A DNA stretch of 64,000 bases from Kordia aestuariivivens (GTDB lineage Bacteria > Bacteroidota > Bacteroidia > Flavobacteriales > Flavobacteriaceae), in contig NZ_JACGWS010000011.1 of assembly GCF_014397005.1 (NCBI RefSeq), positions 124,001-188,000 on the forward strand. Reading direction: 5' to 3'. A program made the position numbers and the translations under genes. This document shows, in pieces, positions 1 through 64,000 of this stretch. The notes under the pieces are model-generated. The model was not told the DNA's origin and searched no databases. It saw only the letters and a list, made by a program, of their open reading frames with translations. Each line of letters starts with the position of its first letter. Within the stretch, counting starts at the first letter, position 1.

Positions 1-49
1 TTCTACACAAGTGCAAAACGGTTTTTAATATATTTTAAGAAAGTACTAC

Positions 50-754
50 TTACTCACTCATAAAGATACTCACAACATACCAGAATAGTAACATTAACGA
101 AGCAAACAATCCTAAAGATGCTGCTACATACTGCTCTTCTTCGTATTTGTGCATCATGTTCGATGTTTGGTATAAAATAGAACCTGAAGCCAATACCACC
201 ATTCCTACGCTAAACCACAATCCTAAAGTAAATCCTCCGAAAAGTGTTCCTGCGACGATCAATCCGATGGCTAAGAAACTTCCAATAGTAATGATCGATT
301 TCAGAAATGAAAAGTCTTTCTTCGTTACAAATACGATTGCTGTTAATCCTGCAAACAAAGCTAAGGTCATCACAGCAGCCTGACTTAAGATGTCTGTTTC
401 TCTAGCGCCCGATATTTCAATCGCAATATAAATTAAGGGCACAAATATAAAAGCTTCCGCAATTACATATAAGAATAAAGCGGTATGATGTACTGTTTTA
501 TCTTTCGAACCTAATGCCATTCGTTCTACATGATTGGTGACAAACATAAATCCACCAAGTACTAGAAGCCATGTCCAACCTTGGATCATTTGCAGTCCAA
601 TATTTACGATAAAGTCTACTTGTAAAAAGAGGTATTCTACTAGTACAAATAGCAATACTGCAAATGCTAAGTAGGTATATGTTTTTTTATAGAAAGCAAC
701 TCTAGCATCTTCACCCAAAGCGCTAACTGGCAATATTTGATTAAATTCATTCAT
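50..754 (-). CDS. Bax inhibitor-1/YccA family membrane protein
   Basis: A 234-residue, almost entirely hydrophobic protein with about seven membrane segments (roughly residues 27-48, 55-77, 88-112, 123-143, 150-172, 176-197 and 205-230) and a short acidic C terminus. Length and topology match the BI-1/YccA (TMBIM) family, which are inner-membrane proteins implicated in calcium leak and in protecting membrane proteins from FtsH. The N terminus is soluble and runs straight into the first membrane segment, so the ATG at 754 is a good start. No operon partner is visible; about 1 kb of repeats lies upstream. The exact biochemical role in this group is not established. Confidence 0.9.
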   Translation of the reverse strand: MNEFNQILPVSALGEDARVAFYKKTYTYLAFAVLLFVLVEYLFLQVDFIVNIGLQMIQGWTWLLVLGGFMFVTNHVERMALGSKDKTVHHTALFLYVIAEAFIFVPLIYIAIEISGARETDILSQAAVMTLALFAGLTAIVFVTKKDFSFLKSIITIGSFLAIGLIVAGTLFGGFTLGLWFSVGMVVLASGSILYQTSNMMHKYEEEQYVAASLGLFASLMLLFWYVVSIFMSE

Positions 755-870
755 TGTGTTACGGTTTTTTTAATATATATCCAAATTTACTATTTAGTTT
801 CGTCCCGTGCAATAGCCAAGTATGTAGAATGTCTGTTAATTGTTCGTTAAAGTGGTTTTTTGGTTGTTGG

Positions 871-910
871 TATGTTGGTATGTTGGTATGTTGGTATGTT
901 GGTATGTTGG
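871..910. repeat. 8-bp tandem repeat (tatgttgg x5)
   Basis: Five perfect head-to-tail copies of tatgttgg, preceded by a partial copy. They mark the left edge of the repeat-filled interval between the BI-1 gene and msrB (755-1816), which holds no credible gene. Confidence 0.95.
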
Positions 911-915
911 AAATT

Positions 916-1590
916 ACTTTTACATTTTACATTTAGCATTTTACATTTAATATTTCTTTGTTCTTTGTTTATTAGGTGTTCGGTTGTGAGTTGTGAGTTG
1001 TGAGTTGTGAGTTGTGAGTTGTGAGTTGTGAGTGAAATTAATTTTACATTTTACATTTAGCATTTTACATTTGATATTTGTTTATTCGTTATTCGATATT
1101 CAATATACTTTTACATTTTACATTTTACATTTAGCATTTAGCATTTAGCATTTATAATTTTACATTTGATATTTCTCTGTTCTTTGCTCTTTGTTCTTCA
1201 ACACACTTTTACATTTTACATTTATAATTTTACATTTGATATTTCTCTGTTCTCTGCTCTCTGTTCTCTGTTCTCTGTTCTTTGTTCTTCAACACACTTT
1301 TACATTTTACATTTAGCATTTTACATTTAGCATTTTACATTTAATATTTCTTTGTTCTTTGTTTATTCGTTATTCGGTGTTCGTTATTCGATATTCGATA
1401 TTCAATATACTTTTACATTTTACATTTTACATTTAGCATTTAGCATTTATAATTTATAATTTTACATTTGATATTTCTCTGTTCTCTGTTCTTTGTTCTT
1501 CGTTTATTCGATATTCAATATACTTTTACATTTTACATTTAGCATTTTACATTTGATATTTGTTTGTTCAAGGTTCAAAACTAAAAAAAT
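916..1590. repeat. Higher-order A/T-rich repeat array
   Basis: The interval is built from a small set of words: ttttacattttacattt, agcatttagcattt, gttctctgttctttg and gtttattcgttattcgatat. They recur in the same order several times, for example around 1036-1110, 1200-1330, 1365-1480 and 1500-1560. This is a degenerate higher-order repeat, not unique sequence. Spacers are themselves made of the same words, so it is not a CRISPR array. No ORF of plausible composition lies in it. Confidence 0.85.
983..1031. repeat. Heptamer array (gttgtga x7)
   Basis: Seven uninterrupted copies of gttgtga (49 bp), ending with a partial unit. The unit contains TGA. Because seven is not divisible by three, the array presents a stop in all three plus-strand frames. 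Two other heptamer arrays in this window (2332-2380 and 38874-38922) have different units but the same copy number. Confidence 0.95.
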
Positions 1591-1627
1591 TACATCTAAC
1601 ATTCATAATTCAATATCGTGATAAGAA

Positions 1628-1760
1628 ACGTCTTTGCGAGACGCAGTCGCGGCAATCTCACCCTCGCTATACTACACAAAGACTGCCGCGTCGCATACTC
1701 CTTGTATGCTGAGCTAAGCCGAAGTACGCAATGACGCACTGAAGAATTCTGAGCGGAGTC
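1628..1760. repeat. REP-like palindromic element
   Basis: The left arm cgtctttgcgagacg..cggcaatctc is mirrored on the right by a degenerate ctgccgcgtcgc..gcaatgacgc. Together they form an imperfect long palindrome of the 'ttgcgag / gcaatctc' type, which recurs at 2907-3006 and in decayed form at 2423-2580. Such elements are intergenic and potentially mobile or structural at RNA level. Confidence 0.75.
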
Positions 1761-1826
1761 GAAGACTACACATTTCCAAACTCATTAACACATTTCCAAA
1801 TTAACACATCATCAAATTGGTACATT

Positions 1827-1857
1827 GGTACATTAAACACATTCTCCGTATCTTTAC
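1827..1857 (+). promoter_or_regulatory. Candidate Bacteroidota promoter of msrB
   Basis: A TTG at 1827 is followed after 21 bp by TATCTTTA (1851-1858), close to the TTG-N19-23-TAnnTTTG consensus of Bacteroidota. Initiation about 7 bp downstream would fall just before the ATG at 1877 and would exclude the upstream in-frame ATG at 1817. Confidence 0.45.
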
Positions 1858-1876
1858 ACCACAAAAAAAAAGAACG

Positions 1877-2320
1877 ATGCTTACTTGGAAAGATATTATT
1901 CACCTCGCAACAAAAGGCAACAACAAACCTGATAGACGCGTTGAGAAAACAGAAGCCGAATGGATTGCACAGTTAACTCCTGAACAATACCGCATTACCC
2001 GCTTAAAAGGTACCGAACGTGCTTTTTCGGGTGAACATTGCAGTCGCTATGATCCGGGTGTGTATGAATGCGTATGCTGCAATACACCTTTGTTTGATTC
2101 TAATTTAAAGTTTGAATCCAGTAGTGGTTGGCCAAGTTTTACCGAGCCTGTAAAGGAGAATGTAATTGATTATATTAAAGATACCACATACGGCATGGTT
2201 CGCGTAGAAGTGACCTGCAGTACCTGCGATGCGCATTTAGGACACGTATTCCCAGATGGACCAGAACCAAGTGGTTTGCGTTTTTGTATTAATTCGGAGT
2301 CGTTGGTGTTGGGGGAATAG
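1877..2320 (+). CDS. msrB: Peptide-methionine (R)-S-oxide reductase MsrB
   Basis: MsrB reduces methionine-R-sulfoxide in oxidised proteins back to methionine using thioredoxin. From the ATG at 1877 the protein is 147 residues, the usual single-domain length. Two zinc-binding CxxC motifs are present (Cys65/Cys68 in CVCC and Cys114/Cys117 in CSTC). The GWPSF motif (about 84-88), the CDAHLGHVF block and the catalytic Cys137 in RFCINS are all intact. The reading frame is open upstream to an ATG at 1817, but those 20 residues lie over the likely promoter and are not family-like. No signal peptide is seen, so a cytoplasmic enzyme is expected. A heptamer array follows closely. Confidence 0.95.
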   Translation: MLTWKDIIHLATKGNNKPDRRVEKTEAEWIAQLTPEQYRITRLKGTERAFSGEHCSRYDPGVYECVCCNTPLFDSNLKFESSSGWPSFTEPVKENVIDYIKDTTYGMVRVEVTCSTCDAHLGHVFPDGPEPSGLRFCINSESLVLGE

Positions 2321-2331
2321 ATTCTTGGGTA

Positions 2332-2380
2332 TTAGGTGTTAGGTGTTAGGTGTTAGGTGTTAGGTGTTAGGTGTTAGGTG
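2332..2380. repeat. Heptamer array (ttaggtg x7)
   Basis: Exactly seven copies of ttaggtg (49 bp) begin 11 bp after the msrB stop. The flanking bases on both sides break the period. The unit carries TAG, so all three plus frames are closed. Confidence 0.95.
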
Positions 2381-2422
2381 AAAATACTTTTACATTTAAA
2401 ATTTAGCATTGTAATAAGAATA

Positions 2423-2580
2423 TCATTGCGAATAATTCTCCTTTACGTTATTGCGAACATTATTGAAGTCAAAATATATTTTGATTGAAGATACCATGCG
2501 AAGCTATGAAGCAATCTCATTCTCGTAAAACCAGAAACAAGTTGCCATGTCGCGTACTCATCGAACTGACGAAAAATTAT
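2423..2580. repeat. Degenerate REP-like element, left of the GIY-YIG gene
   Basis: Fragments cattgcgaa, ttattgcgaac, gaagcaatctc and ttgccatgtcgcg are in the same order as the better preserved element on the other side of the GIY-YIG gene (2907-3006). It reads as an eroded copy of the same palindrome. Confidence 0.55.
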
Positions 2581-2593
2581 TATATTCGTTTTT

Positions 2594-2893
2594 ATGAAGA
2601 ATCCATGTGTCTACTTCCTAACCAATAAAAATAATACAGTCATTTATATTGGTGTGACTTCTGACCTAACTAAGAGAATATATCAACACAAATCAAAAAC
2701 ATATAAAAGTTTTACCTCTAAATATAACTGTGATATACTTGTTTATTTTGAAGAATTTCAAACAATGGATGAAGCCATCGCTAGAGAAAAACAATTAAAG
2801 GCTGGAAATAGAAAGCGTAAAGAAGAATTGATTAATCAAGAAAATCCCGAATGGAATGATTTGTCTGATGGATGGTTGTTTTATTTTGATTAA
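2594..2893 (+). CDS. Small GIY-YIG domain nuclease-like protein
   Basis: This 99-residue protein is a stand-alone GIY-YIG domain. The two tyrosine-containing strands are VYF (6-8) and YIG (18-20), the catalytic arginine is Arg28 in LTKRIYQH, and the metal-binding glutamate is Glu65 in AREKQLK. It belongs to the short single-domain branch common in Bacteroidota, often labelled endonuclease or excinuclease-like; substrate is unknown. It is flanked on both sides by REP-like palindromes, which is worth attention. The ATG at 2594 gives the standard family N terminus. Confidence 0.9.
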   Translation: MKNPCVYFLTNKNNTVIYIGVTSDLTKRIYQHKSKTYKSFTSKYNCDILVYFEEFQTMDEAIAREKQLKAGNRKRKEELINQENPEWNDLSDGWLFYFD

Positions 2894-2906
2894 TTCATTA
2901 ACGTCA

Positions 2907-3006
2907 TTGCGAGGAGTTTCGACGAAGCAATCTCAATTTCGCAATACTACAAACAGATTGCCACGTCGCTATCGCTCCTCGCAAAGACGGATCGAAAAAG
3001 CCTGAA
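2907..3006. repeat. REP-like long palindrome, right of the GIY-YIG gene
   Basis: The arm cgtcattgcgaggag..cgacgaagcaatctc and the arm gattgccacgtcgc..gctcctcgcaaagacg are imperfect reverse complements, separated by a short AT-rich centre. This is the best preserved member of the family in the window. It runs almost to the end of bshA. Confidence 0.85.
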
Positions 3007-3030
3007 TTGCGGCGATTGAGCCTGTCGAAA

Positions 3031-4158
3031 TCACGCCATCTCAAAAGCCTTCTGATAGATAAACTCATACACTGGTACAATTTTATTGATATCAAAAGCT
3101 AAGGCTTGTTCCTTTGCACCTTTTTTGAATTTTTCGAGTTCGGCGTCGTCAGTTAGTATTTTGAGTGCGTTGCGCGACATGTCTGCCACATCACCTACAT
3201 CGCTTAAATATCCTGAAACACCGTGTACATTTACTTCTGGAATTCCTCCCGTATTGCTCGATATCACTGGAACCGAAGAAATCATTGCTTCCAAGGCTGC
3301 CAATCCGAAACTTTCGGTTTCTGACGGTAATAAGAATAAGTCTGAGAAGCACAATATCTTATCAACCTCATTACTATTTCCAAAGAAAATAACTTTGTCT
3401 GTAATCCCTAATTCTTCACAGAGTAGTTCGGCTGATTCACGCTCTGGTCCTTCTCCAACCATCATCAATTTGGCAGGAATTTCTTTTTGAATTTCATTGA
3501 AGATCAATACTACATCACCAATACGTTTTACTTCTCTAAAGTTACTCACATGCGCGATGATTTTTTCATCTTCGGTTGCCATCAAACTTCGTTGACAATC
3601 CGTAAATCCGTGATCGTACTTGGTAACATCTATAAAATTGGGGACAACATCTATTTCTTTCTTAATGTCAAATAAACGCAAGGTATCTTGCTTTAAGCTT
3701 TCCGAAACCGACGTCACTACATCCGATTTGTTGATGCTAAACGTTACTGCCGATTTGTAAAACGGATGACTTCCTACCAGCGTAATGTCTGTTCCGTGCA
3801 ACGTGGTTACCATAGGAACGGTAATTCCTTCTTCTGCCAACATCTTTTTTGCCATATATCCCGCATAGGCATGTGGAATGGCATAATGTACGTGCAACAA
3901 ATCAATTTCATGGAGTTTTACCATATCGACTAGTTTGCTCGACAATGCTAATTCGTACGGTTGGTAATGAAACAATGGATATTCGGGTACATTTACTTCG
4001 TGAAAGTGCACATTTTCGCTTAACAAAGCCAAACGAACAGGCTGTTTGTAGGTTATAAAATGTATCTCGTGTCCTCTATTGGCTAAGGCAATTCCAAGTT
4101 CGGTAGCGACAACGCCACTCCCGCCAAAGGTTGGATAACATACTATTGCTATTTTCAA
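3031..4158 (-). CDS. bshA: N-acetyl-alpha-D-glucosaminyl L-malate synthase BshA
   Basis: This is the first enzyme of bacillithiol biosynthesis: a GT4 glycosyltransferase joining UDP-GlcNAc and L-malate. The 375-residue protein has the N-terminal glycine-rich loop (FGGSGVVATELG, about 11-22), HVHYAIPHA near residue 95, the LHGTDITLVG block, and the EX7E-type motif SETESFGLAALEAM followed by NTGGIPEV, all as in BshA. It starts 11 bp after the GH3/beta-lactamase gene, so the two are likely cotranscribed. The last residues overlap the edge of a repeat element. No bshB or bshC gene is in the window. Confidence 0.93.
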   Translation of the reverse strand: MKIAIVCYPTFGGSGVVATELGIALANRGHEIHFITYKQPVRLALLSENVHFHEVNVPEYPLFHYQPYELALSSKLVDMVKLHEIDLLHVHYAIPHAYAGYMAKKMLAEEGITVPMVTTLHGTDITLVGSHPFYKSAVTFSINKSDVVTSVSESLKQDTLRLFDIKKEIDVVPNFIDVTKYDHGFTDCQRSLMATEDEKIIAHVSNFREVKRIGDVVLIFNEIQKEIPAKLMMVGEGPERESAELLCEELGITDKVIFFGNSNEVDKILCFSDLFLLPSETESFGLAALEAMISSVPVISSNTGGIPEVNVHGVSGYLSDVGDVADMSRNALKILTDDAELEKFKKGAKEQALAFDINKIVPVYEFIYQKAFEMA

Positions 4159-4169
4159 ATTAGTTCAGT

Positions 4170-7085
4170 TTACTCTTCAATTGCTTCGTATATGAGCTTT
4201 TGAATTTTGGTTCGTATATCAGTTTTTATTAGTTTCCTATTCGTCATCGTCGGATAGGTTCTGTTGGATAGGAATACATACACTAGTTCTTCATCAGGAT
4301 CTGCCCATGTGTATGTTCCGGTGAATCCTGAGTGTCCAAAGCTATTCATGGAAACACATCCACAGGTTGGACCCACATCGCCCAATTGCGGTTTGTCAAA
4401 TCCTACGCCACGTCTATTGTCTTCATGACAAAAGTAACAATTATTGAATTTGGCTATGGTAGCCGCATCCAAGTATTTTTTGTCGCCATAGGTTCCGCCA
4501 TTCATATACATTTGCATTATTTTGGCAACATCATTGGCATTGCTAAACAATCCTGCGTGTCCTCCTATTCCACCTTGCATGGCAGCGCCCATATCATGAA
4601 CGTACCCTTGCACAGTTTGGTTTCGATAGTAGTCGTCCACTTCTGATGGAACTATCATTTTTTTTGAAAATTTTTCTAACGGATTGTAGGTTGTGTTGTG
4701 CGCGCCCAAGGATTTGTAAAAATATTGTTGGGTAAGCGTATTCAAATCCAATTTGAGTGTTGTTTCTATATATTCTTTTAAGATGTAAAAAGGCAAGTCG
4801 CTGTACTTATAACGAAGGCGTTCTAGTAAATCGCTGTCAATGATGCGCTGCATGATGGAATCTTTGTATTCGTTGTTCATGTAGAGCCTGTGAGCGACTT
4901 TGATATTGTAGGTTTTAGATTTTTTACTGCTGTACCACTTTTTGTCTGGCTTTTTGGTCACACTGTCCAAGGTATTGATGTAGAAAGGAATCCAAGGTTT
5001 GAGACGTGCGTAATGCGATAGTATTTCGATCACTTTTATGGTATCTTTATTGGTACCTTTGAATTTTGGTAAGAGTGTTGCCAATTCTGAGTTCAAAGCT
5101 AGTTTTTTGTTTTCTTCTAGTTTCATGACCAATGGCAGCGTTGCCAATATTTTAGTCATAGAAGCAATATCGTAAATGTCATTGTCTTTTACTTTGCGCT
5201 TTTTCTTGTAGGTATGATACCCAAAGTTTTTATTGTAAATGATTTTTCCTTTGCGCGCGATTAAAAGTTGAACACCAGGTGCCATTTTTTCTGAGATGAC
5301 TAATTCCGCTAAGGAATCAATACGGTTTAGTTTTTTGGAGTTGATTCCAACCGATTCGGGTAAATCATAGCCAAAACGTGGTAAGGTTGTGGTTTCAAAT
5401 CCTGTACCTATAGGAAATACATCTTTGATTGCTACGGGCAATTTTCCTTGTGCCTTTAATCCTCCAAAGATGATTTGCGCTGAGATTTCTTGCGAAACGT
5501 CGCTGTTTTGATACGATACTAAGATGTTATCAATGTTGGTAAAGCTTTTTACTTTTAATAGACTGTACGGACTTGCAAAGACATCTAAAATGACCGTGTT
5601 GGTACGTGCGATTTCTTGCAGCCAAACAATTTCTTTATCTGTAAATTGATACGCTTCCCTAGGCGTTGCATCCGATTTGTGAAACCCAATGATGACTGTT
5701 TTATAGGACGCTAATTTTGCTACTAACTCTGCTAAGTTTTTTTCTTTGATGACTGTCACCGAAGCGTATTTCTGTAAGGTGTTTATAAAGGTTTTCCCGT
5801 CAGCATCGCCCATGGCAACATACGCAATGGTTTGTTGGTCTAAGTTTTTGAGTGGCAGTATATTATTGGTATGTTTTACAACTGTAATGGCGTGTTTTAC
5901 CGCTTTTCGATGCAAAAGATCGTCTTTGACGGTGTATAAGTTTGCTCCGATAGAATCTACTTTTATGGCTTCAAGCGAAAACAAACCGTGCTTGAGCTTT
6001 GCTCTTAGTATGTTTTTTACTGAATATGCCAAGCGTTCTTCTTTGATGATGCCTAACATGATGGCTTCTTCAAATTTTTCTATGATGATAGGTACATTTT
6101 CTGGCAACAGTAATACATCATTCCCCGCTAAGAAAGCTGCCAATTCTATAGCGCCCACTTCTTTGTTTTGTGTGAGATTTTTTATGTTTAGCGCATCCGT
6201 AAAGATTAATCCGTTGAAACCAAGTTCATTTTTTAGTTTTTTAGTAATGATATTGTTTGATAAGGAAGCTGCTAAACCTTCTATTGGTTCAAGACTTGGC
6301 ACTTGTACGTGTCCTACCATAATTCCGCCAATGTTGTTGGCAATGAGTCCTTTATACGGAGCTATTTGTATGCTGTCAAGATAGGATTCGGAAATTACAG
6401 AAGTTGGCAATTCGTCATCCGCATTTCTATGTCTGTCGCCTACACTTGGAAAGTATTTTGCCACCGCTATGGTTCCTGTACTTTGCAATCCTTTGGCAAA
6501 TGCTGTTGCTTTGTTTGTAACATTCATGATGTCTTCTCCGTAGGAACGATTTCCAAGAATCATGTTGTCTGGTGCTATTTTCACCGTAGTTACAGGTGCA
6601 AAGTTTGCGTGTACGCCGAGTCGTTTGCTTTGTTCGCCGATGCGTTTCCCAATTTGTTCTATGATGGTATCGTTTTGAATCGCGCCAAGCATCATATTAT
6701 ATGGATAGCGGTTTGTAGAGTCGAGTTGCTTGCCCAAACCCCATTCGACATCCATAGAGATTAGCAACGGAATTTTAGAGAGTTTTTGAAATTGATTCGT
6801 CAGTGTTGCCTGTTGTGTTGGATTCCCTTGAAAAAACGTGACGCCACCCACATGGTATCTCATGATTTGTTGTTTTACACGATTGTCATGCGCTAATCCT
6901 TTGTTAGAATACGCCGCAATGGAAAATAGTTGCCCGATGCGTTCTTTGGGTGTCATATTATTATAGACACTATCGACCCATTTGTCCTGTGCTGTATCGT
7001 TTTTTGTATGGAATGGATGCGATTGTTGTGCGCCTATTATGAAAAGGGAAACGACAACAAGTACAAGTGTACTGTATTTATTCAT
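4170..7085 (-). CDS. Glycoside hydrolase family 3 / serine beta-lactamase-like fusion
   Basis: This 971-residue exported protein (signal peptide about 1-20) has two catalytic modules. Residues about 35-560 are a GH3 beta-N-acetylglucosaminidase-like domain with nucleophile candidate Asp297 (IFTDALN); the usual KHFPGHGD loop is changed to KYFPSVGD (210-217). Residues about 580-965 are a class C beta-lactamase/penicillin-binding fold with Ser642-x-x-Lys645 (ASMTK), Tyr761 in YSD rather than YSN, and HSG in place of KTG near residue 915. This fusion is known in Bacteroidota and is probably periplasmic, acting in cell-wall recycling. Whether the second module is hydrolytically active is open. It is followed 11 bp later by bshA. 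Confidence 0.9.
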   Translation of the reverse strand: MNKYSTLVLVVVSLFIIGAQQSHPFHTKNDTAQDKWVDSVYNNMTPKERIGQLFSIAAYSNKGLAHDNRVKQQIMRYHVGGVTFFQGNPTQQATLTNQFQKLSKIPLLISMDVEWGLGKQLDSTNRYPYNMMLGAIQNDTIIEQIGKRIGEQSKRLGVHANFAPVTTVKIAPDNMILGNRSYGEDIMNVTNKATAFAKGLQSTGTIAVAKYFPSVGDRHRNADDELPTSVISESYLDSIQIAPYKGLIANNIGGIMVGHVQVPSLEPIEGLAASLSNNIITKKLKNELGFNGLIFTDALNIKNLTQNKEVGAIELAAFLAGNDVLLLPENVPIIIEKFEEAIMLGIIKEERLAYSVKNILRAKLKHGLFSLEAIKVDSIGANLYTVKDDLLHRKAVKHAITVVKHTNNILPLKNLDQQTIAYVAMGDADGKTFINTLQKYASVTVIKEKNLAELVAKLASYKTVIIGFHKSDATPREAYQFTDKEIVWLQEIARTNTVILDVFASPYSLLKVKSFTNIDNILVSYQNSDVSQEISAQIIFGGLKAQGKLPVAIKDVFPIGTGFETTTLPRFGYDLPESVGINSKKLNRIDSLAELVISEKMAPGVQLLIARKGKIIYNKNFGYHTYKKKRKVKDNDIYDIASMTKILATLPLVMKLEENKKLALNSELATLLPKFKGTNKDTIKVIEILSHYARLKPWIPFYINTLDSVTKKPDKKWYSSKKSKTYNIKVAHRLYMNNEYKDSIMQRIIDSDLLERLRYKYSDLPFYILKEYIETTLKLDLNTLTQQYFYKSLGAHNTTYNPLEKFSKKMIVPSEVDDYYRNQTVQGYVHDMGAAMQGGIGGHAGLFSNANDVAKIMQMYMNGGTYGDKKYLDAATIAKFNNCYFCHEDNRRGVGFDKPQLGDVGPTCGCVSMNSFGHSGFTGTYTWADPDEELVYVFLSNRTYPTMTNRKLIKTDIRTKIQKLIYEAIEE

Positions 7086-7154
7086 AGGGTAAAATCTCTT
7101 TCATTGGTATGCTTCGAGTACCTCAGCATACAGTTACTTCAATAGTTAAAATCA

Positions 7155-7320
7155 GTCATTGCGAGAATTTTTTAAAAATTCGTGGCAATCGCTTTCATTT
7201 ATGGGAGTTCCGAAGAAAACACTTTGAGTGCCTCAGTGTTTCTTCGTCAGGCTATCCACTGTATCTTTTTGCTTGTTCTCGATACAAATTTGCTTCGCAA
7301 ATTCACTCGAACTGACGCAA
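7155..7320. repeat. Cluster of hairpin-forming intergenic repeats
   Basis: Three successive inverted repeats are visible: tcattgcgagaa..cgtggcaatc (7157-7192), cgaagaaaacac..gtgtttcttcg (about 7212-7248), and ttctcgatacaaatttg..cttcgcaaattcactcgaac (about 7275-7315). They lie upstream of the GH3 gene. Apart from the elements listed separately, the 7086-7897 interval holds no intact gene. Confidence 0.65.
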
Positions 7321-7496
7321 AAAGGATGCCGTTTCTATCCTTAACTCGAATATAGATTAAATGTAAAGACTTTCGCGCATACAAAAAAAAGTCTTGTGCT
7401 GTTTTTAACAAGAATTTTTAATGTTTTGATTTTAATGTTTCTTAAAACGTATGAACCAACCGCAGAAATGGATTTAAAAACACACTTTATTGCATA

Positions 7497-7636
7497 AAAA
7501 AAGAGACAATCTGAAAAGTTTTAGAAGGCGTCATTCTGGACTTGATTCAGAATCTCATTACACTGATTTTCAATGATGATGAGAAACCGAATCAAGTTCG
7601 GTTTGACGAAATTTTGACTTTTAGACAGCCTCTTTT
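7497..7636. mobile_element. MITE-like element, copy 1
   Basis: About 140 bp bounded by imperfect terminal inverted repeats (aaaagagacaatctgaaaag left, cttttagacagcctctttt right). An internal block, attcagaatctcatta..aaccgaatcaagttcggttt, is similar in inverted orientation to the element at 31712-31830. No ORF. The ends resemble those of IS-derived non-autonomous elements; no target duplication could be confirmed by eye. Confidence 0.6.
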
Positions 7637-7645
7637 AAAGTTTAA

Positions 7646-7792
7646 TTAATTATTCCGATTATAAATCTCATCTACAACCATAAACTTATAGATTTGATAT
7701 CCACAGAATGATCCTATTGTGTTTCCACAAAGTACTCCTGTAGTTCCACCGCAGTCATTGGTTTCAAAACAAACATCTGTTCCTGCATTAAA
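7646..7792 (-). pseudogene. Leaderless Cys-rich peptide core (decayed RiPP precursor)
   Basis: An open stretch of 48 codons ends in TAA and reads as a typical small-peptide core: ...DVCFETNDCGGTTGVLCGN..., with four cysteines, several Thr/Ser and Gly-Gly. It has no start codon, and an in-frame TAA lies immediately upstream. The same frame continues back to the stop of the sensor kinase gene at 7898. The leader seen in the intact peptides of this window is absent. I read it as the remnant of a precursor gene; read-through from the kinase frame is the less likely alternative. Confidence 0.45.
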
Positions 7793-7897
7793 TTAAGCGA
7801 TACAAAATAGCACATCGCTATACGTTGAATTGTCATCTTTGAAAGTATCTAATTGGATAGATACAGATGTGTACAGACAGGCTTTTGCACATAAAAC

Positions 7898-9499
7898 TTA
7901 GCGTGAAAAGCTATCAGGCAATGGTTTGAAATGGATTTCAAACGCTTTTTCAGGAGTTCGGGTATATTTTAGTGTACCACTCAATTGATCTGTGAGTATT
8001 TGTATTAACTGCATCCCTAAAGAAGTTGCTGTTTCAAAATTAAAATCAGCAGGCAATCCAACCCCATTATCTTTGTAGATGAGTTTGTAATATTCATTTT
8101 GTTTGGTAATTGAAATATGAATACTGTTTTTTTGGTGTTCTTTGAAAGCGTGTTTAAATGAATTTGTGATCAATTCATTGATGATTAACCCTAGATTGGC
8201 TGTTGTGTCTCCATCAAAGATGAGTTCTTTGTCAATATCGATTTCTTTTGTCAAGTCTAAATCCTTGTTGCGCACTGTATCTTCTATAAAGTTAATTAAT
8301 TGTGCTATGTATTCATTAATTTGAACATTTTTTAATGTAAGATTCTCATATAGTTTTTCATGTACTAATGACATGGATTTGATTCGGTTTTGACTATCGC
8401 GGAGTGCTCTTTTTACATTTTCATCTTTGTATTCATCTTCTTGTAGCATTAGAATACCCGAAATCATTTGCATATTGTTTTTTACTCTATGATGTATTTC
8501 CTTGATAAGTGTTTGTATGTTGCTAAGGTTCGCTTCTAGTTCTTGATTCTTGGAAATAACAATTGCGTTGGCTTCTTGTAGATTTTTATTAAGCACTTTA
8601 TTTTTCAAAAATTGATGCAATACTAAAAATAATAACATAGCAACCACACCAAACCATACGTATGAAATATAACTAATGTTTTTACTAATGGTTTGTGGCT
8701 TTTTGTAGGCGCTCCCAACTTTTAATTTTAATCCAAATAATTGAACTGTTGAGTATATAAAGTCTTCTTCTTTTACCTTAAATTTTTTGTAGTATTCAGC
8801 ATCTCTAGCTGTATTGAAAATTTTAGATCCATCATAAATAGCTTCTCGTGTTAAATCTATAGAGTCATTGATTAAAAACTTATGTACATACACATCTTGA
8901 TCGTTGCTTTCGTAAAAATACTCCAACAAGTACTTTACATTTAGTATTGGTGTTACATAACCTACAACTTCACTATCACTATTTTCGGCTGAAAAGTTAA
9001 AAGGAAAACCCGCCCAACCTTCTCTAAGATTGATTGGCGTAAATAGTTTTATAGTCTTGCTTTGCATTAAACGATCTAATTCATCAATTCTTTTTTGAGA
9101 TTTAATCGATTTTACAGAAAACCCTTTTAAGTTATTCGGATCTATTTTTTGAGGTGTGATTACATATTTAAATACATGATTTGTATCGATGTAGTTGATT
9201 AATATAGAATCGTTGAATTTTATTTCTTTTAAAAAGTCATTGAGATAACTCTGTAATTGAATCTCCGTAGGAAACTGTTCGCTGTTTTTTATATAACTTT
9301 TTAGAGATGACACTAAAGAGGCATATACTTCTATTCCAGCTTTTGCATTTATCGTAGCATCAGTGTGTGCTTTGCTTAGTTGTGCATCAACTTTTTGTTG
9401 CTCAAGCGCTTCATAGTTATTTAATATGTTATGCAATAAAAATCCAGTTATTGCTAAAACAATACATACACCAACGTAATATTTGAAACTTTTAAACAT
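7898..9499 (-). CDS. Membrane sensor histidine kinase (HisKA_2/LytS-like type)
   Basis: A 533-residue kinase. A membrane segment lies at about 7-24, then an extracytoplasmic sensing region of about 250 residues, a second membrane segment (about 279-297), a short coiled coil, and the HisKA_2 phosphoacceptor region EIHHRVKNN (His336/His337). The HATPase_c domain has N box NELITNSFKHAF, DNGVGLP and a C-terminal SLGMQLIQ block. The histidine-motif type (HHRVKNN) is shared with general-stress and light-response kinases that often pair with distant response regulators. None is adjacent, so it is an orphan kinase here. The two neighbours upstream are small peptide genes on the same strand, separated by a terminator. 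Confidence 0.9.
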   Translation of the reverse strand: MFKSFKYYVGVCIVLAITGFLLHNILNNYEALEQQKVDAQLSKAHTDATINAKAGIEVYASLVSSLKSYIKNSEQFPTEIQLQSYLNDFLKEIKFNDSILINYIDTNHVFKYVITPQKIDPNNLKGFSVKSIKSQKRIDELDRLMQSKTIKLFTPINLREGWAGFPFNFSAENSDSEVVGYVTPILNVKYLLEYFYESNDQDVYVHKFLINDSIDLTREAIYDGSKIFNTARDAEYYKKFKVKEEDFIYSTVQLFGLKLKVGSAYKKPQTISKNISYISYVWFGVVAMLLFLVLHQFLKNKVLNKNLQEANAIVISKNQELEANLSNIQTLIKEIHHRVKNNMQMISGILMLQEDEYKDENVKRALRDSQNRIKSMSLVHEKLYENLTLKNVQINEYIAQLINFIEDTVRNKDLDLTKEIDIDKELIFDGDTTANLGLIINELITNSFKHAFKEHQKNSIHISITKQNEYYKLIYKDNGVGLPADFNFETATSLGMQLIQILTDQLSGTLKYTRTPEKAFEIHFKPLPDSFSR

Positions 9500-9550
9500 G
9501 TAATAATGATAATTTAAGGGGAAATTATACCTACAAATATACGCGTTTAA

Positions 9551-9583
9551 AAAAAAGCCTTGTTCTTTACGAACAAGGCTTTC
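9551..9583 (-). terminator. Rho-independent terminator after the peptide gene
   Basis: A 12-bp perfect stem (aaagccttgttc / gaacaaggcttt) with loop tttac is followed on the minus strand by a T run. It separates the peptide gene at 9673 from the kinase gene. Confidence 0.85.
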
Positions 9584-9672
9584 TACTTTTATCCAACTAA
9601 AGAGTTAAACATCTTTAAAAAATGCATCCTTATAAACATATTGAAGCCAGATAAAGTTTAGATATACTATTA

Positions 9673-9843
9673 TTAGTGTTGTGGGCAAGGCCATTCTCTG
9701 GTTACTCCTTGACAGTTAGAACAGGTTTCTTGCAAGCCTGTACAAATATCTGTTTTGGCTCCTCCTTTGATTTGTGTCGATTCTAAGTTAGATACTGAAT
9801 TCTTCCCTAAAGTTAACTTTACGTTTAGATTTCTTTTTTTCAT
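9673..9843 (-). CDS. RiPP-type precursor peptide (class I lanthipeptide-like leader)
   Basis: A 56-residue peptide too short for ordinary gene finders. A Lys-rich start (MKKRNLNVKLTLGKNSVSNL) is followed by IKGG at 25-28, then a core with Cys34, Cys41, Cys44 and Cys53 and several Thr/Ser. The leader pattern (MKK..L..L.L.K..ISNL...GG) matches the Bacteroidota natural-product-precursor family that PGAP labels class I lanthipeptide. The Gly-Gly would be the cleavage site for a C39-type exporter. No LanB, LanC or exporter is nearby, so modification would have to be in trans. The own terminator at 9551-9583 supports a real transcript. Confidence 0.75.
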   Translation of the reverse strand: MKKRNLNVKLTLGKNSVSNLESTQIKGGAKTDICTGLQETCSNCQGVTREWPCPQH

Positions 9844-9919
9844 GATCCCTTTTTTTAGTTATCACAAAAATAAGCTATTTGATAATCAATCCTTTACGGT
9901 TTTCCCTTACGATATTAAA

Positions 9920-10096
9920 TCACATCGTACCCTGATTGCACGAACCGTGACAAGATTCTAATTCGCTGGTTCCACACTTGGGAGAAGTTCCGCCTGTTCC
10001 GAATCCGCCAAATAATTGTCCTGATTTCGCAGTTGCTTGCAAGCTAGAAATTAAAGTCTTTTGCAAACTGATTTTTTTGAATGCTCTCTTTTTCAT
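9920..10096 (-). CDS. RiPP-type precursor peptide, Gly-rich linker
   Basis: A 58-residue peptide. The basic leader (MKKRAFKKISLQKTLISSLQ) is followed by a glycine-rich stretch (GGFGTGG, 30-36) and a core with Cys41, Cys49 and Cys53, plus Ser/Thr partners. It lies 76 bp upstream of the peptide at 9673 on the same strand, so the two may share a transcript. The leader is of the same class, but less conserved, with the GG further from the start than in its neighbours. Confidence 0.7.
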   Translation of the reverse strand: MKKRAFKKISLQKTLISSLQATAKSGQLFGGFGTGGTSPKCGTSELESCHGSCNQGTM

Positions 10097-10196
10097 GATT
10101 GTGTTTGTTTTGGTTTATACCATAAGATACTAAATAAACATACAACCCAAAACTTCAAAATCTTACAAATTTTATGATAAGAGTAGTTTATACAAA

Positions 10197-10226
10197 AAAA
10201 GGCAAGCCGAATAGCTTACCTTTTAT
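10197..10226 (-). terminator. Terminator of the 10246-14512 gene group
   Basis: The stem aaggcaagc / gcttacctt (one G-U pair) has a 6-nt loop, with A-run on the plus strand giving a U tract for minus-strand transcripts. It lies 20 bp beyond the stop of the 10246 gene. Confidence 0.7.
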
Positions 10227-10245
10227 ATAGTGATGTAGTGTGTTT

Positions 10246-10731
10246 TTAGTTTAGGAAACGTCCGTGCCAACTGTCGCGTGCAGGAACTTCCCAGTTTTCT
10301 AGGAAATCTGCTTTGGTGGTGACTAAGTTGTTGAATACGATTGTATTTGCCGTAACCGACTTGTCTTTTGCCATTTTACGGAAGTCTTTTAAGTCTTTGT
10401 AGGCTATGTATTCACCTTGCTTATAAGACACGTTCATTTTGTCCATTAAATCAACATTGTATTCTTTTTCTAGTTGTTGAATGAAACGTACAGACGCATC
10501 AATGGAACAACCTGTTGCCGCTTGTGCTTCTTGATCTACCGCAATGATAATGAAACGTTTGTATTTGATTTCAAAGGAAGCTTGTAAGTCACTTCCGTGT
10601 GCTGTCCACTGTGTGATAAAACTAGATAGTTTCGCTTTGATTTCTTCTAGTTCAGTTTCACTGAATGATCTGTTTGCTTGGTAAATCCAAACTTTAGCTT
10701 CATCCGAGATTGTATTAAATTCTACGAGCAT
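10246..10731 (-). CDS. Conserved Bacteroidota protein (often mislabelled ABC transporter ATPase)
   Basis: A 161-residue cytoplasmic protein with no signal peptide or membrane segment. Close relatives in Flavobacteriia are commonly annotated ABC transporter ATPase, but no Walker A, signature or Walker B motif can be seen, so that name is not supported. It starts 5 bp downstream of the preceding gene's stop, as the last gene of the minus-strand group that begins with the MCE protein, and is followed by a terminator. Its function is unknown; conserved linkage to the Fe-S and MCE genes is the only lead. Confidence 0.8.
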   Translation of the reverse strand: MLVEFNTISDEAKVWIYQANRSFSETELEEIKAKLSSFITQWTAHGSDLQASFEIKYKRFIIIAVDQEAQAATGCSIDASVRFIQQLEKEYNVDLMDKMNVSYKQGEYIAYKDLKDFRKMAKDKSVTANTIVFNNLVTTKADFLENWEVPARDSWHGRFLN

Positions 10732-10736
10732 TTTTT

Positions 10737-11375
10737 TTAGTTTAGGACTTCTAGTTTTCTTAGTACTTTATAGGTACGATAGTCTTTGAGCTTTGGATCG
10801 TACATTTCTTTGCTTTCATACGAAACTTTCATCTTGCTTTTTTTGAGATTTTTTACATCAGAAAGCAATTCTTGTCCTTCAAAGTATTCCAACCAAAGTA
10901 GTTTGTATTCGCGTTTGTTTTCACCTTTGAATGTTACGATGTTAAATTGATCATTGGTCAACTTAACCACATTCCCAAGTACAGCCGTGTTGCTTCCTTT
11001 GCTTGGCGCATTTGATTGCTCTTTGATTTCATCTTCTATCAAGTCTTTTGCAAATACCATAAACGTATCTGGGCAAAGTTCCAACATTTTGAATCCAATT
11101 TCTTGCCCTAATACTTCTAAAGAGTTTGCATCATCTAAAGAAACAACCAAGTATTTATCCAATCGGTCTTTGTATTTTCCGTACGATTTCATCATGCATA
11201 ACCCAAGTTGTATTTCTACTTCTTCTTTGGTTAATCCTTCTGAACTTTTTTCACTTACACATTCACAAACTTCTTGTGTCATTTCAGTAAGTACCACATC
11301 TTTAGTGTCTTTTTTGTCTTGTGCAAATCCTATGGTTGCAAAACATAAAGCGATTACTGTTATTATTTTCTTCAT
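10737..11375 (-). CDS. Exported hypothetical protein
   Basis: The frame is open to 11402, but the ATG at 11375 gives a clean signal peptide (MKKIITVIALCFATIGFAQ) and avoids overlap with the upstream gene. The mature part of about 194 residues has a Cys-containing helical N-terminal half (CECVSEKS, LGLCMMKSYGKY, LELCPDTF) and a C-terminal half of beta character ending in YRTYKVLRKLEVLN. It is a periplasmic or surface protein of unknown role. It lies 10 bp after the HdrB-like gene and 5 bp before the next, so it belongs to the same operon. Confidence 0.8.
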   Translation of the reverse strand: MKKIITVIALCFATIGFAQDKKDTKDVVLTEMTQEVCECVSEKSSEGLTKEEVEIQLGLCMMKSYGKYKDRLDKYLVVSLDDANSLEVLGQEIGFKMLELCPDTFMVFAKDLIEDEIKEQSNAPSKGSNTAVLGNVVKLTNDQFNIVTFKGENKREYKLLWLEYFEGQELLSDVKNLKKSKMKVSYESKEMYDPKLKDYRTYKVLRKLEVLN

Positions 11376-11385
11376 CCTTATTTTT

Positions 11386-12165
11386 TTATAAATCTTGTGC
11401 ATTTGCGATCAACTCCGCAATGTCTTGCACGATCACGCTGTCTTCTTTTTCTTTGTTTTTGATTCCGTCTGTCATCATGGTGTTACAGAATGGGCAACCT
11501 GTCGCAATGATGTCTGGCTTTACTTCTAGTGCTTGTTCTGTACGCTCTATATTTACTTCTTTGTTTCCAGGTTCCGCATCTTTAAACATTTGTGCGCCAC
11601 CGGCACCACAACAGAGTCCTTTTTTACGGCAGTTTTTCATTTCAACCAATTCCACATCTAACTTGCGAATGAGTTCACGCGGCGCTTCATAAACATCATT
11701 GGCGCGTCCTAAGTAACAAGGATCATGGAAAGTGATTTTTTTCCCTTTGAAACTTCCACCTTCAATGGTCAATCGTCCATCATCTAGTAATGATTTTAGG
11801 AATTGTGTATGATGCATCACATCATAATTTCCTCCTAAGGATGGATATTCGTTTTTGAGCGTATTGAAACAGTGTGGACATGCCGTTACTACTTTTTTGA
11901 TGTCGTAAGCATTCATGACCTCAATGTTGGTCACAGCTTGCATTTGAAATAGAAATTCGTTTCCAGCACGTTTTGCAGGATCACCAGTACAACTTTCTTC
12001 TGCACCAAGAACCGCAAATTCTACATTTGCATTGTTCAATATTTTTACAAAAGCTTTTGTTATTTTTTTGGCTCTGTCGTCAAAACTTCCTGCACAACCA
12101 ACCCAAAATAGTACTTCAGGTTGTTTTCCTTCGGCCATGTATTCTGCCATTGTTGGTACTTTCAT
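11386..12165 (-). CDS. CCG-domain (Fe-S)-binding oxidoreductase subunit, HdrB/GlpC-like
   Basis: This 259-residue protein has two cysteine-rich CCG domains: TACPHC with HDPCYLGR and CCGAGGAQM, and TGCPFCNTMM in the second half. These bind a non-cubane Fe-S cluster in heterodisulfide-reductase subunit B, GlpC and LutA type proteins. The preceding gene (12202) supplies the membrane and 4Fe-4S partner. Together they resemble a membrane-linked electron-transfer unit, commonly called (Fe-S)-binding protein in Flavobacteriia. The electron donor and acceptor are not known. Confidence 0.9.
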   Translation of the reverse strand: MKVPTMAEYMAEGKQPEVLFWVGCAGSFDDRAKKITKAFVKILNNANVEFAVLGAEESCTGDPAKRAGNEFLFQMQAVTNIEVMNAYDIKKVVTACPHCFNTLKNEYPSLGGNYDVMHHTQFLKSLLDDGRLTIEGGSFKGKKITFHDPCYLGRANDVYEAPRELIRKLDVELVEMKNCRKKGLCCGAGGAQMFKDAEPGNKEVNIERTEQALEVKPDIIATGCPFCNTMMTDGIKNKEKEDSVIVQDIAELIANAQDL

Positions 12166-12201
12166 TGTTGTATTTTTTTAAGTTGTAACTTTATTTTTTG
12201 C

Positions 12202-13515
12202 TTAGTTTTCGTCTTTCCAATTGAGTCTGTCCATTTGATTGTATGGCCAAGGTGCTCCATTGTTTTCAATATTCCCCATCATTACGTTTAGTTCCGTTGG
12301 TGCAGCCGATTGCTCCATGACTAGGTATTTACGCATTTCCATGATAATGGATAACGGATCAATACTTACAGGACAGGCTTCTACACATGCGTTACATGAA
12401 GTACACGCCCATAGTTCTTCCGTAGTGACATAATCATTTAGTAATGATTTGCCATCGTCTACAAATTTGCCTTTGTTAGCGTCAATGTTTTTCCCAACTT
12501 CTTCCAGACGATCTCTGGTGTCCATCATTATTTTACGTGGCGATAGTTTTTTCCCTGTTTGATTCGCTGGACATTCGCTTGTACAACGTCCACATTCAGT
12601 ACAGGTATACGCGTTCAAAAGTTGAACCCAATTTAAGTCTTGCACATCCGAAGCGCCAAATTTTTCGGGTTCGCCTTCATCTTCTCCTTCAGCTGGTGCC
12701 GCAAACGGATCAGCATTTGGGTCCATCATTAACATCACTTCTTTTGTTACATTCGCATCGTTTACAAATTCGCCTTTAGGCTGTAAGTTCGCGTACCATG
12801 TGTTTGGAAATGCTAAGAGAATGTGTAAGTGTTTTGAGAAGTATAAGTAGTTTAGGAAAACCAAGATTCCTGCAATGTGCAACCACCAAGCAGTTTTCTC
12901 AATGATATGCGCCATTTCTATGTTACCTTCAAATAAAGGATATAGGTATTGACTGATGACGTTTCCAACGCCTGCTTCTTGAAATTTCACATCTGCTGCA
13001 TTCATGACGATGAATAAAGTCATTAATACGACTTCAAAGTATAGAATGATGTTTCCATCACTTTTTGGCCAACCTTTCATTTCGGCACTTAGGAAACGTT
13101 TTAGTTTGATTACATTTCTACGAATCCAGAATATAATTACAGAGATTAATACCGCAATTGCCAATACTTCAAAGGTTCCGATAAGGAAACCGTATATACT
13201 ATCTGGTAAGATTTTAGTAAATACTCTGTGTGTACCAAAGAGTCCGTCAATAATGATTTCTAGTACTTCAATGTTAATGATTACAAATCCTACATAGACA
13301 ATGATATGAAAGAAACCTGCAATAGGTCTGCGTACCATTTTGGATTGTCCCAACGCAATCATTCCCATGTTTTTCCAACGTTGTGATTTGTTGTCAGATC
13401 GATCTACATCTTTTCCTAAGTTTATGTTTCTAGATAGTTTTTTGACATTTTTCGCAAAATAACCTACGCCAGCAATTAGTAGTATGGCAAATAGAATGTT
13501 TGGAATGTACTCCAT
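12202..13515 (-). CDS. Membrane-bound 4Fe-4S oxidoreductase subunit, HdrC/NarI-like
   Basis: A 437-residue protein. The N-terminal half has about five membrane segments with a histidine-containing, NarI/DsrM-like arrangement (roughly 5-22, 70-90, 108-130, 158-176 and 205-228). The C-terminal half has two 4Fe-4S motifs, CTECGRCTSECP and CTSCNACVEACP (about 300-375). Electrons would pass between the quinone pool and the CCG subunit encoded 36 bp downstream. An acidic linker (about 265-285) separates the two halves. The physiological substrate is unknown. Confidence 0.9.
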   Translation of the reverse strand: MEYIPNILFAILLIAGVGYFAKNVKKLSRNINLGKDVDRSDNKSQRWKNMGMIALGQSKMVRRPIAGFFHIIVYVGFVIINIEVLEIIIDGLFGTHRVFTKILPDSIYGFLIGTFEVLAIAVLISVIIFWIRRNVIKLKRFLSAEMKGWPKSDGNIILYFEVVLMTLFIVMNAADVKFQEAGVGNVISQYLYPLFEGNIEMAHIIEKTAWWLHIAGILVFLNYLYFSKHLHILLAFPNTWYANLQPKGEFVNDANVTKEVMLMMDPNADPFAAPAEGEDEGEPEKFGASDVQDLNWVQLLNAYTCTECGRCTSECPANQTGKKLSPRKIMMDTRDRLEEVGKNIDANKGKFVDDGKSLLNDYVTTEELWACTSCNACVEACPVSIDPLSIIMEMRKYLVMEQSAAPTELNVMMGNIENNGAPWPYNQMDRLNWKDEN

Positions 13516-13543
13516 GGGTAGTGTAACTTTAGATGGTTATGCT

Positions 13544-14512
13544 TTAGTTTTTCTTTGGTGTATTTTCTTCTTCTCCTTCTTTCGCTTTTTCGTATTGCTT
13601 TGCTTTTTTTCCGAATAACGAGAAGTGTACGTATCGTTTTGGATTCAGTTTCATGTCTTCCAATAATTGCTCCATTTGTAAAGATGCGCCTGTAAGATTG
13701 TTATACAGTTCTTCATCTTTTAATAGTTTCCCTACTGAACCTTCTCCATTTTCAATTCCTGCAATGATGTTGTCAAACCCTTCAATGGTTGATTGTAATT
13801 GCTTCATGGTTTTGTTGATTTCCAGTTTGGCTAACGAATCTGATACTTTAGAAAGGTTTGCCGTTAGGTTGTCAACATTGGTAAAGGTATTGTCGAGTTT
13901 TTCTTTGTTACTATCTAACATCGTATTTAAGGTGCCCGATGCTTTTTTGAAGTTTGCAATGGTGGCGTTGAGTTCTTTGATTCCGTTTTTGATGTTGTTT
14001 CTAGATTCTGTGTCTAATATTAAGTTGACAGAAGTTATGAGCGAATCTGCGCTGACAATCATGTGTTCTACCTTTCCTTGCAACGGAAGTAATTGATTTT
14101 TGAAAGCATCAACCATTCCTAGTTGGGTTTCCGTTTTGAGTGTATCACCCGAAACTGCCATTTCTGCGCCGTCTTGTTTTAGTAGGATTGCTAAGTTTTT
14201 TCCGCCGAGAAATCCACTTTCCTGTAATTGCAATAAGCTGTTTTTAGAAAATTGGAAGTCATGGTTTATAGCTAGCGTAACTAATGATTTTCCTGATGGT
14301 TGCAATTGTATGTCTTGCACTTTTCCGACTTTGTAACCGTTGATTAAGACTTTGGTAGAAGGAACTAAGCCGCCAACATTATTGTATTCTGCGTAGAATA
14401 CTCTGTCGGTAGATAATATTGATCTTGACATTAGGTAACTAATTCCGAAGTATAAGAGGACTAGTGCGGTAATTACTAGCAATGCTGTTTTAATTTCTCT
14501 GGATATTTTCAA
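13544..14512 (-). CDS. MCE/MlaD family lipid-transport protein
   Basis: A 322-residue protein anchored by one N-terminal membrane segment (about 9-28). An MCE domain follows (about 35-115; VLINGYKVGKVQDIQL and FLGGKNLAILL), and then a long helical, coiled-coil region (120-280). Single-MCE proteins of this layout form rings that carry phospholipids across the periplasm with an MlaE/MlaF-type ABC transporter, which is not in this window. It lies between the amidase gene and the Fe-S pair. This order is conserved in many flavobacteria by recollection, which I could not check. Confidence 0.9.
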   Translation of the reverse strand: MKISREIKTALLVITALVLLYFGISYLMSRSILSTDRVFYAEYNNVGGLVPSTKVLINGYKVGKVQDIQLQPSGKSLVTLAINHDFQFSKNSLLQLQESGFLGGKNLAILLKQDGAEMAVSGDTLKTETQLGMVDAFKNQLLPLQGKVEHMIVSADSLITSVNLILDTESRNNIKNGIKELNATIANFKKASGTLNTMLDSNKEKLDNTFTNVDNLTANLSKVSDSLAKLEINKTMKQLQSTIEGFDNIIAGIENGEGSVGKLLKDEELYNNLTGASLQMEQLLEDMKLNPKRYVHFSLFGKKAKQYEKAKEGEEENTPKKN

Positions 14513-14576
14513 TTTTTTGGGAATTTGTGAACTTCACAAAATTAAAGATTTTTTTACTAAGAATACGTCTAATTTA

Positions 14577-15719
14577 TTATTGTTTTAGCACTTCTGTCAA
14601 GGATACCTTTTTTCCTTTTTTGTAAGCTACAACATAACAATCACTGTATCCTTTGCGAATGGCTTCTTGCTTTTTGCGTTTTATTTCTTCATAATCAGAA
14701 GTTTTACCATAGAAATAACGGTATATGCTTCCTGCTTTTTCTCGTGAGATTTCTTTTAATCCTTTGAAATTATATGATTTTGTTGGAATTTTTTTAGAAC
14801 TCGCAGATAACTGTACTTTAAAGGTAACACCATTGTAAACTCTTGGAGTTACTTGTTCTTCATGATTTATCACAATTTCACTCGATGTATCCGCATGCAA
14901 TGAAATGTATTTTTTTATGGCATTGTATAAAGATTGCGTCATGATTTTTTTACCCTTTTTAGAGTTTAAAAAATCTTCTTCTTTTTTGTGCGTCAAGAAA
15001 CCGAGCTCTACCAATACGCTTGGCATGTATGTTTTGGAAAGTACCCAAAAACCTGCCTGTTTTACGCCTCTGTCCTTACGTTTGGCAGTTACTTTGAATT
15101 CTTTTTGAATGTAACTTGCAATTTCAATACTTTGATCTAAGTATTCTTCTTGCATGAGAATGAGACTGATTAAGGATTCTGGTGAGTTTGGATCGAATCC
15201 TCCGTACGTTTCTTCGTAATTGTCTTCAAGTAAGATTACCGAGTTTTCACGTTTGGCAACTTCGAGGTTTGCTTTGTTTTTACTTAAACCCAATACAAAT
15301 GTTTCTGAGCCATACGCTGTAGTCCCAAATTTTTTGCCATTTCTCCCAGGTTGCGCATTGCAATGTATGGAAATGAATAAGTCTGCTTTTTTCTTGTTCG
15401 TCACAATAGCGCGTTGTTGCAACGTTGGATACGTGTCTCTTGTGCGCGTGTACACTACTTTTACATTTGGAATTTTTTCCAGCATTTTCCCCAAAGCCAA
15501 CGAAACATCGAGTGCTACGTCTTTTTCGGTGGTTTTATAACGTCCGGTTCCGGGAGTTCCGGTATCGCCGCCGCCATGTCCGGGATCGATCATGACTACA
15601 AATTGTTTCTTCTTCTTCGGAGGATCTTTTTCTACATTTCCATTAGAAGCTGTTAAAAAACTAATAGTTAATAATAGGATCAGCACTGAAAAATATTTCT
15701 GCATATATTCGATTTTCAT
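14577..15719 (-). CDS. N-acetylmuramoyl-L-alanine amidase (Amidase_3)
   Basis: An exported zinc amidase that cleaves the MurNAc-L-Ala bond in peptidoglycan, 380 residues. The signal peptide is followed by the catalytic domain (about 40-265): IDPGHGGGDTGT with the first zinc His, HCNAQPG with a second His, and VLVELGFLTH with the catalytic Glu. The C terminus (about 290-380) resembles a SPOR-like or substrate-binding module. An alternative start is the internal ATG at 15704 (MQKYFSV...), which also gives a good signal peptide. It is divergent from lptD with a 219-bp intergenic region that must hold both promoters. Confidence 0.93.
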   Translation of the reverse strand: MKIEYMQKYFSVLILLLTISFLTASNGNVEKDPPKKKKQFVVMIDPGHGGGDTGTPGTGRYKTTEKDVALDVSLALGKMLEKIPNVKVVYTRTRDTYPTLQQRAIVTNKKKADLFISIHCNAQPGRNGKKFGTTAYGSETFVLGLSKNKANLEVAKRENSVILLEDNYEETYGGFDPNSPESLISLILMQEEYLDQSIEIASYIQKEFKVTAKRKDRGVKQAGFWVLSKTYMPSVLVELGFLTHKKEEDFLNSKKGKKIMTQSLYNAIKKYISLHADTSSEIVINHEEQVTPRVYNGVTFKVQLSASSKKIPTKSYNFKGLKEISREKAGSIYRYFYGKTSDYEEIKRKKQEAIRKGYSDCYVVAYKKGKKVSLTEVLKQ

Positions 15720-15938
15720 TCGTTTCTGGTGTAATAATGATTATTGTGTGTTCTTTATTGTGTTAATTATGATTAATTTATCATAAATCTATGATAAAAA
15801 TACACAACTAGGTTTGGCACTTCAAATATTGAACCATACTTTTACGACCTATATTTTAAACGAAAATATAAAAGTTACTTGACTATTCATAAAAGAAATC
15901 TTTCTTTTGTGAATTATAACGAATTTTGATTAAAACCT

Positions 15939-18656
15939 TTGCAGACAAAAAAACATTACATACTTACGCAGCTACTACTGTTATTGATTAGTTCGTTTGC
16001 TATTTCACAAGAACTTCCAGAAAGGAAGAAGCTTCCAATAAAGCCTATTCAGGAAATGGATACGTTAAAGGTAAGCCTGAAAGATTCAATCAAAATAGGA
16101 ACGCGAAAAGTTAGAGATACGATTAAGAACGATTCTATTCAAAAAGATTCGGTTCCGCAAAAAGCACCTGTATTACTGGATTTGGTAAAATACAAATCGA
16201 AAGATTATGTAAAAATTAGCCAACGTACGAAGCAAATTTATTTATATAATGAAGCCGAATTGTATTATCAGGATACAGAATTAAAGTCGGGAATTATTAT
16301 TTTAGATTATGAAAAGAATGAAGTATATGCAGGTCGCTTGAAAGATTCGGCAGGTGTATATTCGCAACCTCCATACTTTAAACAAGGAGATAATATTGTT
16401 GAACCCGATTCGATTCGATTCAATTTTGATTCTGAAAAGGCAAAGATCTGGAATTCAAGAACCGAACAAAATGGGACTCAGATTTTAGGAGAAATCACAA
16501 AAAAGGAAAACGATTCTGTAATTTTTATTAAGAATGCAAAGTTTACCACTTCTAAAGATATTGACAATCCTGAGTATTATTTTTTAGCACGAAAAATAAA
16601 ATTAGTACCTAAAAAGAAGATTGTTTCTGGGTTTACAAATTTATACATCGCAGATGTTCCCACACCCATTGGCTTTCCGTTTGCGTATTTTCCTTTGACA
16701 GATGATAGAGCTTCTGGATTTATTTTTCCAACGTTTGGAGAAAATAGCAGTCGTGGATATTTCTTCCAGAATGGAGGTTATTATTTTGCCATTAGTGATT
16801 ATTTTGATCTCGCGCTACTCGCCGATTATTATACGAATGGGAGTTATGCCTTTCGGGGAGAAACCAATTATGCGGTACGTTATCGTTTTCGAGGGAATTT
16901 AAGTGTGCGTTTTGAAGCATTGATCAACAGTCAGCGAGGTTTTCCCGATTATAGTAAGTCTAATATTTATAATATTCGCTGGTCGCACAATCAAGATGCC
17001 AAAGCAAATCCGAATTCGCGATTTTCTGCTTCGGTAAACTTAGGGAGTAGTAGTTTTTATCAAGCGTCTATCAATCAATTGAACACGCCAAATTTCTTGA
17101 ATAACACCTTAAATTCTTCGGTTTCGTATTCAAAGACATTTCCATCCTATCCATCGGTAAATGTTTCGCTAACAGCCACACATTCACAAAATACAAATAC
17201 GGAGAGCATCAACCTTACCTTGCCGACATTGCAAGCAAGTGTTGAACGTATTTATCCGTTTGCGCCAAAAGATGGAGCAAAAAAAGGAATTATTCAGAAT
17301 ATCAACTTTCAATATAATTTGAGAGGAGAAAACAGAATTAATACGACAGATTCTTTATTTTTTAAGAAAGAAATGTTTGAAGATGCAAAAATGGGTATGC
17401 GACACAGTATTCCTGTAAATACAAACTTTAAATTGTTTAAATACTTAAGTGTAAGTTTAGGTGGAAACTATGATGAAGTTTGGGATTTTAAAACCACCAA
17501 TCGTACGGATGCAACACTTGATCCTAATGATACAACAATGCAAATAGCTTCCGTAAAAGATACGATTAGCGGATTTGATTCGTACAGAACATATAATTTT
17601 AGTACAAGTATTGGTACAACGCTTTACGGAACGTTTACGCGTGGTGAAGATCGAAAAATTCAAGCTATTCGACATACCATACGACCTTCTATTAGCTATA
17701 GTTATAATCCTGCATTTGATCAGTATTATGATACGTATATTGTAGATGCTGAAAATGGTACAATGCAAGATTATACCCGTTTTGAAGATGGACTTTTTGG
17801 AGTGCCAAGCAGAACGTTTGCCAGTTCTATTGGAATCAATGTAGCCAATACACTTGAAGCAAAAGTACGCTCGAATGATTCTACACAAACCGAACCTAAA
17901 AAGGTGATGTTATTGAATAGTTTTAACTTTTCTACGAGTTATAATATTGCAGCCGATTCTTTGGCTTGGGCACCTGTGCGTGTATCAGGAAGTACGCAAC
18001 TTTTTGACAATAAGATGAGTGTAAACTTTGGCGCCAATTTAGATCCGTATTCTATTGATAATCAAGGAACACGTATTAATAAGTTTAATATAAATAATGG
18101 CGGAAGTTTATTCCGTTTGACAAGTGCCAATTTAACACTGAATTATTCGATCTCCAGTAAAAGCTTGGATGGAAAAGAAAGGAAAGATTCCGATAATACA
18201 CGAAGCGGTGGACGTGATGATGATTTGTTTGGTCGTGCACAAGATTTCAGTAATAGTGATTCATTTGGCAATGATGACGATGAAGATGACGAAGAAAAAG
18301 AAGATGTAGAAGCCTATAGATCCAAGATTCCGTGGGATTTACGTCTTGCCTACTCCATGACCTATTTGAATAGTAATCGGCAAAACGAAATTTCCAATAA
18401 CTCACTCATGTTCTCTGGAAATGTAGAGTTGACACCACAATGGAAAATAGGAGTTTCTTCGGGGTATGATTTTAAGAATAAAGGATTTACGTATACACAA
18501 ATGCGTTTTGAACGCGATTTGAAGAGTTGGCGAATCAATTTTAACTGGGTTCCGTTTAGTTCACGAGCTTCATGGTATTTCTTTATTGGAATTAAAGCAT
18601 CTGTTTTACGTGATGTGAAGTGGGAAAAACGAAGTGAACCGGATAGACGATTGTAA
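15939..18656 (+). CDS. lptD: LPS-assembly outer-membrane protein LptD homologue
   Basis: A 905-residue outer-membrane protein. The signal peptide (about 1-24) is followed by an OstA-like N-terminal domain (about 60-230) and a long region of alternating beta strands ending in aromatic residues, a barrel of the LptD type as found in Bacteroidota. It inserts lipopolysaccharide in the outer leaflet. A very acidic loop rich in Asp/Glu lies at about 765-790. The start is TTG at 15939: no ATG gives a signal peptide, whereas TTG gives (M)QTKKHYILTQLLLLLISS. It is followed 62 bp later by ridA. Confidence 0.88.
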   Translation: MQTKKHYILTQLLLLLISSFAISQELPERKKLPIKPIQEMDTLKVSLKDSIKIGTRKVRDTIKNDSIQKDSVPQKAPVLLDLVKYKSKDYVKISQRTKQIYLYNEAELYYQDTELKSGIIILDYEKNEVYAGRLKDSAGVYSQPPYFKQGDNIVEPDSIRFNFDSEKAKIWNSRTEQNGTQILGEITKKENDSVIFIKNAKFTTSKDIDNPEYYFLARKIKLVPKKKIVSGFTNLYIADVPTPIGFPFAYFPLTDDRASGFIFPTFGENSSRGYFFQNGGYYFAISDYFDLALLADYYTNGSYAFRGETNYAVRYRFRGNLSVRFEALINSQRGFPDYSKSNIYNIRWSHNQDAKANPNSRFSASVNLGSSSFYQASINQLNTPNFLNNTLNSSVSYSKTFPSYPSVNVSLTATHSQNTNTESINLTLPTLQASVERIYPFAPKDGAKKGIIQNINFQYNLRGENRINTTDSLFFKKEMFEDAKMGMRHSIPVNTNFKLFKYLSVSLGGNYDEVWDFKTTNRTDATLDPNDTTMQIASVKDTISGFDSYRTYNFSTSIGTTLYGTFTRGEDRKIQAIRHTIRPSISYSYNPAFDQYYDTYIVDAENGTMQDYTRFEDGLFGVPSRTFASSIGINVANTLEAKVRSNDSTQTEPKKVMLLNSFNFSTSYNIAADSLAWAPVRVSGSTQLFDNKMSVNFGANLDPYSIDNQGTRINKFNINNGGSLFRLTSANLTLNYSISSKSLDGKERKDSDNTRSGGRDDDLFGRAQDFSNSDSFGNDDDEDDEEKEDVEAYRSKIPWDLRLAYSMTYLNSNRQNEISNNSLMFSGNVELTPQWKIGVSSGYDFKNKGFTYTQMRFERDLKSWRINFNWVPFSSRASWYFFIGIKASVLRDVKWEKRSEPDRRL

Positions 18657-18718
18657 GAGTTTAGAGTTTAGAACTCTAAATCAAACAATCAGCAACTAAC
18701 AACCAATAACTAAAAAAT

Positions 18719-19108
18719 ATGTCAAAACAAATCATCTCAACACCACACGCGCCAGCACCAATTGGTCCATACAATCAAGCAATTTTAATTAACGGAACTT
18801 TATATACTTCTGGTCAAATTGCGATAGATCCTAAAACTGGAAAACTCGTTGAAGGTTCTATTGAAGTAGAGACAAAGCAAGTTATGGAAAATATGAAAGC
18901 TGTTTTAGCGGCAGCGAATATGACTTTTGAGAATGTAGTAAAATCGTCTATTTTTATAAAAAACATGAACGATTTTAAGAAGATTAATCCTGTATACGGT
19001 CAGTATTTTGATGATGCAACTGCGCCAGCGCGTGAAACGGTTGAAGTTGGAAACTTACCAATGTATGTAAATGTAGAAATTTCTATGATTGCGATACAAG
19101 ATGCTTAA
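18719..19108 (+). CDS. ridA: RidA family enamine/imine deaminase
   Basis: A 129-residue cytoplasmic protein of the RidA/YjgF family, which hydrolyses reactive 2-aminoacrylate and related imines. Family features are the N-terminal HAPAPIGPYNQA, the GQIAIDP block, the active-site Arg in PARETVEV (about residue 107) and the C-terminal VNVEISMIAI. The length is normal. It is closely downstream of lptD, and a strong symmetric terminator follows. Confidence 0.95.
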   Translation: MSKQIISTPHAPAPIGPYNQAILINGTLYTSGQIAIDPKTGKLVEGSIEVETKQVMENMKAVLAAANMTFENVVKSSIFIKNMNDFKKINPVYGQYFDDATAPARETVEVGNLPMYVNVEISMIAIQDA

Positions 19109-19129
19109 TAGACACTACTTTTCAAACTA

Positions 19130-19167
19130 AAAAAACCTCAGAAAACAATTGTTTTCTGAGGTTTTTT
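19130..19167. terminator. Bidirectional terminator
   Basis: A nearly perfect palindrome (cctcagaaaac / gttttctgagg) is flanked by A and T runs. It can end ridA transcripts on the plus strand and the convergent peptide gene at 19185 on the minus strand. Confidence 0.92.
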
Positions 19168-19184
19168 TGTGAATACTGTTTCTT

Positions 19185-19346
19185 TTAACAAGGCAAATAG
19201 AAAGTCTCTGTCTTCGTTCTATAACAAAGTCGTTGACCTAATATACAGGTATCCTCACACAAAAATAGTATTCCACCTGCGATACCATTTTGTTCTTTCT
19301 TACTCAGTTCTTTTACATTTTCAATTTTTAGAATTGTCTTTAACAT
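19185..19346 (-). CDS. Small Gly-Gly leader peptide, second leader class
   Basis: A 53-residue peptide. The leader MLKTILKIENVKELSKKEQN ends in IAGG (22-25), and the core has Cys30, Cys34, Cys41 and Cys53. The leader (..IL.I....LSK.EQ..I.GG) is unlike the LNK..ISNL class. It matches the two plus-strand peptides at 60937 and 61556, and resembles bacteriocin-type double-glycine leaders cut by C39 peptidase exporters. It is convergent with ridA and shares its terminator. No biosynthetic gene is adjacent. Confidence 0.7.
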   Translation of the reverse strand: MLKTILKIENVKELSKKEQNGIAGGILFLCEDTCILGQRLCYRTKTETFYLPC

Positions 19347-19423
19347 GATTTTGAATTTTTAGTTAATATTTAATTGCGATTATACTGCCAATACTTGCTC
19401 GTTATCCTAGCAACCATCAGTAT

Positions 19424-19570
19424 CTAACGTATTGCACTAAAAATAACATTGCAAATATTGTTACTTGATGTACACAGTCCTGAAACTCCACCTTTAATAC
19501 TCGCCGAATCTAAGGTTGATACAGTTTCTTTTGAAATGGATAAGCTTTTAATTCTTACTTCTTTTCTGAT
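19424..19570 (-). pseudogene. RiPP-type precursor with no canonical start (ATC at the start position)
   Basis: A 48-codon frame has an intact leader of the LNK..ISNL class (RKEVRIKSLSISKETVSTL, then SIKGG at 24-28) and a short core with Cys33 and Cys40. Where the ATG should be, the codon is ATC (19568-19570), preceded directly by TAG in frame; no ATG, GTG or TTG lies upstream. Either a single G-to-C change killed the gene, or a rare ATC initiation is used. The core is also poor in cysteine, which favours decay. Confidence 0.55.
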
Positions 19571-19725
19571 CTAAAATTTGTAGTTTTTGCTGCATAAAGT
19601 TATAAAAATCAATAGGTTACACTTTACGGTTTTACCCTATTTAACAAAATTTTAAAAAGTAGCCGTCTGATTAAAATACATTTCGATAATAATTCTTTAA
19701 TTTTAAAGGACATAATACACCTTGC

Positions 19726-20376
19726 ATGAAAATCATTTTAATTCCAGGATTGGCTTTTGACTGTCGAATTTTTGAAAACCTAGATTTATCAGGCTACGAG
19801 GTGGAACATCTTAATTGGATTGAACCCAAAACCAACGAGAAAATTCATGAATATTCACAGCGTTTATTTTCAAAAATTGAACCTTCTTCTGAAAAAGTAA
19901 CGCTTATTGGTCATTCGCTCGGCGGAATCGTTTCGCAAGAAATTGCAAGTGCTCATAACATTGAAAAGGTCATTTTAATTTCAAGTATCCAATCAAGAAA
20001 AGAATTGCCTTTTTCTTTTAAACTCGTAAAACCATTGCGATTAGATGTGTTTTTCACGAAAGGGCTTTGTGTAAAAACAGTCAGATTTTGGGGAAAAGGT
20101 CATGGTTTTGAAACTGAGAACGAGCAAAACCTATTTAAAAGCATGGTTGGAAATCAAACAAATCGCTATTTACAATGGGCGTTGAGAGAATTATCAACTT
20201 GGCACGAACCCACAATTCCAGCAGAAACAGAAATAATTCACATTCATGGCACAAACGACAAAACTCTTCCGTATAAATTAGTCAAGAAAACAGATTTTAC
20301 TATTGAAAACGGCACGCATATTTGTGTCCTTAAAAGAGCAGCAGAAATCTCTGCATTGATTAAAAATGTACTGTAA
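19726..20376 (+). CDS. Small alpha/beta hydrolase
   Basis: A 216-residue cytoplasmic alpha/beta-hydrolase-fold protein. The nucleophile elbow is GHSLGG with the Ser near residue 64. The acid is probably the Asp in HGTNDKTLP (about 180), and the His is in NGTHICV (about 198). There is no extended lid domain, so it is close to small esterase or thioesterase-like members. Substrate is unknown. The upstream 150 bp are A/T-rich with no clear regulator site. Confidence 0.85.
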   Translation: MKIILIPGLAFDCRIFENLDLSGYEVEHLNWIEPKTNEKIHEYSQRLFSKIEPSSEKVTLIGHSLGGIVSQEIASAHNIEKVILISSIQSRKELPFSFKLVKPLRLDVFFTKGLCVKTVRFWGKGHGFETENEQNLFKSMVGNQTNRYLQWALRELSTWHEPTIPAETEIIHIHGTNDKTLPYKLVKKTDFTIENGTHICVLKRAAEISALIKNVL

Positions 20377-20551
20377 CACACTAAAAAAGTAGTATTTCTA
20401 TCGTTTAAAAGAATTTATATTACGTTCGTATTCTCCTGACACTGCGTTTAAAAAAGTATCTTTACCGATTAGCATTTAAAAGTGAACTGAATCATGCGTT
20501 TTGCGACAATCAATACACTGCAACTCGTTTCAAATCAAGTAAAAACAATCG

Positions 20552-21616
20552 ATGAGTACAGACATACAGGTACATAAGCCAACACCAATTATCGCTAAAG
20601 AAAAGTTAGTGCTTTTTGATCGTTCGTCAGATATGAAACAAACAATGAAAGCGTTAGAAGCTGGAAAATCGGTATTAATCACAGCGTTTTATAGCAATGG
20701 TTTGTCGCTTTTGAAAGAATTGCAAGTATATCTTAGAAGAAAGTTGCCCACCGAATCTTTTAAAGAACAACGCGAATATCGTGCGCAATATCACAAGTTA
20801 TCGAATCAAATCTTAATAGAAATTGCTGACCATAAACTGGTTCCCAAAAAAGCACCTTCTATTGGTTGGTTAGAAAAATTATATCCTGAAACTGGCAATT
20901 TTTTATTGACTTTTCCACAAATACAAGGACTGAATAGTGCTTGGCAATGGTATATAAAAGGGATTGCAATTCCTGTATTGCGAAACAAATTGCATCCGTA
21001 TTACGGCACCTATTTCCCTACTCGCTTTGATCATTTGATTCTTTTTGACAATTGGTTGAAACGCTACGAAGGACCAAAAAAGTCTGCCATTGATGTTGGT
21101 ATTGGAAGTGGCGTACTTTCGTTTCAACTAGTAAAACATGGCTTTCAGAAAGTTTTTGGTACAGATACAAACCCGAATGCAATTGTAGGGCTTACCGAAT
21201 TTATGGGCGATACAAAAATGTCCAGAAAGGTTGAATTAGATTTTGGGCATCTTTTTGGGAAATGGGAAAAACAAACCGAACTCATTGTTTTCAATCCGCC
21301 ATGGTTGCCAACCTCTAAGCAATTAAATAGAAATGATGAAGCTATTTATTATCCTGAAGGTTTATTTCCTGACTTTTTTACAGAAGCTAAAAAAAGGCTT
21401 TTGCCAGAAGGCAAACTCGTTATTATATTCTCAAATTTAGCGCAAATAACAAATGTTACAACTGATCATCCTATTGAAAAAGAACTCGCCAGCGGTGGAC
21501 GATTTCAATTGGAAAGAAAGTTAACAAGAGCTGTAAAAGCGGCTTCCGACAAAACAAAACGCGATCAGCATTGGCGCGCTTCCGAAGAAGTAGAACTTTG
21601 GGTGTTGACGTATTGA
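20552..21616 (+). CDS. SAM-dependent methyltransferase of the PrmC/HemK-like N-methyltransferase type
   Basis: A 354-residue cytoplasmic protein. The C-terminal half is a class I methyltransferase: motif I AIDVGIGSGVLSF (about 175-187), acidic GTDTNPNA at the end of strand 2, and FNPPWLP (about 247-253), an NPPY-type motif that marks methylation of an exocyclic or amide nitrogen in protein, RNA or DNA. The N-terminal 150 residues are not recognised and may bind the target. The ATG at 20552 is the first after in-frame stops. The substrate cannot be told from sequence. Confidence 0.82.
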   Translation: MSTDIQVHKPTPIIAKEKLVLFDRSSDMKQTMKALEAGKSVLITAFYSNGLSLLKELQVYLRRKLPTESFKEQREYRAQYHKLSNQILIEIADHKLVPKKAPSIGWLEKLYPETGNFLLTFPQIQGLNSAWQWYIKGIAIPVLRNKLHPYYGTYFPTRFDHLILFDNWLKRYEGPKKSAIDVGIGSGVLSFQLVKHGFQKVFGTDTNPNAIVGLTEFMGDTKMSRKVELDFGHLFGKWEKQTELIVFNPPWLPTSKQLNRNDEAIYYPEGLFPDFFTEAKKRLLPEGKLVIIFSNLAQITNVTTDHPIEKELASGGRFQLERKLTRAVKAASDKTKRDQHWRASEEVELWVLTY

Positions 21617-21701
21617 TAAGTCTATTCCGAAAATACACAAAATTGTTCGTTTCGCTTTCAGTAACTTAGTTGCTTATATTCACTCAAAAACACGAACGCA
21701 C

Positions 21702-22094
21702 ATGAAAACAATGACATTAGTAGTGCTTTTGCTATCATTTAGTGTTGGAATTGCTCAGGAACAAGATACACCACTAGAAATTGTGAATAAGAGAATGCGT
21801 TTGTACAATGAACACAACTTTGAAGCGTTTATAAAACTTTATAAAGAAGATGTGAAAATTTACACCTATCCAGATAAGTTATTAGGAACAGGGACCGAAA
21901 ATATTGCTTCTATTTTTGAACCCAAATTTACTTCCAAATCTATAAAGGTGGAAATTATAAGCCAAATGACGAATGGAAACCACGTAATCAATCATGAAAT
22001 CGTAACAGAAAACGGAAAGAAAACAAAGTACATTTAAATTTATGAAATCAACAATGGATTGATTAGTAGTGTACGATTTGTAAGGGATTATTAG
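21702..22094 (+). pseudogene. NTF2/SnoaL-like secreted protein with a premature TAA
   Basis: The frame encodes a signal peptide (MKTMTLVVLLLSFSVGIAQ) and an NTF2-like domain (IVNKRMRLYNEHNFEAFIKL, LYKEDVKIY). It stops at TAA 22035-22037 after KTKYI, residue 111. The same frame then continues for 18 codons (IYEINNGLISSVRFVRDY) to TAG at 22092-22094. That tail is exactly the last strand that SnoaL-type domains need. One nonsense change therefore removes the final beta strand. The protein may be non-functional, or the base could be a sequencing error. Confidence 0.7.
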
Positions 22095-22261
22095 CGTTTA
22101 AAAGGGTTTCAATAATGTTACATACAAATTGGTCATAAGTTATTAGTTATTGAAGAGAAAACAGTATTTTGTAAAAAATATTCGGGATTCTGTATACGTA
22201 TTGCATACAATTTTGAAACTATTTTTTCAACTGACCTTATAACCCTTTAACAAAAATTAAA

Positions 22262-23068
22262 ATGAACAAACCACTGACTTTACTGATGAGTATTGCTATG
22301 ATACTTATTCTCAATTTTTCACTTTTTGCACAAGATGATACCGAAACAATAGCGCTAGAAAATGAAATACAGCAATCTTATGATTATCATGAATTGGAAG
22401 AGAAAAGATTAGAGCTTATTGCTGATATGTATTCAATGATGTATGAGATTGGTGGTCTTTTTACAGAACTAGAGAGAGCGCAAAGCCTTGAAAAATTAGT
22501 AAATAGCTACCATGAAAAAATTTCTAAAGGTATGGATTCAAGTGTTTTTTCAATGAAAGAACGAATGAATATTGAGCGTTTACAAGAAATAAAGTCGCAA
22601 ATTGTATTACCTGAACTTCAAACAGTTGGCGGTATAGATTTACATAATATGCAATCTATTAGCGTGACAGAAGGTTTTCGACGAATCATAGAAAACAAAG
22701 TGCAAACAATTGTAAAAAAGACAGATCAACTTTCAAGTGTTGGCACAAAAGTAACAGAGTTGAACAATACTTCTTTTGTAACTCAAAACTTTAAAAAACA
22801 GATTAGTTGGTCATTCGCTCTTTTAGTTGGGATTGTCATTGTTGGCTTTTTTGTCATAGCGTATAGAGATGATGAAATTCGTAAAACAATTTTCTCTGGC
22901 GACGCTGGACTGCAATTTATCACCATTTTCTCAATCATTATTGCTATTATTCTATTTGGAATTACAGGAGTTTTGGGTGGAAAAGAGATTTCAGCATTAA
23001 TTGGAGGAATTTCTGGTTATATTTTAGGTCGTAGCAGTCTTAGTTCTAACGCTAAGAAAGGAAACTAG
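22262..23068 (+). CDS. Exported membrane protein of unknown function
   Basis: A 268-residue protein not recognised. Residues 1-24 form a signal peptide ending LFAQ, and about 25-170 are helical and charged, probably coiled coil. Three hydrophobic segments at about 181-200, 216-237 and 241-256 end in a Gly-rich IGGISGYILGRSS stretch. The layout suggests a periplasmic helical domain tethered by a C-terminal membrane hairpin. A hairpin terminator follows at 23124. Confidence 0.7.
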   Translation: MNKPLTLLMSIAMILILNFSLFAQDDTETIALENEIQQSYDYHELEEKRLELIADMYSMMYEIGGLFTELERAQSLEKLVNSYHEKISKGMDSSVFSMKERMNIERLQEIKSQIVLPELQTVGGIDLHNMQSISVTEGFRRIIENKVQTIVKKTDQLSSVGTKVTELNNTSFVTQNFKKQISWSFALLVGIVIVGFFVIAYRDDEIRKTIFSGDAGLQFITIFSIIIAIILFGITGVLGGKEISALIGGISGYILGRSSLSSNAKKGN

Positions 23069-23123
23069 TTTAAAAAAGTTATAGTAGTATTCAAACTTGA
23101 TTACAAAATCTTAAAGACAAAAA

Positions 23124-23143
23124 AGGCGAACCAAAGTTCGCCT
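23124..23143. terminator. Bidirectional terminator
   Basis: The stem aggcgaac / gttcgcct with loop caaa is preceded by an A run. It lies between the convergent 22262 gene and the peptide gene at 23155. Confidence 0.8.
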
Positions 23144-23154
23144 AATTTACTAAA

Positions 23155-23316
23155 CTACATGCAAGCCATTGTAATGAGACAATGACAACGCGATCCTGGT
23201 AATCCATAGCATTTAGTTACAAAAGTTGGATCTATACCTCCAACTAAAGTATCGTGCTTTAAATTTGAAATAGATTTTTTGTTCAGTTTTAATGATGTAA
23301 GATTACTTTTTTTCAT
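23155..23316 (-). CDS. RiPP-type precursor peptide (class I lanthipeptide-like leader)
   Basis: A 53-residue peptide. The leader MKKSNLTSLKLNKKSISNLK is a textbook member of the LNKKSISNL class, with LVGG at 24-27. The core has Cys36, Cys44, Cys46 and Cys52, with few Ser/Thr (Thr31, Thr34, Ser42, Thr49). It stands alone on the minus strand with its own terminator. It is one of the best preserved leaders in the window and almost identical in its first 20 residues to those at 29467 and 53141. Confidence 0.78.
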   Translation of the reverse strand: MKKSNLTSLKLNKKSISNLKHDTLVGGIDPTFVTKCYGLPGSRCHCLITMACM

Positions 23317-23563
23317 GATATAATGTTTTGGTTAACTAAAAAGTATAAAAACAAATGAAGAACCACTTACGGTAACACCATAATTAACATAGAATCGTAG
23401 TTTAAAAATAACACAACCTCACTATCAGGCTTTAATTTTAAGAATTGTTTCTCTGTATCAACAAGGTTTATAAAGCCAACCTTTTTGATTAACGATTTTA
23501 AAACAAGTAGCGTGTTTGTAAAAGAACACGCTTTATTTGTTGCATTAAATTCAATTAAATCTA

Positions 23564-23625
23564 CTACAATTCACTGAATTGTCAGATACTCCACACTTTC
23601 TGCATACGCTACTTCTCTATATTTG
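23564..23625 (+). promoter_or_regulatory. Promoter with palindromic operator, copy 1
   Basis: The perfect palindrome CAATTCACTGAATTG (23567-23581) is followed, 36 bp after its end, by TATATTTG (23618-23625), an exact TAnnTTTG box. The same palindrome, the same spacing and the same following word recur before the gene at 30663. The site is probably bound by a dimeric regulator that couples two secreted-protein genes. Confidence 0.6.
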
Positions 23626-23653
23626 ACAGCGATTAATTTCTAAATCATTTATT

Positions 23654-25171
23654 ATGAAAAAAGCAGTACTCATTATTTTTACTTTCATTTCTACACTGCA
23701 ACTGTTTGCACAACCAAGCAATGACCAATGTGTTAATGCAATTACGCTTTCTTGCGGAACTACCTTAAACAATCAAGATACAATTAATGCTGTATTAGAA
23801 GATTCAAATAGTTGTATTGGGAATCTGATTGGAGAAGATGTATGGTATAAGTTTGAAGGAACTGGAGATGAAATAAATTTTGTGCTAGTCATGTCTAACG
23901 GAACTGCCTACACAGAAATTTACGAAAGTACCAACAATGAATGTTCAGGAATTTCGATTGGCAATTGTATTTATGGCGCTGGATTTATTAATGGTTCTAT
24001 CAGTACAACGACGCTCTTCTCAGATATAGGAACCACTTATTATATAAGAGTCGGAAATAAAATCAATGATGGACCCATTGAGTTTTCTATCACTACAAAT
24101 TGTACACCATGTTCTGCTCCTGCGGGTTTAGGTGTTACGAATATCACAACAGCAAGTGCTGATCTTACTTGGGTAGAATTGGGCGCGGCTACGGCATGGA
24201 ATGTAGAATGGGGATTAACTGGTTTTACGCAAGGAACTGGGAATGCAATTAACAACACTCCCAATAATCCTCAAAATATAACTGGCTTAACTTCTGGTGC
24301 AACGTATGATTTTTATGTGCAAGCCGATTGTGGCCCAGATGGTACTTCTACTTGGGTAGGTCCGTATACATTTATAGCGACTTGTTTAGCGACGCCTCCA
24401 TACGCAGAAAGTTTTGAAGACTTTACGGTTTCCGAAGCTGATTTTTTAGAAGGAAATTGCTGGACAGGAACTCCAGGGAGTATTGGTGGTTACAATTGGG
24501 AAGTTGCAGCTCCAACTGACACGTCGTCAACGGACACTGGTCCTGCTCCGAATTTAAGTGATGGAAATTATATGTTTACAGAAGCTTCTGCCGCTTTAGG
24601 TGGAGAAGTTACAAACTTAATATCTCCTTCTGTAGATTTATCTACTTTGGCTGATCCTGAAATGACTTTTAAGTATCATATGTTTGGGGTTGATATGGGA
24701 ACTTTAGAAATTCTTATAGATAATGGCTCCACAACGACAACTGTATTTACAGTATCTGGTGAACAACAAGCAACTGAAAATGATCCGTTTATAACGGCTA
24801 CTATTGATTTGTCAAACTATGTTGGACAAACCATACAAGTTACTTTTAAAGCTATTATGGGACCCGGATTTCGAAGCGATATTGCCATAGATGATATAAC
24901 TTTTGGTGAAGCTATTTTAGGTGTAGAAGAATTCGAGAATGCAACATCACTCACATATTATCCAAATCCTGTGGAGAATATATTGACATTGAATTCGCTA
25001 TCGAAAATCCAACAGGTTAGGATTTACAATATGTTAGGACAAGAAGTGAAATTACACGCTCCAAACACTAAAGAAGCTAAAATAGATTTAAGCAATTTAC
25101 AATCGGGAACATATTTTGCGCAAGTAACTATTGATGATGCTTTTAAAACGATTCGCATCTTAAAAAACTAA
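23654..25171 (+). CDS. T9SS-secreted multidomain surface protein with a fibronectin type III domain
   Basis: A 505-residue secreted protein. Signal peptide 1-19, a Cys-containing N-terminal beta domain (about 22-150), and one fibronectin type III domain (about 152-240, from CSAPAGLGVTNI to YDFYVQADCG). Then a MAM/jelly-roll-like domain (about 248-420; FKYHMFGVDMGTLEILID, IAIDDITFGE) and a type A T9SS sorting domain (about 430-505; YYPNPVENILTL, VRIYNMLGQEV). The last domain directs export by the type IX system and attachment or release at the surface. Its role is probably adhesion or binding. The promoter has the shared palindrome. Confidence 0.88.
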   Translation: MKKAVLIIFTFISTLQLFAQPSNDQCVNAITLSCGTTLNNQDTINAVLEDSNSCIGNLIGEDVWYKFEGTGDEINFVLVMSNGTAYTEIYESTNNECSGISIGNCIYGAGFINGSISTTTLFSDIGTTYYIRVGNKINDGPIEFSITTNCTPCSAPAGLGVTNITTASADLTWVELGAATAWNVEWGLTGFTQGTGNAINNTPNNPQNITGLTSGATYDFYVQADCGPDGTSTWVGPYTFIATCLATPPYAESFEDFTVSEADFLEGNCWTGTPGSIGGYNWEVAAPTDTSSTDTGPAPNLSDGNYMFTEASAALGGEVTNLISPSVDLSTLADPEMTFKYHMFGVDMGTLEILIDNGSTTTTVFTVSGEQQATENDPFITATIDLSNYVGQTIQVTFKAIMGPGFRSDIAIDDITFGEAILGVEEFENATSLTYYPNPVENILTLNSLSKIQQVRIYNMLGQEVKLHAPNTKEAKIDLSNLQSGTYFAQVTIDDAFKTIRILKN

Positions 25172-25196
25172 TTCATATTGAAGGAAACAGCTAAAA

Positions 25197-26852
25197 TTAA
25201 TCAACAGTTATCAATTCAGAAATAATCAAATTATTATGAATGTCTTTTACAACTAATTGATATGCGCCAACGGGCAACGAAAAATTGATACCTTTTTTAT
25301 CAATCGCACTAATTTTATTGAGAATAGCTATTGAATTCGATTTGTATTTTGAATACTCATTTGCAAAATAGAATGAAAATAATAGTTGCTCATTCTCATG
25401 ATTGTTTAGGAGTTCATTTGTGAAATTGATCGTTTTAAGTTGCTCCTTTTCATAAATAGATTCTAAAGCGGGTTTTAGATTGTTTAGTAAGAAGTAATCG
25501 ACATTTGTATTAATTTTTGGCACATTTTTTAACGCAGCTGATTCCAGTAAAGTCAATGTGTTTGAAGAAGTATACGGAATTTCTACTTGGTCAATTGTTA
25601 CAGGATTAATGTTTGTTAATTCCATAAAATATTCCGCCATTCGTTTGTTCGTAGCATCTTTTTCTAAAATATGATCAATTCCTGAATAGACCACTATTTT
25701 TGCGTTTGGATCTGTATCTAAGATGCTTTTTATGTTTATTGCTTGCGTTTGTTCTCTGTTTTCTGTGCTAAAATCATCATACCCAACAATTGTAAAACCT
25801 AATTTTAATGCTTCTCTGATGAAAAGTCCGAAATAAGGTTCTCGGGTGTAATAGCCCGAAGATTTCAGTGGAAAACTACTGTTTTGAAAGAATGAATTTT
25901 TCTCTTTATCGATAGCTTCTACAGCCAAATATTTAAAACCGTTTTCTTTTAAGGTAGCTAACATTTTTAAAGCAGCGATTCTATGTTTTGGATGCCAATG
26001 CATTTCATTGAGCATGAGCACTTGTGTCTTGCTTGAAATTTGCTTTATTTTTGCTAAAAACGAATCTTCAAAAGTTACATTTCTGTTGTTTTTTAAAATA
26101 GAATCAATATGTTTTTTTAAATATTTTTCCCTTTTGAGTTCAAATTTAGCAACCAAGTCATTGTAATTTTTATAAGTCGGATCTTTGGAAAGAATCGTTG
26201 TTAATAACTGAAACTTTGTCCACTCATTATTGTTCTTCTTTTCTATCGGAGCATTCTCAAATTTACTTTCTACGAATAAAATATTGTCTTCTTGCTTATA
26301 CGTGTTGAATACTTTCATGTACGTTAGCTCATCTTTCAATGAATTATCAAATCGTACAGAGTTTACTATTGATTTCCCGTCTTGTAGCATTGATCTATTT
26401 GATTTATGCGTGCCAATTGCTTTTAAATACACATAAATTGCTTTTGTTTTTTCTGTTTTTCGGTACACGACAAAATTCTCAATAGTATCATTTACAACTA
26501 AATCAACAGTAGTAGATTCTGTGCTACTTTGAAGTGTCTTATCAATTTTATAGAAAAAAAGAAGGTCATATTTGGGTGAAGAATACGCTTTTCCGGCTAC
26601 GACTAAATCTTTGTAGCTAATGTTTAAATCATTGGTACTCATGATTTTTTTGTACTCACTTTTACTAGGAAATAAATAGTTAATATCTCCAAAAAAACGA
26701 GCGCTGATTTTTAAAGAATCGTTGTAGAATTCATTTCCGTTGAAATAATTATAGTTTCTATTCACGTCAACAACACTACATGATGATACTAGAATGAGTA
26801 CTATTACATATAGAACTGCTTTATGACTTCCATTCAGTTGTCTGCGGATCAT
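25197..26852 (-). CDS. Lipoprotein with TraB/ChaN/EreA-like domain, last gene of the grasp-with-spasm operon
   Basis: From the ATG at 26852 the protein is 551 residues with a lipoprotein signal (LILVSSC). The open frame extends to 26891. Residues about 270-420 resemble the ChaN/TraB/erythromycin-esterase fold: LMLNEMHWHPKHR, YLAVEAI and KIVVYSGIDHIL carry His/Glu residues placed as in those metal-dependent hydrolases. The N-terminal part is unrecognised beta-rich sequence. The start lies inside the end of the SPASM maturase gene (32-bp overlap), so it is translated with that operon. It might process, export or give immunity to the peptide. This is inference. Confidence 0.7.
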   Translation of the reverse strand: MIRRQLNGSHKAVLYVIVLILVSSCSVVDVNRNYNYFNGNEFYNDSLKISARFFGDINYLFPSKSEYKKIMSTNDLNISYKDLVVAGKAYSSPKYDLLFFYKIDKTLQSSTESTTVDLVVNDTIENFVVYRKTEKTKAIYVYLKAIGTHKSNRSMLQDGKSIVNSVRFDNSLKDELTYMKVFNTYKQEDNILFVESKFENAPIEKKNNNEWTKFQLLTTILSKDPTYKNYNDLVAKFELKREKYLKKHIDSILKNNRNVTFEDSFLAKIKQISSKTQVLMLNEMHWHPKHRIAALKMLATLKENGFKYLAVEAIDKEKNSFFQNSSFPLKSSGYYTREPYFGLFIREALKLGFTIVGYDDFSTENREQTQAINIKSILDTDPNAKIVVYSGIDHILEKDATNKRMAEYFMELTNINPVTIDQVEIPYTSSNTLTLLESAALKNVPKINTNVDYFLLNNLKPALESIYEKEQLKTINFTNELLNNHENEQLLFSFYFANEYSKYKSNSIAILNKISAIDKKGINFSLPVGAYQLVVKDIHNNLIISELITVD

Positions 26853-27828
26853 AATTGCAAGTGGAATTATGTTCATATACTTCATTTTCAAGGTTGCTTT
26901 TTAGTACAGGAATTCTATTGTCTGGACAAACGTATCTAAATTCACACGATTTGCAAACTTCAATTTTTTCCTTAGGTATCTTCCATAATTTTTTAAAAGC
27001 TTTGGAAGTAACTATTGATTTTATATCATCCTTTTCAATAGAACCATGTGTAATTTCGGAATTATAATAATTCTTAATATTTCCTTCATTATCAATGTAT
27101 GCTTTTCTATTAAAGAAAAGGTTATGCTTTAAAGATTCTCTGTATGCTTTTTGGTTTAAAATAAAATCGTGTATGTTCGTTATTCGCTTTGTGAGCACTG
27201 TATCAAAAGAGCCGTTTTCATAGCTAAATGGCTTGTCTTCGCCTTGCTCCTGTTCGTTGGACTCAAAAAAGACTGTTTTTTTGAATCTTGGAAACGTATA
27301 GTGAAGATTCAAAATTTCAGCTTCACTTTCCGCTTCATGCTTAGTGATCAGTGAAACACTTTGGATTTTTGATCCTTCAAGCAGATTCAAAACGTTCTCT
27401 AGATGTGTACTATCAACTTCTTTTCTTGTCAAGAATACAACTTGAATGCAACCTAAAGAATTGATGTTTTGTAATAACGCTATTTTACTTTCTTGCAAAG
27501 TGTCTATTTCTAAAAAAAGAATATCCAACAAAAAAGGAGAACTGAATTTGTTGCTATTACTCGGAAATCGACTTACATCTTTCGTCAAATGAATCAATTC
27601 ATTCGCTACTAAATAATTGAAATACTTATCTAACAAAGCAGTTTGCGACTCATATTCTTTATAAATTGTTGCCAACGTATTTGTTTCGTTTTCTAAAAGT
27701 AAATCTATAATAGAGTTTGGGAAAAAGAAAAAACTTCCACGTTGCAAATCAAAAATAACGCCTCTTTTTGATCCTTTTACAGGAACGCAAGAATTATGAA
27801 ACTTGAAATAATTGTCTTTATCAATCAT
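26821..27828 (-). CDS. Grasp-with-spasm system SPASM-domain peptide maturase
   Basis: A 335-residue protein. The C-terminal about 55 residues carry a SPASM-type cysteine cluster, CKSCEFRYVC followed later by a lone Cys in NSTCNYD, that would hold an auxiliary Fe-S cluster. The radical-SAM CxxxCxxC motif is absent from the whole protein, as is known for the SPASM partner of grasp-with-spasm systems. It would act with the ATP-grasp enzyme (28013) on the precursor at 29055, perhaps as a substrate-recognition or redox partner. The start overlaps the stop of the 63-residue gene by 4 bp (ATGA), implying translational coupling. Confidence 0.85.
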   Translation of the reverse strand: MIDKDNYFKFHNSCVPVKGSKRGVIFDLQRGSFFFFPNSIIDLLLENETNTLATIYKEYESQTALLDKYFNYLVANELIHLTKDVSRFPSNSNKFSSPFLLDILFLEIDTLQESKIALLQNINSLGCIQVVFLTRKEVDSTHLENVLNLLEGSKIQSVSLITKHEAESEAEILNLHYTFPRFKKTVFFESNEQEQGEDKPFSYENGSFDTVLTKRITNIHDFILNQKAYRESLKHNLFFNRKAYIDNEGNIKNYYNSEITHGSIEKDDIKSIVTSKAFKKLWKIPKEKIEVCKSCEFRYVCPDNRIPVLKSNLENEVYEHNSTCNYDPQTTEWKS

Positions 27829-28016
27829 AAAAATGCTGGTTTATAAAAATCGTAACACCTCATTTTATCTGTCGTATAAAAATCAGAAGCCACAAATGTT
27901 AAATCTGATCTTTTTATAGGAGCAACTTCTTTGCCTTCAATAAAAAAAACATTTATAGGCAAACAGTCTTTAAACTCTAATGGAATTTCATCAACTAAAA
28001 CAGTCTTCATATTCAA
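27825..28016 (-). CDS. 63-residue protein between the two grasp-with-spasm maturases
   Basis: This small protein is not recognised. It begins MNMKTVLVDEIPLEFKDCLP, contains two Cys, and ends DKMRCYDFYKPAFL. It has no Gly-Gly and no leader-like pattern, so it does not look like a precursor. It overlaps both neighbours by exactly 4 bp, so it is fully coupled to the maturases and likely made in equal amount. Possibilities are a precursor-recognition protein, an adaptor between the two enzymes, or a split domain of the SPASM protein. Its beginning (VLVDEIPLEF) looks beta-stranded. Confidence 0.75.
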   Translation of the reverse strand: MNMKTVLVDEIPLEFKDCLPINVFFIEGKEVAPIKRSDLTFVASDFYTTDKMRCYDFYKPAFL

Positions 28017-28975
28017 TCTAATTTTTTAATTAAATAATTTGCTACTTTCTTATGTAAATTATAATTGCAAGGGAAACTAGTCATCCCAAATTGCCCAGAA
28101 GGATTCACTTCTAAAAAATAATAATTACCATCAATACCTTTTACCAAATCAATAGATCCGGTGTTTAAGCCTATATGCTTCATTAGGTTTGACAACTTTT
28201 TTTCAATAGCACTTGGAAGTTTATATCTGGCAACTCTATTTGGATTGTCGAAATCGTAATTTCTAAAATCGACTTTGGTTTTTTCATTATTCTGAGAAAA
28301 AATAACCATGCTGTAGAACTTCTTTTCAATAAAAAATATTCTTAATTCATATTCTTTTACAATATACCCTTGAAATAATGAAGGACTGAATTTTGGAGTT
28401 ACCTTTGAAAGGTCTTCTATTTTTTGCGTATAAAAAGGATAATTTTTTCCTTCATACTGAATATGTTTTCCTTCTCCTAAGGACTTAGAAATAATTGAAT
28501 TATTGTTATTTTTAAAAAAGGCTTCAAGATCAGTCTTTTTAGAAGTAACGGTTGTGTTGGGTATTTTTAGCCCAAATTGATGCGCTAAATTTAATATTTC
28601 AAGCTTCGTTAGCATGTTCTTTCTTTTGAACAACCACTTTTTATCTTCCAATAAATTAAAGATGATGGTTCTTAAAACAGAAAATTCTGAACTAACATAG
28701 CGTACCAAATCATTTTTACTGCCAAATTCATCTTGATATCCTTTAAAAAAACCAAACTTTCGATACCAAACTACGGTGATTTCTTTAAAATAAAATTTAA
28801 TGTTTTTTGAAACGATGTATGAATCTTCCATTTTTACTGGATCGAGGAAAAAAGAAGCCTTTCCAGTCATAATATCTTCATCATTCAGCCTAAAAAACGG
28901 GGTGTTTTTAAAATGTAACCAATCGATAACCGCTTGCGTGTCATAATCTCTTGGTGTGCTTAAAATTAATATCAT
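28013..28975 (-). CDS. Grasp-with-spasm system ATP-grasp peptide maturase
   Basis: A 320-residue ATP-grasp ligase of the MvdC/MvdD (graspetide) kind. It has an N-terminal preATP-grasp region (MILILSTPRDYDTQAVIDWL), IISKSLGEGKHI as the ATP-binding lysine loop (about 165), GYIVKEYELRIFFIEKKF and the Mg-binding EVNPSGQFG (about 290-298). Such enzymes form omega-ester or omega-amide links between Ser/Thr/Lys and Asp/Glu side chains in a precursor. It directly follows the acidic precursor gene at 29055 (80 bp) and is first in the chain ligase, 63-residue protein, SPASM protein, lipoprotein. Confidence 0.9.
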   Translation of the reverse strand: MILILSTPRDYDTQAVIDWLHFKNTPFFRLNDEDIMTGKASFFLDPVKMEDSYIVSKNIKFYFKEITVVWYRKFGFFKGYQDEFGSKNDLVRYVSSEFSVLRTIIFNLLEDKKWLFKRKNMLTKLEILNLAHQFGLKIPNTTVTSKKTDLEAFFKNNNNSIISKSLGEGKHIQYEGKNYPFYTQKIEDLSKVTPKFSPSLFQGYIVKEYELRIFFIEKKFYSMVIFSQNNEKTKVDFRNYDFDNPNRVARYKLPSAIEKKLSNLMKHIGLNTGSIDLVKGIDGNYYFLEVNPSGQFGMTSFPCNYNLHKKVANYLIKKLD

Positions 28976-29054
28976 AAATTGATAGTATTAAAAAAAATAA
29001 AATGAGATTGTATAACGAATCATACAATCTCATCATAATATTAGTAATAAAATA

Positions 29055-29219
29055 TTACTTTAAGTCATCCCAATCTTCATCAGAACCATCGTCTCCATCA
29101 GCAGGAGCTCCACTTCCAACAGTTACCGTGTTAGAACTGAATGTGTTAGACGCCATTCTTCCTCCAAAAATTGAATCGATATCAACTTTTTCACAATTAA
29201 AATCTTCTAATTTTTTCAT
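29055..29219 (-). CDS. Grasp-with-spasm (graspetide-type) precursor peptide
   Basis: A 54-residue peptide. A short leader (MKKLEDFNCEKVDIDSIFGG, GG at 19-20) is followed by a Thr/Ser-rich segment with Thr26, Ser28, Ser29, Thr31, Thr33 and Ser36. The tail is strongly acidic, with Asp41, Asp43, Asp44, Asp47, Glu48, Asp49, Asp51 and Asp52 before LK. Donor hydroxyls followed by carboxylates is exactly the composition an ATP-grasp macrocyclase needs. It lies just upstream of the ATP-grasp gene on the same strand. The core has no Cys, which sets it apart from every other peptide here. The leader Cys9 is a curiosity. Confidence 0.8.
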   Translation of the reverse strand: MKKLEDFNCEKVDIDSIFGGRMASNTFSSNTVTVGSGAPADGDDGSDEDWDDLK

Positions 29220-29429
29220 TTTAAAAAAAATTTATAAATTAATGCTTACTCTTTTTAAGGATTTTCAGCTTCCTCCCTATTTTATTCAAATGAATTGCTT
29301 TTGATTTAATGATTTTCAAAGTATATAAATCAAAAGGTTTGTGAGTAGGGTTTTACCTTATTTAACAAAAATCTGTAACAGTCAGTACTATACTGTGTGA
29401 ATAAACCGTCTCTATGAAACATATTTTCC

Positions 29430-29455
29430 TTCTAGCGAACCAAAATTCGCTAGAA
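29430..29455 (-). terminator. Hairpin after the peptide gene at 29467
   Basis: A perfect 10-bp stem (ttctagcgaa / ttcgctagaa) with a 6-nt loop lies 12 bp beyond the stop of the minus-strand peptide gene. A short T-rich tract follows on that strand. Confidence 0.65.
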
Positions 29456-29466
29456 TGCGTGACTAA

Positions 29467-29667
29467 TTAGCAGTTGCCACACGTTGGTTTAAGTTCTTCT
29501 CCTACTTGAGCAGTAGTAATACAAGTTTCAGATTCACATATAATAAAGCTATTCACAGTTATAAGAGAAGGCATAAGCGTAACACTTCCACCTACTACTT
29601 TATTTTTTTTGAAACTTGAAACAAACGTTTTATTAAGTTTTAACGATTTTAGATTCTTTTTTTTCAT
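29467..29667 (-). CDS. RiPP-type precursor peptide (class I lanthipeptide-like leader)
   Basis: A 66-residue peptide. The leader MKKKNLKSLKLNKTFVSSFK continues to VVGG (24-27), and the core is rich in Thr/Ser with Cys44, Cys49, Cys63 and Cys66. The hydrophobic linker LMPSLITVNSFII lies between GG and the first Cys. It is located 248 bp upstream of the graspetide precursor on the same strand, but its leader belongs to the LNK..ISNL class rather than the grasp-with-spasm one. It is probably handled by different, unlinked enzymes. Confidence 0.75.
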   Translation of the reverse strand: MKKKNLKSLKLNKTFVSSFKKNKVVGGSVTLMPSLITVNSFIICESETCITTAQVGEELKPTCGNC

Positions 29668-29942
29668 AATTAAAATAATTTAAAATTAATGATGATTAAA
29701 GGTTGGAAATAAAAATAAAAAATAAAAGAATCATGCATCGAGATTCATAAATATCGAGCATAAAAACAGTTGTTTTTATAGTACCTCTAAGGTTCCTAAA
29801 GTCAACTTTTTTAATTGAAGATTTAAAAGCAATTAGCACGTATTTTGAGAAATATTCTTGTTTTTAGGAATGTCCAAAAAAGTTGTATTTTTAGAAAAAC
29901 AACAGGAATTCCCTATATATATACGTTCATAAATATTGAAGA

Positions 29943-30026
29943 ATGAGAAAAATAAAACTAAAATATGGTGTATGTATATTGGCGTGTATCATTTGTGTAT
30001 TCACGTGGTCTTGTTTAAATCAATAG
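29943..30026 (+). CDS. Possible 27-residue membrane peptide
   Basis: An ATG-initiated frame encodes a basic start, a hydrophobic middle (YGVCILACIICVFTWSC) and the ending LNQ. It could be a small membrane peptide or the signal part of a lost lipoprotein (WSC as lipobox). It lies 9 bp before the frameshifted gene at 30036, which argues for a shared message. There is no other support. Confidence 0.25.
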   Translation: MRKIKLKYGVCILACIICVFTWSCLNQ

Positions 30027-30035
30027 AACGTAATT

Positions 30036-30373
30036 ATGTCAAATAATAAAACAAAAGATATATCATCTAGTAATGGAAAGTATATCATATCTGCCCCAAT
30101 AATTTTTAAAAATTTCGTTAAAAAAATGGCGAGATAACTGAACATAAAGAGATGTACATTCGACGTTCCATACAAGATTATTATATAAAATTCTGCGAAA
30201 GTAAAATTAGTAGTGAAGATTTAGAAAATTATCTTTCTACGATGGATACAGAAATTAAAGTTGCCACACTTGAAGTTGAATTTCTTGATGGATATTGGGA
30301 TATCTGTGATGGTGATTTTGAACAACAAAGTAGAATAAGTTCCTATGTAATTATTCATAGAATAGTGGAATAG
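30036..30373 (+). pseudogene. Small cytoplasmic protein split by a frameshift at an A7 run
   Basis: The first frame (30036-30137) starts ATGTCAAATAAT and ends shortly after a run of seven A (30120-30126). Adding one A, or slipping back one base there, joins it to the second frame (NGEITEHKEMYIRRSIQD...). That frame is open to 30373 and gives a product of about 112 residues. The second part alone could start at ATG 30152 (73 residues). The joined protein is not recognised; its C terminus is acidic and mixed alpha/beta. Either the gene is mutated, or the run is a slippery site, or the assembly missed a base. Confidence 0.45.
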
Positions 30374-30491
30374 ACACCATCGGATTTATATTTTGAATAG
30401 TAATTAGTTACTATTTGCAAACCATTTAGCGTAAAAAAAACGCCTCACTATGAATAGTAGCTCAAACTATTGATAAGTTTAGGCAAATCTC

Positions 30492-30553
30492 CTACAATTC
30501 ACTGAATTGTCAGACGCTCTACTTTACCTCTGCTTCCATTTTAATTATATTTG
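30492..30553 (+). promoter_or_regulatory. Promoter with palindromic operator, copy 2
   Basis: CAATTCACTGAATTG (30495-30509) is followed after 36 bp by TATATTTG (30546-30553) and then by ttgacaacaattaatttc, which matches the sequence after copy 1 (23564-23625). Flanks diverge while the spacing is exact. The gene start is about 110 bp beyond the box. Nothing else is seen in 30374-30662. Confidence 0.6.
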
Positions 30554-30662
30554 ACAACAATTAATTTCAAACAAATTTTAAATCTTTTTAAAAAAAAGTT
30601 ACATATCAGGAACTTTTATTTCTAATAAAAACGATCCAACAAATTCTAAAATTTACATCATT

Positions 30663-31556
30663 ATGAAAATAAAAACTTTTGTTTCAATTCTTATATTCGT
30701 TTTTAGTCAATACGCTTTTTCTCAAGAGTTTTATTCTGACATTGACGAAAAATCAAGTTATAATGTTACTATTAGCTTTAAAAATAATGAACAAAAGCAA
30801 TACAATAACGTCAGACTTTCTAAGATATATACAGGAATGAAACAAAATAATTCTGTTTTGCCATCTTTTAAACCATTAAGTATTAAAAAACTAAAAAAGC
30901 AAAAGATTGTTGTAAAGCAGAAAAAGAAACAAAAAATAGAAATCCCGAAAGATTCTATCAGTGAATTAATTATCGAAGATGTAAAGAAGAACATCACTTA
31001 TAAATTCAAAAATTCAACAATTAAAGGGTTTGATAAGGAGTTAAATTTAGTTACCGTAGCGGAAAATATATTGTTACCGTTGCAATATACCGATAGCATA
31101 AATATTTACGGATATAAAGTAACTACTTTTGATGTGTACAATGAACAAAAAAATGGCTATAGTACGAGAAGAATGATGCCGCCTGTATCAAGTATTTATT
31201 ATTTTTTAAATCATCCAGACTCAGACGTCGTAATAAATCCCGTTGATTTTTCTGGTGGTATGTTTAACACAAAATTGATTTCTGATAAGTTTGTTGCTAC
31301 GCTTAAAGAAATAGGAAAAGACTGTGATGCTTTTGTTGCACAATATAAAGATTACAACTATGCAAAAGTGTCTCAAAAACAAGCGAAAGAGTTTGCTAAA
31401 GTTTATAAAAAGAAAATGAAAGAGATCAAGAAAAAGTCAAAAAGCCTTCCTAAAAAAGACAGAGACGCATATATAGAGAGTGAATACAACCGATTATTTT
31501 TATTAAATAATTATATCAAAATTATAGATGATTACAAGGAAAAATGTACCGAATAA
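30663..31556 (+). CDS. Exported hypothetical protein
   Basis: A 297-residue protein with a clear signal peptide (MKIKTFVSILIFVFSQYAFS). Residues 25-170 look beta-rich and very Lys-rich in one stretch (about 76-100, KKLKKQKIVVKQKKKQK). Residues 205-297 are helical, with many Lys. No known domain is recognised. It shares a duplicated promoter region with the T9SS protein at 23654, suggesting coregulation with a surface protein. No sorting tail is present, so it is likely periplasmic. Confidence 0.75.
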   Translation: MKIKTFVSILIFVFSQYAFSQEFYSDIDEKSSYNVTISFKNNEQKQYNNVRLSKIYTGMKQNNSVLPSFKPLSIKKLKKQKIVVKQKKKQKIEIPKDSISELIIEDVKKNITYKFKNSTIKGFDKELNLVTVAENILLPLQYTDSINIYGYKVTTFDVYNEQKNGYSTRRMMPPVSSIYYFLNHPDSDVVINPVDFSGGMFNTKLISDKFVATLKEIGKDCDAFVAQYKDYNYAKVSQKQAKEFAKVYKKKMKEIKKKSKSLPKKDRDAYIESEYNRLFLLNNYIKIIDDYKEKCTE

Positions 31557-31711
31557 TGGCAGTTATTAATTAAAAACAACTAGTCTAAAAACAAGTTTTA
31601 TATCCAAACTAGAAACTAAACCCTAGTAGAAAACATATCCGAAACCGTTACTTAAACTATTAATAATAGAATAAAACCTAAACAAACAGAATTAGTTTTT
31701 TTCTAATTTGA

Positions 31712-31830
31712 AAGAGGTTGTCTAAAAATATAATTTTATCAAACTGAACTTAATTCAGTTTCACATAATCCATGAAAATTAGCACGTTGAGATTCTGAAT
31801 GCCGCTTTTCAAGACTTTTTAGACAACCTC
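31712..31830. mobile_element. MITE-like element, copy 2
   Basis: About 119 bp with a perfect 15-bp terminal inverted repeat (gaggttgtctaaaaa at 31714-31728, tttttagacaacctc at 31816-31830). The inside, read in reverse, aligns with copy 1 at 7497-7636 (attcagaatctca, then aaactgaattaagttcagttt). It has no ORF and fills most of the 31557-31849 gap between convergent genes, where it could also act as a terminator. Confidence 0.7.
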
Positions 31831-31849
31831 TAAATATTAATATTCATTT

Positions 31850-33469
31850 TTATTTCACAATCATCTTTTTTGTTCCCATAACAATATTATCAGCAATTAA
31901 TGTGTAGAAATAAATACCCGATTTAAGGCTATCTTTATTAATTACTAATTGAGACTTTCTTCCTCTTTCATCAAGTTTAAAAGTATTAATTGTGGTTCCA
32001 TTAGAATCATAGATAATGATTTTTGCACTATTTACTGTCTTTAAAATGAAATAGTCAACTGTTGTTGTTGTATTAAATGGATTAGGGTAATTTGTAGAGA
32101 ACGATGTTCTATCACCAAGTTTTAATCCTTCATCTGTAGATGATGATAATTGCTCTATGTCTGAAAGTTTATTTTCAAGTAATATAATTTGATTCTGCTG
32201 TTCCTTGATAGCTTCAACTAATACAGGAATAAGTGCTGTATAGTTCATGCTATGCTCACCACTTTTATCAACATGTACAATTTCTGGAATGATTTGTTTT
32301 ACTTCTTGGGCAATAAAACCAATTTGTTTACGGTCCGTAAAGTCATATTGGTCAAATTCACCAACTCTCCAATCATATTTTTTTCCATTAAGTTTCAGTA
32401 GCGTTTCTAAAGGATTTTCAATAGCAACTATGTTTTTCTTAAACTTTTTATCCGATATAAAAATATTTGCCATTGAATGAACAGGACCATTTACACTTAG
32501 TTTATATGTAGGTGTGACAGTTCCTACTCCTACATTAGTGCCATTATCGAATACTTGACTACATGTAAGATCACCACTACTTGTTACTTTTGTTAAACGG
32601 TTAGTTGGGGTTTGAGGTGATACTAACAAGCATCTTAATGATACACCATTAAAATTATTAGAATACTGTTGTACATTACCATTAGCATCAGTTCCCAAAA
32701 TATAAGTAGCACTTCTTGCAAAAGGAAGATTTTCGAACCGAAGTTTTCCTGTTGTATGAAGTTGAGCCGTTGGACTTGAAGTCCCAATACCAACTTGTCC
32801 ATTGGTATAAATATTATCGTTTATCGATGTTGGAATGCCTCCTGTTGTTTTAAACCAATCGGCATCTGAGCTTCCACCACCACTCGGAACAGGATATTCT
32901 CGTACATTTCCACTTGTATCAGTTCCTAACATAAAAGTAGCAGTAGTTCCATTAGAAAGATTTTGAAACCTAACAGCTCCATTTGTATGCAGTCTAGCAC
33001 TTGGAGTTGTAGTTCCCAACCCTAAATTTCCATTTGCACGTAATGTCATTAACTGTGTATTACCATTTTCCCAAGCAAACACAGGCCTATTAACTACATT
33101 GCTCGCTGATGTTCCCCAAGGAAATGATCCTCCACTCGGAGCATTCAAATTAATATTGTTTCTAAGCTCTGCTCTGAATATCATCAGAGGAATACTTCCA
33201 GTATCAAATGCAGAAGTTGTTGTAGCGAAATTCCTTAACACATATCTATTATCTGATTGTTGATGTGCCCAAATAGACGGAATAAATTTCCCTGTCTGAT
33301 TTGTTGAATTAGTAATTTCAAGGAAGTCTCTTGCTTCGTCTTGTACTTTAAATCTAGCAACTCGTTCTGCGTCACCATTACTAGCGACATTAATATCGTG
33401 TGGCACTTGCGCAAACATTAAATTAGATATTAATAAAGAAAATCCGAAAAAAATAATTTTTAGTTTCAT
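31850..33469 (-). CDS. T9SS-secreted protein with a peptidase S74 intramolecular chaperone domain
   Basis: An exported protein of about 539 residues. From ATG 33469 the signal peptide is MKLKIIFFGFSLLISNLMFA; a second ATG is 9 bp upstream. Two repeats of a tail-fibre-like motif follow (LGLGTTTPSARLHTNG.. and VGIGTSSPTAQLHTTG.., about 150-290). Next comes an S74-type chaperone of autocatalyst (about 340-430; ISDKKFKKNI, KQIGFIAQEVKQIIPEIV, MNYTALIPVLVEAIKE) and a type A T9SS tail (about 465-540; NYPNPFNTTTTVDYF). S74 domains help trimeric fibres fold and then cut themselves. Here the domain lies before the sorting tail, so cleavage would separate fibre from anchor. Confidence 0.88.
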   Translation of the reverse strand: MKLKIIFFGFSLLISNLMFAQVPHDINVASNGDAERVARFKVQDEARDFLEITNSTNQTGKFIPSIWAHQQSDNRYVLRNFATTTSAFDTGSIPLMIFRAELRNNINLNAPSGGSFPWGTSASNVVNRPVFAWENGNTQLMTLRANGNLGLGTTTPSARLHTNGAVRFQNLSNGTTATFMLGTDTSGNVREYPVPSGGGSSDADWFKTTGGIPTSINDNIYTNGQVGIGTSSPTAQLHTTGKLRFENLPFARSATYILGTDANGNVQQYSNNFNGVSLRCLLVSPQTPTNRLTKVTSSGDLTCSQVFDNGTNVGVGTVTPTYKLSVNGPVHSMANIFISDKKFKKNIVAIENPLETLLKLNGKKYDWRVGEFDQYDFTDRKQIGFIAQEVKQIIPEIVHVDKSGEHSMNYTALIPVLVEAIKEQQNQIILLENKLSDIEQLSSSTDEGLKLGDRTSFSTNYPNPFNTTTTVDYFILKTVNSAKIIIYDSNGTTINTFKLDERGRKSQLVINKDSLKSGIYFYTLIADNIVMGTKKMIVK

Positions 33470-33478
33470 AATTATCAT

Positions 33479-33780
33479 GGTTTAAATTAGTCCATTCAAT
33501 GTAGGAATTAATCCATTATTAAAAAGAGTATTATACTCGTTATTTATGAATTGTAAGAACATGTTTTTAACCAATGAAACATTAATTAATGTAAAAAAAT
33601 ATCAAGAAAAATTAGAAGAAATAGGAAAGACTAAGGGTGACGATTAAACTCGTATAGTGAAACTTTAAAATTATCGTTTAAGAAGAAAATTCTTAGCACC
33701 AAAACTAGCAACCAAACCCCAAAATTTTAACTTCCAAACTCTAAATAAATTTTTGTAGTTTTAAAAAAAAATGATTCACA
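33479..33780. other. Intergenic region without a supported gene
   Basis: A/T-rich divergent intergenic region between the S74 protein and the penicillin acylase. The only frame is a 33-codon one at 33546-33647, not convincing. A TAAATTTTTG word at about 33745-33756 is near the Bacteroidota promoter box and may serve the acylase gene. Confidence 0.5.
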
Positions 33781-36153
33781 TTGAAAAAAGCTGCTAAAAT
33801 TATCGGAATCCTATTGCTTGTTATTTTTATTGCAGGATTTTGGTTTTACACCACCTTATTGCCAACCTACGACGGAACACTCGATATTGAAAACCTTCAA
33901 GAAGAAGTCACCATTCATTACGATACATACGGAATTCCACATATTTATGCTAACAATGAACCCGATGCGTTTACGGCGTTAGGCTATGTACACGCACAAG
34001 ATCGTTTATGGCAAATGGAACTCATTCGCAGAATTGCACCGGGAAGATTATCAGAATTATTTGGAGAAAAATTACTCGATACGGATCGCTTTTTTGCCGC
34101 TTCAGGGATTGATGAAGCTTCCGAACAAACTTTATTAGAACTCGATAAAAACTCACAGAGTTACAAACTCGCGCAAGCATACATCAACGGAATCAATCAA
34201 TTTGTCGCAAATGGCGCTACACCAATTGAATTTTACCTTACGGGAACGGACAAAACCGAATTCACCATTAAGGATATTCACAACATCATTGGTTACATGG
34301 CGTTTAGCTTCGCAATGGCACACAAAACAGATCCATTACTAACCGATATACAACAAAAACTTGGCAACGAATATCTGGCAGATTTAGGCGTTCATGTAGA
34401 TCCAAAAACGACACTTTTGCACAATTATCCTTCAAAAGCTAGAACTGCCATCAAAAATACATTGGTAACTTCTGTTCACAATGCATTAAATCCATTGCCA
34501 ATTCCGCAATTTATTGGAAGTAACAGTTGGGTGATTGCGCCACAAAAAACAGCTACAGGAAAAGTATTATTTGCCAATGATCCACATATTGGATTTTCGC
34601 AACCTTCGGTTTGGTATGAAGCACATGTGCATACACCAACCTATGAAATGTACGGATATCACTTGGCAGGAACCCCTTTTCCATTATTAGGTCACAACCG
34701 AAAAATAGCCTACGGAATGACGATGTTTGAAAATGATGATATTGATTTCTATTGGGAAGAAAACAAACCGAATGACGACAATTCGTATAAAACGCCAACT
34801 GGTTGGGAAACCTATGAAACACGTACCAAAACGATTCAAGTAAAAGATGGTGAACCTGTGGAATTGACGTATAAAATATCGCGTCATGGACCAATTTTAA
34901 ATCAAATTGCGGACGGAATCAATTACGAACAACCTGTTGCGATGTCTTGGGCATATGTACATCACAAAAATCAGGTTTTGGAAGCCTGTTACATTATGTC
35001 ACATGCAAACAATCAAGCTGAATTTGAAGAATGTTTACCTAAAATTCACGCGCCAGGTTTAAATTTAATGTATGGCGATGCAGAAGATAATATTGGTTGG
35101 TATGCGGTCGGACAACTCTTTGAACGTCCATCACATGTAAATTCAAAATTAATTTTAGATGGTGCTTCAGGTGCAAACGAAAAAATTCGATACATGAAAT
35201 CGGATGAAAATCCTGGTGCTGTAAATCCACCGTGGAATTATGTCTATTCTGCCAACAATCAACCAGATAGTATTGCCAAAGATTTATATCCTGGGTATTA
35301 TTTACCCGAAAATAGAGCAAAACGCATCAAAGAACTCATCGAACAGAAAAGTGATTGGACAAAAGATGATATGATGAATATGACACTTGATGTGACAGCA
35401 AAAACACATGTAGCGGCGATTCAAGAAGTCATAAAAGTAATTGAAAGCAGTAATTTTTCTGCCAAAGAAAAAGAAGCGATCAACATATTAAAAAACTGGA
35501 ATGGCGACAATCAACTCACAGATATTGCGCCAACTATATATCATAAATTTATCTATCAATACCTAAAAAATACATTTACCGACGAGTTGGACAAAGAAAC
35601 ATTTGATCAACTTATAAAAACGCATATTGCAAAACGATTCACTGCGCCACTACTCTACCAAGAATCTATTTGGTACGATAACGTTTCCACAGAAAAGAAA
35701 GAAACTAGAAAAGACATCTTACTAGAATCATTCAAAGAAGCCATTGCATTGTTAGAAACACAATTAGGCAATGATGTAAACGCTTGGACGTGGAATAAAG
35801 TACATACTGTAGAACATCCGCATCCAATGGGACAAGTGGAAACCTTGCGTCCGTATTTTAATGTAGGTCCGTATGAAGTCGCGGGAACGCGTGAAGTCAT
35901 TAACAATCTTGGGTATCATTATGATGATTCAGGTGAATACAAAGTTTATTTCGGACCTTCTACACGACGAGTTGTTGATTTTTCAGATATTGAAAATGGC
36001 ATGAGCATTTTACCAACGGGACAATCGGGAAATCCGTTCAGTCCTCATTATCAAGATCAAGCGGAACTGTACATTCAAGGGAAATTTAGAAAAATGATGT
36101 TGAATACGGAAGAAATCAAACGCACCTCAAAAAACACCTTGATTTTAAAATAA
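33781..36153 (+). CDS. Penicillin acylase family protein (Ntn hydrolase)
   Basis: A 790-residue enzyme made as one chain and cut into alpha and beta subunits. One N-terminal membrane segment or signal (about 6-24) places it in the periplasm. The spacer ends at G246 and the beta chain would start at Ser247 (GSNSWVIAP), the N-terminal nucleophile. Conserved blocks YGIPHIYA, GYVHAQDRLWQME and HIGFSQPSVWYEAH are family features. Relatives hydrolyse penicillins, acyl-homoserine lactones or other amides; the natural substrate is not predictable. The start is TTG at 33781 because no ATG gives the membrane segment. Confidence 0.92.
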   Translation: MKKAAKIIGILLLVIFIAGFWFYTTLLPTYDGTLDIENLQEEVTIHYDTYGIPHIYANNEPDAFTALGYVHAQDRLWQMELIRRIAPGRLSELFGEKLLDTDRFFAASGIDEASEQTLLELDKNSQSYKLAQAYINGINQFVANGATPIEFYLTGTDKTEFTIKDIHNIIGYMAFSFAMAHKTDPLLTDIQQKLGNEYLADLGVHVDPKTTLLHNYPSKARTAIKNTLVTSVHNALNPLPIPQFIGSNSWVIAPQKTATGKVLFANDPHIGFSQPSVWYEAHVHTPTYEMYGYHLAGTPFPLLGHNRKIAYGMTMFENDDIDFYWEENKPNDDNSYKTPTGWETYETRTKTIQVKDGEPVELTYKISRHGPILNQIADGINYEQPVAMSWAYVHHKNQVLEACYIMSHANNQAEFEECLPKIHAPGLNLMYGDAEDNIGWYAVGQLFERPSHVNSKLILDGASGANEKIRYMKSDENPGAVNPPWNYVYSANNQPDSIAKDLYPGYYLPENRAKRIKELIEQKSDWTKDDMMNMTLDVTAKTHVAAIQEVIKVIESSNFSAKEKEAINILKNWNGDNQLTDIAPTIYHKFIYQYLKNTFTDELDKETFDQLIKTHIAKRFTAPLLYQESIWYDNVSTEKKETRKDILLESFKEAIALLETQLGNDVNAWTWNKVHTVEHPHPMGQVETLRPYFNVGPYEVAGTREVINNLGYHYDDSGEYKVYFGPSTRRVVDFSDIENGMSILPTGQSGNPFSPHYQDQAELYIQGKFRKMMLNTEEIKRTSKNTLILK

Positions 36154-36197
36154 AAATAGTAATTTACACTTATTTTTATACAAATTCTAAAACGTCG

Positions 36198-36725
36198 GTG
36201 ATGAAGAAAATGATATTGATACTGAGTGTTTTACTCTTTTCCTCTTGTGGAAGTTATTACAAAATGTCAACTTTTTACAATGCACACAAAAATGATGACA
36301 AAGTAACGGCAATGCAAGTTCCGCGATTTATGTTTGCGGTTTTAAAAGGACTTTCGCCAGAAATGAATTCGGTTTTAGCCAATGTAAACGATCTTCGCTA
36401 CATACAATTACAACCCAAAAATAAATCGGCAGCACAAGCAGTTCAGGCAGAAATCAATCAACTCACAAACGAACGTTTTACAGATATTTATAGAAAGAAT
36501 GATTTATTAAAACGTACCTTAGTTTCGGTTCGTGAACAAGGAAATGTTATTAAAGAAGTTATCGTACATACCACAGCTGGTGAAAAACATACGGTTTTAT
36601 ACTTAAACGGAAATTTCAATCCAACGACAATAAAACAATACGCCGAAACAGGAAAATTTGATAATTTAGCCCAATCGATTACACAACAATACTCATGGAA
36701 TACAACTGCTCCGATATCGTATTAG
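36198..36725 (+). CDS. DUF4252-type lipoprotein
   Basis: A 175-residue lipoprotein (LSVLLFSSC lipobox near residue 16). The mature part resembles DUF4252 proteins of Bacteroidota (FMFAVLKGLSPEMNSVLANVNDLRYIQL, then a C-terminal beta/alpha region). Function is unknown; such proteins are envelope-located. The last 31 bp overlap the start of the aldehyde dehydrogenase gene in another frame, which suggests coupled expression. Confidence 0.8.
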   Translation: MMKKMILILSVLLFSSCGSYYKMSTFYNAHKNDDKVTAMQVPRFMFAVLKGLSPEMNSVLANVNDLRYIQLQPKNKSAAQAVQAEINQLTNERFTDIYRKNDLLKRTLVSVREQGNVIKEVIVHTTAGEKHTVLYLNGNFNPTTIKQYAETGKFDNLAQSITQQYSWNTTAPISY

Positions 36726-38074
36726 CACAAAAAGAGTTTTTTAAAACGCGACGCACACAAAATAGTACGTATCGAAGAAATTCATTAAAAAAGCTCTTAA
36801 AAGAAATCAAAAAACGTGAAAACGATATTTGTGACGCCTTATATGCTGATTTTAAGAAACCAAAATTTGAAGCGGTACTTACCGAAACAAGTATTGTGAT
36901 TGCTGAGTTGAAGTTAACCATCAAAAAGATGAGATCATGGGCACGTCCAAAACGTGTATTGCCAGCATTATTAAACTTTCCATCGAAAGATAGAATTCAT
37001 TCAGAACCTTACGGAACTACGCTAATTATTTCGCCGTGGAATTATCCATATCAGTTGGCCTTAGCACCTTTAATTGGCGCTGTTGCTGCCGGAAACACCG
37101 TTGTTTTAAAACCGTCTGAATTAACACCAAATACCTCAAAAATACTAGCAGAAATTATTTCAGAAGTTTTTGAAGAAAACCATGTGAAAGTCGTACAAGG
37201 CGGCGTTGCTATTTCTCAAGAATTATTAGCAGAACGTTGGGATTATATTTTCTTTACAGGAAGCGTGCCTGTTGGAAAAATCATTGCAAAAGCAGCTGCG
37301 CCAAATTTAACGCCTGTTACCTTAGAACTTGGTGGAAAAAACCCATGTATTGTAGACTTGCATTCCGATTTTAAATTAACTGCCAAACGCATTGTGTGGG
37401 GGAAATTTTTAAATGCAGGACAAACCTGTATCGCTCCAGATTATTTGATTGTACAAGCGCAAGCAAAGTTTGACTTTATAAAAGCATTGATTGAAGAAAT
37501 TGAAGCTGCTTATGGCGAAAACCCACAAGAATCACCCGATTATCCAAGAATTGTCAACGAAAAGAATTTTAATCGTTTGGAAGCACTATTAGCAGGTGAA
37601 AATGTATTACATGGCGGAATCGTTGATAAAGACGATTTGTACATGGCGCCAACAGTTTTAGATGAACCAGCGTTTGATAGCGAAGTCATGAAAGATGAAA
37701 TCTTCGGACCTATTTTACCGATTCAAGTATATTCAACCTTGGAAGATATTAGTGATATTATTGCTAAGTATGAAAAACCATTAGCATTATATGTTTTTTC
37801 TAACGATAAAAAATTCGCCAATCGCATGATAGAACGGCATTCGTTTGGTGGTGGTGCCATTAATGATACCGTGACACATTTTGTAAATCATAGATTGCCG
37901 TTTGGTGGTGTTGGACATAGCGGAATGGGCGCGTATCATGGCAGAAGAAGTTTTGATGTCTTTTCACATAAAAAATCAATCACAAACAAAGCTACTTGGC
38001 TCGATATTCCGATGCGCTATGCACCATACAGAGGGAAATTGAAAGTTTTAAAATCATTTCTGAAATATTTTTAG
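36695..38074 (+). CDS. Aldehyde dehydrogenase family protein (class 3-like)
   Basis: A 459-residue soluble NAD(P)-dependent dehydrogenase that oxidises aldehydes to acids. Family marks are ISPWNYPYQLALAPL (about 112-126), FTGSVPVGK (about 187-195), Glu211 in LELGGKNP and catalytic Cys245 in NAGQTCIAPDY. The short length and a C-terminal basic, aromatic tail (RYAPYRGKLKVLKSFLKYF) resemble class 3 fatty-aldehyde enzymes, which may associate with membrane. The start at 36695 lies inside the DUF4252 gene. The N-terminal sequence up to residue 30 is plausible for the family (LAQKEFFKTRRT). Confidence 0.92.
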   Translation: MEYNCSDIVLAQKEFFKTRRTQNSTYRRNSLKKLLKEIKKRENDICDALYADFKKPKFEAVLTETSIVIAELKLTIKKMRSWARPKRVLPALLNFPSKDRIHSEPYGTTLIISPWNYPYQLALAPLIGAVAAGNTVVLKPSELTPNTSKILAEIISEVFEENHVKVVQGGVAISQELLAERWDYIFFTGSVPVGKIIAKAAAPNLTPVTLELGGKNPCIVDLHSDFKLTAKRIVWGKFLNAGQTCIAPDYLIVQAQAKFDFIKALIEEIEAAYGENPQESPDYPRIVNEKNFNRLEALLAGENVLHGGIVDKDDLYMAPTVLDEPAFDSEVMKDEIFGPILPIQVYSTLEDISDIIAKYEKPLALYVFSNDKKFANRMIERHSFGGGAINDTVTHFVNHRLPFGGVGHSGMGAYHGRRSFDVFSHKKSITNKATWLDIPMRYAPYRGKLKVLKSFLKYF

Positions 38075-38133
38075 TCCAATTATATCTAGAAATTAATTCC
38101 TATTCCTAATACTATTTTTAACAAAATGATTGG

Positions 38134-38141
38134 TATGTTTG
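38134..38141 (+). promoter_or_regulatory. Bacteroidota -7 box immediately before the nitroreductase start
   Basis: TATGTTTG matches TAnnTTTG exactly and ends only 4 bp before the ATG at 38146. If used, the transcript would begin at or next to the start codon and be leaderless or nearly so. Confidence 0.4.
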
Positions 38142-38145
38142 TAGC

Positions 38146-38880
38146 ATGACTCCAGAAAAAACAGTTACCGAAGCTATTCAATACAGACGCTCTGTGCGCG
38201 TTTTTGACAAAGACATTGAGATTGACACCGAAAAAGTGAAACAATGCGTTAAAAATGCTGTGCTAGCACCTACAAGTAGTAATTTACAGTTATGGGAGTT
38301 TTATCATGTAACAGATGAAGCCGTTTTGAAACAATTAACGGAAGCTTGTTTGGGACAGAATGCCGCAAAAACCGCAAAACAATTGGTCGTTGTTGTTGCC
38401 CGAAAAGATTTATGGAAACAACGCGCTAAGGCAAATGTAGATTTCTTGAAGAGCTTATATGGCGATAAACCCAAACAAGAATATTCGCGGAGAGAAAAAT
38501 TTGCTTTAAACTATTACCAAAAGTTAATTCCGCCAATTTATGCAGAGTTTCTAGGTATTTATGGTTGGTTAAAATATGTCGTTTTTAATTGTATTGGATT
38601 ATTCAGACCAGTATACAGACAAGTTCGCTTGAGCGATTTACGCATTGTAGCACACAAAAGTGCAGGTTTGGCAGCCCAAAACTTCATGATTAGCATGGCA
38701 GCAATTGGTTATGATACTTGCCCGATGGAAGGCAGCGATACGTTACGCGTCAAAAAGATTTTAAAACTTCCGCGTGGTGCTGAAATCAATATGGTTATTG
38801 GTTGCGGCGTTCGCGATGAAAATGGAGTGTACGGACCACAATTCAGAGTGCCATTTGAAACTACGTATTTTGAGTTATGA
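38146..38880 (+). CDS. Nitroreductase family flavoprotein
   Basis: A 244-residue FMN-dependent oxidoreductase. The N-terminal phosphate-binding block is YRRSVRVFDKDIEI (about 13-26), followed by VLAPTSSNLQLWEFYHV. The C-terminal part has AAQNFMISMAAIGYDTCPMEG and the terminal glycine-rich MVIGCGVRDENGVYGPQFRVP. Family members reduce nitroaromatics, quinones or act as dehydrogenases; the substrate is unknown. An insertion of about 40 residues (105-150, WKQRAKANVDFLKSLYGD..) is larger than usual. The last codons and stop are part of the heptamer array that follows. Confidence 0.9.
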   Translation: MTPEKTVTEAIQYRRSVRVFDKDIEIDTEKVKQCVKNAVLAPTSSNLQLWEFYHVTDEAVLKQLTEACLGQNAAKTAKQLVVVVARKDLWKQRAKANVDFLKSLYGDKPKQEYSRREKFALNYYQKLIPPIYAEFLGIYGWLKYVVFNCIGLFRPVYRQVRLSDLRIVAHKSAGLAAQNFMISMAAIGYDTCPMEGSDTLRVKKILKLPRGAEINMVIGCGVRDENGVYGPQFRVPFETTYFEL

Positions 38881-38922
38881 GTTATGAGTTATGAGTTATG
38901 AGTTATGAGTTATGAGTTATGA
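38874..38922. repeat. Heptamer array (gttatga x7) covering the nitroreductase stop codon
   Basis: Seven full copies of gttatga (plus a 3-bp partial). The first copy contains the TGA stop of the nitroreductase gene. It has the same size (49 bp) and copy number as the arrays at 983 and 2332, with a different unit. Confidence 0.95.
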
Positions 38923-38973
38923 AAACTAAAAAATCTCAATACTCACTACTAATTTCTCAATACTAAACACAAA

Positions 38974-39630
38974 CTATTTACTAGCAACCATATTGTTACG
39001 AATTGCGTATAAAACCAAGCCTATTCTGCTTTTTACTTTGAAATGTTTGAATAACGATTCGCGATAACCGTCAATGGTTTTTGGACTCAAACACATTTCT
39101 TGCGCAATTTCTTTATAGGTCATTTCGGTACACGCCAATTTTAAGAACGTTAATTCCGTGTCTTTCAATTTTTTACCGTTTTTGACTTCATTATCATTTC
39201 CTCCGTGCAGCGTATTTAGTAGTGTGGTAGCAACACGTTCAGAGTAGTAAATTCCATTAGAAATGACTTCATTTAGGGCTTTATAAAATATTTCGGGATG
39301 AATGTCTTTCAGTAGATATCCTTTCGCGCCTAAGCGCAACATTCGTATAATGGTTTCTTCATGATCGTCCATAGAAAGTGCCAATACTTGAATCCTTGGG
39401 CGATTTTCTTTGATCCATTCCATCGTCTCAAAGCCATTCATCACAGGCATATTGATATCTAATAAAATGATATCTGGGACATTTTCAGATTCTAATAACT
39501 TCTTTATCAGTTCGCTTCCATTCTTTACATGGTACAAAACCTCAAACTCATCAAATGCATTTACCAAACCTTGTAATGATTGGGCAAAAAGCAAATGATC
39601 ATCGACAATAACAACTGAATGTTTTTTCAT
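38974..39630 (-). CDS. LuxR/NarL-type response regulator
   Basis: A 218-residue regulator. The receiver domain (about 4-120) has phosphoacceptor Asp58 in ILLDINMP with the acidic pair Asp10/Asp11 and the Lys in LLKDIH. The LuxR-type helix-turn-helix (about 150-215) reads MTYKEIAQEMCLSPKTIDGYRESLFKHF. It binds DNA when phosphorylated, presumably by the kinase encoded 1 bp upstream. It is the last gene of a five-gene minus-strand operon starting at 41672. Confidence 0.93.
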   Translation of the reverse strand: MKKHSVVIVDDHLLFAQSLQGLVNAFDEFEVLYHVKNGSELIKKLLESENVPDIILLDINMPVMNGFETMEWIKENRPRIQVLALSMDDHEETIIRMLRLGAKGYLLKDIHPEIFYKALNEVISNGIYYSERVATTLLNTLHGGNDNEVKNGKKLKDTELTFLKLACTEMTYKEIAQEMCLSPKTIDGYRESLFKHFKVKSRIGLVLYAIRNNMVASK

Positions 39631-39631
39631 A

Positions 39632-40417
39632 CTATTTTTTATAGGGATAGGATAAAGTTAAGGAAACTCCTTTATTTTTAGCAGATTTCATACTAAATTC
39701 CGCATTTATGATTGCTGCGCGGCTTTTCATATTAATTAATCCTGATCCTTTTTCTATTTCTCCTTCGTCAAAACCAACACCATCATCTTGCGCTAAGATA
39801 ATTAATCGATCTGACTCAAAAGTAATAGTTACATCTAATTTATTTGCTTTGGAATGTTTGATGGCATTTGAAAAGAATTCTTGCATGATACGGAACAAAA
39901 TGATTTCTTCCTTAATATCAAGTTCTCTTTCTTCTCCTACAACCTCTAATTTTGCGACTAAAAAGTTTAACTTATTAAATCGATCCAACTCTACTTCTAC
40001 TGACTTCACAAGTCCCATGTTTTGGATAATTTCCGTATTCATGGTTTTAGACAACAATCGAATCTCTTGCAAACTTTTGCCCACAATCTCACTAATATCA
40101 TCTAGCTTTTCTTTATTTTCAGATGTGAGTTGTGTTCCTAAAATGTTGATGTGCATGCGTGCGACAGATAATAACTGACCAATATTATCATGCAATTCCC
40201 AACTCATATTTTGCAGTGCCTGTTCTTGAATTTCAATTTGCGATTTGGCAATTTCTTCCATGTATTTCTTTTCGGCTTCTTTCTTTTCAAGAATAAACTT
40301 TAATTTTCGTTTTTGGAAGAATACAAATAAAATTATAACGGTTATTAACAAAATAAGCAACACTAAAGACGATGTTGCTACAACTACTAACATTTGAACT
40401 TCTTCTTCAGTCTGCAT
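39632..40417 (-). CDS. Sensor histidine kinase (HisKA_3/NarX type)
   Basis: A 261-residue kinase with one membrane segment (about 9-33), a coiled-coil stretch (38-70), the HisKA_3 site His76 in WELHDNIGQLLS, and a HATPase domain with NAIKHSKANKL, DDGVGFD and GSGLINMKSRA. There is no extracytoplasmic sensing domain, so it must take its signal from partner proteins. The 53-residue and 225-residue membrane proteins encoded directly upstream are the obvious candidates. It is paired with the LuxR-type regulator downstream. Confidence 0.93.
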   Translation of the reverse strand: MQTEEEVQMLVVVATSSLVLLILLITVIILFVFFQKRKLKFILEKKEAEKKYMEEIAKSQIEIQEQALQNMSWELHDNIGQLLSVARMHINILGTQLTSENKEKLDDISEIVGKSLQEIRLLSKTMNTEIIQNMGLVKSVEVELDRFNKLNFLVAKLEVVGEERELDIKEEIILFRIMQEFFSNAIKHSKANKLDVTITFESDRLIILAQDDGVGFDEGEIEKGSGLINMKSRAAIINAEFSMKSAKNKGVSLTLSYPYKK

Positions 40418-40422
40418 GATTT

Positions 40423-40584
40423 TTACCCTTGTATATTAAATAATTTTACATTTTTTCTATAATCTAATAGCTTTTTAGTTTTCTTTTTATGTAATATTAA
40501 TATTAGTATAGTAAAGATAATTGAACTAAAAAATATAATAGCAGAAGATACAACTACAGTTAATTCTAAACTTGAATTATCCAT
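40423..40584 (-). CDS. 53-residue membrane peptide in the two-component operon
   Basis: A short gene missed by length filters. Residues 1-7 are followed by one strong membrane segment (about 8-31, VVVSSAIIFFSS..LILIL) and a very basic cytoplasmic tail (HKKKTKKLLDYRKN). Its ATG overlaps the TAA of the 225-residue membrane protein by 1 bp (TAATG), and the kinase starts 5 bp after its stop, so all three are translationally coupled. The topology resembles the kinase N terminus. It may assemble with the kinase to modulate it. Confidence 0.7.
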   Translation of the reverse strand: MDNSSLELTVVVSSAIIFFSSIIFTILILILHKKKTKKLLDYRKNVKLFNIQG

Positions 40585-41261
40585 TACACATCAGTTATTT
40601 GATTGTTATAGTTTTTACGCATAGTAGAAAATCCAATTATAAAACATATACACATTACAAAATTCAAGAAAAATAATACCGTACTGAATATCTTTGGGTC
40701 TCCAAGAAGGAAAAATTTGTAGGCAACTTGGAACGGTAAAAACGTTCCATGGAACAATAAAATCCCTAAACTAAACCAAAAATGAGTAGATTTAGTAATA
40801 TTAAGTACCATATCACTTTTAAAAATTTCAACAAAATAAAAGCATATTGAAATTATTAATAAGATTACTCCTAAAGCATAAGTATAACTTTGTATACCTG
40901 TATAAAAATTTTGAATGAAAAATACATTAATTAGTGAAAAACAAAGAAATAACAGTCCAAAAGAAATTAGTAAATTCTTTTTAAACTTAGGCTTTATTAA
41001 CCTGAAATACCACCAATAATAAAAGAGCATGAATGTTATTATATATGTGTTATAGACAGGATAATTTAACATCCCAAACCATGAAGTAAATTTACTTCCC
41101 AAAAAATCGAAACCAGCCATTAAAAAGACTGATAATAAAAAATATTCAGTCTCAGCAAACTGTTTTTTCTTATGCTTAGTATAATTAACTAGATAAAAAA
41201 ATAAACCTATTAAGGCAGCTGCTAGGACTAAATATTTTGATAAGAAACGTAGTTCTTCCAT
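40584..41261 (-). CDS. Multi-pass membrane protein of the two-component operon
   Basis: A 225-residue protein with about seven hydrophobic segments (roughly 9-25, 41-60, 72-89, 97-117, 131-150, 160-180 and 188-210). It is Phe/Tyr/Trp-rich (TFMLFYYWWYFRL) and not recognised. It has no enzymatic motif. It lies between a soluble acidic protein and the kinase module with near-zero spacing, so it is probably the membrane sensor of the system or a partner that the kinase reads. A 7TM-type receptor lacking its own kinase is a reasonable idea, unproven. Confidence 0.75.
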   Translation of the reverse strand: MEELRFLSKYLVLAAALIGLFFYLVNYTKHKKKQFAETEYFLLSVFLMAGFDFLGSKFTSWFGMLNYPVYNTYIITFMLFYYWWYFRLIKPKFKKNLLISFGLLFLCFSLINVFFIQNFYTGIQSYTYALGVILLIISICFYFVEIFKSDMVLNITKSTHFWFSLGILLFHGTFLPFQVAYKFFLLGDPKIFSTVLFFLNFVMCICFIIGFSTMRKNYNNQITDV

Positions 41262-41273
41262 TAATTTAAAATG

Positions 41274-41672
41274 TTATTCTCCATAATCGTTTTGTGGAGG
41301 ATTTCCTTGATCTCCTAAATTCATTGCTGGAATCTCAGTAATGTCTTTACTGCAATTCTCTCTAGAAGAGGTTGTAGGACACATAAACAATGTGTTTTGA
41401 CCAGCTTTGGATTCATCATCTGTACTTTCTGGATATACACCAAAATAGAATCGAATGCCATCAACTGTTACTTCCTTCTCCAAAGCTTGCTGCTTTACAT
41501 AATTGATGTAGCCTTCTAAATCTTCTAGCGAATACCAACTAGAGCAAGAAAAATTGCTGTCATCTTCTTCGGCGCTAAACCGGCCGCTTTGCTTTTCTTT
41601 GAAACAAGCATTTAACTCAGCTGCTTGCTCATTCGTTATAAGCTTTTCTTTAGGGGTTTTGTAGTCACTCAT
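41274..41672 (-). CDS. Hypothetical soluble protein, first gene of the two-component operon
   Basis: A 132-residue acidic protein not recognised. The N-terminal half is helical (KLITNEQAAELNACFKEKQ). The middle is SSWYSLEDLEGYINYVKQQA, and the C-terminal part has VDGIRFYFGVYPES and a Gly/Pro-rich end. Four Cys are spread through it. It has no signal peptide. It starts the transcript that continues to the kinase and regulator, 12 bp upstream of the membrane protein gene. Proteins of this shape recur in flavobacteria as far as I recall, without known role. Confidence 0.7.
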   Translation of the reverse strand: MSDYKTPKEKLITNEQAAELNACFKEKQSGRFSAEEDDSNFSCSSWYSLEDLEGYINYVKQQALEKEVTVDGIRFYFGVYPESTDDESKAGQNTLFMCPTTSSRENCSKDITEIPAMNLGDQGNPPQNDYGE

Positions 41673-41830
41673 ACTTAATAATATTGTTGATTATATCGAC
41701 AAGTTATCTATAAAGAACCACAATTCAAAAACTTCTAAACACAGTATTTATGTGCAATTTTAGCTAAAAAACTGATAACTAGAATCTTACCCTGAAAATG
41801 CTTGAAAATTCTCAGGTAATTTCCTTTTAG

Positions 41831-41850
41831 AAAGGGGAAAAAGCCCCTTT
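41831..41850. promoter_or_regulatory. Hairpin in the divergent intergenic region
   Basis: The stem aaagggg / ccccttt with loop aaaaag lies between genes transcribed away from each other, so it is in a 5' untranslated region or is an operator rather than a terminator. A weaker similar hairpin (aaaggggaaaatctccctttt, 61883-61903) precedes the gene at 61954. Confidence 0.35.
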
Positions 41851-41932
41851 ATTTAAGGGACTTTCCTCTTGTCAGCTATCGCACAACGCTGTACATTCGC
41901 TTATATAAATAAAACTACTGTAAACCTCCAAA

Positions 41933-42190
41933 ATGACCTCGCTAGATAAAAATATAAGTGCATCACGCATGATTATTAAGTCACATATTGATAAAGCATT
42001 CGCTGAAAAATATATTCAGTGGAATGATGGACTTAATTATACCGAATTTATCCGTGCGTTGTGGCGCTTGTTTCTAAATCATGATAGTTTTAAAGATGGA
42101 ACGCAAGATATTTTAGGAAAACTTAGCGAAGAAGATGCCATGCAATTACTTTCCGACGAAATTGATATTACAAAACTCAGAGCATCTTAA
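41933..42190 (+). CDS. Small hypothetical helical protein
   Basis: An 85-residue protein, mostly helical and acidic (SASRMIIKSHIDKAFAEKYIQW, FIRALWRLFLNHDSFKDG, LSEEDAMQLLSDEI). It has no signal or membrane segment and is not recognised. The last 14 bp overlap the 3' end of pxpC on the other strand. Codon use looks normal for the window. It stands alone on the plus strand. Confidence 0.65.
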   Translation: MTSLDKNISASRMIIKSHIDKAFAEKYIQWNDGLNYTEFIRALWRLFLNHDSFKDGTQDILGKLSEEDAMQLLSDEIDITKLRAS

Positions 42191-43016
42191 AATAGATGCT
42201 ATCTCCAGTATGTTTTTGCGAAAGTATACTGATACTTTTTTGGTCTAATTGAAGAATTCTCGGATAACCGCCCGTAGTTTGGCAATCTTTCATCAAAATT
42301 ATTAATTTCCCCGATGGTGTCAATTGAATTGTTCCTGGTAATACTGCCGAAGTAATGATGGATGGAAAGTCATTTGTGACCAATTCGTTCAATTGATACG
42401 CCATTCTATTGTTCAATCCAACTGAAAACGAAGTGCTGAATAGCTGTTTTCGCTGTTGTTTTGATAACAAATCAAATTCTGGGCCTTTAAACACGTTTAT
42501 TTCGCTGTCGCTGAATAAATCTTGTCGCAATTTAATGTTTGAAAACGATTCTACTTTTTTCGCTGTCGCTTGATACGGAACAAAATCACCTTTTTGAATT
42601 CGTGATTTTACTGTGATTCCATCATAAAAACTACGGCTTCCCAATATTTTTTCTGTTTGAAATCCATGTTGCACAGCCAAATACGCTCGAACACCATAGT
42701 TTCGTGCGCCAAAATCAAGTTGATCGCCTTTAGCAATATGAATCGGAATGTTCAATCGGATTGGTTGATTGTTTAGTTTTGGGGATAAATCTGCGCCACA
42801 AATCACAATTTGTGTTGCTTCATGAAAATACAAACTTGGACCTTGTAATGTGATTTCTAATACGGCTGCATCTTGATCATTTCCTAAAATCTGATTCGCC
42901 AAAGCTCCATGATATTCGTCCATCACACCCGAAATTGGAACACCGTAATTTCGGTATCCAAACCTCCCAAAATCTTGAATGGAAGTATACAATCCGCTCT
43001 GTAAAACTTCCATCAT
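42177..43016 (-). CDS. pxpC: 5-oxoprolinase subunit C (biotin-dependent carboxyltransferase-like)
   Basis: A 279-residue protein of the PxpC/KipA family. Typical blocks are VLQSGLYTSIQDFGRFGYRNYGVP (start), SGVMDEYHGALANQILGN, AVLEITLQGPSLYF and ICGADLSPKLN. With PxpA and PxpB it forms the bacterial ATP-dependent 5-oxoprolinase that opens pyroglutamate to glutamate. It overlaps the upstream fused pxpA-pxpB gene by 4 bp (ATGA). The length is a little below the usual about 300, with no missing block apparent. Confidence 0.92.
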   Translation of the reverse strand: MMEVLQSGLYTSIQDFGRFGYRNYGVPISGVMDEYHGALANQILGNDQDAAVLEITLQGPSLYFHEATQIVICGADLSPKLNNQPIRLNIPIHIAKGDQLDFGARNYGVRAYLAVQHGFQTEKILGSRSFYDGITVKSRIQKGDFVPYQATAKKVESFSNIKLRQDLFSDSEINVFKGPEFDLLSKQQRKQLFSTSFSVGLNNRMAYQLNELVTNDFPSIITSAVLPGTIQLTPSGKLIILMKDCQTTGGYPRILQLDQKSISILSQKHTGDSIYFKML

Positions 43017-44464
43017 TCTACACTTGATTTTAGTTCATAATTTCCATTAGAAACAGCTTCAGAAATATTGTGATATTCATCCAACGAAATTGAAACAAAT
43101 TTTATAAAATCGCCCGCTTTTGCAAAACATGGATTTTCGCTTGAAGCATCAAAAAAATTGATCGGGGAATTGCCTAAGATTTGCCAACCACCAGGGCTTG
43201 ATTTCGGGTAGATTCCAGTCTGCATTCCGCCAATCCCAACAGCACCTTTCGTCACTTCTAATCGCGGTGTTGATTTACGATCGATATGCAAGCGTTTATC
43301 GAGTCTGCCTAAGTATAAAAAACCGGGCAAAAAACCGATTGAAAATACTTGATATTTTGGAGCTGTATGCAATTGTATAATTTCGTCAATAGTCAACTTA
43401 TTTTTTTGTGCGATTTCTGGCAAATCAATTCCAAATTTTGAATCATAACACACAGGAATTTCCCAACAATGGTATGTTTTAGTCTGTACGATATCGTTTT
43501 TTAGCAAAAACAACCTTTCCAACAAATGTTGGAGCGTTATAAAATTCACTTTTAATTCATCATAAACAATTAATAATGAATTATTTGATTGAATTAACTC
43601 AACTATTACTTTAATATTAAAACTCAACACTTTCTCTTTGAATTCCAACACCTTATTTAGTACTTCTGGTGACATTTTTGCTTCCCAAGTTACTAACATC
43701 CCTGAATTTCCATACGATTTGTACGTTGGGAATTTAGTTTTTGAGTTGTCTTTTTTTGTATTAAAATGTGAATATAATTGCTGTACAATTTCAATCGCGT
43801 TTAGCGTATCAGAATGCACACAAAATGTATCTGATTTTAGTGTGATTTTTTGACTAGAAACCGTGCATACTTTTTGCTCATTTTTCAGTGTAGAAACATG
43901 CTGAATCACCTCTCCTATTTCGGTAATAATAGCATTGCTTTTTTTACGCGACACTAGTGTCAAATCATCATTGTAATTTCGATCAGCAAACGCTTCATAA
44001 TAGACTTTAAAATTTTGTTCTAAAGCTGCTTTTTCAATCACAGAATTGTATGAAATATAGAGCTTATATTTGTCTTTATACGTTGAAATTGCCTTTAAGA
44101 AAAGTTGTGCTTTTTCTTCACTTTTTGCCACATCATTATACAAAGCACCATGTGGTTTTATGTGTGTGATTTTTGCATCATTCAACACAACAATTTTTTC
44201 TAAATCAGAGATTTGTTTTTGGATCGTTTTGATGAATTCAACTTCTGGCATTTCCATAGAAGCTCGTCCAAAATTGACACGATCAGGATACGAAGGATGC
44301 GCGCCAATTTCTACCTGATATTTTTTAGCCAATGCAACAACTGTGTGCATGGTTTCCGCATCACCAGCATGTCCGCCACACGCAATATTACACGCATTGA
44401 TGTACGGCATGAGGATTTCCTCATTATCTACGCCTTCTCCAACATCACAATTGATATGTATCAT
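43013..44464 (-). CDS. pxpAB: Fused 5-oxoprolinase subunits A and B (LamB/YcsF plus KipI domain)
   Basis: A 483-residue fusion. Residues 1 to about 240 are PxpA (LamB/YcsF): NCDVGEG, NACNIACGGHAGDAETM, GAHPSYPDRVNFGR and HIKPHGALYND. Residues about 250-483 are PxpB (KipI): CWEIPVCYDSKFGIDL, FSIGFLPGFLYLGRL, STPRLEVTKGAVGIGG and YPKSSPGGWQILG. In most bacteria these are separate genes. Here there is no stop between, and the linker (about 235-250) is short. The fusion fixes a 1:1 ratio of A and B subunits. It is followed by pxpC and preceded by the transporter genes. Confidence 0.92.
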   Translation of the reverse strand: MIHINCDVGEGVDNEEILMPYINACNIACGGHAGDAETMHTVVALAKKYQVEIGAHPSYPDRVNFGRASMEMPEVEFIKTIQKQISDLEKIVVLNDAKITHIKPHGALYNDVAKSEEKAQLFLKAISTYKDKYKLYISYNSVIEKAALEQNFKVYYEAFADRNYNDDLTLVSRKKSNAIITEIGEVIQHVSTLKNEQKVCTVSSQKITLKSDTFCVHSDTLNAIEIVQQLYSHFNTKKDNSKTKFPTYKSYGNSGMLVTWEAKMSPEVLNKVLEFKEKVLSFNIKVIVELIQSNNSLLIVYDELKVNFITLQHLLERLFLLKNDIVQTKTYHCWEIPVCYDSKFGIDLPEIAQKNKLTIDEIIQLHTAPKYQVFSIGFLPGFLYLGRLDKRLHIDRKSTPRLEVTKGAVGIGGMQTGIYPKSSPGGWQILGNSPINFFDASSENPCFAKAGDFIKFVSISLDEYHNISEAVSNGNYELKSSVE

Positions 44465-44538
44465 TTTGGGTTTTTGGTGTTAGGTTTTGGGTTTTTGGGT
44501 CGCTTCGCTTTTAGAGTCTAGACTTTTTAAACGCGTAA

Positions 44539-45219
44539 TTAGTCATTTATTTCAACTTTTAAATATTTAACTTTTTCTTTACAATCGTTTAAAAACATTC
44601 GTACTAGCTTTAAATAATATACGTTTTTATGTACTTTGGAAGCTGTTGTTGTCCAGCCTTCAATACTGATCATGTATTGTTTTTTTGTTTTTAGATCAGT
44701 TAACGCCACTTCTTCTTCTGTATAATAATTTGAGTATGAAATTGCAGTTACACCATTTGAAGTCAACGGTTTTCCCATGGTATAAAAGGCAATTCCGTTT
44801 ATTAAATCAATAGATAAAAATCCCCAACTTTCATAGCTTGAGAGTTCAATTAAAGCATTTCCACAATATATTCCTTTGAATTGATAGTCTAAGTATTCTT
44901 TAGTTTGCACCTTGTTTTTACAAGCTTTAAATACAGATGGAATAAGACACGTCTCGTCATCAATTTTTATTTTGAATTCGTAACAAGAGTCTTTACGCTT
45001 GAAGATCTTTGGATAGTTTTGGACTAGTTTCGCTTCTGATATTGATGTGAATTCTATATACTCTTCTGAAATTCCAATGACTTTTTCGTATGCAGATTTT
45101 TCAATAAGTGTAGACTTTCCATTTAATTGATTTGATATTGTTGTGATCTCAAAATCGCATTGTTGCGCCCAAGATGTTTGAACCGTAAAAAATAGTAGTA
45201 AAGTGAGTCTTATGTTCAT
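44539..45219 (-). CDS. Exported hypothetical protein within the 5-oxoproline cluster
   Basis: A 226-residue protein with a signal peptide (MNIRLTLLLFFTVQTSWA). It is beta-rich with several Cys (QQCDFEI, KDSCYEF, ETCLIPSVFKACKN and YCGN) that could form disulfides, and is not recognised. It lies 21 bp after the Nramp-like gene and 74 bp before pxpAB on the same strand, so cotranscription is possible; its relation to oxoproline metabolism is unknown. Confidence 0.65.
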   Translation of the reverse strand: MNIRLTLLLFFTVQTSWAQQCDFEITTISNQLNGKSTLIEKSAYEKVIGISEEYIEFTSISEAKLVQNYPKIFKRKDSCYEFKIKIDDETCLIPSVFKACKNKVQTKEYLDYQFKGIYCGNALIELSSYESWGFLSIDLINGIAFYTMGKPLTSNGVTAISYSNYYTEEEVALTDLKTKKQYMISIEGWTTTASKVHKNVYYLKLVRMFLNDCKEKVKYLKVEIND

Positions 45220-45240
45220 TAGTTTTAAAATCTATTCAGA

Positions 45241-46431
45241 TTAAAATACGCTTATGATTCCTTTTATTCCTAGAACAAATGTGATAAGGATGATACATAT
45301 TGCCAAGATATTTTGAAACATTGAATTCTTGTACTTCCCTAAAACATTGGCTTTGTTTACAATCCAAACTAAGAAAATCGCGACAATTGGTAGTAATAAT
45401 CCATTCGCAACTTGTGCAAATGTAATGACTTCTACAGGATTAAATTTTAAGGACGAAAACACAACTCCTAGTACTAAGATGATTGCCCAAACCGTACGAA
45501 AACGGTTGTCTTTTAATGTTCCTTTCCACCCAAAACAACTTTTTGCTACATACGCAGCCGCTAAAGGCGCTGTAATTGCAGACGTGATTCCTGCGGCAAA
45601 TAAACCGATTCCAAGCAAGTATTTGGCGTATTCTCCATATAATGGCTCTAGTCCTTTTGCAAGATCGAATGCATTCGTAATATCGCCGCCAGTTGTTGCA
45701 GTTGCTGCGACAATGATTGCCATAGAGACAATTCCACCTAAAATAATAGAGATTACGGTGTCTTTTCTAGCAATTGATAAATCTTCTTTCGTTTTCCATT
45801 TTTCTTTCACTAAAGAAGCGTGCAAAAATAGATTGTATGGAACTACGGTTGTTCCTATTAAACCAATAATAATCAAAACATTACCTTCTGGAATCGTAGG
45901 CACAAATGTTCCTTTTAACATCGCCATAATGTCTGGCTTTGTTAGAATTGCCGTGATTAGAAACGATATACTCATGAGTAAGACTAGCGTTACTAAGCTG
46001 CGTTCCAACACTTTGTAATTCCCTATGAATAGTACAATGAATGCAATAGCACCAATTAGAATTGGATATACTACTGCGTTTGCTTCACCAAATACTTGCA
46101 TGCCTAATGCTGCGCCGCTGATGTTTCCTGCTTCGTACGCTGCATTTCCAATGACAATAGCGCCGAGAATTAAGAAAATAGCTGAGTTTCGTACGATTGG
46201 ATTGCTTATTTGTCCTTTGATGACTTCCGCTAATCCTTTTCGCGTGATGATTCCGGTTCGTGCCGCCATTTCTTGTAATACTATCGTTGCAATGATTGAT
46301 AGTAACATTGCCCAAAGCAAACTGTAGCCAAATTGCACGCCCGCTTTTGTACAAACCGTTACGGTTCCAGGTCCGATAAACGCTGCGGCTACGAGCGTTC
46401 CAGGTCCTATATTTTTAGTCCATTTGAACAT
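45241..46431 (-). CDS. Nramp-fold transporter lacking the metal-binding motif
   Basis: A 396-residue membrane protein with about 11 segments and an Nramp (LeuT-like) fold: GPGTLVAAAFIGPGTVTVCTKAG at the start, VPYNLFLHASLVKEKW in segment 6, and GIGLFAAGITSAITAPLAAAYVA in segment 7-8. True Nramps bind Mn/Fe with DPGN in segment 1 and MPH in segment 6. Here segment 1 reads GPGT and segment 6 VPY, so divalent metal transport is unlikely. Genes of this YcsG-like branch sit next to pxpABC in many bacteria, which suggests uptake of 5-oxoproline or a related acid. It overlaps the DUF2891 gene by 17 bp. Confidence 0.85.
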   Translation of the reverse strand: MFKWTKNIGPGTLVAAAFIGPGTVTVCTKAGVQFGYSLLWAMLLSIIATIVLQEMAARTGIITRKGLAEVIKGQISNPIVRNSAIFLILGAIVIGNAAYEAGNISGAALGMQVFGEANAVVYPILIGAIAFIVLFIGNYKVLERSLVTLVLLMSISFLITAILTKPDIMAMLKGTFVPTIPEGNVLIIIGLIGTTVVPYNLFLHASLVKEKWKTKEDLSIARKDTVISIILGGIVSMAIIVAATATTGGDITNAFDLAKGLEPLYGEYAKYLLGIGLFAAGITSAITAPLAAAYVAKSCFGWKGTLKDNRFRTVWAIILVLGVVFSSLKFNPVEVITFAQVANGLLLPIVAIFLVWIVNKANVLGKYKNSMFQNILAICIILITFVLGIKGIISVF

Positions 46432-47554
46432 TTGCAGCAGTATTTAAAGCGTAAATAGCGAATGAACCTAACCAATGTGTTCCACTGTAATTATCGTCTA
46501 CAATGCTTGGTAAAGAATAGTTAATGTGCTCGTTTGCAACCTTTTTTAAGTGTGCATATTCTGGAAATTGATTTGCAATTCCGTATAAACACCAAGCTCT
46601 ACTGAAATTCACACCATCTAAATGGACGAGTTTCCCATCTTTTCTATCGGATACTTTTCCTTGTGCAAGTTGAAAGTCTTTGTTGGCTAATTGTGGCAAA
46701 AATTTGTGCAACCACGTTTTGAATTCGTCTTTTCCTAAAATTCTTCGCATAATGTCTGCTTCTTCCAAACATGGCGATAGAAAGTCGAATCCGCTTGGCT
46801 CCCAAGTTATTGGACAGTTTTCATCGTTTAGATAGAATTTTTTTGCGCTGTTTTCTATTAAATTGGCTAATGCTGTATTTTCAAGTGTCTTGGCATAATC
46901 GTACGCAAATGTAAGCCCGAACGCAGTGTTTGTGTGCTCTCCAACGCGAATTGGATAGTTGAGTTTTGGTAAAAAATTCACATATCCTTGCACAATCAAG
47001 TCTGTTAACGGTTGTAAATTTGTTTCCAATTCGCGTGCTAACGGATCATTCCAAGTGTGTAATTCTTCTGCTAGTTTTAACAACCAAGCCCAGCCATAGG
47101 TTCGTTCAAACGATTTGCTGTATTTTCCTTTGAAGTATAGAATTTCGGTTTCTATGTTTTGTTTGGAGATATTTTGCGCTAGTTTTTCTCTGATTTCTGC
47201 GCTGTTTTCTAAGTCTGGAAATTGTTTCAATAACGTCACTAACGACCAATGTCCGTGAACCGACGAATGCCAATCAAAACAACCATAAAATGCTGGATGC
47301 AATGCTTTTGGCGATTGTAAATCTTCCCCACTTCCAATGGTTTGATTGAGTTTGTTGGGATATTCTTCTTGAATGCAATGCAATGGCAATGCAGCCAAAC
47401 GGCTTGCTTCTGCTGAAGATAGTTTGACAATTTCACCAGAAACTTTCACGATTTCGTCCGTTTTTGATGTTTCTTGAACTGCTTTTTCTGTTTTTTCTGT
47501 GGTTTGACATTGAACGAACAGGCAAAGCATTATGAGGTAGCTAATTTTTCTCAA
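46415..47554 (-). CDS. DUF2891 family lipoprotein
   Basis: A 379-residue lipoprotein (LIMLCLFVQC lipobox near residue 16). The rest is an all-helical DUF2891 domain (LPLHCIQEEYPNK, ALHPAFYGCFDWHSSVHGHWSLVTLLKQF, RTYGWAWLLKLAEEL, FNRS-like FSRAWCLYGIA), which looks like an alpha/alpha-barrel. DUF2891 proteins are often near pxp genes; a role in handling pyroglutamyl or glycan material is possible but unknown. It is the first gene of the cluster and its end overlaps the transporter start. Confidence 0.85.
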   Translation of the reverse strand: MRKISYLIMLCLFVQCQTTEKTEKAVQETSKTDEIVKVSGEIVKLSSAEASRLAALPLHCIQEEYPNKLNQTIGSGEDLQSPKALHPAFYGCFDWHSSVHGHWSLVTLLKQFPDLENSAEIREKLAQNISKQNIETEILYFKGKYSKSFERTYGWAWLLKLAEELHTWNDPLARELETNLQPLTDLIVQGYVNFLPKLNYPIRVGEHTNTAFGLTFAYDYAKTLENTALANLIENSAKKFYLNDENCPITWEPSGFDFLSPCLEEADIMRRILGKDEFKTWLHKFLPQLANKDFQLAQGKVSDRKDGKLVHLDGVNFSRAWCLYGIANQFPEYAHLKKVANEHINYSLPSIVDDNYSGTHWLGSFAIYALNTAANVQMD

Positions 47555-47592
47555 TCTTAAAATGTTTTGGTTAAAGGTTCAAGATAGGAATT

Positions 47593-47698
47593 TCTGTTTA
47601 GACTTTGTTAGACTGTTTTAGACTTTGTTGGACTTTGTTAGACTGTCTTAGACTTGTTAGACTTGTTGGATGTTGGATTTGTGGAACTTTTTGGACTT
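47593..47698. repeat. Degenerate gacttgtta-type repeats
   Basis: About ten imperfect units of the kind gactttgtta, gactgtttta and gacttgttgga lie just upstream of the DUF2891 gene. Many units carry TAG. The same words recur at 52990-53052 next to a decayed peptide gene. Apart from the hairpin at 47831, the 47555-47928 interval holds nothing else. Confidence 0.8.
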
Positions 47699-47830
47699 AT
47701 TTAAAATGAAAAGTGGCGATTTATAAATTTTAATTTTTGAAAGAGCAATCAATAGAACCTAATTATGATAATGTAATTGTATCAGTTAGTCTAGATAGTT
47801 GTTGTATGTAGCTTTACTAATGGTAAATAT

Positions 47831-47859
47831 AGAAGACGCTAAGAATTTCAGCGTCTTCT
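47831..47859. terminator. Hairpin terminator
   Basis: The stem agaagacgct / agcgtcttct has a short loop and is followed by a T-rich tract. It lies beyond the stop of the minus-strand gene at 47929. The sequence is of the same style as the terminators at 61202 and 61752. Confidence 0.7.
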
Positions 47860-47928
47860 ATTTTGTTAAATTATTATAAGCTGATGCTCACTTTTAATTT
47901 CTTAATTTACATCTAATCTGAAAATTAT

Positions 47929-48606
47929 TTATTCCCAAATGAAAGTATTACTTGCTATTTGTCTTACGGAACTATATATTCCCATACATAGTGTGTATTT
48001 TTCGTTATGGTTCAATGGTTTGTCAAACGTCAAATCTCCAAATCCAGTATAACTTTCTCTTGACACAGAAACTACTTTTCCTTGGACTGCCGCAGACTCT
48101 CCTTTTATTTCCGTTCCTGCCACCAAGTATATTTTTACATTGGTTTTGTTATCAAAAATAGAAGGCGGTACACTAAAGTCGTAAGATACAGAATTGGTTC
48201 GGTTGCTAATTTTGAAAATTCTTGATGACTGAAATCTTTTCGCTTGGCCTTGAATAATAGTAGCTGTAGCTGCAACCGAAAGTACATTGCTATCTAAGTA
48301 GTGTGGTCCAAATTCTAACGTGTAGTTATTGCTGTAAAAATCCAAATAATTAGATTTAATTTGTCCTTCAACTGGGCTACTTTTTACATTATAACTTTTG
48401 TACGTACCCTCGACAGTTTTCCCTTCACCATCAATAATTCTAACAAAGTATCCTTTATTTGTTCCGTTTAATGGCAATACTCCTTTGTAATTAAGAATAC
48501 TTCTTCCTAAAGTTACTGCTTCTTGTATACTCGTTGTTTGAACCCAGTTAGAGTTTGCGCCCATTTCCATGTGCAATTCCAATGATTCTTTTAATGATAG
48601 ACCCAT
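47929..48606 (-). CDS. Hypothetical beta-rich protein
   Basis: A 225-residue protein, not recognised. It begins MGLSLKESLELHMEMGANSN, then consists mainly of alternating strands (YTLEFGPHYLDSNVLSVAATATII, SYDFSVPPSIFDNKTNVKIYLVAG, KYTLCMGIYSS). It has no signal peptide. The fold is possibly immunoglobulin-like or lectin-like. It is monocistronic, with a terminator after it and a peptide-leader-like remnant upstream (48655). Confidence 0.7.
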   Translation of the reverse strand: MGLSLKESLELHMEMGANSNWVQTTSIQEAVTLGRSILNYKGVLPLNGTNKGYFVRIIDGEGKTVEGTYKSYNVKSSPVEGQIKSNYLDFYSNNYTLEFGPHYLDSNVLSVAATATIIQGQAKRFQSSRIFKISNRTNSVSYDFSVPPSIFDNKTNVKIYLVAGTEIKGESAAVQGKVVSVSRESYTGFGDLTFDKPLNHNEKYTLCMGIYSSVRQIASNTFIWE

Positions 48607-48924
48607 AATATTAAATTTTAGTTTGATTAATTTTCCTACTCTATTTTAGGCTTTTCAGATTCCGCCTTTTAATTTTAAAATGATATCATTTTTGCTTTTG
48701 TACGATGTAAATGTAGTTATGAAATGAAGCCGTTTAATGAATTGTTCAATGAACGCAGCAAAATGTAGTGTGAATGATGAAAAGTGCGGAAAGAATGATT
48801 TTTATCTTTTTAGATATGGATAATTAGTCTAAAAGTTAATTACTTAAAGATTAAAATTTTGTTTTAAACATGAGTTCGACATAAGAAATAAGTAATATAA
48901 TTGCCGAGCGTACTAAAATCAATA

Positions 48925-49080
48925 CTTTGTCACTTCGAGCCTTTCGACTGCCGCTCAAGATAAACTAAAGTCGAGAAGCTTCAAAACGCTTTTTTTTATA
49001 GAATCTCGATAGCTACGCTAGGTATTTTCAATTAAAATATATTTTAATTTCAATAATGCTCGATTTGACATTTGAATTAA
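48925..49080. repeat. Hairpin-forming intergenic repeat
   Basis: The word cacttcgagc..cgagaagcttc forms the first hairpin. A second palindromic part, ttcaattaaaatatattttaattt, follows at about 49028-49052. The interval 48607-49275 contains no credible gene; its A/T content and repeats resemble other intergenic spacers here. Confidence 0.6.
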
Positions 49081-49136
49081 AATGCTGAAAAACAAAACAT
49101 TAAAAGTTAAGTTATATCGAACTCACGTTTTAATAT

Positions 49137-49250
49137 CCAAATTCGCGTAAGGGATAGAGTGATTGTTGGAGCTCCTTGGAATGCAATGGAAAGAGCGACT
49201 CACTAAAGCCCGACCTGAGTTTTTCGCGAAGGATACGCCCAAATTTTAAA
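49137..49250. repeat. Intergenic element containing a 37-bp dispersed repeat
   Basis: The right half, cccgacctgagtttttcgcga with the following ggatacgcccaaatt, is found again at 58527-58564 with only three mismatches. The left half (attcgcgtaagggatagag) is roughly complementary to the right end, so the whole may fold as a long hairpin. It lies downstream of the LytTR regulator gene. Confidence 0.65.
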
Positions 49251-49275
49251 AAGAAAAGGAAAGGTTTTGACTGTT

Positions 49276-50013
49276 TTATTTGATAATTGTAAAGAGCTCT
49301 AATAGTACTTTTCGGTGACGTTGACTTACTGGTATATCTTTGTTATTTTTGAGAATGACGGTATAATCATTTGTATGTACAGATAAGATTTGATTGGTAT
49401 TGACAACATATTTTCTGTGGATAGAAACAAAGTTTTGTGGTAAGGTTTCAGAAAAACTTTTTAAGCTTTTTTGAACTAAAAATCGAGCATCATTGGTGTA
49501 GATGTAACAGTATTTATCATCCGATTCTACATAGTAAATATCGTCAATGGCAACTTTGACTAAGACATTTCCTTTTTTGATGAGTAATGTATTGTCAATT
49601 TGTAAAGTTGCTTCATCTTTGGTCGTCAATTGCCCAATTTGATCCACATATTTTTCGATGGCAAGTTCTATAGCAAATCGAATTTCAAACGGATTCACTG
49701 GTTTTAGTAAATAGCTGTAGGGTTTTTGTTTTTTGGCAGCGATGAATGATATTTTGTCTTTTGAATTGGTCAAAAATAAGATCGGAATTGGATGATGATG
49801 ATTGATGTAATCGGCAAAGCGAATTCCGTCGCGTGCCTGATCTATAAAAATATCTAATATGGCAATATCGGGAAGGTTTTCATTGAAAGTCTTTACGCCA
49901 TCATCATAATTTGTAGCAATTCCGCAGATATTGTAATTATCGGAAAGTGCTTGTTTTAGAATTTCTATTTCTTCTAAATTATCTTCAAATATTAAAATAT
50001 TTATTTTATCCAT
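49276..50013 (-). CDS. LytTR-type response regulator
   Basis: A 245-residue regulator with receiver domain (about 4-120, phosphoacceptor Asp54 in AILDIFID, conserved Lys in YLLKPVNPFE) and LytTR DNA-binding domain (about 145-245; VAIDDIYYVESDDKYCYIYT, FVSIHRKYVVN, VSQRHRKVL). It lies 6 bp after the TPR kinase gene, forming a pair. LytTR regulators often control secreted peptides, bacteriocins or competence; several peptide precursors lie within 4 kb. Confidence 0.93.
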   Translation of the reverse strand: MDKINILIFEDNLEEIEILKQALSDNYNICGIATNYDDGVKTFNENLPDIAILDIFIDQARDGIRFADYINHHHPIPILFLTNSKDKISFIAAKKQKPYSYLLKPVNPFEIRFAIELAIEKYVDQIGQLTTKDEATLQIDNTLLIKKGNVLVKVAIDDIYYVESDDKYCYIYTNDARFLVQKSLKSFSETLPQNFVSIHRKYVVNTNQILSVHTNDYTVILKNNKDIPVSQRHRKVLLELFTIIK

Positions 50014-50019
50014 AGGTTT

Positions 50020-51726
50020 TTATGCTACGTTTTTATATGGTAATGAGATGTTTACGATGGTTCCGCCAGCGGGATTTGATTTGATTTGAATGCTTCCACC
50101 ATTGAGCTCAATCATTGATTTGGTAAGCATTAAACCCAATCCAGAACTTTTTCTTCCTGATGTATCTTTTTGTGTTTTGTTTGATTTGATTTCGAAAATA
50201 CTTTTGAGTACTTTTTCCGGAATTCCAATGCCTGAATCTGTGATGAATACCGTAAATGATTCGTTTTCGATTTCGCCAGAAATGACAATTTTCCCTCCTT
50301 TTGGCGTGAATTTTATTGCATTGTCTAAACAGTTTCTGATAATGATTTTGAAAATTTCCATGTCTCCAAATATTAATACAGATTTTGGAACTTTGATGTG
50401 AAATTCGATGTTTTTTTCGGCAATTAATGCGCCGTATTGTTGCTCTATTTGCGAGAGAATTGGCCATAATGGAAACCAATCTTTTTGAACAGAAAGCAAA
50501 TCGGATTGACTTAATGCCCAATTGAGTAAATTGTCTAATAGTAAACTTAACGAATCAATGATTTTATATACATTTTTGTCTGATGAGATTGTGGTATTTT
50601 CAGCTACTTTTCGCAACTGAAATGTTTGTTTTAATTGCGCTACTGGACTTCTTAAATCGTGTGCAATGATGGTGAATAGTTGATTTTTGACTGCATTTGT
50701 TTCATTCAACTTTGCATTCAACTGATTGATCACTTTGTGTTGACGCGCCAATTTTCTGTAGAATATAAAAACGATCAATAATACGAGTAAAATTGCAATG
50801 GAAATGGCTATGAATGTATTTCGCTGTTCGGTTTGAATGTCTACTTCAGCTTGTTTTTGTGCTATACTAAATGTTTCTTTTTCTTTGGCTACTTGCCATA
50901 TTGTATTTTGTTTTTGAAGTGAATCTTTGAGTATTGTGTATTCTTTTAAATAATTTATTGCCTTTTTATGCTCTTTAAAAACTTCCGAAGTCAAATACAT
51001 ATTATATGTAATTTGACTTTTCAGCTCTAAATCTTTCAATGGTTTGGAGAAGTTATACGCAGAATCAAAGTATTTTTTGGCGATGTTGTCTTTATATTGC
51101 TCAAAGTATAGGTTTCCTAAGTTTGAATACGTTCTAGCAATTTGAAGTGAATCGTTATTCTTTTTATATAGTTGTAATACTTTTTGAGATAATGAATCGG
51201 AAGCCTTGTAATTTCTCTTTGACAAATATATAAAAGCTTCACTTTCAAATATTTCTGTTTTAAAATAATGTGTTTGTGTTATAGGAATTGCAATTGCTTT
51301 GTCATAATAGCTAATTGTAGAATCGTATTTTTGTTGGTCAAAATATAGTTTTCCCAAACTCTTGTAAACAAATTGTTTCAAGCTTTTATTAGGTGTATTG
51401 CTAATGCTTAAGAAGTAATTTTTTGCTTCATTTTCAACTTCTAGTTGTACTAAAATATGTTTTTCTAGTAATAGCTTTAGCGTATCATTCGTTTCCCTGT
51501 CATTTAACACATATCGTTTTGCCTCTTTATAGTCCTTTTTCGCAAAACTTACATGTGCATTGTGCCACGCACTTGCTGTAACGTTTACTTTTTGTTGCGT
51601 TTTTGTATTCGCTTTACAATACTCACAATATGTTGAAAACCATTCATCAATGTATGAATTTTGACCAAATGTTGTATTAAAAATGAGTAAAAATAGTATG
51701 TATATAAAATAGTTGATAGTTTTCAT
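50020..51726 (-). CDS. TPR-domain sensor histidine kinase
   Basis: A 568-residue kinase. Signal peptide or anchor at 1-21, periplasmic tetratricopeptide repeats (about 60-290; KLYFDQQKYDSTISYYDKAI, GNLYFEQYKDNIAKKYFDSA), one membrane segment (about 304-323), a short coiled coil, HisKA with His356 in IIAHDLRSPV, and a HATPase domain (NCLDNAIKFTPKGG, DSGIGIPEKVL, GLGLMLTKSMIELNGG). It is unusual in pairing a HisKA-type kinase with a LytTR regulator, which normally use HisK_N/LytS-type kinases. The periplasmic TPR part may bind peptides or proteins. Confidence 0.92.
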   Translation of the reverse strand: MKTINYFIYILFLLIFNTTFGQNSYIDEWFSTYCEYCKANTKTQQKVNVTASAWHNAHVSFAKKDYKEAKRYVLNDRETNDTLKLLLEKHILVQLEVENEAKNYFLSISNTPNKSLKQFVYKSLGKLYFDQQKYDSTISYYDKAIAIPITQTHYFKTEIFESEAFIYLSKRNYKASDSLSQKVLQLYKKNNDSLQIARTYSNLGNLYFEQYKDNIAKKYFDSAYNFSKPLKDLELKSQITYNMYLTSEVFKEHKKAINYLKEYTILKDSLQKQNTIWQVAKEKETFSIAQKQAEVDIQTEQRNTFIAISIAILLVLLIVFIFYRKLARQHKVINQLNAKLNETNAVKNQLFTIIAHDLRSPVAQLKQTFQLRKVAENTTISSDKNVYKIIDSLSLLLDNLLNWALSQSDLLSVQKDWFPLWPILSQIEQQYGALIAEKNIEFHIKVPKSVLIFGDMEIFKIIIRNCLDNAIKFTPKGGKIVISGEIENESFTVFITDSGIGIPEKVLKSIFEIKSNKTQKDTSGRKSSGLGLMLTKSMIELNGGSIQIKSNPAGGTIVNISLPYKNVA

Positions 51727-51765
51727 TATGAGAAAATAAATTGATTTCTTAAAAAACCTTCAAAC

Positions 51766-52323
51766 TCATAATTTTGGTGGAATGAATACAGTTCCTCTTT
51801 TTGGATCTCCAAATTTAATTGAGTCCAATATTTTATATATTTTGGCTATCTTTTTTTGAGCCTTTTGTTCACTAATACAATTTATGTTTTTTGTGATTTT
51901 TTTTATCTTTTTTAATCCCTTAATTGGAGTAACTAATTCGCTATTATAACTCACTATTTTTTCGTTAAAATCAATATTTACTTCTATTTTCGCTAAACCA
52001 AAAACATCCTTACTATTTTTTGGCTGAAACCAAAATTCCCAATGATTTCGTGCTGTAACTTTTTCTGGCAAACTTACTTCTTTAATATTTTCTATATCAA
52101 GTGTAATACCGTTATCTATGACTTCTACATAGGTTGGAATCTTTATTTGGTCTTTGGTCACTGAAGCACAAAAATGAGCTGTTACATAAATGATACCTCT
52201 TTTTTCGCATATGTGAACTAAAGGTCCAAGGGATTTATCCATAGCATCCGAAGGAAAACTTCGTTTTGTGGTTTGTGTAATGATATTACTATCAGTGTTA
52301 GAGAAATAAATTAGTTGGTGCAT
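51766..52323 (-). CDS. Hypothetical protein
   Basis: A 185-residue soluble protein, not recognised, with mixed alpha/beta character: YVTAHFCASVTKDQ, HWEFWFQPKNSKDVFGLAKI, and a Lys-rich helical end (KKIKKITKNIN, EQKAQKKIAKIYKIL). It has no signal peptide. It ends 40 bp before the TPR kinase gene in the same direction but with no clear coupling. Confidence 0.6.
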   Translation of the reverse strand: MHQLIYFSNTDSNIITQTTKRSFPSDAMDKSLGPLVHICEKRGIIYVTAHFCASVTKDQIKIPTYVEVIDNGITLDIENIKEVSLPEKVTARNHWEFWFQPKNSKDVFGLAKIEVNIDFNEKIVSYNSELVTPIKGLKKIKKITKNINCISEQKAQKKIAKIYKILDSIKFGDPKRGTVFIPPKL

Positions 52324-52477
52324 AGTAGGTTTATTTTATAATTAGTCTGCCCAATATAAAAAAATTACTTTAAAATAAAGAATTCACTTTCTAAGTTTTT
52401 AATTTTTACTGAACTTGTCTTGATTTTTACTCCTTAAAAAAAATGAATAAACACGTGTTCAGTTGGGATACTTTTCA

Positions 52478-52660
52478 ATGTTTTTAGGAATGCAATACCA
52501 CGAATATAGAATTGAATTTATAAATGAATTTGGCATAAATGAATCTGTAAGCGTTTGGCTTGGTGGAATTAACGATCGGATTTTTGAATTTGAAAAGTGT
52601 TTAGATTATTATGCGACTAACGCAGTAATTGAACATTTTACAAGTACATTTGGTCATTAA
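52478..52660 (+). CDS. Possible 60-residue protein
   Basis: A frame from ATG 52478 (open back to a TTG at 52463). The composition is protein-like: YRIEFINEFGINESVSVWLGG followed by FEFEKCLDYYATNAVIEHF. It is not recognised and has no signal. Upstream, a short ATG frame (MNKHVFSWDTFQ..) ends in another phase, so the gene could be a truncated or shifted remnant. Confidence 0.35.
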   Translation: MFLGMQYHEYRIEFINEFGINESVSVWLGGINDRIFEFEKCLDYYATNAVIEHFTSTFGH

Positions 52661-52675
52661 GAAATAGTGCTCAAC

Positions 52676-52700
52676 AAAAAAACGAGCCGAAGCTCGCTTT
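52676..52700 (-). terminator. Terminator with CGAA loop
   Basis: The stem cgagc / gctcg closes a cgaa tetraloop, with a T tract on the minus strand from the A run at 52676-52682. It ends the peptide gene at 52725. A near twin lies at 53092. Confidence 0.7.
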
Positions 52701-52724
52701 TGGTATTTGTGTTTGTGTGTAATC

Positions 52725-52856
52725 TTAACAGATAAAGCATGATACACTACACCAAGCAACTACACTACTTGCGCATTGATTATTTTGTGTAGTACAATTA
52801 AAATTAGTCAAAGGTGTACAAAACTCCTGGGCAACCTGAAGCTTGTTTTTCATCAT
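52725..52856 (-). CDS. Cys-rich small peptide with short atypical leader
   Basis: A 43-residue frame (double ATG start) has a very short N-terminal part (MMKNKLQVAQEF) and six cysteines at 13, 21, 28, 36, 40 and 43, with many Thr/Ser/Asn. The end (CSVSCFIC) resembles the ends of the two upstream peptides. No Gly-Gly is present, so the normal leader is missing or replaced. It has its own terminator. It may be a functional short-leader relative or a truncated copy. Confidence 0.5.
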   Translation of the reverse strand: MMKNKLQVAQEFCTPLTNFNCTTQNNQCASSVVAWCSVSCFIC

Positions 52857-52872
52857 AATACTAAATGAGTTT

Positions 52873-53004
52873 CTACCAGCAAGGGAAGCAGGTTGCTTTA
52901 CAAGTTAAAAAACAACTCACAAAGCAATTGGTAAGACACGTATTATCTGTTACTTGAGGTAACAGACATACGGGACATCCAGATAATGGATTTGTTGGAC
53001 TTAG
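52873..53004 (-). pseudogene. Very Cys-rich peptide core without leader or start
   Basis: A 43-codon frame ending in TAG, with eight cysteines (10, 13, 23, 27, 31, 35, 39 and 42). The pattern from 23 on has a Cys every fourth residue (CLTNCFVSCFLTCKATCFPC). There is no ATG, GTG or TTG in frame and a TAA lies directly upstream at 53005-53007. At the junction the sequence turns into the ttagac/ttgttgga simple repeats (52990-53052). I infer that the leader was lost when those repeats expanded or inserted. Confidence 0.55.
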
Positions 53005-53052
53005 TTAGACTCCTTTGATTGTTGGATTTATTAAACTTACTTAGACTTGTTA
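52990..53052. repeat. Degenerate ttgttggac/ttagactt repeats
   Basis: Words ttgttggac, ttagttagac, ttgttggatt and ttagacttgtta overlap the 5' side of the decayed core at 52873. They are the same family of words as 47593-47698. Confidence 0.75.
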
Positions 53053-53091
53053 TATGCTGAGCGGAGTAGAAGTCTTGGTTTTGTGTGAAAC

Positions 53092-53117
53092 AAAAAAAGC
53101 GAGCCGAAGCTCGCTTT
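53092..53117 (-). terminator. Terminator with CGAA loop, twin of 52676
   Basis: A 9-bp perfect stem (aaagcgagc / gctcgcttt) with loop cgaa and an A run on the plus strand. It ends the peptide gene at 53141 and has the same core as the terminator at 52676, consistent with duplication of the whole peptide unit. Confidence 0.85.
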
Positions 53118-53140
53118 CCTATATCGTAATACTAAGAATC

Positions 53141-53350
53141 TTAACAGAAAAGTATTCCAGATGCAACGCATGCAAGTGCTGGACATGTCCATCCGCAATT
53201 CGTTACACATTTTGTAGCACAAGCGCTTCTTGGATTAGATACTACGCAAGGATTGGAAGCTGCTTCTGCTGCTAATCCTCCACCAACTTCGTCTAGGTTA
53301 GAGATTGCACTTTTGTTTAATGTTAGTTTGTTGATTTTTTTTTTTTTCAT
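53141..53350 (-). CDS. RiPP-type precursor peptide, Cys-rich core
   Basis: A 69-residue peptide. The leader MKKKKINKLTLNKSAISNLD ends in EVGGG (21-25); an Ala-rich spacer follows, then a core with seven Cys (35, 44, 48, 52, 56, 61 and 69), three of them spaced by four as in the neighbouring core at 52873. This is a clear LNK..ISNL class leader. A run of nine T precedes the coding start on the genome, marking a homopolymer near the translation start. The membrane LytTR gene lies upstream and is transcribed in the same direction. Confidence 0.8.
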   Translation of the reverse strand: MKKKKINKLTLNKSAISNLDEVGGGLAAEAASNPCVVSNPRSACATKCVTNCGWTCPALACVASGILFC

Positions 53351-53526
53351 AATGGTTAAAATTTAATGGTTATATGGTTATTAGGTTTTGAGTTTTTCAG
53401 TAAAATTTTGCAGAAATGATGTGCTGAAAAACGTATTCCCAATATTACCTTCTTTTTTAGGTATTTGAAAATAAATGTGACGAATGCATGTGTTTTGTGA
53501 CGAATGCAATAGTATGATTTTTCGCC

Positions 53527-54411
53527 TTATTTTAAATATAGAAGTACTATTCTTACGTAACTTTTACTGACAGGCACTAGCGTAGTTGTATTTTCTAACG
53601 AAAGTAATATTCGTTGTGAGTTTCCTTTGTGCGAATTTATTTTATGAATGTTTACATAGTATTGACGATGGCATTTTACGATGAAATCATAGTTTTTTAG
53701 TCGTTCTGCAATGAAACGCAATGGTGCGCGCAATAGTTGTGCTTTTTTGTCGCCAATGGAATAGATTTCAACATAGTTTCCGGAAGCTTTTATATAGCCA
53801 ATTTGCGAAGGTGTGACTTCAATACATTGATTTACGTCTGGCGATTTTAGAATGATTTTTTTGTCTGATTCAATTTTTTCATTTGCAATGTCAACAGTTA
53901 CTTGAGCAACTACATTACTTCTATTATTTACAGCTTTGTTTGTGTATAATTGATCTAATAAAATTGTAATGATGAACAACGGAATGCTGATCATGATGGA
54001 TCGTGGAATGGTGACAAATAGATAATAATTTGTATCAACTACACCAACATCCATCATAAAGCGATGGTACATGGTTCCAATGAATCCGGCAATACTCATG
54101 ATGGCAACTAATAATAACCAATGCTGATAGGTTTTCCAAGGTCGATGTTCATTGGCAAATTGTAGTTTACGAAAAAGCAACCAATACAGAAAGTAAATCA
54201 CCAAAGCTGTATTGATTCCGTAACCTAATTGAATGACTTTTATGGGAATTTCATATTTAGGAATCGCTAAGTAGTTATCATACGGATCAAATATGTAGAC
54301 AAACATCGTAAGCACAATTCCAATGACAACAGAAAGTTTTAGATAATACGATTGGTTATCTATGAGTTGGTGTTTTTGTTGAAAGTAGTCTGTTATTTTG
54401 TCTATTGTCAC
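53527..54411 (-). CDS. Membrane-anchored LytTR transcription factor
   Basis: The frame is open to 54540, but the N-terminal 43 residues are low-complexity and basic, and the GTG at 54411 gives a better start ((M)TIDKITDYFQQKHQLI). The protein is then about 294 residues. Four membrane segments (about 25-43, 62-80, 96-115 and 132-152) are followed by a LytTR DNA-binding domain (about 195-294; VTPSQIGYIKASGNYVEIY, FIVKCHRQYYVNIHKI). Such one-component membrane LytTR factors sense at the membrane without phosphorylation. It lies next to the Cys-rich peptide genes and may control them. Confidence 0.85.
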   Translation of the reverse strand: MTIDKITDYFQQKHQLIDNQSYYLKLSVVIGIVLTMFVYIFDPYDNYLAIPKYEIPIKVIQLGYGINTALVIYFLYWLLFRKLQFANEHRPWKTYQHWLLLVAIMSIAGFIGTMYHRFMMDVGVVDTNYYLFVTIPRSIMISIPLFIITILLDQLYTNKAVNNRSNVVAQVTVDIANEKIESDKKIILKSPDVNQCIEVTPSQIGYIKASGNYVEIYSIGDKKAQLLRAPLRFIAERLKNYDFIVKCHRQYYVNIHKINSHKGNSQRILLSLENTTTLVPVSKSYVRIVLLYLK

Positions 54412-54637
54412 GGTTTTTTGATTAAAAAAGTGACTTGAAGTTACAAAATTGTTTTGTTTTTTATGGAAATTAACCTGTGATTTGTGACCAAATTGATTTT
54501 TATGTGATGAATTATACTTTGTGAAAAAGAAAAAATACACGCTCTAAATTTTTAACCTTTAAGGTATTTATTAAGTGTGAATACTACTTAGATATGCGTA
54601 CGAAGTCTTCAATTTCTTATAATGAAACTATTTTTAT

Positions 54638-56245
54638 CTAAAATTTATACTTTTTAATGATCCCATTAATTTCTTTTTTCATTACATCAGTATGATCATT
54701 ATCTACTCTTAATTCCATATTTCTATAAAAGTTTAATAACTCATTTACCTTATGTTTTTTCTTTAAATGATCATTAATTAAAAGTTGTTTGTATATAGGT
54801 AATAAAGTAAAAGGTCTTACTATATGAGATTTTTCATAATACTTAAAAGCTTCCTCATATTCTCCTAAATACTCAAAAACTTCGCCTGTAAATAAAAGCA
54901 TATTATATGAGAGATTTTTATCATTTAAATATAGAAGTATGCGCTTTGCGTTTTTGGAATCTTTACTGATGTACTCTTTAGCTACCCAGTATTTAATTTC
55001 ATTATTTTTAAAAGCATGTTGCGTTAGTTTAGAATCAAGTAAAGTGTTTACAGAAACACAATTATCTATATTTTTTAATAAAACAAATTTTGGGTAATAA
55101 TAAACAGCACTTAATGTGAAAAATAATAAAATAGTGATCACCTTAATTGAAATAGTATTCGTAAATAGTGTGTTTTTATTAAAAATATTTAGTTTGAATA
55201 ACTTCTCTTTTTTTGCAATTTCAACATAAAACAGAATTAAGAAGAATAAACTAGCAGTCATAAAGAAAGGATAACTTGTTAGAAGCATTAAGTTTATGAT
55301 TAGAAAACAAACGATATAAAGTCCTTTTTTTCTTTTTAATAGGATATAGAGTATGTACATGTTAAGTGCTACGAATATACTAAATGGAATAATTCCATAT
55401 TGAATTAGTATTTGTAAATAATCATTAAAGGCAACATTGTAAACTTCACCAATAATCTGACTCATTTCACTAACATTATGATTAATGATAGTATGATTAT
55501 ACCAATTTGTAAAAGGATTATAATCAAAAAACTTTACGGTGTCTAAATGATTTAAAATAAAAGTATTGATGTGCATTCTACCTGTAATAGATATCTTTTT
55601 TATAGTCAAAAGTGGGATCAATACTGATAAAAAAATAAGCACACTTAAAACTTTTAATCGAGTTCTTTTAAAATGATCAAAGATCTTAAATAGTAATAAA
55701 CTACAAGTAGCTATAAAGCCCAAGCGTGATTTTATTATAAAAAACAAAATTGTAAAAACGATTAATATAATTAGCATCGCTAAATTGATTTTATCCATTT
55801 TTAAAACGGATAAGCAAATGATTAAAATTGAAGTGTTTACATAAAATCCGTTTAGTTTTGAAATACCTTCTATTTGTAAGAATAAAACAGATTTTAGAAT
55901 CAAAATTGAAATTATAGGAATCAATACTAGTAATAGAAGATTTGCACTTATCCTTTTATGAATGGATATTGAAAAAAATAACAATAATGAAATTCCCAGT
56001 ACATCGGTGTACTGATTTACAAATACCAAGAGTAGCGCAACTACAAATGAAATATAAAGAAGTATATTTTCTGTTATACTGTATCTAGTGCTATTTATAA
56101 AGCATAAAGAAACGCACAACAAGCCAATAATAAGGTATGAAATATTAATAGTTTTGTATAGTGGATTTAACACTATAAAAAAAGAAAGCACAACACACAT
56201 TAGTATGTCCTTAAGGTTCATATTAATTGTGGTTTGTGCTTTCAT
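54638..56245 (-). CDS. O-antigen ligase/polymerase-like membrane protein with TPR-like tail
   Basis: A 535-residue protein with about 12 hydrophobic segments (15-425) and a soluble C-terminal region (about 440-530) that resembles tetratricopeptide helices (GEVFEYLGEYEEAFKYYEKSH). The loop with GRMHINTFILNHL and NDYLQILIQYGIIPFSIFV is in the place of the Wzy_C periplasmic loop of O-antigen ligases (WaaL/PglL/Wzy). Such enzymes join lipid-linked glycans to lipid A, proteins or other glycans. It is very rich in Ile/Leu/Phe and A/T. No other polysaccharide genes are adjacent. Confidence 0.8.
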   Translation of the reverse strand: MKAQTTINMNLKDILMCVVLSFFIVLNPLYKTINISYLIIGLLCVSLCFINSTRYSITENILLYISFVVALLLVFVNQYTDVLGISLLLFFSISIHKRISANLLLLVLIPIISILILKSVLFLQIEGISKLNGFYVNTSILIICLSVLKMDKINLAMLIILIVFTILFFIIKSRLGFIATCSLLLFKIFDHFKRTRLKVLSVLIFLSVLIPLLTIKKISITGRMHINTFILNHLDTVKFFDYNPFTNWYNHTIINHNVSEMSQIIGEVYNVAFNDYLQILIQYGIIPFSIFVALNMYILYILLKRKKGLYIVCFLIINLMLLTSYPFFMTASLFFLILFYVEIAKKEKLFKLNIFNKNTLFTNTISIKVITILLFFTLSAVYYYPKFVLLKNIDNCVSVNTLLDSKLTQHAFKNNEIKYWVAKEYISKDSKNAKRILLYLNDKNLSYNMLLFTGEVFEYLGEYEEAFKYYEKSHIVRPFTLLPIYKQLLINDHLKKKHKVNELLNFYRNMELRVDNDHTDVMKKEINGIIKKYKF

Positions 56246-56270
56246 TATGAGGCTTTTATTTAATCAAAAA

Positions 56271-58277
56271 TTAGTCTGTAATTCTTAAAACAATATTTGA
56301 GCCTTGGAGAGAATAGTTTCTATTAATTTCTTCCCAATAAAATAAATCAAAAGCTCCCATAGGTAAGGTTTTATCAGGATAATCAAATACAACAGTACTC
56401 GCTTTTTTGGCTCCTATATCTAGACCAATATCGAAAACATCTTTTTTTCCAATTTTAAATGTTCCTTTAGCGTCTATTTCTTTTGTTTCTGTAAAGGTTT
56501 CAGTAGTTATCTCACCTGTATCAGTTTCCGAAATATTTACAAAAATTACCTTATTGTAATAATCACCATACCAGTTATTGATCAATGTAATTGGTGTTGA
56601 GTTTTGAATCAGAAAGATTTCTGGTGCGTATGGAATCTGATGCGCATAGATAGGATTGGATGTAGACGGAACATAATCGTTACCAAAAGGTATAAGAAGT
56701 TGAAAATTTTGATAAGGCCATGGAAGCTGTATAACTTGAGCTAATTTTGGCGTCAAACCAACAATACCTTCTGATGTTTTCGTACCTGCGTCTTCATCGG
56801 TAGCAATTGTTGAAGCAATAAAAATCTCTGGCATCCCTAATTCTGGTAATTCAAACGTAGTAATATCAGGAATATTAATTTCACTAATTCTGACACGGTC
56901 TCCACTGTCTCTCCATGCAGGATAAACAACATCGTATACGGGTAAAGAATAATTAGCTCCCAATTTGTTTCTAATTCGAAAATGTTGGCGATTCCCTTTC
57001 CAACCTGCCGGGTGACCTTCAGTATGGCTTATTTCTAAAGGATCAGTAATGTCTTCAATGTTTGACCAAGAGCTGTTAGTTCCATTTGTTGAGGCTTCAA
57101 TTTTATAGCCTGTAGATTGATAACTTGCAGGTGGACTCCAATAATATTCAATAAATCCTTCATTATAGTTTCTTGTTTCAAAATTTTGAACAGGATCTAC
57201 AATAAGACTAGCATCAGTTTGTACGGTTATAGAGTTTGTCCAAGCTGAGCGACAATAATCTTCGGATGATCCAAAAGGAAATTTTCGCATTACAACACTT
57301 CTAACTCTATATATATACGTTGTATTTGGTATTAAATCTGTATCAGTAACTAGATATTGATTGCTTATATAACCACAAGAATAAATAGGAAATAATTTTA
57401 TTTCACCAGTTACAGGGTTGCGTCGTTCAAGTACGTAACGATTCCAACTTCCTGCTTCTTCTAAATCGCTATTCCACACTATTTGTATAAAACCATCTTG
57501 CATGGTTACTGTAAAATTAGTAGGAGTATTAGGAGTGTCACAAGGACCATCAGGTTCTGGTATGCTTTCTACATCACATACTTGCGATGGTGTTAATTCC
57601 CCTAACGGACCCACAGGACCAGAAGGACCGAAGAAGAAAGGATTATCATAAGTCATGATTGAATTTCCTTGATCGTCATGTCGTTCACTAACTTGCACAG
57701 TTAAAAAAACTTCATTAACCACTTGTACTCTTGTATCGTTACTATCATACCCAAAAAGTAAATTACCAACTCTATGTTCTCCATTAACAAAAACAACTTT
57801 TCGTATCGCTAAATCTCCTGGAGTTAGAGACGAAGGACTCGTTGTGATATTATTTCTCAGTGCTATTATAACGTTTGGCATTTCTTCAGCTCTAGTCGTT
57901 AAATACGCTGTTGCTTGATCGACTGAGATGTGTTCATTACGAGCTAATTCTCTTGAGAAAATTTGTAAACCTGTCAAATTCCTGTCATCAACATTGGTTT
58001 TAAATATATCTGTTATCAAACTTTCATTATTACCATCTTTCCTTTTGGCGTTTGACTCTAATACTTTGGCAAGAGTTTCTTTTTTATCAATTAAACTAGT
58101 CAATACGCTAGTCAATTTATTTCCATAATCTAAATAACTTTTAGATTTATTAGAACTTCCATTTCTTTCTACTGATGATTTTTCAAGAGATGAACTAAGT
58201 AAAATTTCTTCTTCTTGACATCCTATCACCATAAAACAGATAAAAAGTAGCATTACATACAAATGTCTTTTTTTCAT
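56271..58277 (-). CDS. Large lipoprotein with fibronectin type III domains
   Basis: A 668-residue lipoprotein (LLFICFMVIGC lipobox near residue 20). After a helical N-terminal region (about 30-145), it has a short collagen-like GPSGPVGPLG stretch (about 213-222), two fibronectin type III-like domains (about 250-355 and 358-460), and a long C-terminal beta region (about 470-668). It is possibly an outer-membrane exposed protein, adhesive or binding. It is not recognised as a whole. The next gene on the same strand upstream is a peptide precursor at 58628. Confidence 0.75.
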   Translation of the reverse strand: MKKRHLYVMLLFICFMVIGCQEEEILLSSSLEKSSVERNGSSNKSKSYLDYGNKLTSVLTSLIDKKETLAKVLESNAKRKDGNNESLITDIFKTNVDDRNLTGLQIFSRELARNEHISVDQATAYLTTRAEEMPNVIIALRNNITTSPSSLTPGDLAIRKVVFVNGEHRVGNLLFGYDSNDTRVQVVNEVFLTVQVSERHDDQGNSIMTYDNPFFFGPSGPVGPLGELTPSQVCDVESIPEPDGPCDTPNTPTNFTVTMQDGFIQIVWNSDLEEAGSWNRYVLERRNPVTGEIKLFPIYSCGYISNQYLVTDTDLIPNTTYIYRVRSVVMRKFPFGSSEDYCRSAWTNSITVQTDASLIVDPVQNFETRNYNEGFIEYYWSPPASYQSTGYKIEASTNGTNSSWSNIEDITDPLEISHTEGHPAGWKGNRQHFRIRNKLGANYSLPVYDVVYPAWRDSGDRVRISEINIPDITTFELPELGMPEIFIASTIATDEDAGTKTSEGIVGLTPKLAQVIQLPWPYQNFQLLIPFGNDYVPSTSNPIYAHQIPYAPEIFLIQNSTPITLINNWYGDYYNKVIFVNISETDTGEITTETFTETKEIDAKGTFKIGKKDVFDIGLDIGAKKASTVVFDYPDKTLPMGAFDLFYWEEINRNYSLQGSNIVLRITD

Positions 58278-58627
58278 AATTTTAATTTAAAGTTTTAATT
58301 CCCTGCTTGAATTTACTAATAGGTTTCAGGTTTTACCTACGTGAATCGATTCATTAATAAGAGTCCGCATAAAAATTTTGTTACCCAATAAAGTTTAATT
58401 ATTTCTAAAACAGCACTATTCGAAATTTTACAAGGATTAGTTATGATGGTATTTATAGATGAAATGCTAAAAACTTTATAAAAAAAACAAGAGTAATCAC
58501 TAAAAATTAAGGTTAATTATATTTTACCCGACCTGAGTTTTTCGCGATGGTTACACCCAAATTATTGTGCATAAAAAAACTCGCATTGCTGCAAGTTTTT
58601 ATGATTTTTGAATGTACTTTCAAACGG
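58278..58627. other. Gene-free interval with a dispersed repeat
   Basis: A/T-rich, with no supported gene on either strand. At 58527-58564 it contains a copy of the 37-bp repeat also found at 49208-49247, and an A-run with a small hairpin beyond the peptide gene stop at 58628. The promoter of the lipoprotein gene at 58277 should be here. Confidence 0.6.
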
Positions 58628-58843
58628 TTAACATAGTATTGATAGACAAACTAATGTAACAACAGTTGGTATGCTATTATTTCCATTTGTTTTGTCATCT
58701 GTCATGTGTGTGTCAATACCACATACAGTGTTTGGATCGTTTATATCGCTTTCGATACCTGTACCTCCAATAATTTTAGTTGTTACTGATAGGTTTACAA
58801 TTTTTGTTTTGTTTAATGCCAATGTTAATGTACGTTTTTTCAT
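58628..58843 (-). CDS. RiPP-type precursor peptide
   Basis: A 71-residue peptide. The leader MKKRTLTLALNKTKIVNLSV continues to KIIGG (23-27), matching the LNK..ISNL class. The core is acidic and Asn/Thr-rich with Cys41 early and Cys66 and Cys71 at the end (VVTLVCLSILC). The hydrophobic ending is unlike the other cores. It lies between a TPR-AraC regulator gene (upstream, same strand) and a lipoprotein gene. Confidence 0.72.
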   Translation of the reverse strand: MKKRTLTLALNKTKIVNLSVTTKIIGGTGIESDINDPNTVCGIDTHMTDDKTNGNNSIPTVVTLVCLSILC

Positions 58844-58952
58844 CTGTCATAGTTTTAATGAAATCTGAATCTAAAAAAAATACACTCTTTATCAGCTATT
58901 TTTTCGTCTGAGAAAGTATATATTCATGAATTTGTAGCGTTTTTTATGAAAT

Positions 58953-60689
58953 TTACGCTGAACTGCTTATCTTTTTTAGTTTTCTGATGAAATATGAAGG
59001 ATTGATTCCTTTTGCATTGAAAAACGCTTTGGAAAACGATTGTACATTGTTGAACCCAACTTCTGCAGCAATAGCCTTTACCGTGTATTTTAGATATGTT
59101 GGATTGGTTTTTAGCTGCTCAATTGTATATTCAATACGCAAGTTATTGATGTATGTGGAGAAGGAACATTTTTTGTAATGATTGACTACTTTTGATAGAT
59201 AGTTTGGATTGGTATGAAGTCCTTTTGGCAAATCATTGAGCGTAGTTTGATTGGAAATGAATTTGTTTTCATGTTCAAATGCTTCAAGTTTTTGCAATAT
59301 GTCATTTACAATATCGATTGGAATTGCTATTTTTTGTTCGTCAGAAGCTAGGCTTTTTGATGATTTTTTAGGTTTTTTTTCGTTGATGACTTCCTCAAAT
59401 CGACGTTGGTATGTTTTCCGTTTTCGGTATTGTATGCCAAAACCAATGAGTAAGAACAGAATAAGCACAAATAAACCAATGATTGCTTTTTTGAATCTGT
59501 TTCCTTGTTGTTGCTTTTCCTCGCGCAGGTTTTCTTTTTCTGCTTTTAGCTTCGGAATGTCATACTCTTTAAAGATTGCTTTGTTGAGATAAAGTTCGTC
59601 TGCTTTGAGAATACTGTCAACTTTCATTAATTGGTTTTTGTATATCAATTGATTTTTTAAGTCGTTTTTATTTTTGTAATAGGTATCTAATTGTATGTAT
59701 GCTTCTCTTGTGATGGGAAATATGGAGTATGTTTTTTGAAATATACTATCTACTTTTTTAAAGAAATTGATTGCCTTCTCGGGTTGATTTAATCCTGCAT
59801 GCGCTTTTCCAGAGTAATAGTATACAAATACCAATTTATCATCATCGTGAATATTTTCAAAGTATGGAGTGTATTTTTGAATGCTGTCTATAGCAATTTG
59901 ATAGTTTTTTTTATGATAGTTTGTTACACCTTCATTGAATGCGAAGTGATTTTTGTACGATTCGTTTTTTAATCGAATGGCTTCCCGATGTCCAATTTTA
60001 TTGTAATGATTGGCAGAATCTACGGTTTTGTTATCATTGAAGATGTTTGCCAATGCCGCAATTGAGTTGAAATAGGTTATTGTATTTACGGCTTCTTTAT
60101 TTTTTTGCGTGTACGCATAGTTCTGCCGATATAATTCCAACGCTTCTTTGATGTTTCCTGTACGTCTTTTTACCGTTCCTATGTTATAATTTGCGCGAGA
60201 AATCATATCTTTTTGGTCATGTTTTTGCGCATATTCAAAGAATTGAAGATAGTTGTCTAATGCCCGTTGATAGGCGTGTTTTCCATAATAAAAATCTCCT
60301 TTTTTCTCGTAAGCAATGGCGGGATAATGAATGCTCGAATTATTTTTAGTCAACGCAATGATACTATCACTATAAGCAAGTACATTTTCGTCGGTATGTG
60401 TTACGGAAAGAATTCTGTAGCCAACAATGATGTTTGTACTATCTGTGGCTTGCTTGTCGTTTTTTGCTTTCTCTAAATATTGTTCGCCGTAGTAAATTTT
60501 TTGTTCTATGGTAGTGGCTTCTTGTAGCAACTTGTATATTTCGCCATACTCTTTGCGTGTCACTTCATCAATAGCAGTTTCTTGTTTTTGATTACAACTA
60601 CTTATATACAGTATTATTAGAACGATCATACATAGAAAACCAATTTTCTTGTATGAAAACCGCGTTTCTTTTTTAATATCTAATGTCAA
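58953..60689 (-). CDS. TPR-containing membrane AraC-family regulator
   Basis: A 578-residue protein with an N-terminal lipoprotein-like or membrane segment (about 17-32, FLCMIVLIILYISSC). Tetratricopeptide repeats follow (about 70-350; YYGKHAYQRALDNYLQFFEYA, NIGTVKRRTGNIKEALELY), then a membrane segment (about 399-418) and a cytoplasmic AraC-type double helix-turn-helix (about 470-578; YLSKVVNHYKKCSFSTYINN, VKAIAAEVGFNNVQSFSKAFF). The TPR-membrane-AraC layout is a Bacteroidota one-component regulator in which periplasmic TPRs sense a ligand. It is divergent from three peptide genes at 60937-61741 and codirectional with one at 58628. Confidence 0.9.
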   Translation of the reverse strand: MTLDIKKETRFSYKKIGFLCMIVLIILYISSCNQKQETAIDEVTRKEYGEIYKLLQEATTIEQKIYYGEQYLEKAKNDKQATDSTNIIVGYRILSVTHTDENVLAYSDSIIALTKNNSSIHYPAIAYEKKGDFYYGKHAYQRALDNYLQFFEYAQKHDQKDMISRANYNIGTVKRRTGNIKEALELYRQNYAYTQKNKEAVNTITYFNSIAALANIFNDNKTVDSANHYNKIGHREAIRLKNESYKNHFAFNEGVTNYHKKNYQIAIDSIQKYTPYFENIHDDDKLVFVYYYSGKAHAGLNQPEKAINFFKKVDSIFQKTYSIFPITREAYIQLDTYYKNKNDLKNQLIYKNQLMKVDSILKADELYLNKAIFKEYDIPKLKAEKENLREEKQQQGNRFKKAIIGLFVLILFLLIGFGIQYRKRKTYQRRFEEVINEKKPKKSSKSLASDEQKIAIPIDIVNDILQKLEAFEHENKFISNQTTLNDLPKGLHTNPNYLSKVVNHYKKCSFSTYINNLRIEYTIEQLKTNPTYLKYTVKAIAAEVGFNNVQSFSKAFFNAKGINPSYFIRKLKKISSSA

Positions 60690-60936
60690 TGTGGTAGATT
60701 TTTTTAGTTATGTAAAAAAATGATATCTAAAAATAGTTCTTTTTTCAAAAAAAAACATGGATTCATGAATATATACTACAAATTCATGAATGTTATACAA
60801 CACTGTTTGTCAGCTATTTTTTTGAGCTGTTGCTTTGTAATGCACAAATGTAACAGCCAATACCGAGTTTGTGCAGACATAAACAGTACATGTCTTAAAA
60901 TGTTTACTGTAACAGGAACACTTTAAATTTTAATTT

Positions 60937-61164
60937 ATGAAAAAATCAATTTTAAACATTGGAACCGTATTAAACAAAGAGCAACAAAGAAACATCAATG
61001 GTGGAGATTCACTTACAAATCTTCAAGAGTATTGCGGTTCGCTTTCTATTGTATATTATTCCTTAACAAATGATCCTGAAGGCGATGGAATTAGTGCTGA
61101 AAATGATGCTTTAGCAACACAAACATTAATACAATGGAATACGCACTGTATAGGTGTCAATTAA
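60937..61164 (+). CDS. Small Gly-Gly leader peptide, second leader class
   Basis: A 75-residue peptide. The leader MKKSILNIGTVLNKEQQRNI ends NGG (21-23). Its pattern (IL.IG..L.K.EQ..I.GG) is shared with the peptides at 61556 and 19185 and resembles bacteriocin double-glycine leaders. The core is acidic and long, with only Cys33 and Cys71, so it may form one disulfide or be unmodified. A hairpin terminator follows at 61202. Confidence 0.75.
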   Translation: MKKSILNIGTVLNKEQQRNINGGDSLTNLQEYCGSLSIVYYSLTNDPEGDGISAENDALATQTLIQWNTHCIGVN

Positions 61165-61201
61165 TGTAAATTCTTTTTTGCAAGAACAATTTTTATAAGA
61201 T

Positions 61202-61238
61202 AGAAGGCTTTGAAGTTTTCAGAGTCTTCTGTTTTTTT
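61202..61238 (+). terminator. Terminator of the 60937 peptide gene
   Basis: The stem agaaggctttgaa / ttcagagtcttct (with mismatches) is followed by gttttttt. It is similar in sequence to the terminator at 61752, suggesting duplication of a peptide-plus-terminator unit. Confidence 0.8.
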
Positions 61239-61306
61239 AGCATGAAAGACATAAAAAGCGAGTGTCTATAACTGTTCGCTTGAAAAATAATTTTAACGAT
61301 TTACTC

Positions 61307-61480
61307 ATGAAAAAACAGCATTTACACCAATTGAATATTAAGAAAAAGACAGTTTCTAATTTGAACACTTCTAACTTAAAAGGAGGAACAGATATGCCAA
61401 CACTTGATATTTTAAATTCTCAATGTGTATGTGGCACTAATTTATTTTGTAAGACCATACCTCCTTTTTGCATTTTTTAA
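61307..61480 (+). CDS. RiPP-type precursor peptide (class I lanthipeptide-like leader)
   Basis: A 57-residue peptide. The frame is open from 61262, but ATG 61307 starts the proper leader: MKKQHLHQLNIKKKTVSNLN, with LKGG at 24-27. The core has Cys40, Cys42, Cys48 and Cys55 with Ser/Thr before them. Leader class LNK..ISNL. It lies between two peptides of the other leader class, on the same strand and within 800 bp. Confidence 0.75.
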   Translation: MKKQHLHQLNIKKKTVSNLNTSNLKGGTDMPTLDILNSQCVCGTNLFCKTIPPFCIF

Positions 61481-61555
61481 AACAAAGTCAAACACCTAAT
61501 AAACAGCAAGTTTATTTTTTACGCTTGCGCAATAATTAACCTTTAAATTTTTATT

Positions 61556-61741
61556 ATGAAACAACACATTTTAAGTATTGGAAAAGCTTTAAGTAAAGCA
61601 GAACAAAGCACTATTCATGGCGGCCTTGCAGAAGAGTGCATCCCGCTTTTGGGCGCATGTACTAGCAATGAACAATGTCATCCAGTTCATAATGGTTTTC
61701 CAGCTATTTGCCAATTTGGATGTTGTGTAACACCCATTTAA
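61556..61741 (+). CDS. Small Gly-Gly leader peptide, Cys-rich
   Basis: A 61-residue peptide. The leader MKQHILSIGKALSKAEQSTI ends HGG (21-23), the same class as 60937 and 19185. The core has Cys28, Cys35, Cys41, Cys52, Cys56 and Cys57, a pattern able to form three disulfides (a defensin- or knottin-like small protein is one possibility). A strong terminator follows at 61752. Confidence 0.78.
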   Translation: MKQHILSIGKALSKAEQSTIHGGLAEECIPLLGACTSNEQCHPVHNGFPAICQFGCCVTPI

Positions 61742-61751
61742 TAGAAAATAT

Positions 61752-61780
61752 AGAAGACTCTGAAGATTTCAGAGTCTTCT
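61752..61780 (+). terminator. Terminator of the 61556 peptide gene
   Basis: A perfect 13-bp stem (agaagactctgaa / ttcagagtcttct) with a 3-nt loop, followed by a short T-rich stretch. Confidence 0.88.
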
Positions 61781-61953
61781 TATGTTGATCAGCTTACTAA
61801 TGGTATCCTTTTAATTGGATTTAGCTTAGGTTCATATTTTGTGAAATGATTCTATTGTCTACGATTTGATAATTTTGACTAAAAAGGGGAAAATCTCCCT
61901 TTTCGATCTCCAAAAAAAATCAGTACTTTATTAGATTCAAAACCATATAGGGC

Positions 61954-62976
61954 ATGGCACAACCTTCAACAGAGAAGAAACTTGATGAGCATTCGAGTAC
62001 ACAACGAAATCCTAAAAAAGGAACTTTTATTGCTGCCACAAAAAATAAAAACAATTTTATTCCATCAAATGTTGTTCAACGAGACAAAAAGAAACCCAAA
62101 AACCCAAAATTCATCTCCGATTGGTTAAAGGTTGCAGTTCCAGCTATTTTAGTTGGTGCAAGACAAAAATCTTTATCTATGCAACAGGTCTTTAATTTAA
62201 TTGTACAAGCGTATGGTGAACAAGGTCCTAATGCAAAAGAAAAAAGGCCTGCATCCAGAATAATTCAATCTAATGGTCTTTATAGATTGTTTAATGAACA
62301 TGCAGCAATTCGTAAGAAAAACAATAAAACAGTGGTTGATGAACATGGAAATCCAAAGTTAGTATTAAGTCCTGAAGAGATTAAAAAATTAAGAAAAGAA
62401 GGCGTACATGTTGAGATGTTATTGCAAGAAGAACATAGTTCTAAAGGCGGAAAAAAGAAAAAAAACAGCCCTACTTTTGTTTATGAATCACCTGTTACTT
62501 CTGCTACACATCATATAGAAGTCCTCAAGTCTAGATGGCATCTTGATCTTAAAAAACAAGATAAAAACCTTAAACAATTTGCTACTCATTTAGCTAATAG
62601 CGGATATGCCACAGCAGGAAAAAATACGCCAAATGACCGAAGTGATGATTATGATACGAAACTTGTGAGTTTAACGTCTCAAGTTAAAAATCAATTATTG
62701 ATCTATTTAGCTAGTCAAAATGCGTATTGGAATTATAGAATTAAAACTACCAAAAAAGATATTTCGAATTTAGAAAGTAGAATTAAAACCATATCGTCTC
62801 ATTTAGAAATATTAGCTGAATTAGAAGGTATAGGAGAAGGACATTATTTATTAGAAAAACAGAAAGAGACTGCAGAGCGGACTTTACGAACAGATATCAG
62901 AAAGCTAAACAACTGGAGACATAACAAACAAATATATCAAGAGTTACAAGCTGCCATTATAGCAAATTTTAAATAG
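61954..62976 (+). CDS. Unrecognised basic helical protein
   Basis: A 340-residue, Lys-rich, soluble protein with no signal peptide or membrane segment. Residues 1-55 are disordered and charged, ending with the motif NVVQRDKKKPKNPKF. Residues 55-110 are helical (DWLKVAVPAILVGARQKSLSMQQVFNLI). The middle holds an acidic/basic patch (HSSKGGKKKKNSPTF), and 235-340 is a long coiled coil (KTTKKDISNLESRIKTISSHLEILAELE). A disordered head with VQR-type motifs is seen in some proteins loaded into contractile injection systems, but this is only a resemblance. Function unknown. Confidence 0.7.
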   Translation: MAQPSTEKKLDEHSSTQRNPKKGTFIAATKNKNNFIPSNVVQRDKKKPKNPKFISDWLKVAVPAILVGARQKSLSMQQVFNLIVQAYGEQGPNAKEKRPASRIIQSNGLYRLFNEHAAIRKKNNKTVVDEHGNPKLVLSPEEIKKLRKEGVHVEMLLQEEHSSKGGKKKKNSPTFVYESPVTSATHHIEVLKSRWHLDLKKQDKNLKQFATHLANSGYATAGKNTPNDRSDDYDTKLVSLTSQVKNQLLIYLASQNAYWNYRIKTTKKDISNLESRIKTISSHLEILAELEGIGEGHYLLEKQKETAERTLRTDIRKLNNWRHNKQIYQELQAAIIANFK

Positions 62977-63133
62977 GATACTTAGTTAGAGACTCGCGTC
63001 GTATTGTTGTTCTATTTGAGAAAGAATTGACGATAATGGAAACCATACTAAAAACTAAGTTTCTGTAAAAAGTATAACACAAAAAAATCTCATCCTCTCG
63101 AATAAGATTTCTGTACTTGCTACACTTAACTAA

Positions 63134-63170
63134 CAACAAAAGCTCCTCAATAGGAGAAGCTTTTGTTTTA
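63134..63170. terminator. Bidirectional terminator
   Basis: The stem aacaaaagct..cct / agg..agcttttgtt lies between convergent genes (61954 and 63185), with A and T runs on both sides. Confidence 0.75.
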
Positions 63171-63184
63171 AATTGAAATATTGT

Positions 63185-63892
63185 TTATCGCAAATAAATG
63201 GTTCCGTTTACGGTACTTAATTGCAAACTACTTATTGGTTTCTTCGTGTTTGCAATTACCTTTCGTCCGATAGATTGAGTTACGTTTACTGTTTTTAATT
63301 TTTCAGCTGCAAATACTTTTCCATGTGTCGTTTCTGCAATCACACTGGCATCTACAATTTCTAAATCTATTTCACCATTAACAGTACTTAAAAATAAATC
63401 TCCAGTATACTTTTTGAGCTTGAAACTCCCATTGATCAAATCGCCAGAAAGATCACCTTCAATCTCTTTAGAAGTCACTTCAGCATTCATACTGTTTATA
63501 TAAATTGTCGCCTTTTTAGGAACATAAATTTCATAACTAAATGTATACTTATCAGTATCATTGTATTGCTTTACGTTGTCAGGATTCTTTTTATTGTTTT
63601 CTGCCCAAATTTTTCTAATAATCTTCTCTGCTTCCGCTTCAACATTTATTTTATCAGATGTTCTAGCAACATTCAGTTCAAAATCTTCTATAAAACTTTC
63701 TTCATCTGTTTGAATCGTTACTTTTACATATACTTCAGATTTGTCCCAAGAATTGATTTCAATCGTAGAAGCATATTTTAGATAGAAATTAATTTTTTGA
63801 CCATTATATGGAATATTTTTTTTTATTATTTTTTGCGCATGTAGTTGAATTCCAAAGAGGAAGACTAATACAATAATAAATTGCTTTTTCAT
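63185..63892 (-). CDS. DUF4097-type exported protein
   Basis: A 235-residue protein with signal peptide (MKKQFIIVLVFLFGIQLHA). The mature part starts as a beta domain, and the second half is a run of parallel-helix-like repeats (INSMNAEVTSKEIEGDLSGDL, TVNGEIDLEIVDASVIAETTHGKV, LSTVNGTIYLR), typical of DUF4097 putative adhesins. It is probably periplasmic or surface-bound. The upstream gene at the window edge is of the same type, so the two form an operon of related proteins. Confidence 0.85.
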   Translation of the reverse strand: MKKQFIIVLVFLFGIQLHAQKIIKKNIPYNGQKINFYLKYASTIEINSWDKSEVYVKVTIQTDEESFIEDFELNVARTSDKINVEAEAEKIIRKIWAENNKKNPDNVKQYNDTDKYTFSYEIYVPKKATIYINSMNAEVTSKEIEGDLSGDLINGSFKLKKYTGDLFLSTVNGEIDLEIVDASVIAETTHGKVFAAEKLKTVNVTQSIGRKVIANTKKPISSLQLSTVNGTIYLR

Positions 63893-63904
63893 TTTGTTAT
63901 TTTT

Positions 63905-64000
63905 TTAGTTAGTTTTTAATTGAATGTTTCCTGTGGCAGAACTTAATCGTACAGAAACGCCACCATTGTTAATCACTCCTTTTATTTTTTGATCTGTAAT
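63905..64000 (-). CDS. C-terminal end of a DUF4097-like protein (cut by the window edge)
   Basis: Thirty-one codons and a stop (ITDQKIKGVINNGGVSVRLS then SATGNIQLKTN) read open to the end of the window. The ending resembles that of the next gene (TVNGTIYLR), and the spacing of 12 bp suggests cotranscription. Confidence 0.6.
   Translation of the reverse strand: MTDQKIKGVINNGGVSVRLSSATGNIQLKTN

What the first reader, a model, noticed from the sequence alone, without database searches (positions are those of the whole stretch)
7646..61741. About fifteen RiPP-like precursors or remnants in one 64-kb window, in two leader classes
Class A leaders (MKK..L..L.LNK..ISNL...GG) are at 9673, 9920, 19424, 23155, 29467, 53141, 58628 and 61307. 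Class B leaders (IL.I...L.K.EQ..I.GG) are at 19185, 60937 and 61556. Other members are the graspetide precursor at 29055 and leader-poor cores at 7646, 52725 and 52873. Core sequences vary widely while leaders are conserved, as expected for substrates of shared trans-acting enzymes and exporters. Apart from the grasp-with-spasm operon, no LanB/LanC, radical SAM or C39 exporter gene is in the window. That they form one trans-processed repertoire is inference.
Basis: partly seen in the sequence, partly recalled or inferred. Interest (0 to 1): 0.85.

Follow-up and report, generated by a model that had tools for sequence, protein, structure and literature searches.

The report
Scattered lanthipeptide precursors with paired receptors
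A marine bacterium of the genus Kordia has a very large number of tiny genes for chemically tailored peptides spread round its genome but only one class I dehydratase to tailor them, and many of the peptides sit directly behind a membrane 'antenna' regulator, which looks like a large peptide-signalling network.

Summary
The window lies in a Kordia-like genome (Flavobacteriaceae). Its class A leaders are the known Bacteroidota class I lanthipeptide leader (LxLxKx5L...GG, NF038153). By my count at least 212 such precursors lie in this genome; 80 of the 122 loci counted hold a single one. All 11 genomes of the genus searched have 23-60 leader matches (E<=0.01) and exactly one LanB, with LanC beside it and a C39 exporter 7-10 kb away. 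A trans-processed repertoire is thus well supported in silico for class A. Class B is a separate Cys-rich family without an assigned enzyme; the graspetide has its own operon; 'leader-poor cores' and 19424 are remnants.

Unexpected: a family of membrane regulators (TPR solenoid, one transmembrane helix, AraC domain; window 58953-60629), with 14-44 matches per genome. In this genome 30 of 34 readable ones have a lanthipeptide-type precursor just downstream on the same strand; the pairing recurs in Aquimarina. At the hub, TPR domain and peptide core diversify together while HTH, LanB and leader stay conserved. I propose receptor-pheromone pairs. No experiment has been done.

The parts
58953..60629 (-). 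TPR - transmembrane - AraC (HTH_18) regulator, proposed peptide receptor (558 aa from ATG)
   Evidence: Pfam HTH_18 and TPR; one TM at 382-400; AF2 model pLDDT 88 with TPR solenoid 28-320, long helix 324-416, HTH 438-557; 41 matches in the genome at E<=1e-10
58628..58843 (-). regulator-linked (class C) precursor, 109 bp behind the stop of the regulator; proposed cognate pheromone
   Evidence: orthologues behind the orthologous regulator in three other genomes of the genus share DDKTN in two of three cores (L210-L212)
9673..9843 (-). class A (lanthipeptide-type) precursor
   Evidence: NF038153 21.7 bits, cut-off 22; counted
9920..10096 (-). class A precursor
   Evidence: NF038153 16.9 bits; E 2.6e-7
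23155..23316 (-). class A precursor
   Evidence: E 3.7e-10; NF038153 13.7 bits
29467..29667 (-). class A precursor
   Evidence: E 5.6e-9; not listed by NF038153
53141..53350 (-). class A precursor, 176 bp behind a LytTR-type membrane regulator
   Evidence: NF038153 24.2 bits, above cut-off
61307..61480 (+). class A precursor
   Evidence: 19.0 bits; E 5.1e-9
60937..61164 (+). class B precursor
   Evidence: E 2.2e-11 (class B HMM trained on set including it)
61556..61741 (+). class B precursor
   Evidence: E 2e-11 (same caveat)
19185..19346 (-). class B precursor
   Evidence: E 8.4e-13 (same caveat)
19424..19600 (-). class A remnant without in-frame start codon
52725..52856 (-). Cys-rich ORF without leader, probable remnant
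52873..53040 (-). Cys-rich frame with in-frame stop, probable remnant
53527..54540 (-). membrane LytTR regulator upstream of precursor 53141
   Evidence: Pfam LytTR, DUF6962; two TM predicted
25197..29219 (-). grasp-with-spasm graspetide operon (precursor 29055-29219, ATP-grasp 28013-28975, SPASM 26821-27828, unknown 25197-26891); separate system
   Evidence: TIGR04192, TIGR04193

Best explanation
Two layers. (1) Class A precursors of this window are members of a genome-wide set of class I lanthipeptide-type precursors (at least 212 by my count) that are tailored in trans by the genome's only LanB (split: LanB N-terminal plus separate C-terminal elimination protein) and the neighbouring LanC, and cut at Gly-Gly and exported by the C39 ABC transporter of the same locus on contig 16. 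(2) A subset, including 58628-58843, sits directly behind a membrane regulator with a periplasmic TPR solenoid, one membrane helix and a cytoplasmic AraC DNA-binding domain. The mature core, released into the periplasm or medium, is proposed to bind the TPR domain of the regulator next door and so switch its DNA-binding domain; targets are probably neighbouring precursor and lan genes. Shown by sequence: leaders, counts, single LanB, conserved hub, pairing, co-diversification, predicted fold. Inferred: lanthionine formation, export, TPR in the periplasm, binding, and every regulatory target.
For: Leader identity: NF038153 and the LxLxKx5L..GG motif of Walker et al. (passages of PMC7268733). 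Count: 126 places at E<=1 with NF038153, 150 of 150 scored candidates with profile A1, union 192 without one evident chance hit, 194 ORFs at E<1e-5 in held stretches plus 18 places outside them = 212. 123 of 126 begin with ATG at leader position 1; cores have Cys 12.0%, Thr 12.6% (194 ORFs), leaders Cys 0.1% (122 leaders). One LanB in 11 of 11 genomes of the genus, LanC adjacent and C39 within 7-10 kb in 11 of 11; hub content LanC, LanB_N, LanB_C, HlyD, ABC. Natural control: G004 has one LanC match only, that of the hub, and 28 leader matches. Pairing: 30 of 34 regulators with readable downstream DNA, judged by eye; with a leader HMM trained only on other genera, 23 of 33 regulators against 26 of 304 other genes at E<1, and 8 of 33 against 5 of 304 at E<1e-3; 20 of 27 regulators from ten other genomes of the genus against 2 of 27 in a control interval; 12 of 16 in Aquimarina and 4 of 15 in other genomes. 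Co-diversification (12 pairs, 9 genomes): mean identity HTH 0.84, TPR 0.47, leader 0.67, core 0.32; LanB 0.91; core follows TPR (r 0.64, 0 of 4000 permutations), also given HTH, fourfold sites and long helix together (r 0.50, 0 of 4000), while leader does not (r -0.17) and HTH or long helix given TPR do not. Fold: TPR solenoid, long helix, HTH at pLDDT 88; among bacterial chains the peptide receptors RapF, RapJ and NprR match by sequence profile and Rap-peptide complexes by fold.
Against: No product, transcript or binding datum. Best TPR matches in sequence and fold are eukaryotic LGN and engineered TPRs, and MalT domain III, a non-peptide sensor, matches about as well as Rap, so the fold alone does not say peptide receptor. 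Class C leaders of Kordia (3 tested) hit no NCBIfam model, and one Aquimarina class C peptide also passes the cut-off of TIGR04149, an rSAM-modified RiPP family, so another enzyme could act. Four of 34 regulators have no such ORF, 7 of 27 in other genomes fall below the HMM threshold, and 11 of 15 matches outside Kordia and Aquimarina have none. Core-HTH correlation given TPR is weakly present with one of two similarity measures (r 0.22, p 0.03). The genome has further LanC-like proteins: a LanM on C34, a LanC beside a HopA1-domain protein on C44, one on C17. No enrichment of the flavobacterial promoter motif upstream of class A precursors (24 of 193, shuffled 25.5).
Confidence: 0.6

Rival explanations
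1. The peptides behind the regulators are ordinary lanthipeptide products (for instance antimicrobials); the TPR-AraC protein merely controls the neighbouring gene in response to another cue such as envelope stress.
For: AraC-type and TPR genes near RiPP genes of Bacteroidota have been noted without assigning a role (passages of PMC8939145 and PMC10352776). 24 of 30 class C cores have two or more Cys, as expected of lanthipeptides.
Against: A regulator of an antimicrobial need not co-diversify with the core; here the TPR domain, not HTH or long helix, tracks the core.
Confidence: 0.25
2. TPR-AraC proteins are immunity or resistance sensors: they detect a toxic self- or foreign lanthipeptide in the periplasm and turn on protection, the neighbouring gene encoding the toxic peptide.
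For: Co-diversification of sensor and core is equally expected of sensor and toxin.
Against: No recurrent immunity or efflux gene was seen beside the pairs, but this was not searched systematically; many pairs stand alone.
Confidence: 0.1
3. Most dispersed class A precursors are decaying duplicates without function.
For: Some remnants exist: 19424, 52725, 52873, 7646; two regulators carry an in-frame stop.
Against: 123 of 126 counted leaders start with ATG and run into an open frame without stops inside the match; strong positional conservation just upstream of ATG (A at -12 in 94% of 193; 8 of 18 window genes); hub and window class C cores keep motifs across species.
Confidence: 0.05

Closest known systems
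Prochlorosins (class II lanthipeptides of marine picocyanobacteria, one LanM with 29 precursors; passage of PMC12328550)
   Same: Conserved leaders with Gly-Gly, highly variable cores, one tailoring enzyme serving many scattered genes (scattering in cyanobacteria recalled).
   Different: Here class I enzymes (split LanB plus LanC), Bacteroidota, at least 212 precursors by my count, and a subset paired with regulators.
Bacteroidota class I lanthipeptides with LxLxKx5L leaders (Walker et al. 2020; passages of PMC7268733)
   Same: Leader motif, Gly-Gly, C39 protease in the cluster.
   Different: Those were found next to LanC; most places here are far from any lan enzyme.
RRNPP peptide quorum sensing (Rap-Phr, PlcR, NprR; passages of PMC10075063)
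   Same: Adjacent receptor and small propeptide gene; TPR receptor that controls transcription.
   Different: RRNPP receptors are intracellular and the published survey covered Firmicutes; here the receptor spans the membrane, has a C-terminal AraC domain and the peptide has a lanthipeptide-type leader.
Grasp-with-spasm graspetides (TIGR04192, TIGR04193)
   Same: The operon 25197-29219 is one.
   Different: A separate system with its own enzymes; not part of the class A repertoire.

Membership tests
Class I lanthipeptide precursor (NF038153 / LxLxKx5L) | Leader matches NF038153 above cut-off | tested here: inconclusive
   In the window one of the seven intact class A precursors (53141) passes alone, and 9673 passes with its neighbours in the frame; 32 or so of 126 places pass genome-wide, the rest are below but match the genus profile
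Class I lanthipeptide precursor (NF038153 / LxLxKx5L) | Core with Cys and Ser/Thr | tested here: met
   118 of 122 cores have at least 2 Cys and 2 Ser/Thr
Class I lanthipeptide precursor (NF038153 / LxLxKx5L) | LanB and LanC encoded in the genome | tested here: met
   11 of 11 genomes of the genus
Class I lanthipeptide precursor (NF038153 / LxLxKx5L) | (Methyl)lanthionine in the product | not testable with these tools
   needs mass spectrometry
RRNPP quorum-sensing system | Receptor gene adjacent to small propeptide gene | tested here: met
   30 of 34, 20 of 27 in other genomes
RRNPP quorum-sensing system | TPR receptor | tested here: met
   Pfam, model
RRNPP quorum-sensing system | Cytoplasmic receptor, N-terminal HTH where present | tested here: not met
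   a TM segment between TPR and a C-terminal HTH_18 is predicted in 34 of 34 (model)
RRNPP quorum-sensing system | Unmodified peptide, re-imported by Opp | not testable with these tools
   leader type suggests C39 export and possible modification; inference
Prochlorosin-type trans-processed library | One tailoring enzyme, many dispersed precursors | tested here: met
   one LanB; 192 places in 122 loci
Prochlorosin-type trans-processed library | Class II LanM enzyme | tested here: not met
   hub enzymes are LanB/LanC; a LanM exists on C34 but LanM-length LanC matches are in only 3 of 11 genomes (open frames 974-982 aa)

The most novel reading that the evidence does not exclude
Kordia, and in smaller form Aquimarina, run a multi-channel lanthipeptide-type pheromone network: each of dozens of TPR-TM-AraC membrane receptors has its own post-translationally tailored ligand encoded directly behind it, all ligands matured by one LanB/LanC/C39 hub, and receptor TPR domain and ligand core co-evolve into private channels. 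It would be a one-component, transmembrane, Gram-negative counterpart of RRNPP signalling that uses RiPPs as words.
Probability: 0.45. Interest if true: 0.93.

Novelty: new variant of a known kind. Interest (0 to 1): 0.83.

Why it matters
If layer 1 holds, one class I lanthipeptide synthetase accepts more than two hundred natural cores, several times the 29 quoted for prochlorosins, which would make it a natural library for lanthipeptide engineering and a test of how a class I enzyme tolerates diversity. If layer 2 holds, Bacteroidota have a peptide-signalling class in which the receptor and its ligand can be read off the genome as neighbouring genes; my nine paper searches found no description of such a pair. 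It would make density sensing in marine flavobacteria directly testable by gene deletion.

Tried and rejected
One repertoire for all fifteen members: rejected (graspetide has its own enzymes; class B differs in leader and core composition; four members are not intact genes).

Chance ORFs: rejected (53 matches against 1 in 26 other-genus genomes of the family).

Shared promoter motif upstream of class A precursors: TAnnTTTG and TTG-N17-21-TAnnTTTG are not enriched over shuffles (24 against 25.5, 3 against 2.3 of 193); led nowhere. What is conserved is a short A-rich block at -13 to -11 and A at -3, which I recall as the usual flavobacterial translation-start context.

Gene neighbours of class A precursors other than the TPR-AraC family: mostly unrelated genes by eye; two AraC proteins with three predicted TM and the LytTR protein of the window are also followed by precursors; too few to judge.

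Precedent in print: searches (nine of ten allowed) gave no paper describing a dispersed Kordia precursor set or a TPR-AraC plus lanthipeptide-leader pair. I saw passages only of PMC7268733, PMC7477175, PMC10734526, PMC12328550, PMC10352776, PMC10075063 and PMC8939145. The library is open-access only.
Full report
WHAT THE WINDOW HOLDS. 19424 lacks a start codon, 52725 lacks a leader, 52873 has an in-frame stop and 7646 has no ATG. The graspetide operon is confirmed (TIGR04192, TIGR04193). The window is C3:124001-188000 of a 5.46 Mb, 46-contig genome. The genus is named from LanB: 87-91% identity to LanB of eight named Kordia records, 56-67% to other genera of the family and 51% to one other record; the own record may be left out there, so the species is not known. 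Named records and unnamed G genomes overlap (the K. algicida LanB position coincides with G009), so they are not independent sets.

CLASS A IS GENOME-WIDE. NF038153 gives 126 places at E<=1, with 150 of 235 candidates scored. A profile of 50 leaders from this genome gives 150 matches for 150 scored candidates of 383, so the tool was saturated. The union is 193 places, 192 without one evident chance hit, in 122 loci at 1.5 kb linkage, 80 of them single. In the stretches that I held (15.9% of the genome, chosen for hits), 194 ORFs match at E<1e-5; with 18 places outside the stretches the lower bound is 212. These HMMs were trained on the same leaders, so this is a count, not a test. The test is: at E<=0.01 all 11 genomes of the genus have 23-60 matches (108 candidates scored in each), 25 of 26 same-family genomes of other genera have none and one has 1, 3 of 23 more distant genomes of the order have 1, 1 and 5, and none of 14 control genomes rings. 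123 of 126 places start with ATG. 118 of 122 cores have at least two Cys and two Ser/Thr. The window holds 7 strong ones against a genome mean of about 2.5 per 64 kb at the lower bound.

THE HUB. PF04738 finds exactly one LanB in each of 11 genomes. In each, a LanC lies about 100-150 bp upstream and a C39 transporter 7-10 kb downstream on the other strand (my reading of positions). In this genome (C16) the order is ECF-type sigma factor, TPR protein, LanC, LanB N-terminal part, LanB C-terminal part, two TPR-AraC regulators each followed by a small precursor, two LanA, then HlyD and ABC-C39 on the other strand. The eight named Kordia loci have regulator, class C peptide and one to two LanA at the same place. 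Other LanC-like proteins exist: LanM (C34), LanC beside a HopA1-domain protein (C44), one on C17. G004 has only the hub LanC and still 28 leader matches, which speaks for the hub as the general machine.

REGULATOR-PEPTIDE PAIRS. The window protein 58953-60629 is TPR, one TM, AraC. It has 41 matches in the genome at E<=1e-10: 34 TPR-TM-AraC proteins with readable surroundings, one without held DNA, one multi-TM protein and five short ones. 20 of 41 lie within 1.2 kb of a counted class A place against 3.9 expected under uniform placement. Reading downstream DNA, 30 of 34 have a same-strand ORF of 50-93 aa with a leader of the type L.L.K..IA.(8-14)GG, mostly 70-125 bp behind the stop, one at 205 and one at 317 (by eye, some leaders lack a clean GG, one core lacks Cys; two of the 34 regulators have an in-frame stop). 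Controls: an HMM trained only on Aquimarina and other genera finds such an ORF behind 23 of 33 regulators and 26 of 304 other genes at E<1 (14 of 33 and 19 of 304 at E<0.1; 8 of 33 and 5 of 304 at E<1e-3); the stretches were chosen for precursors, so the background is inflated. In 27 regulator loci of ten other genomes of the genus, 20 have it in the first 350 bp and 2 in a control interval at 700-1050 bp (a strict regular expression gave 18 of 30 including three own loci). Each of 11 genomes has 14-44 matches at E<=1e-25. In six Aquimarina LanB loci 12 of 16 regulators have such a peptide; in 15 matches from nine other genomes 4 have it.

CO-DIVERSIFICATION. For 12 hub pairs from nine genomes, mean identity is 0.84 (HTH), 0.47 (TPR), 0.67 (leader), 0.32 (core), and 0.91 for LanB. 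Core similarity follows TPR similarity: r 0.64, 0 of 4000 permutations; given HTH 0.54 (p 0.00025); given fourfold sites 0.55; given HTH, fourfold sites and long helix 0.50 (0 of 4000). Leader given these does not (r -0.17, p 0.82). Core against HTH given TPR is 0.08 (p 0.24), but 0.22 (p 0.03) with a local-alignment score. Without one near-duplicate genome the result holds (0.58, p 0.00025). With 12 related pairs this is suggestive, not proof; Mantel tests do not remove all phylogeny. The leader follows the long helix given TPR (r 0.62), unexplained.

FOLD. The AF2 model (pLDDT 88.3, pTM 0.71) has a TPR solenoid 28-320, a 93-residue helix 324-416 that would cross the membrane, and the HTH 438-557. 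PDB profile search: engineered TPR and LGN first (1e-32, 3.5e-29), then RapF 6e-17, RapJ 3.5e-12, NprR 1.5e-11. Foldseek: LGN first (4e-7), RapF-peptide 1.9e-5 (TMt 0.57), RapJ-CSF 6.2e-5 (TMt 0.61), MalT domain III 3.2e-4 (TMt 0.59). So the fold is that of TPR ligand binders, with bacterial peptide receptors among the nearest, but not only those.

READING. Layer 1 (trans-processed class I repertoire) I hold at about 0.8, layer 2 (receptor-pheromone) at about 0.45-0.5; the joint statement at 0.6 means that its main lines are right. Known in kind: lanthipeptide leaders, substrate-tolerant lanthipeptide synthetases, TPR peptide receptors. New as far as my searches reach: the scale in class I, the dispersal as a genus trait, and the membrane TPR-AraC plus lanthipeptide-leader pair.

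Noticed in passing
L043:9361-12234 (C34): LanM-type protein (DUF4135 plus LanC-like), a class II lanthionine synthetase; LanM-length LanC matches in 3 of 11 genomes of the genus.
   Followed up: partly
L042:9033-11349 (C44): HopA1-domain protein beside a LanC-like protein, an arrangement I recall from class V lanthipeptide enzymes; LanC of this length (426-427 aa) in 10 of 11 genomes of the genus.
   Followed up: partly
C3:20733-22228 and 22 ORFs in all in held stretches: Class B leaders (M(L)K.IL.I.G...LSK.EQ..I.GG) form a second dispersed family with Cys-rich, Thr-poor cores; some look like disulfide-rich peptides. Enzyme unknown, whole-genome count not done.
   Followed up: partly
window 53141-54540; C2:116706 and C2:123021: Other membrane regulators (LytTR with two TM; two AraC proteins with three TM) are also followed by class A precursors: perhaps a parallel receptor type.
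   Followed up: no
L039:11357-11500 approx. (C16): A 44-aa leader peptide directly behind the LanB C-terminal gene of the hub; similar short peptides in K. algicida and Kordia TARA_039 hubs (L085, L088).
   Followed up: no
upstream of 193 class A precursors: A at -13, -12, -11 in 88, 94, 86% and A at -3 in 88%; only 8 of 18 window genes have A at -12.
   Followed up: partly
L093, L097, L098 (Psychroserpens and relative): Tandem arrays of 3-6 near-identical leader peptides about 7-8 kb upstream of LanB.
   Followed up: no
C16:5379-6748: ECF-type sigma factor and a TPR protein directly upstream of LanC, possible hub control.
   Followed up: no
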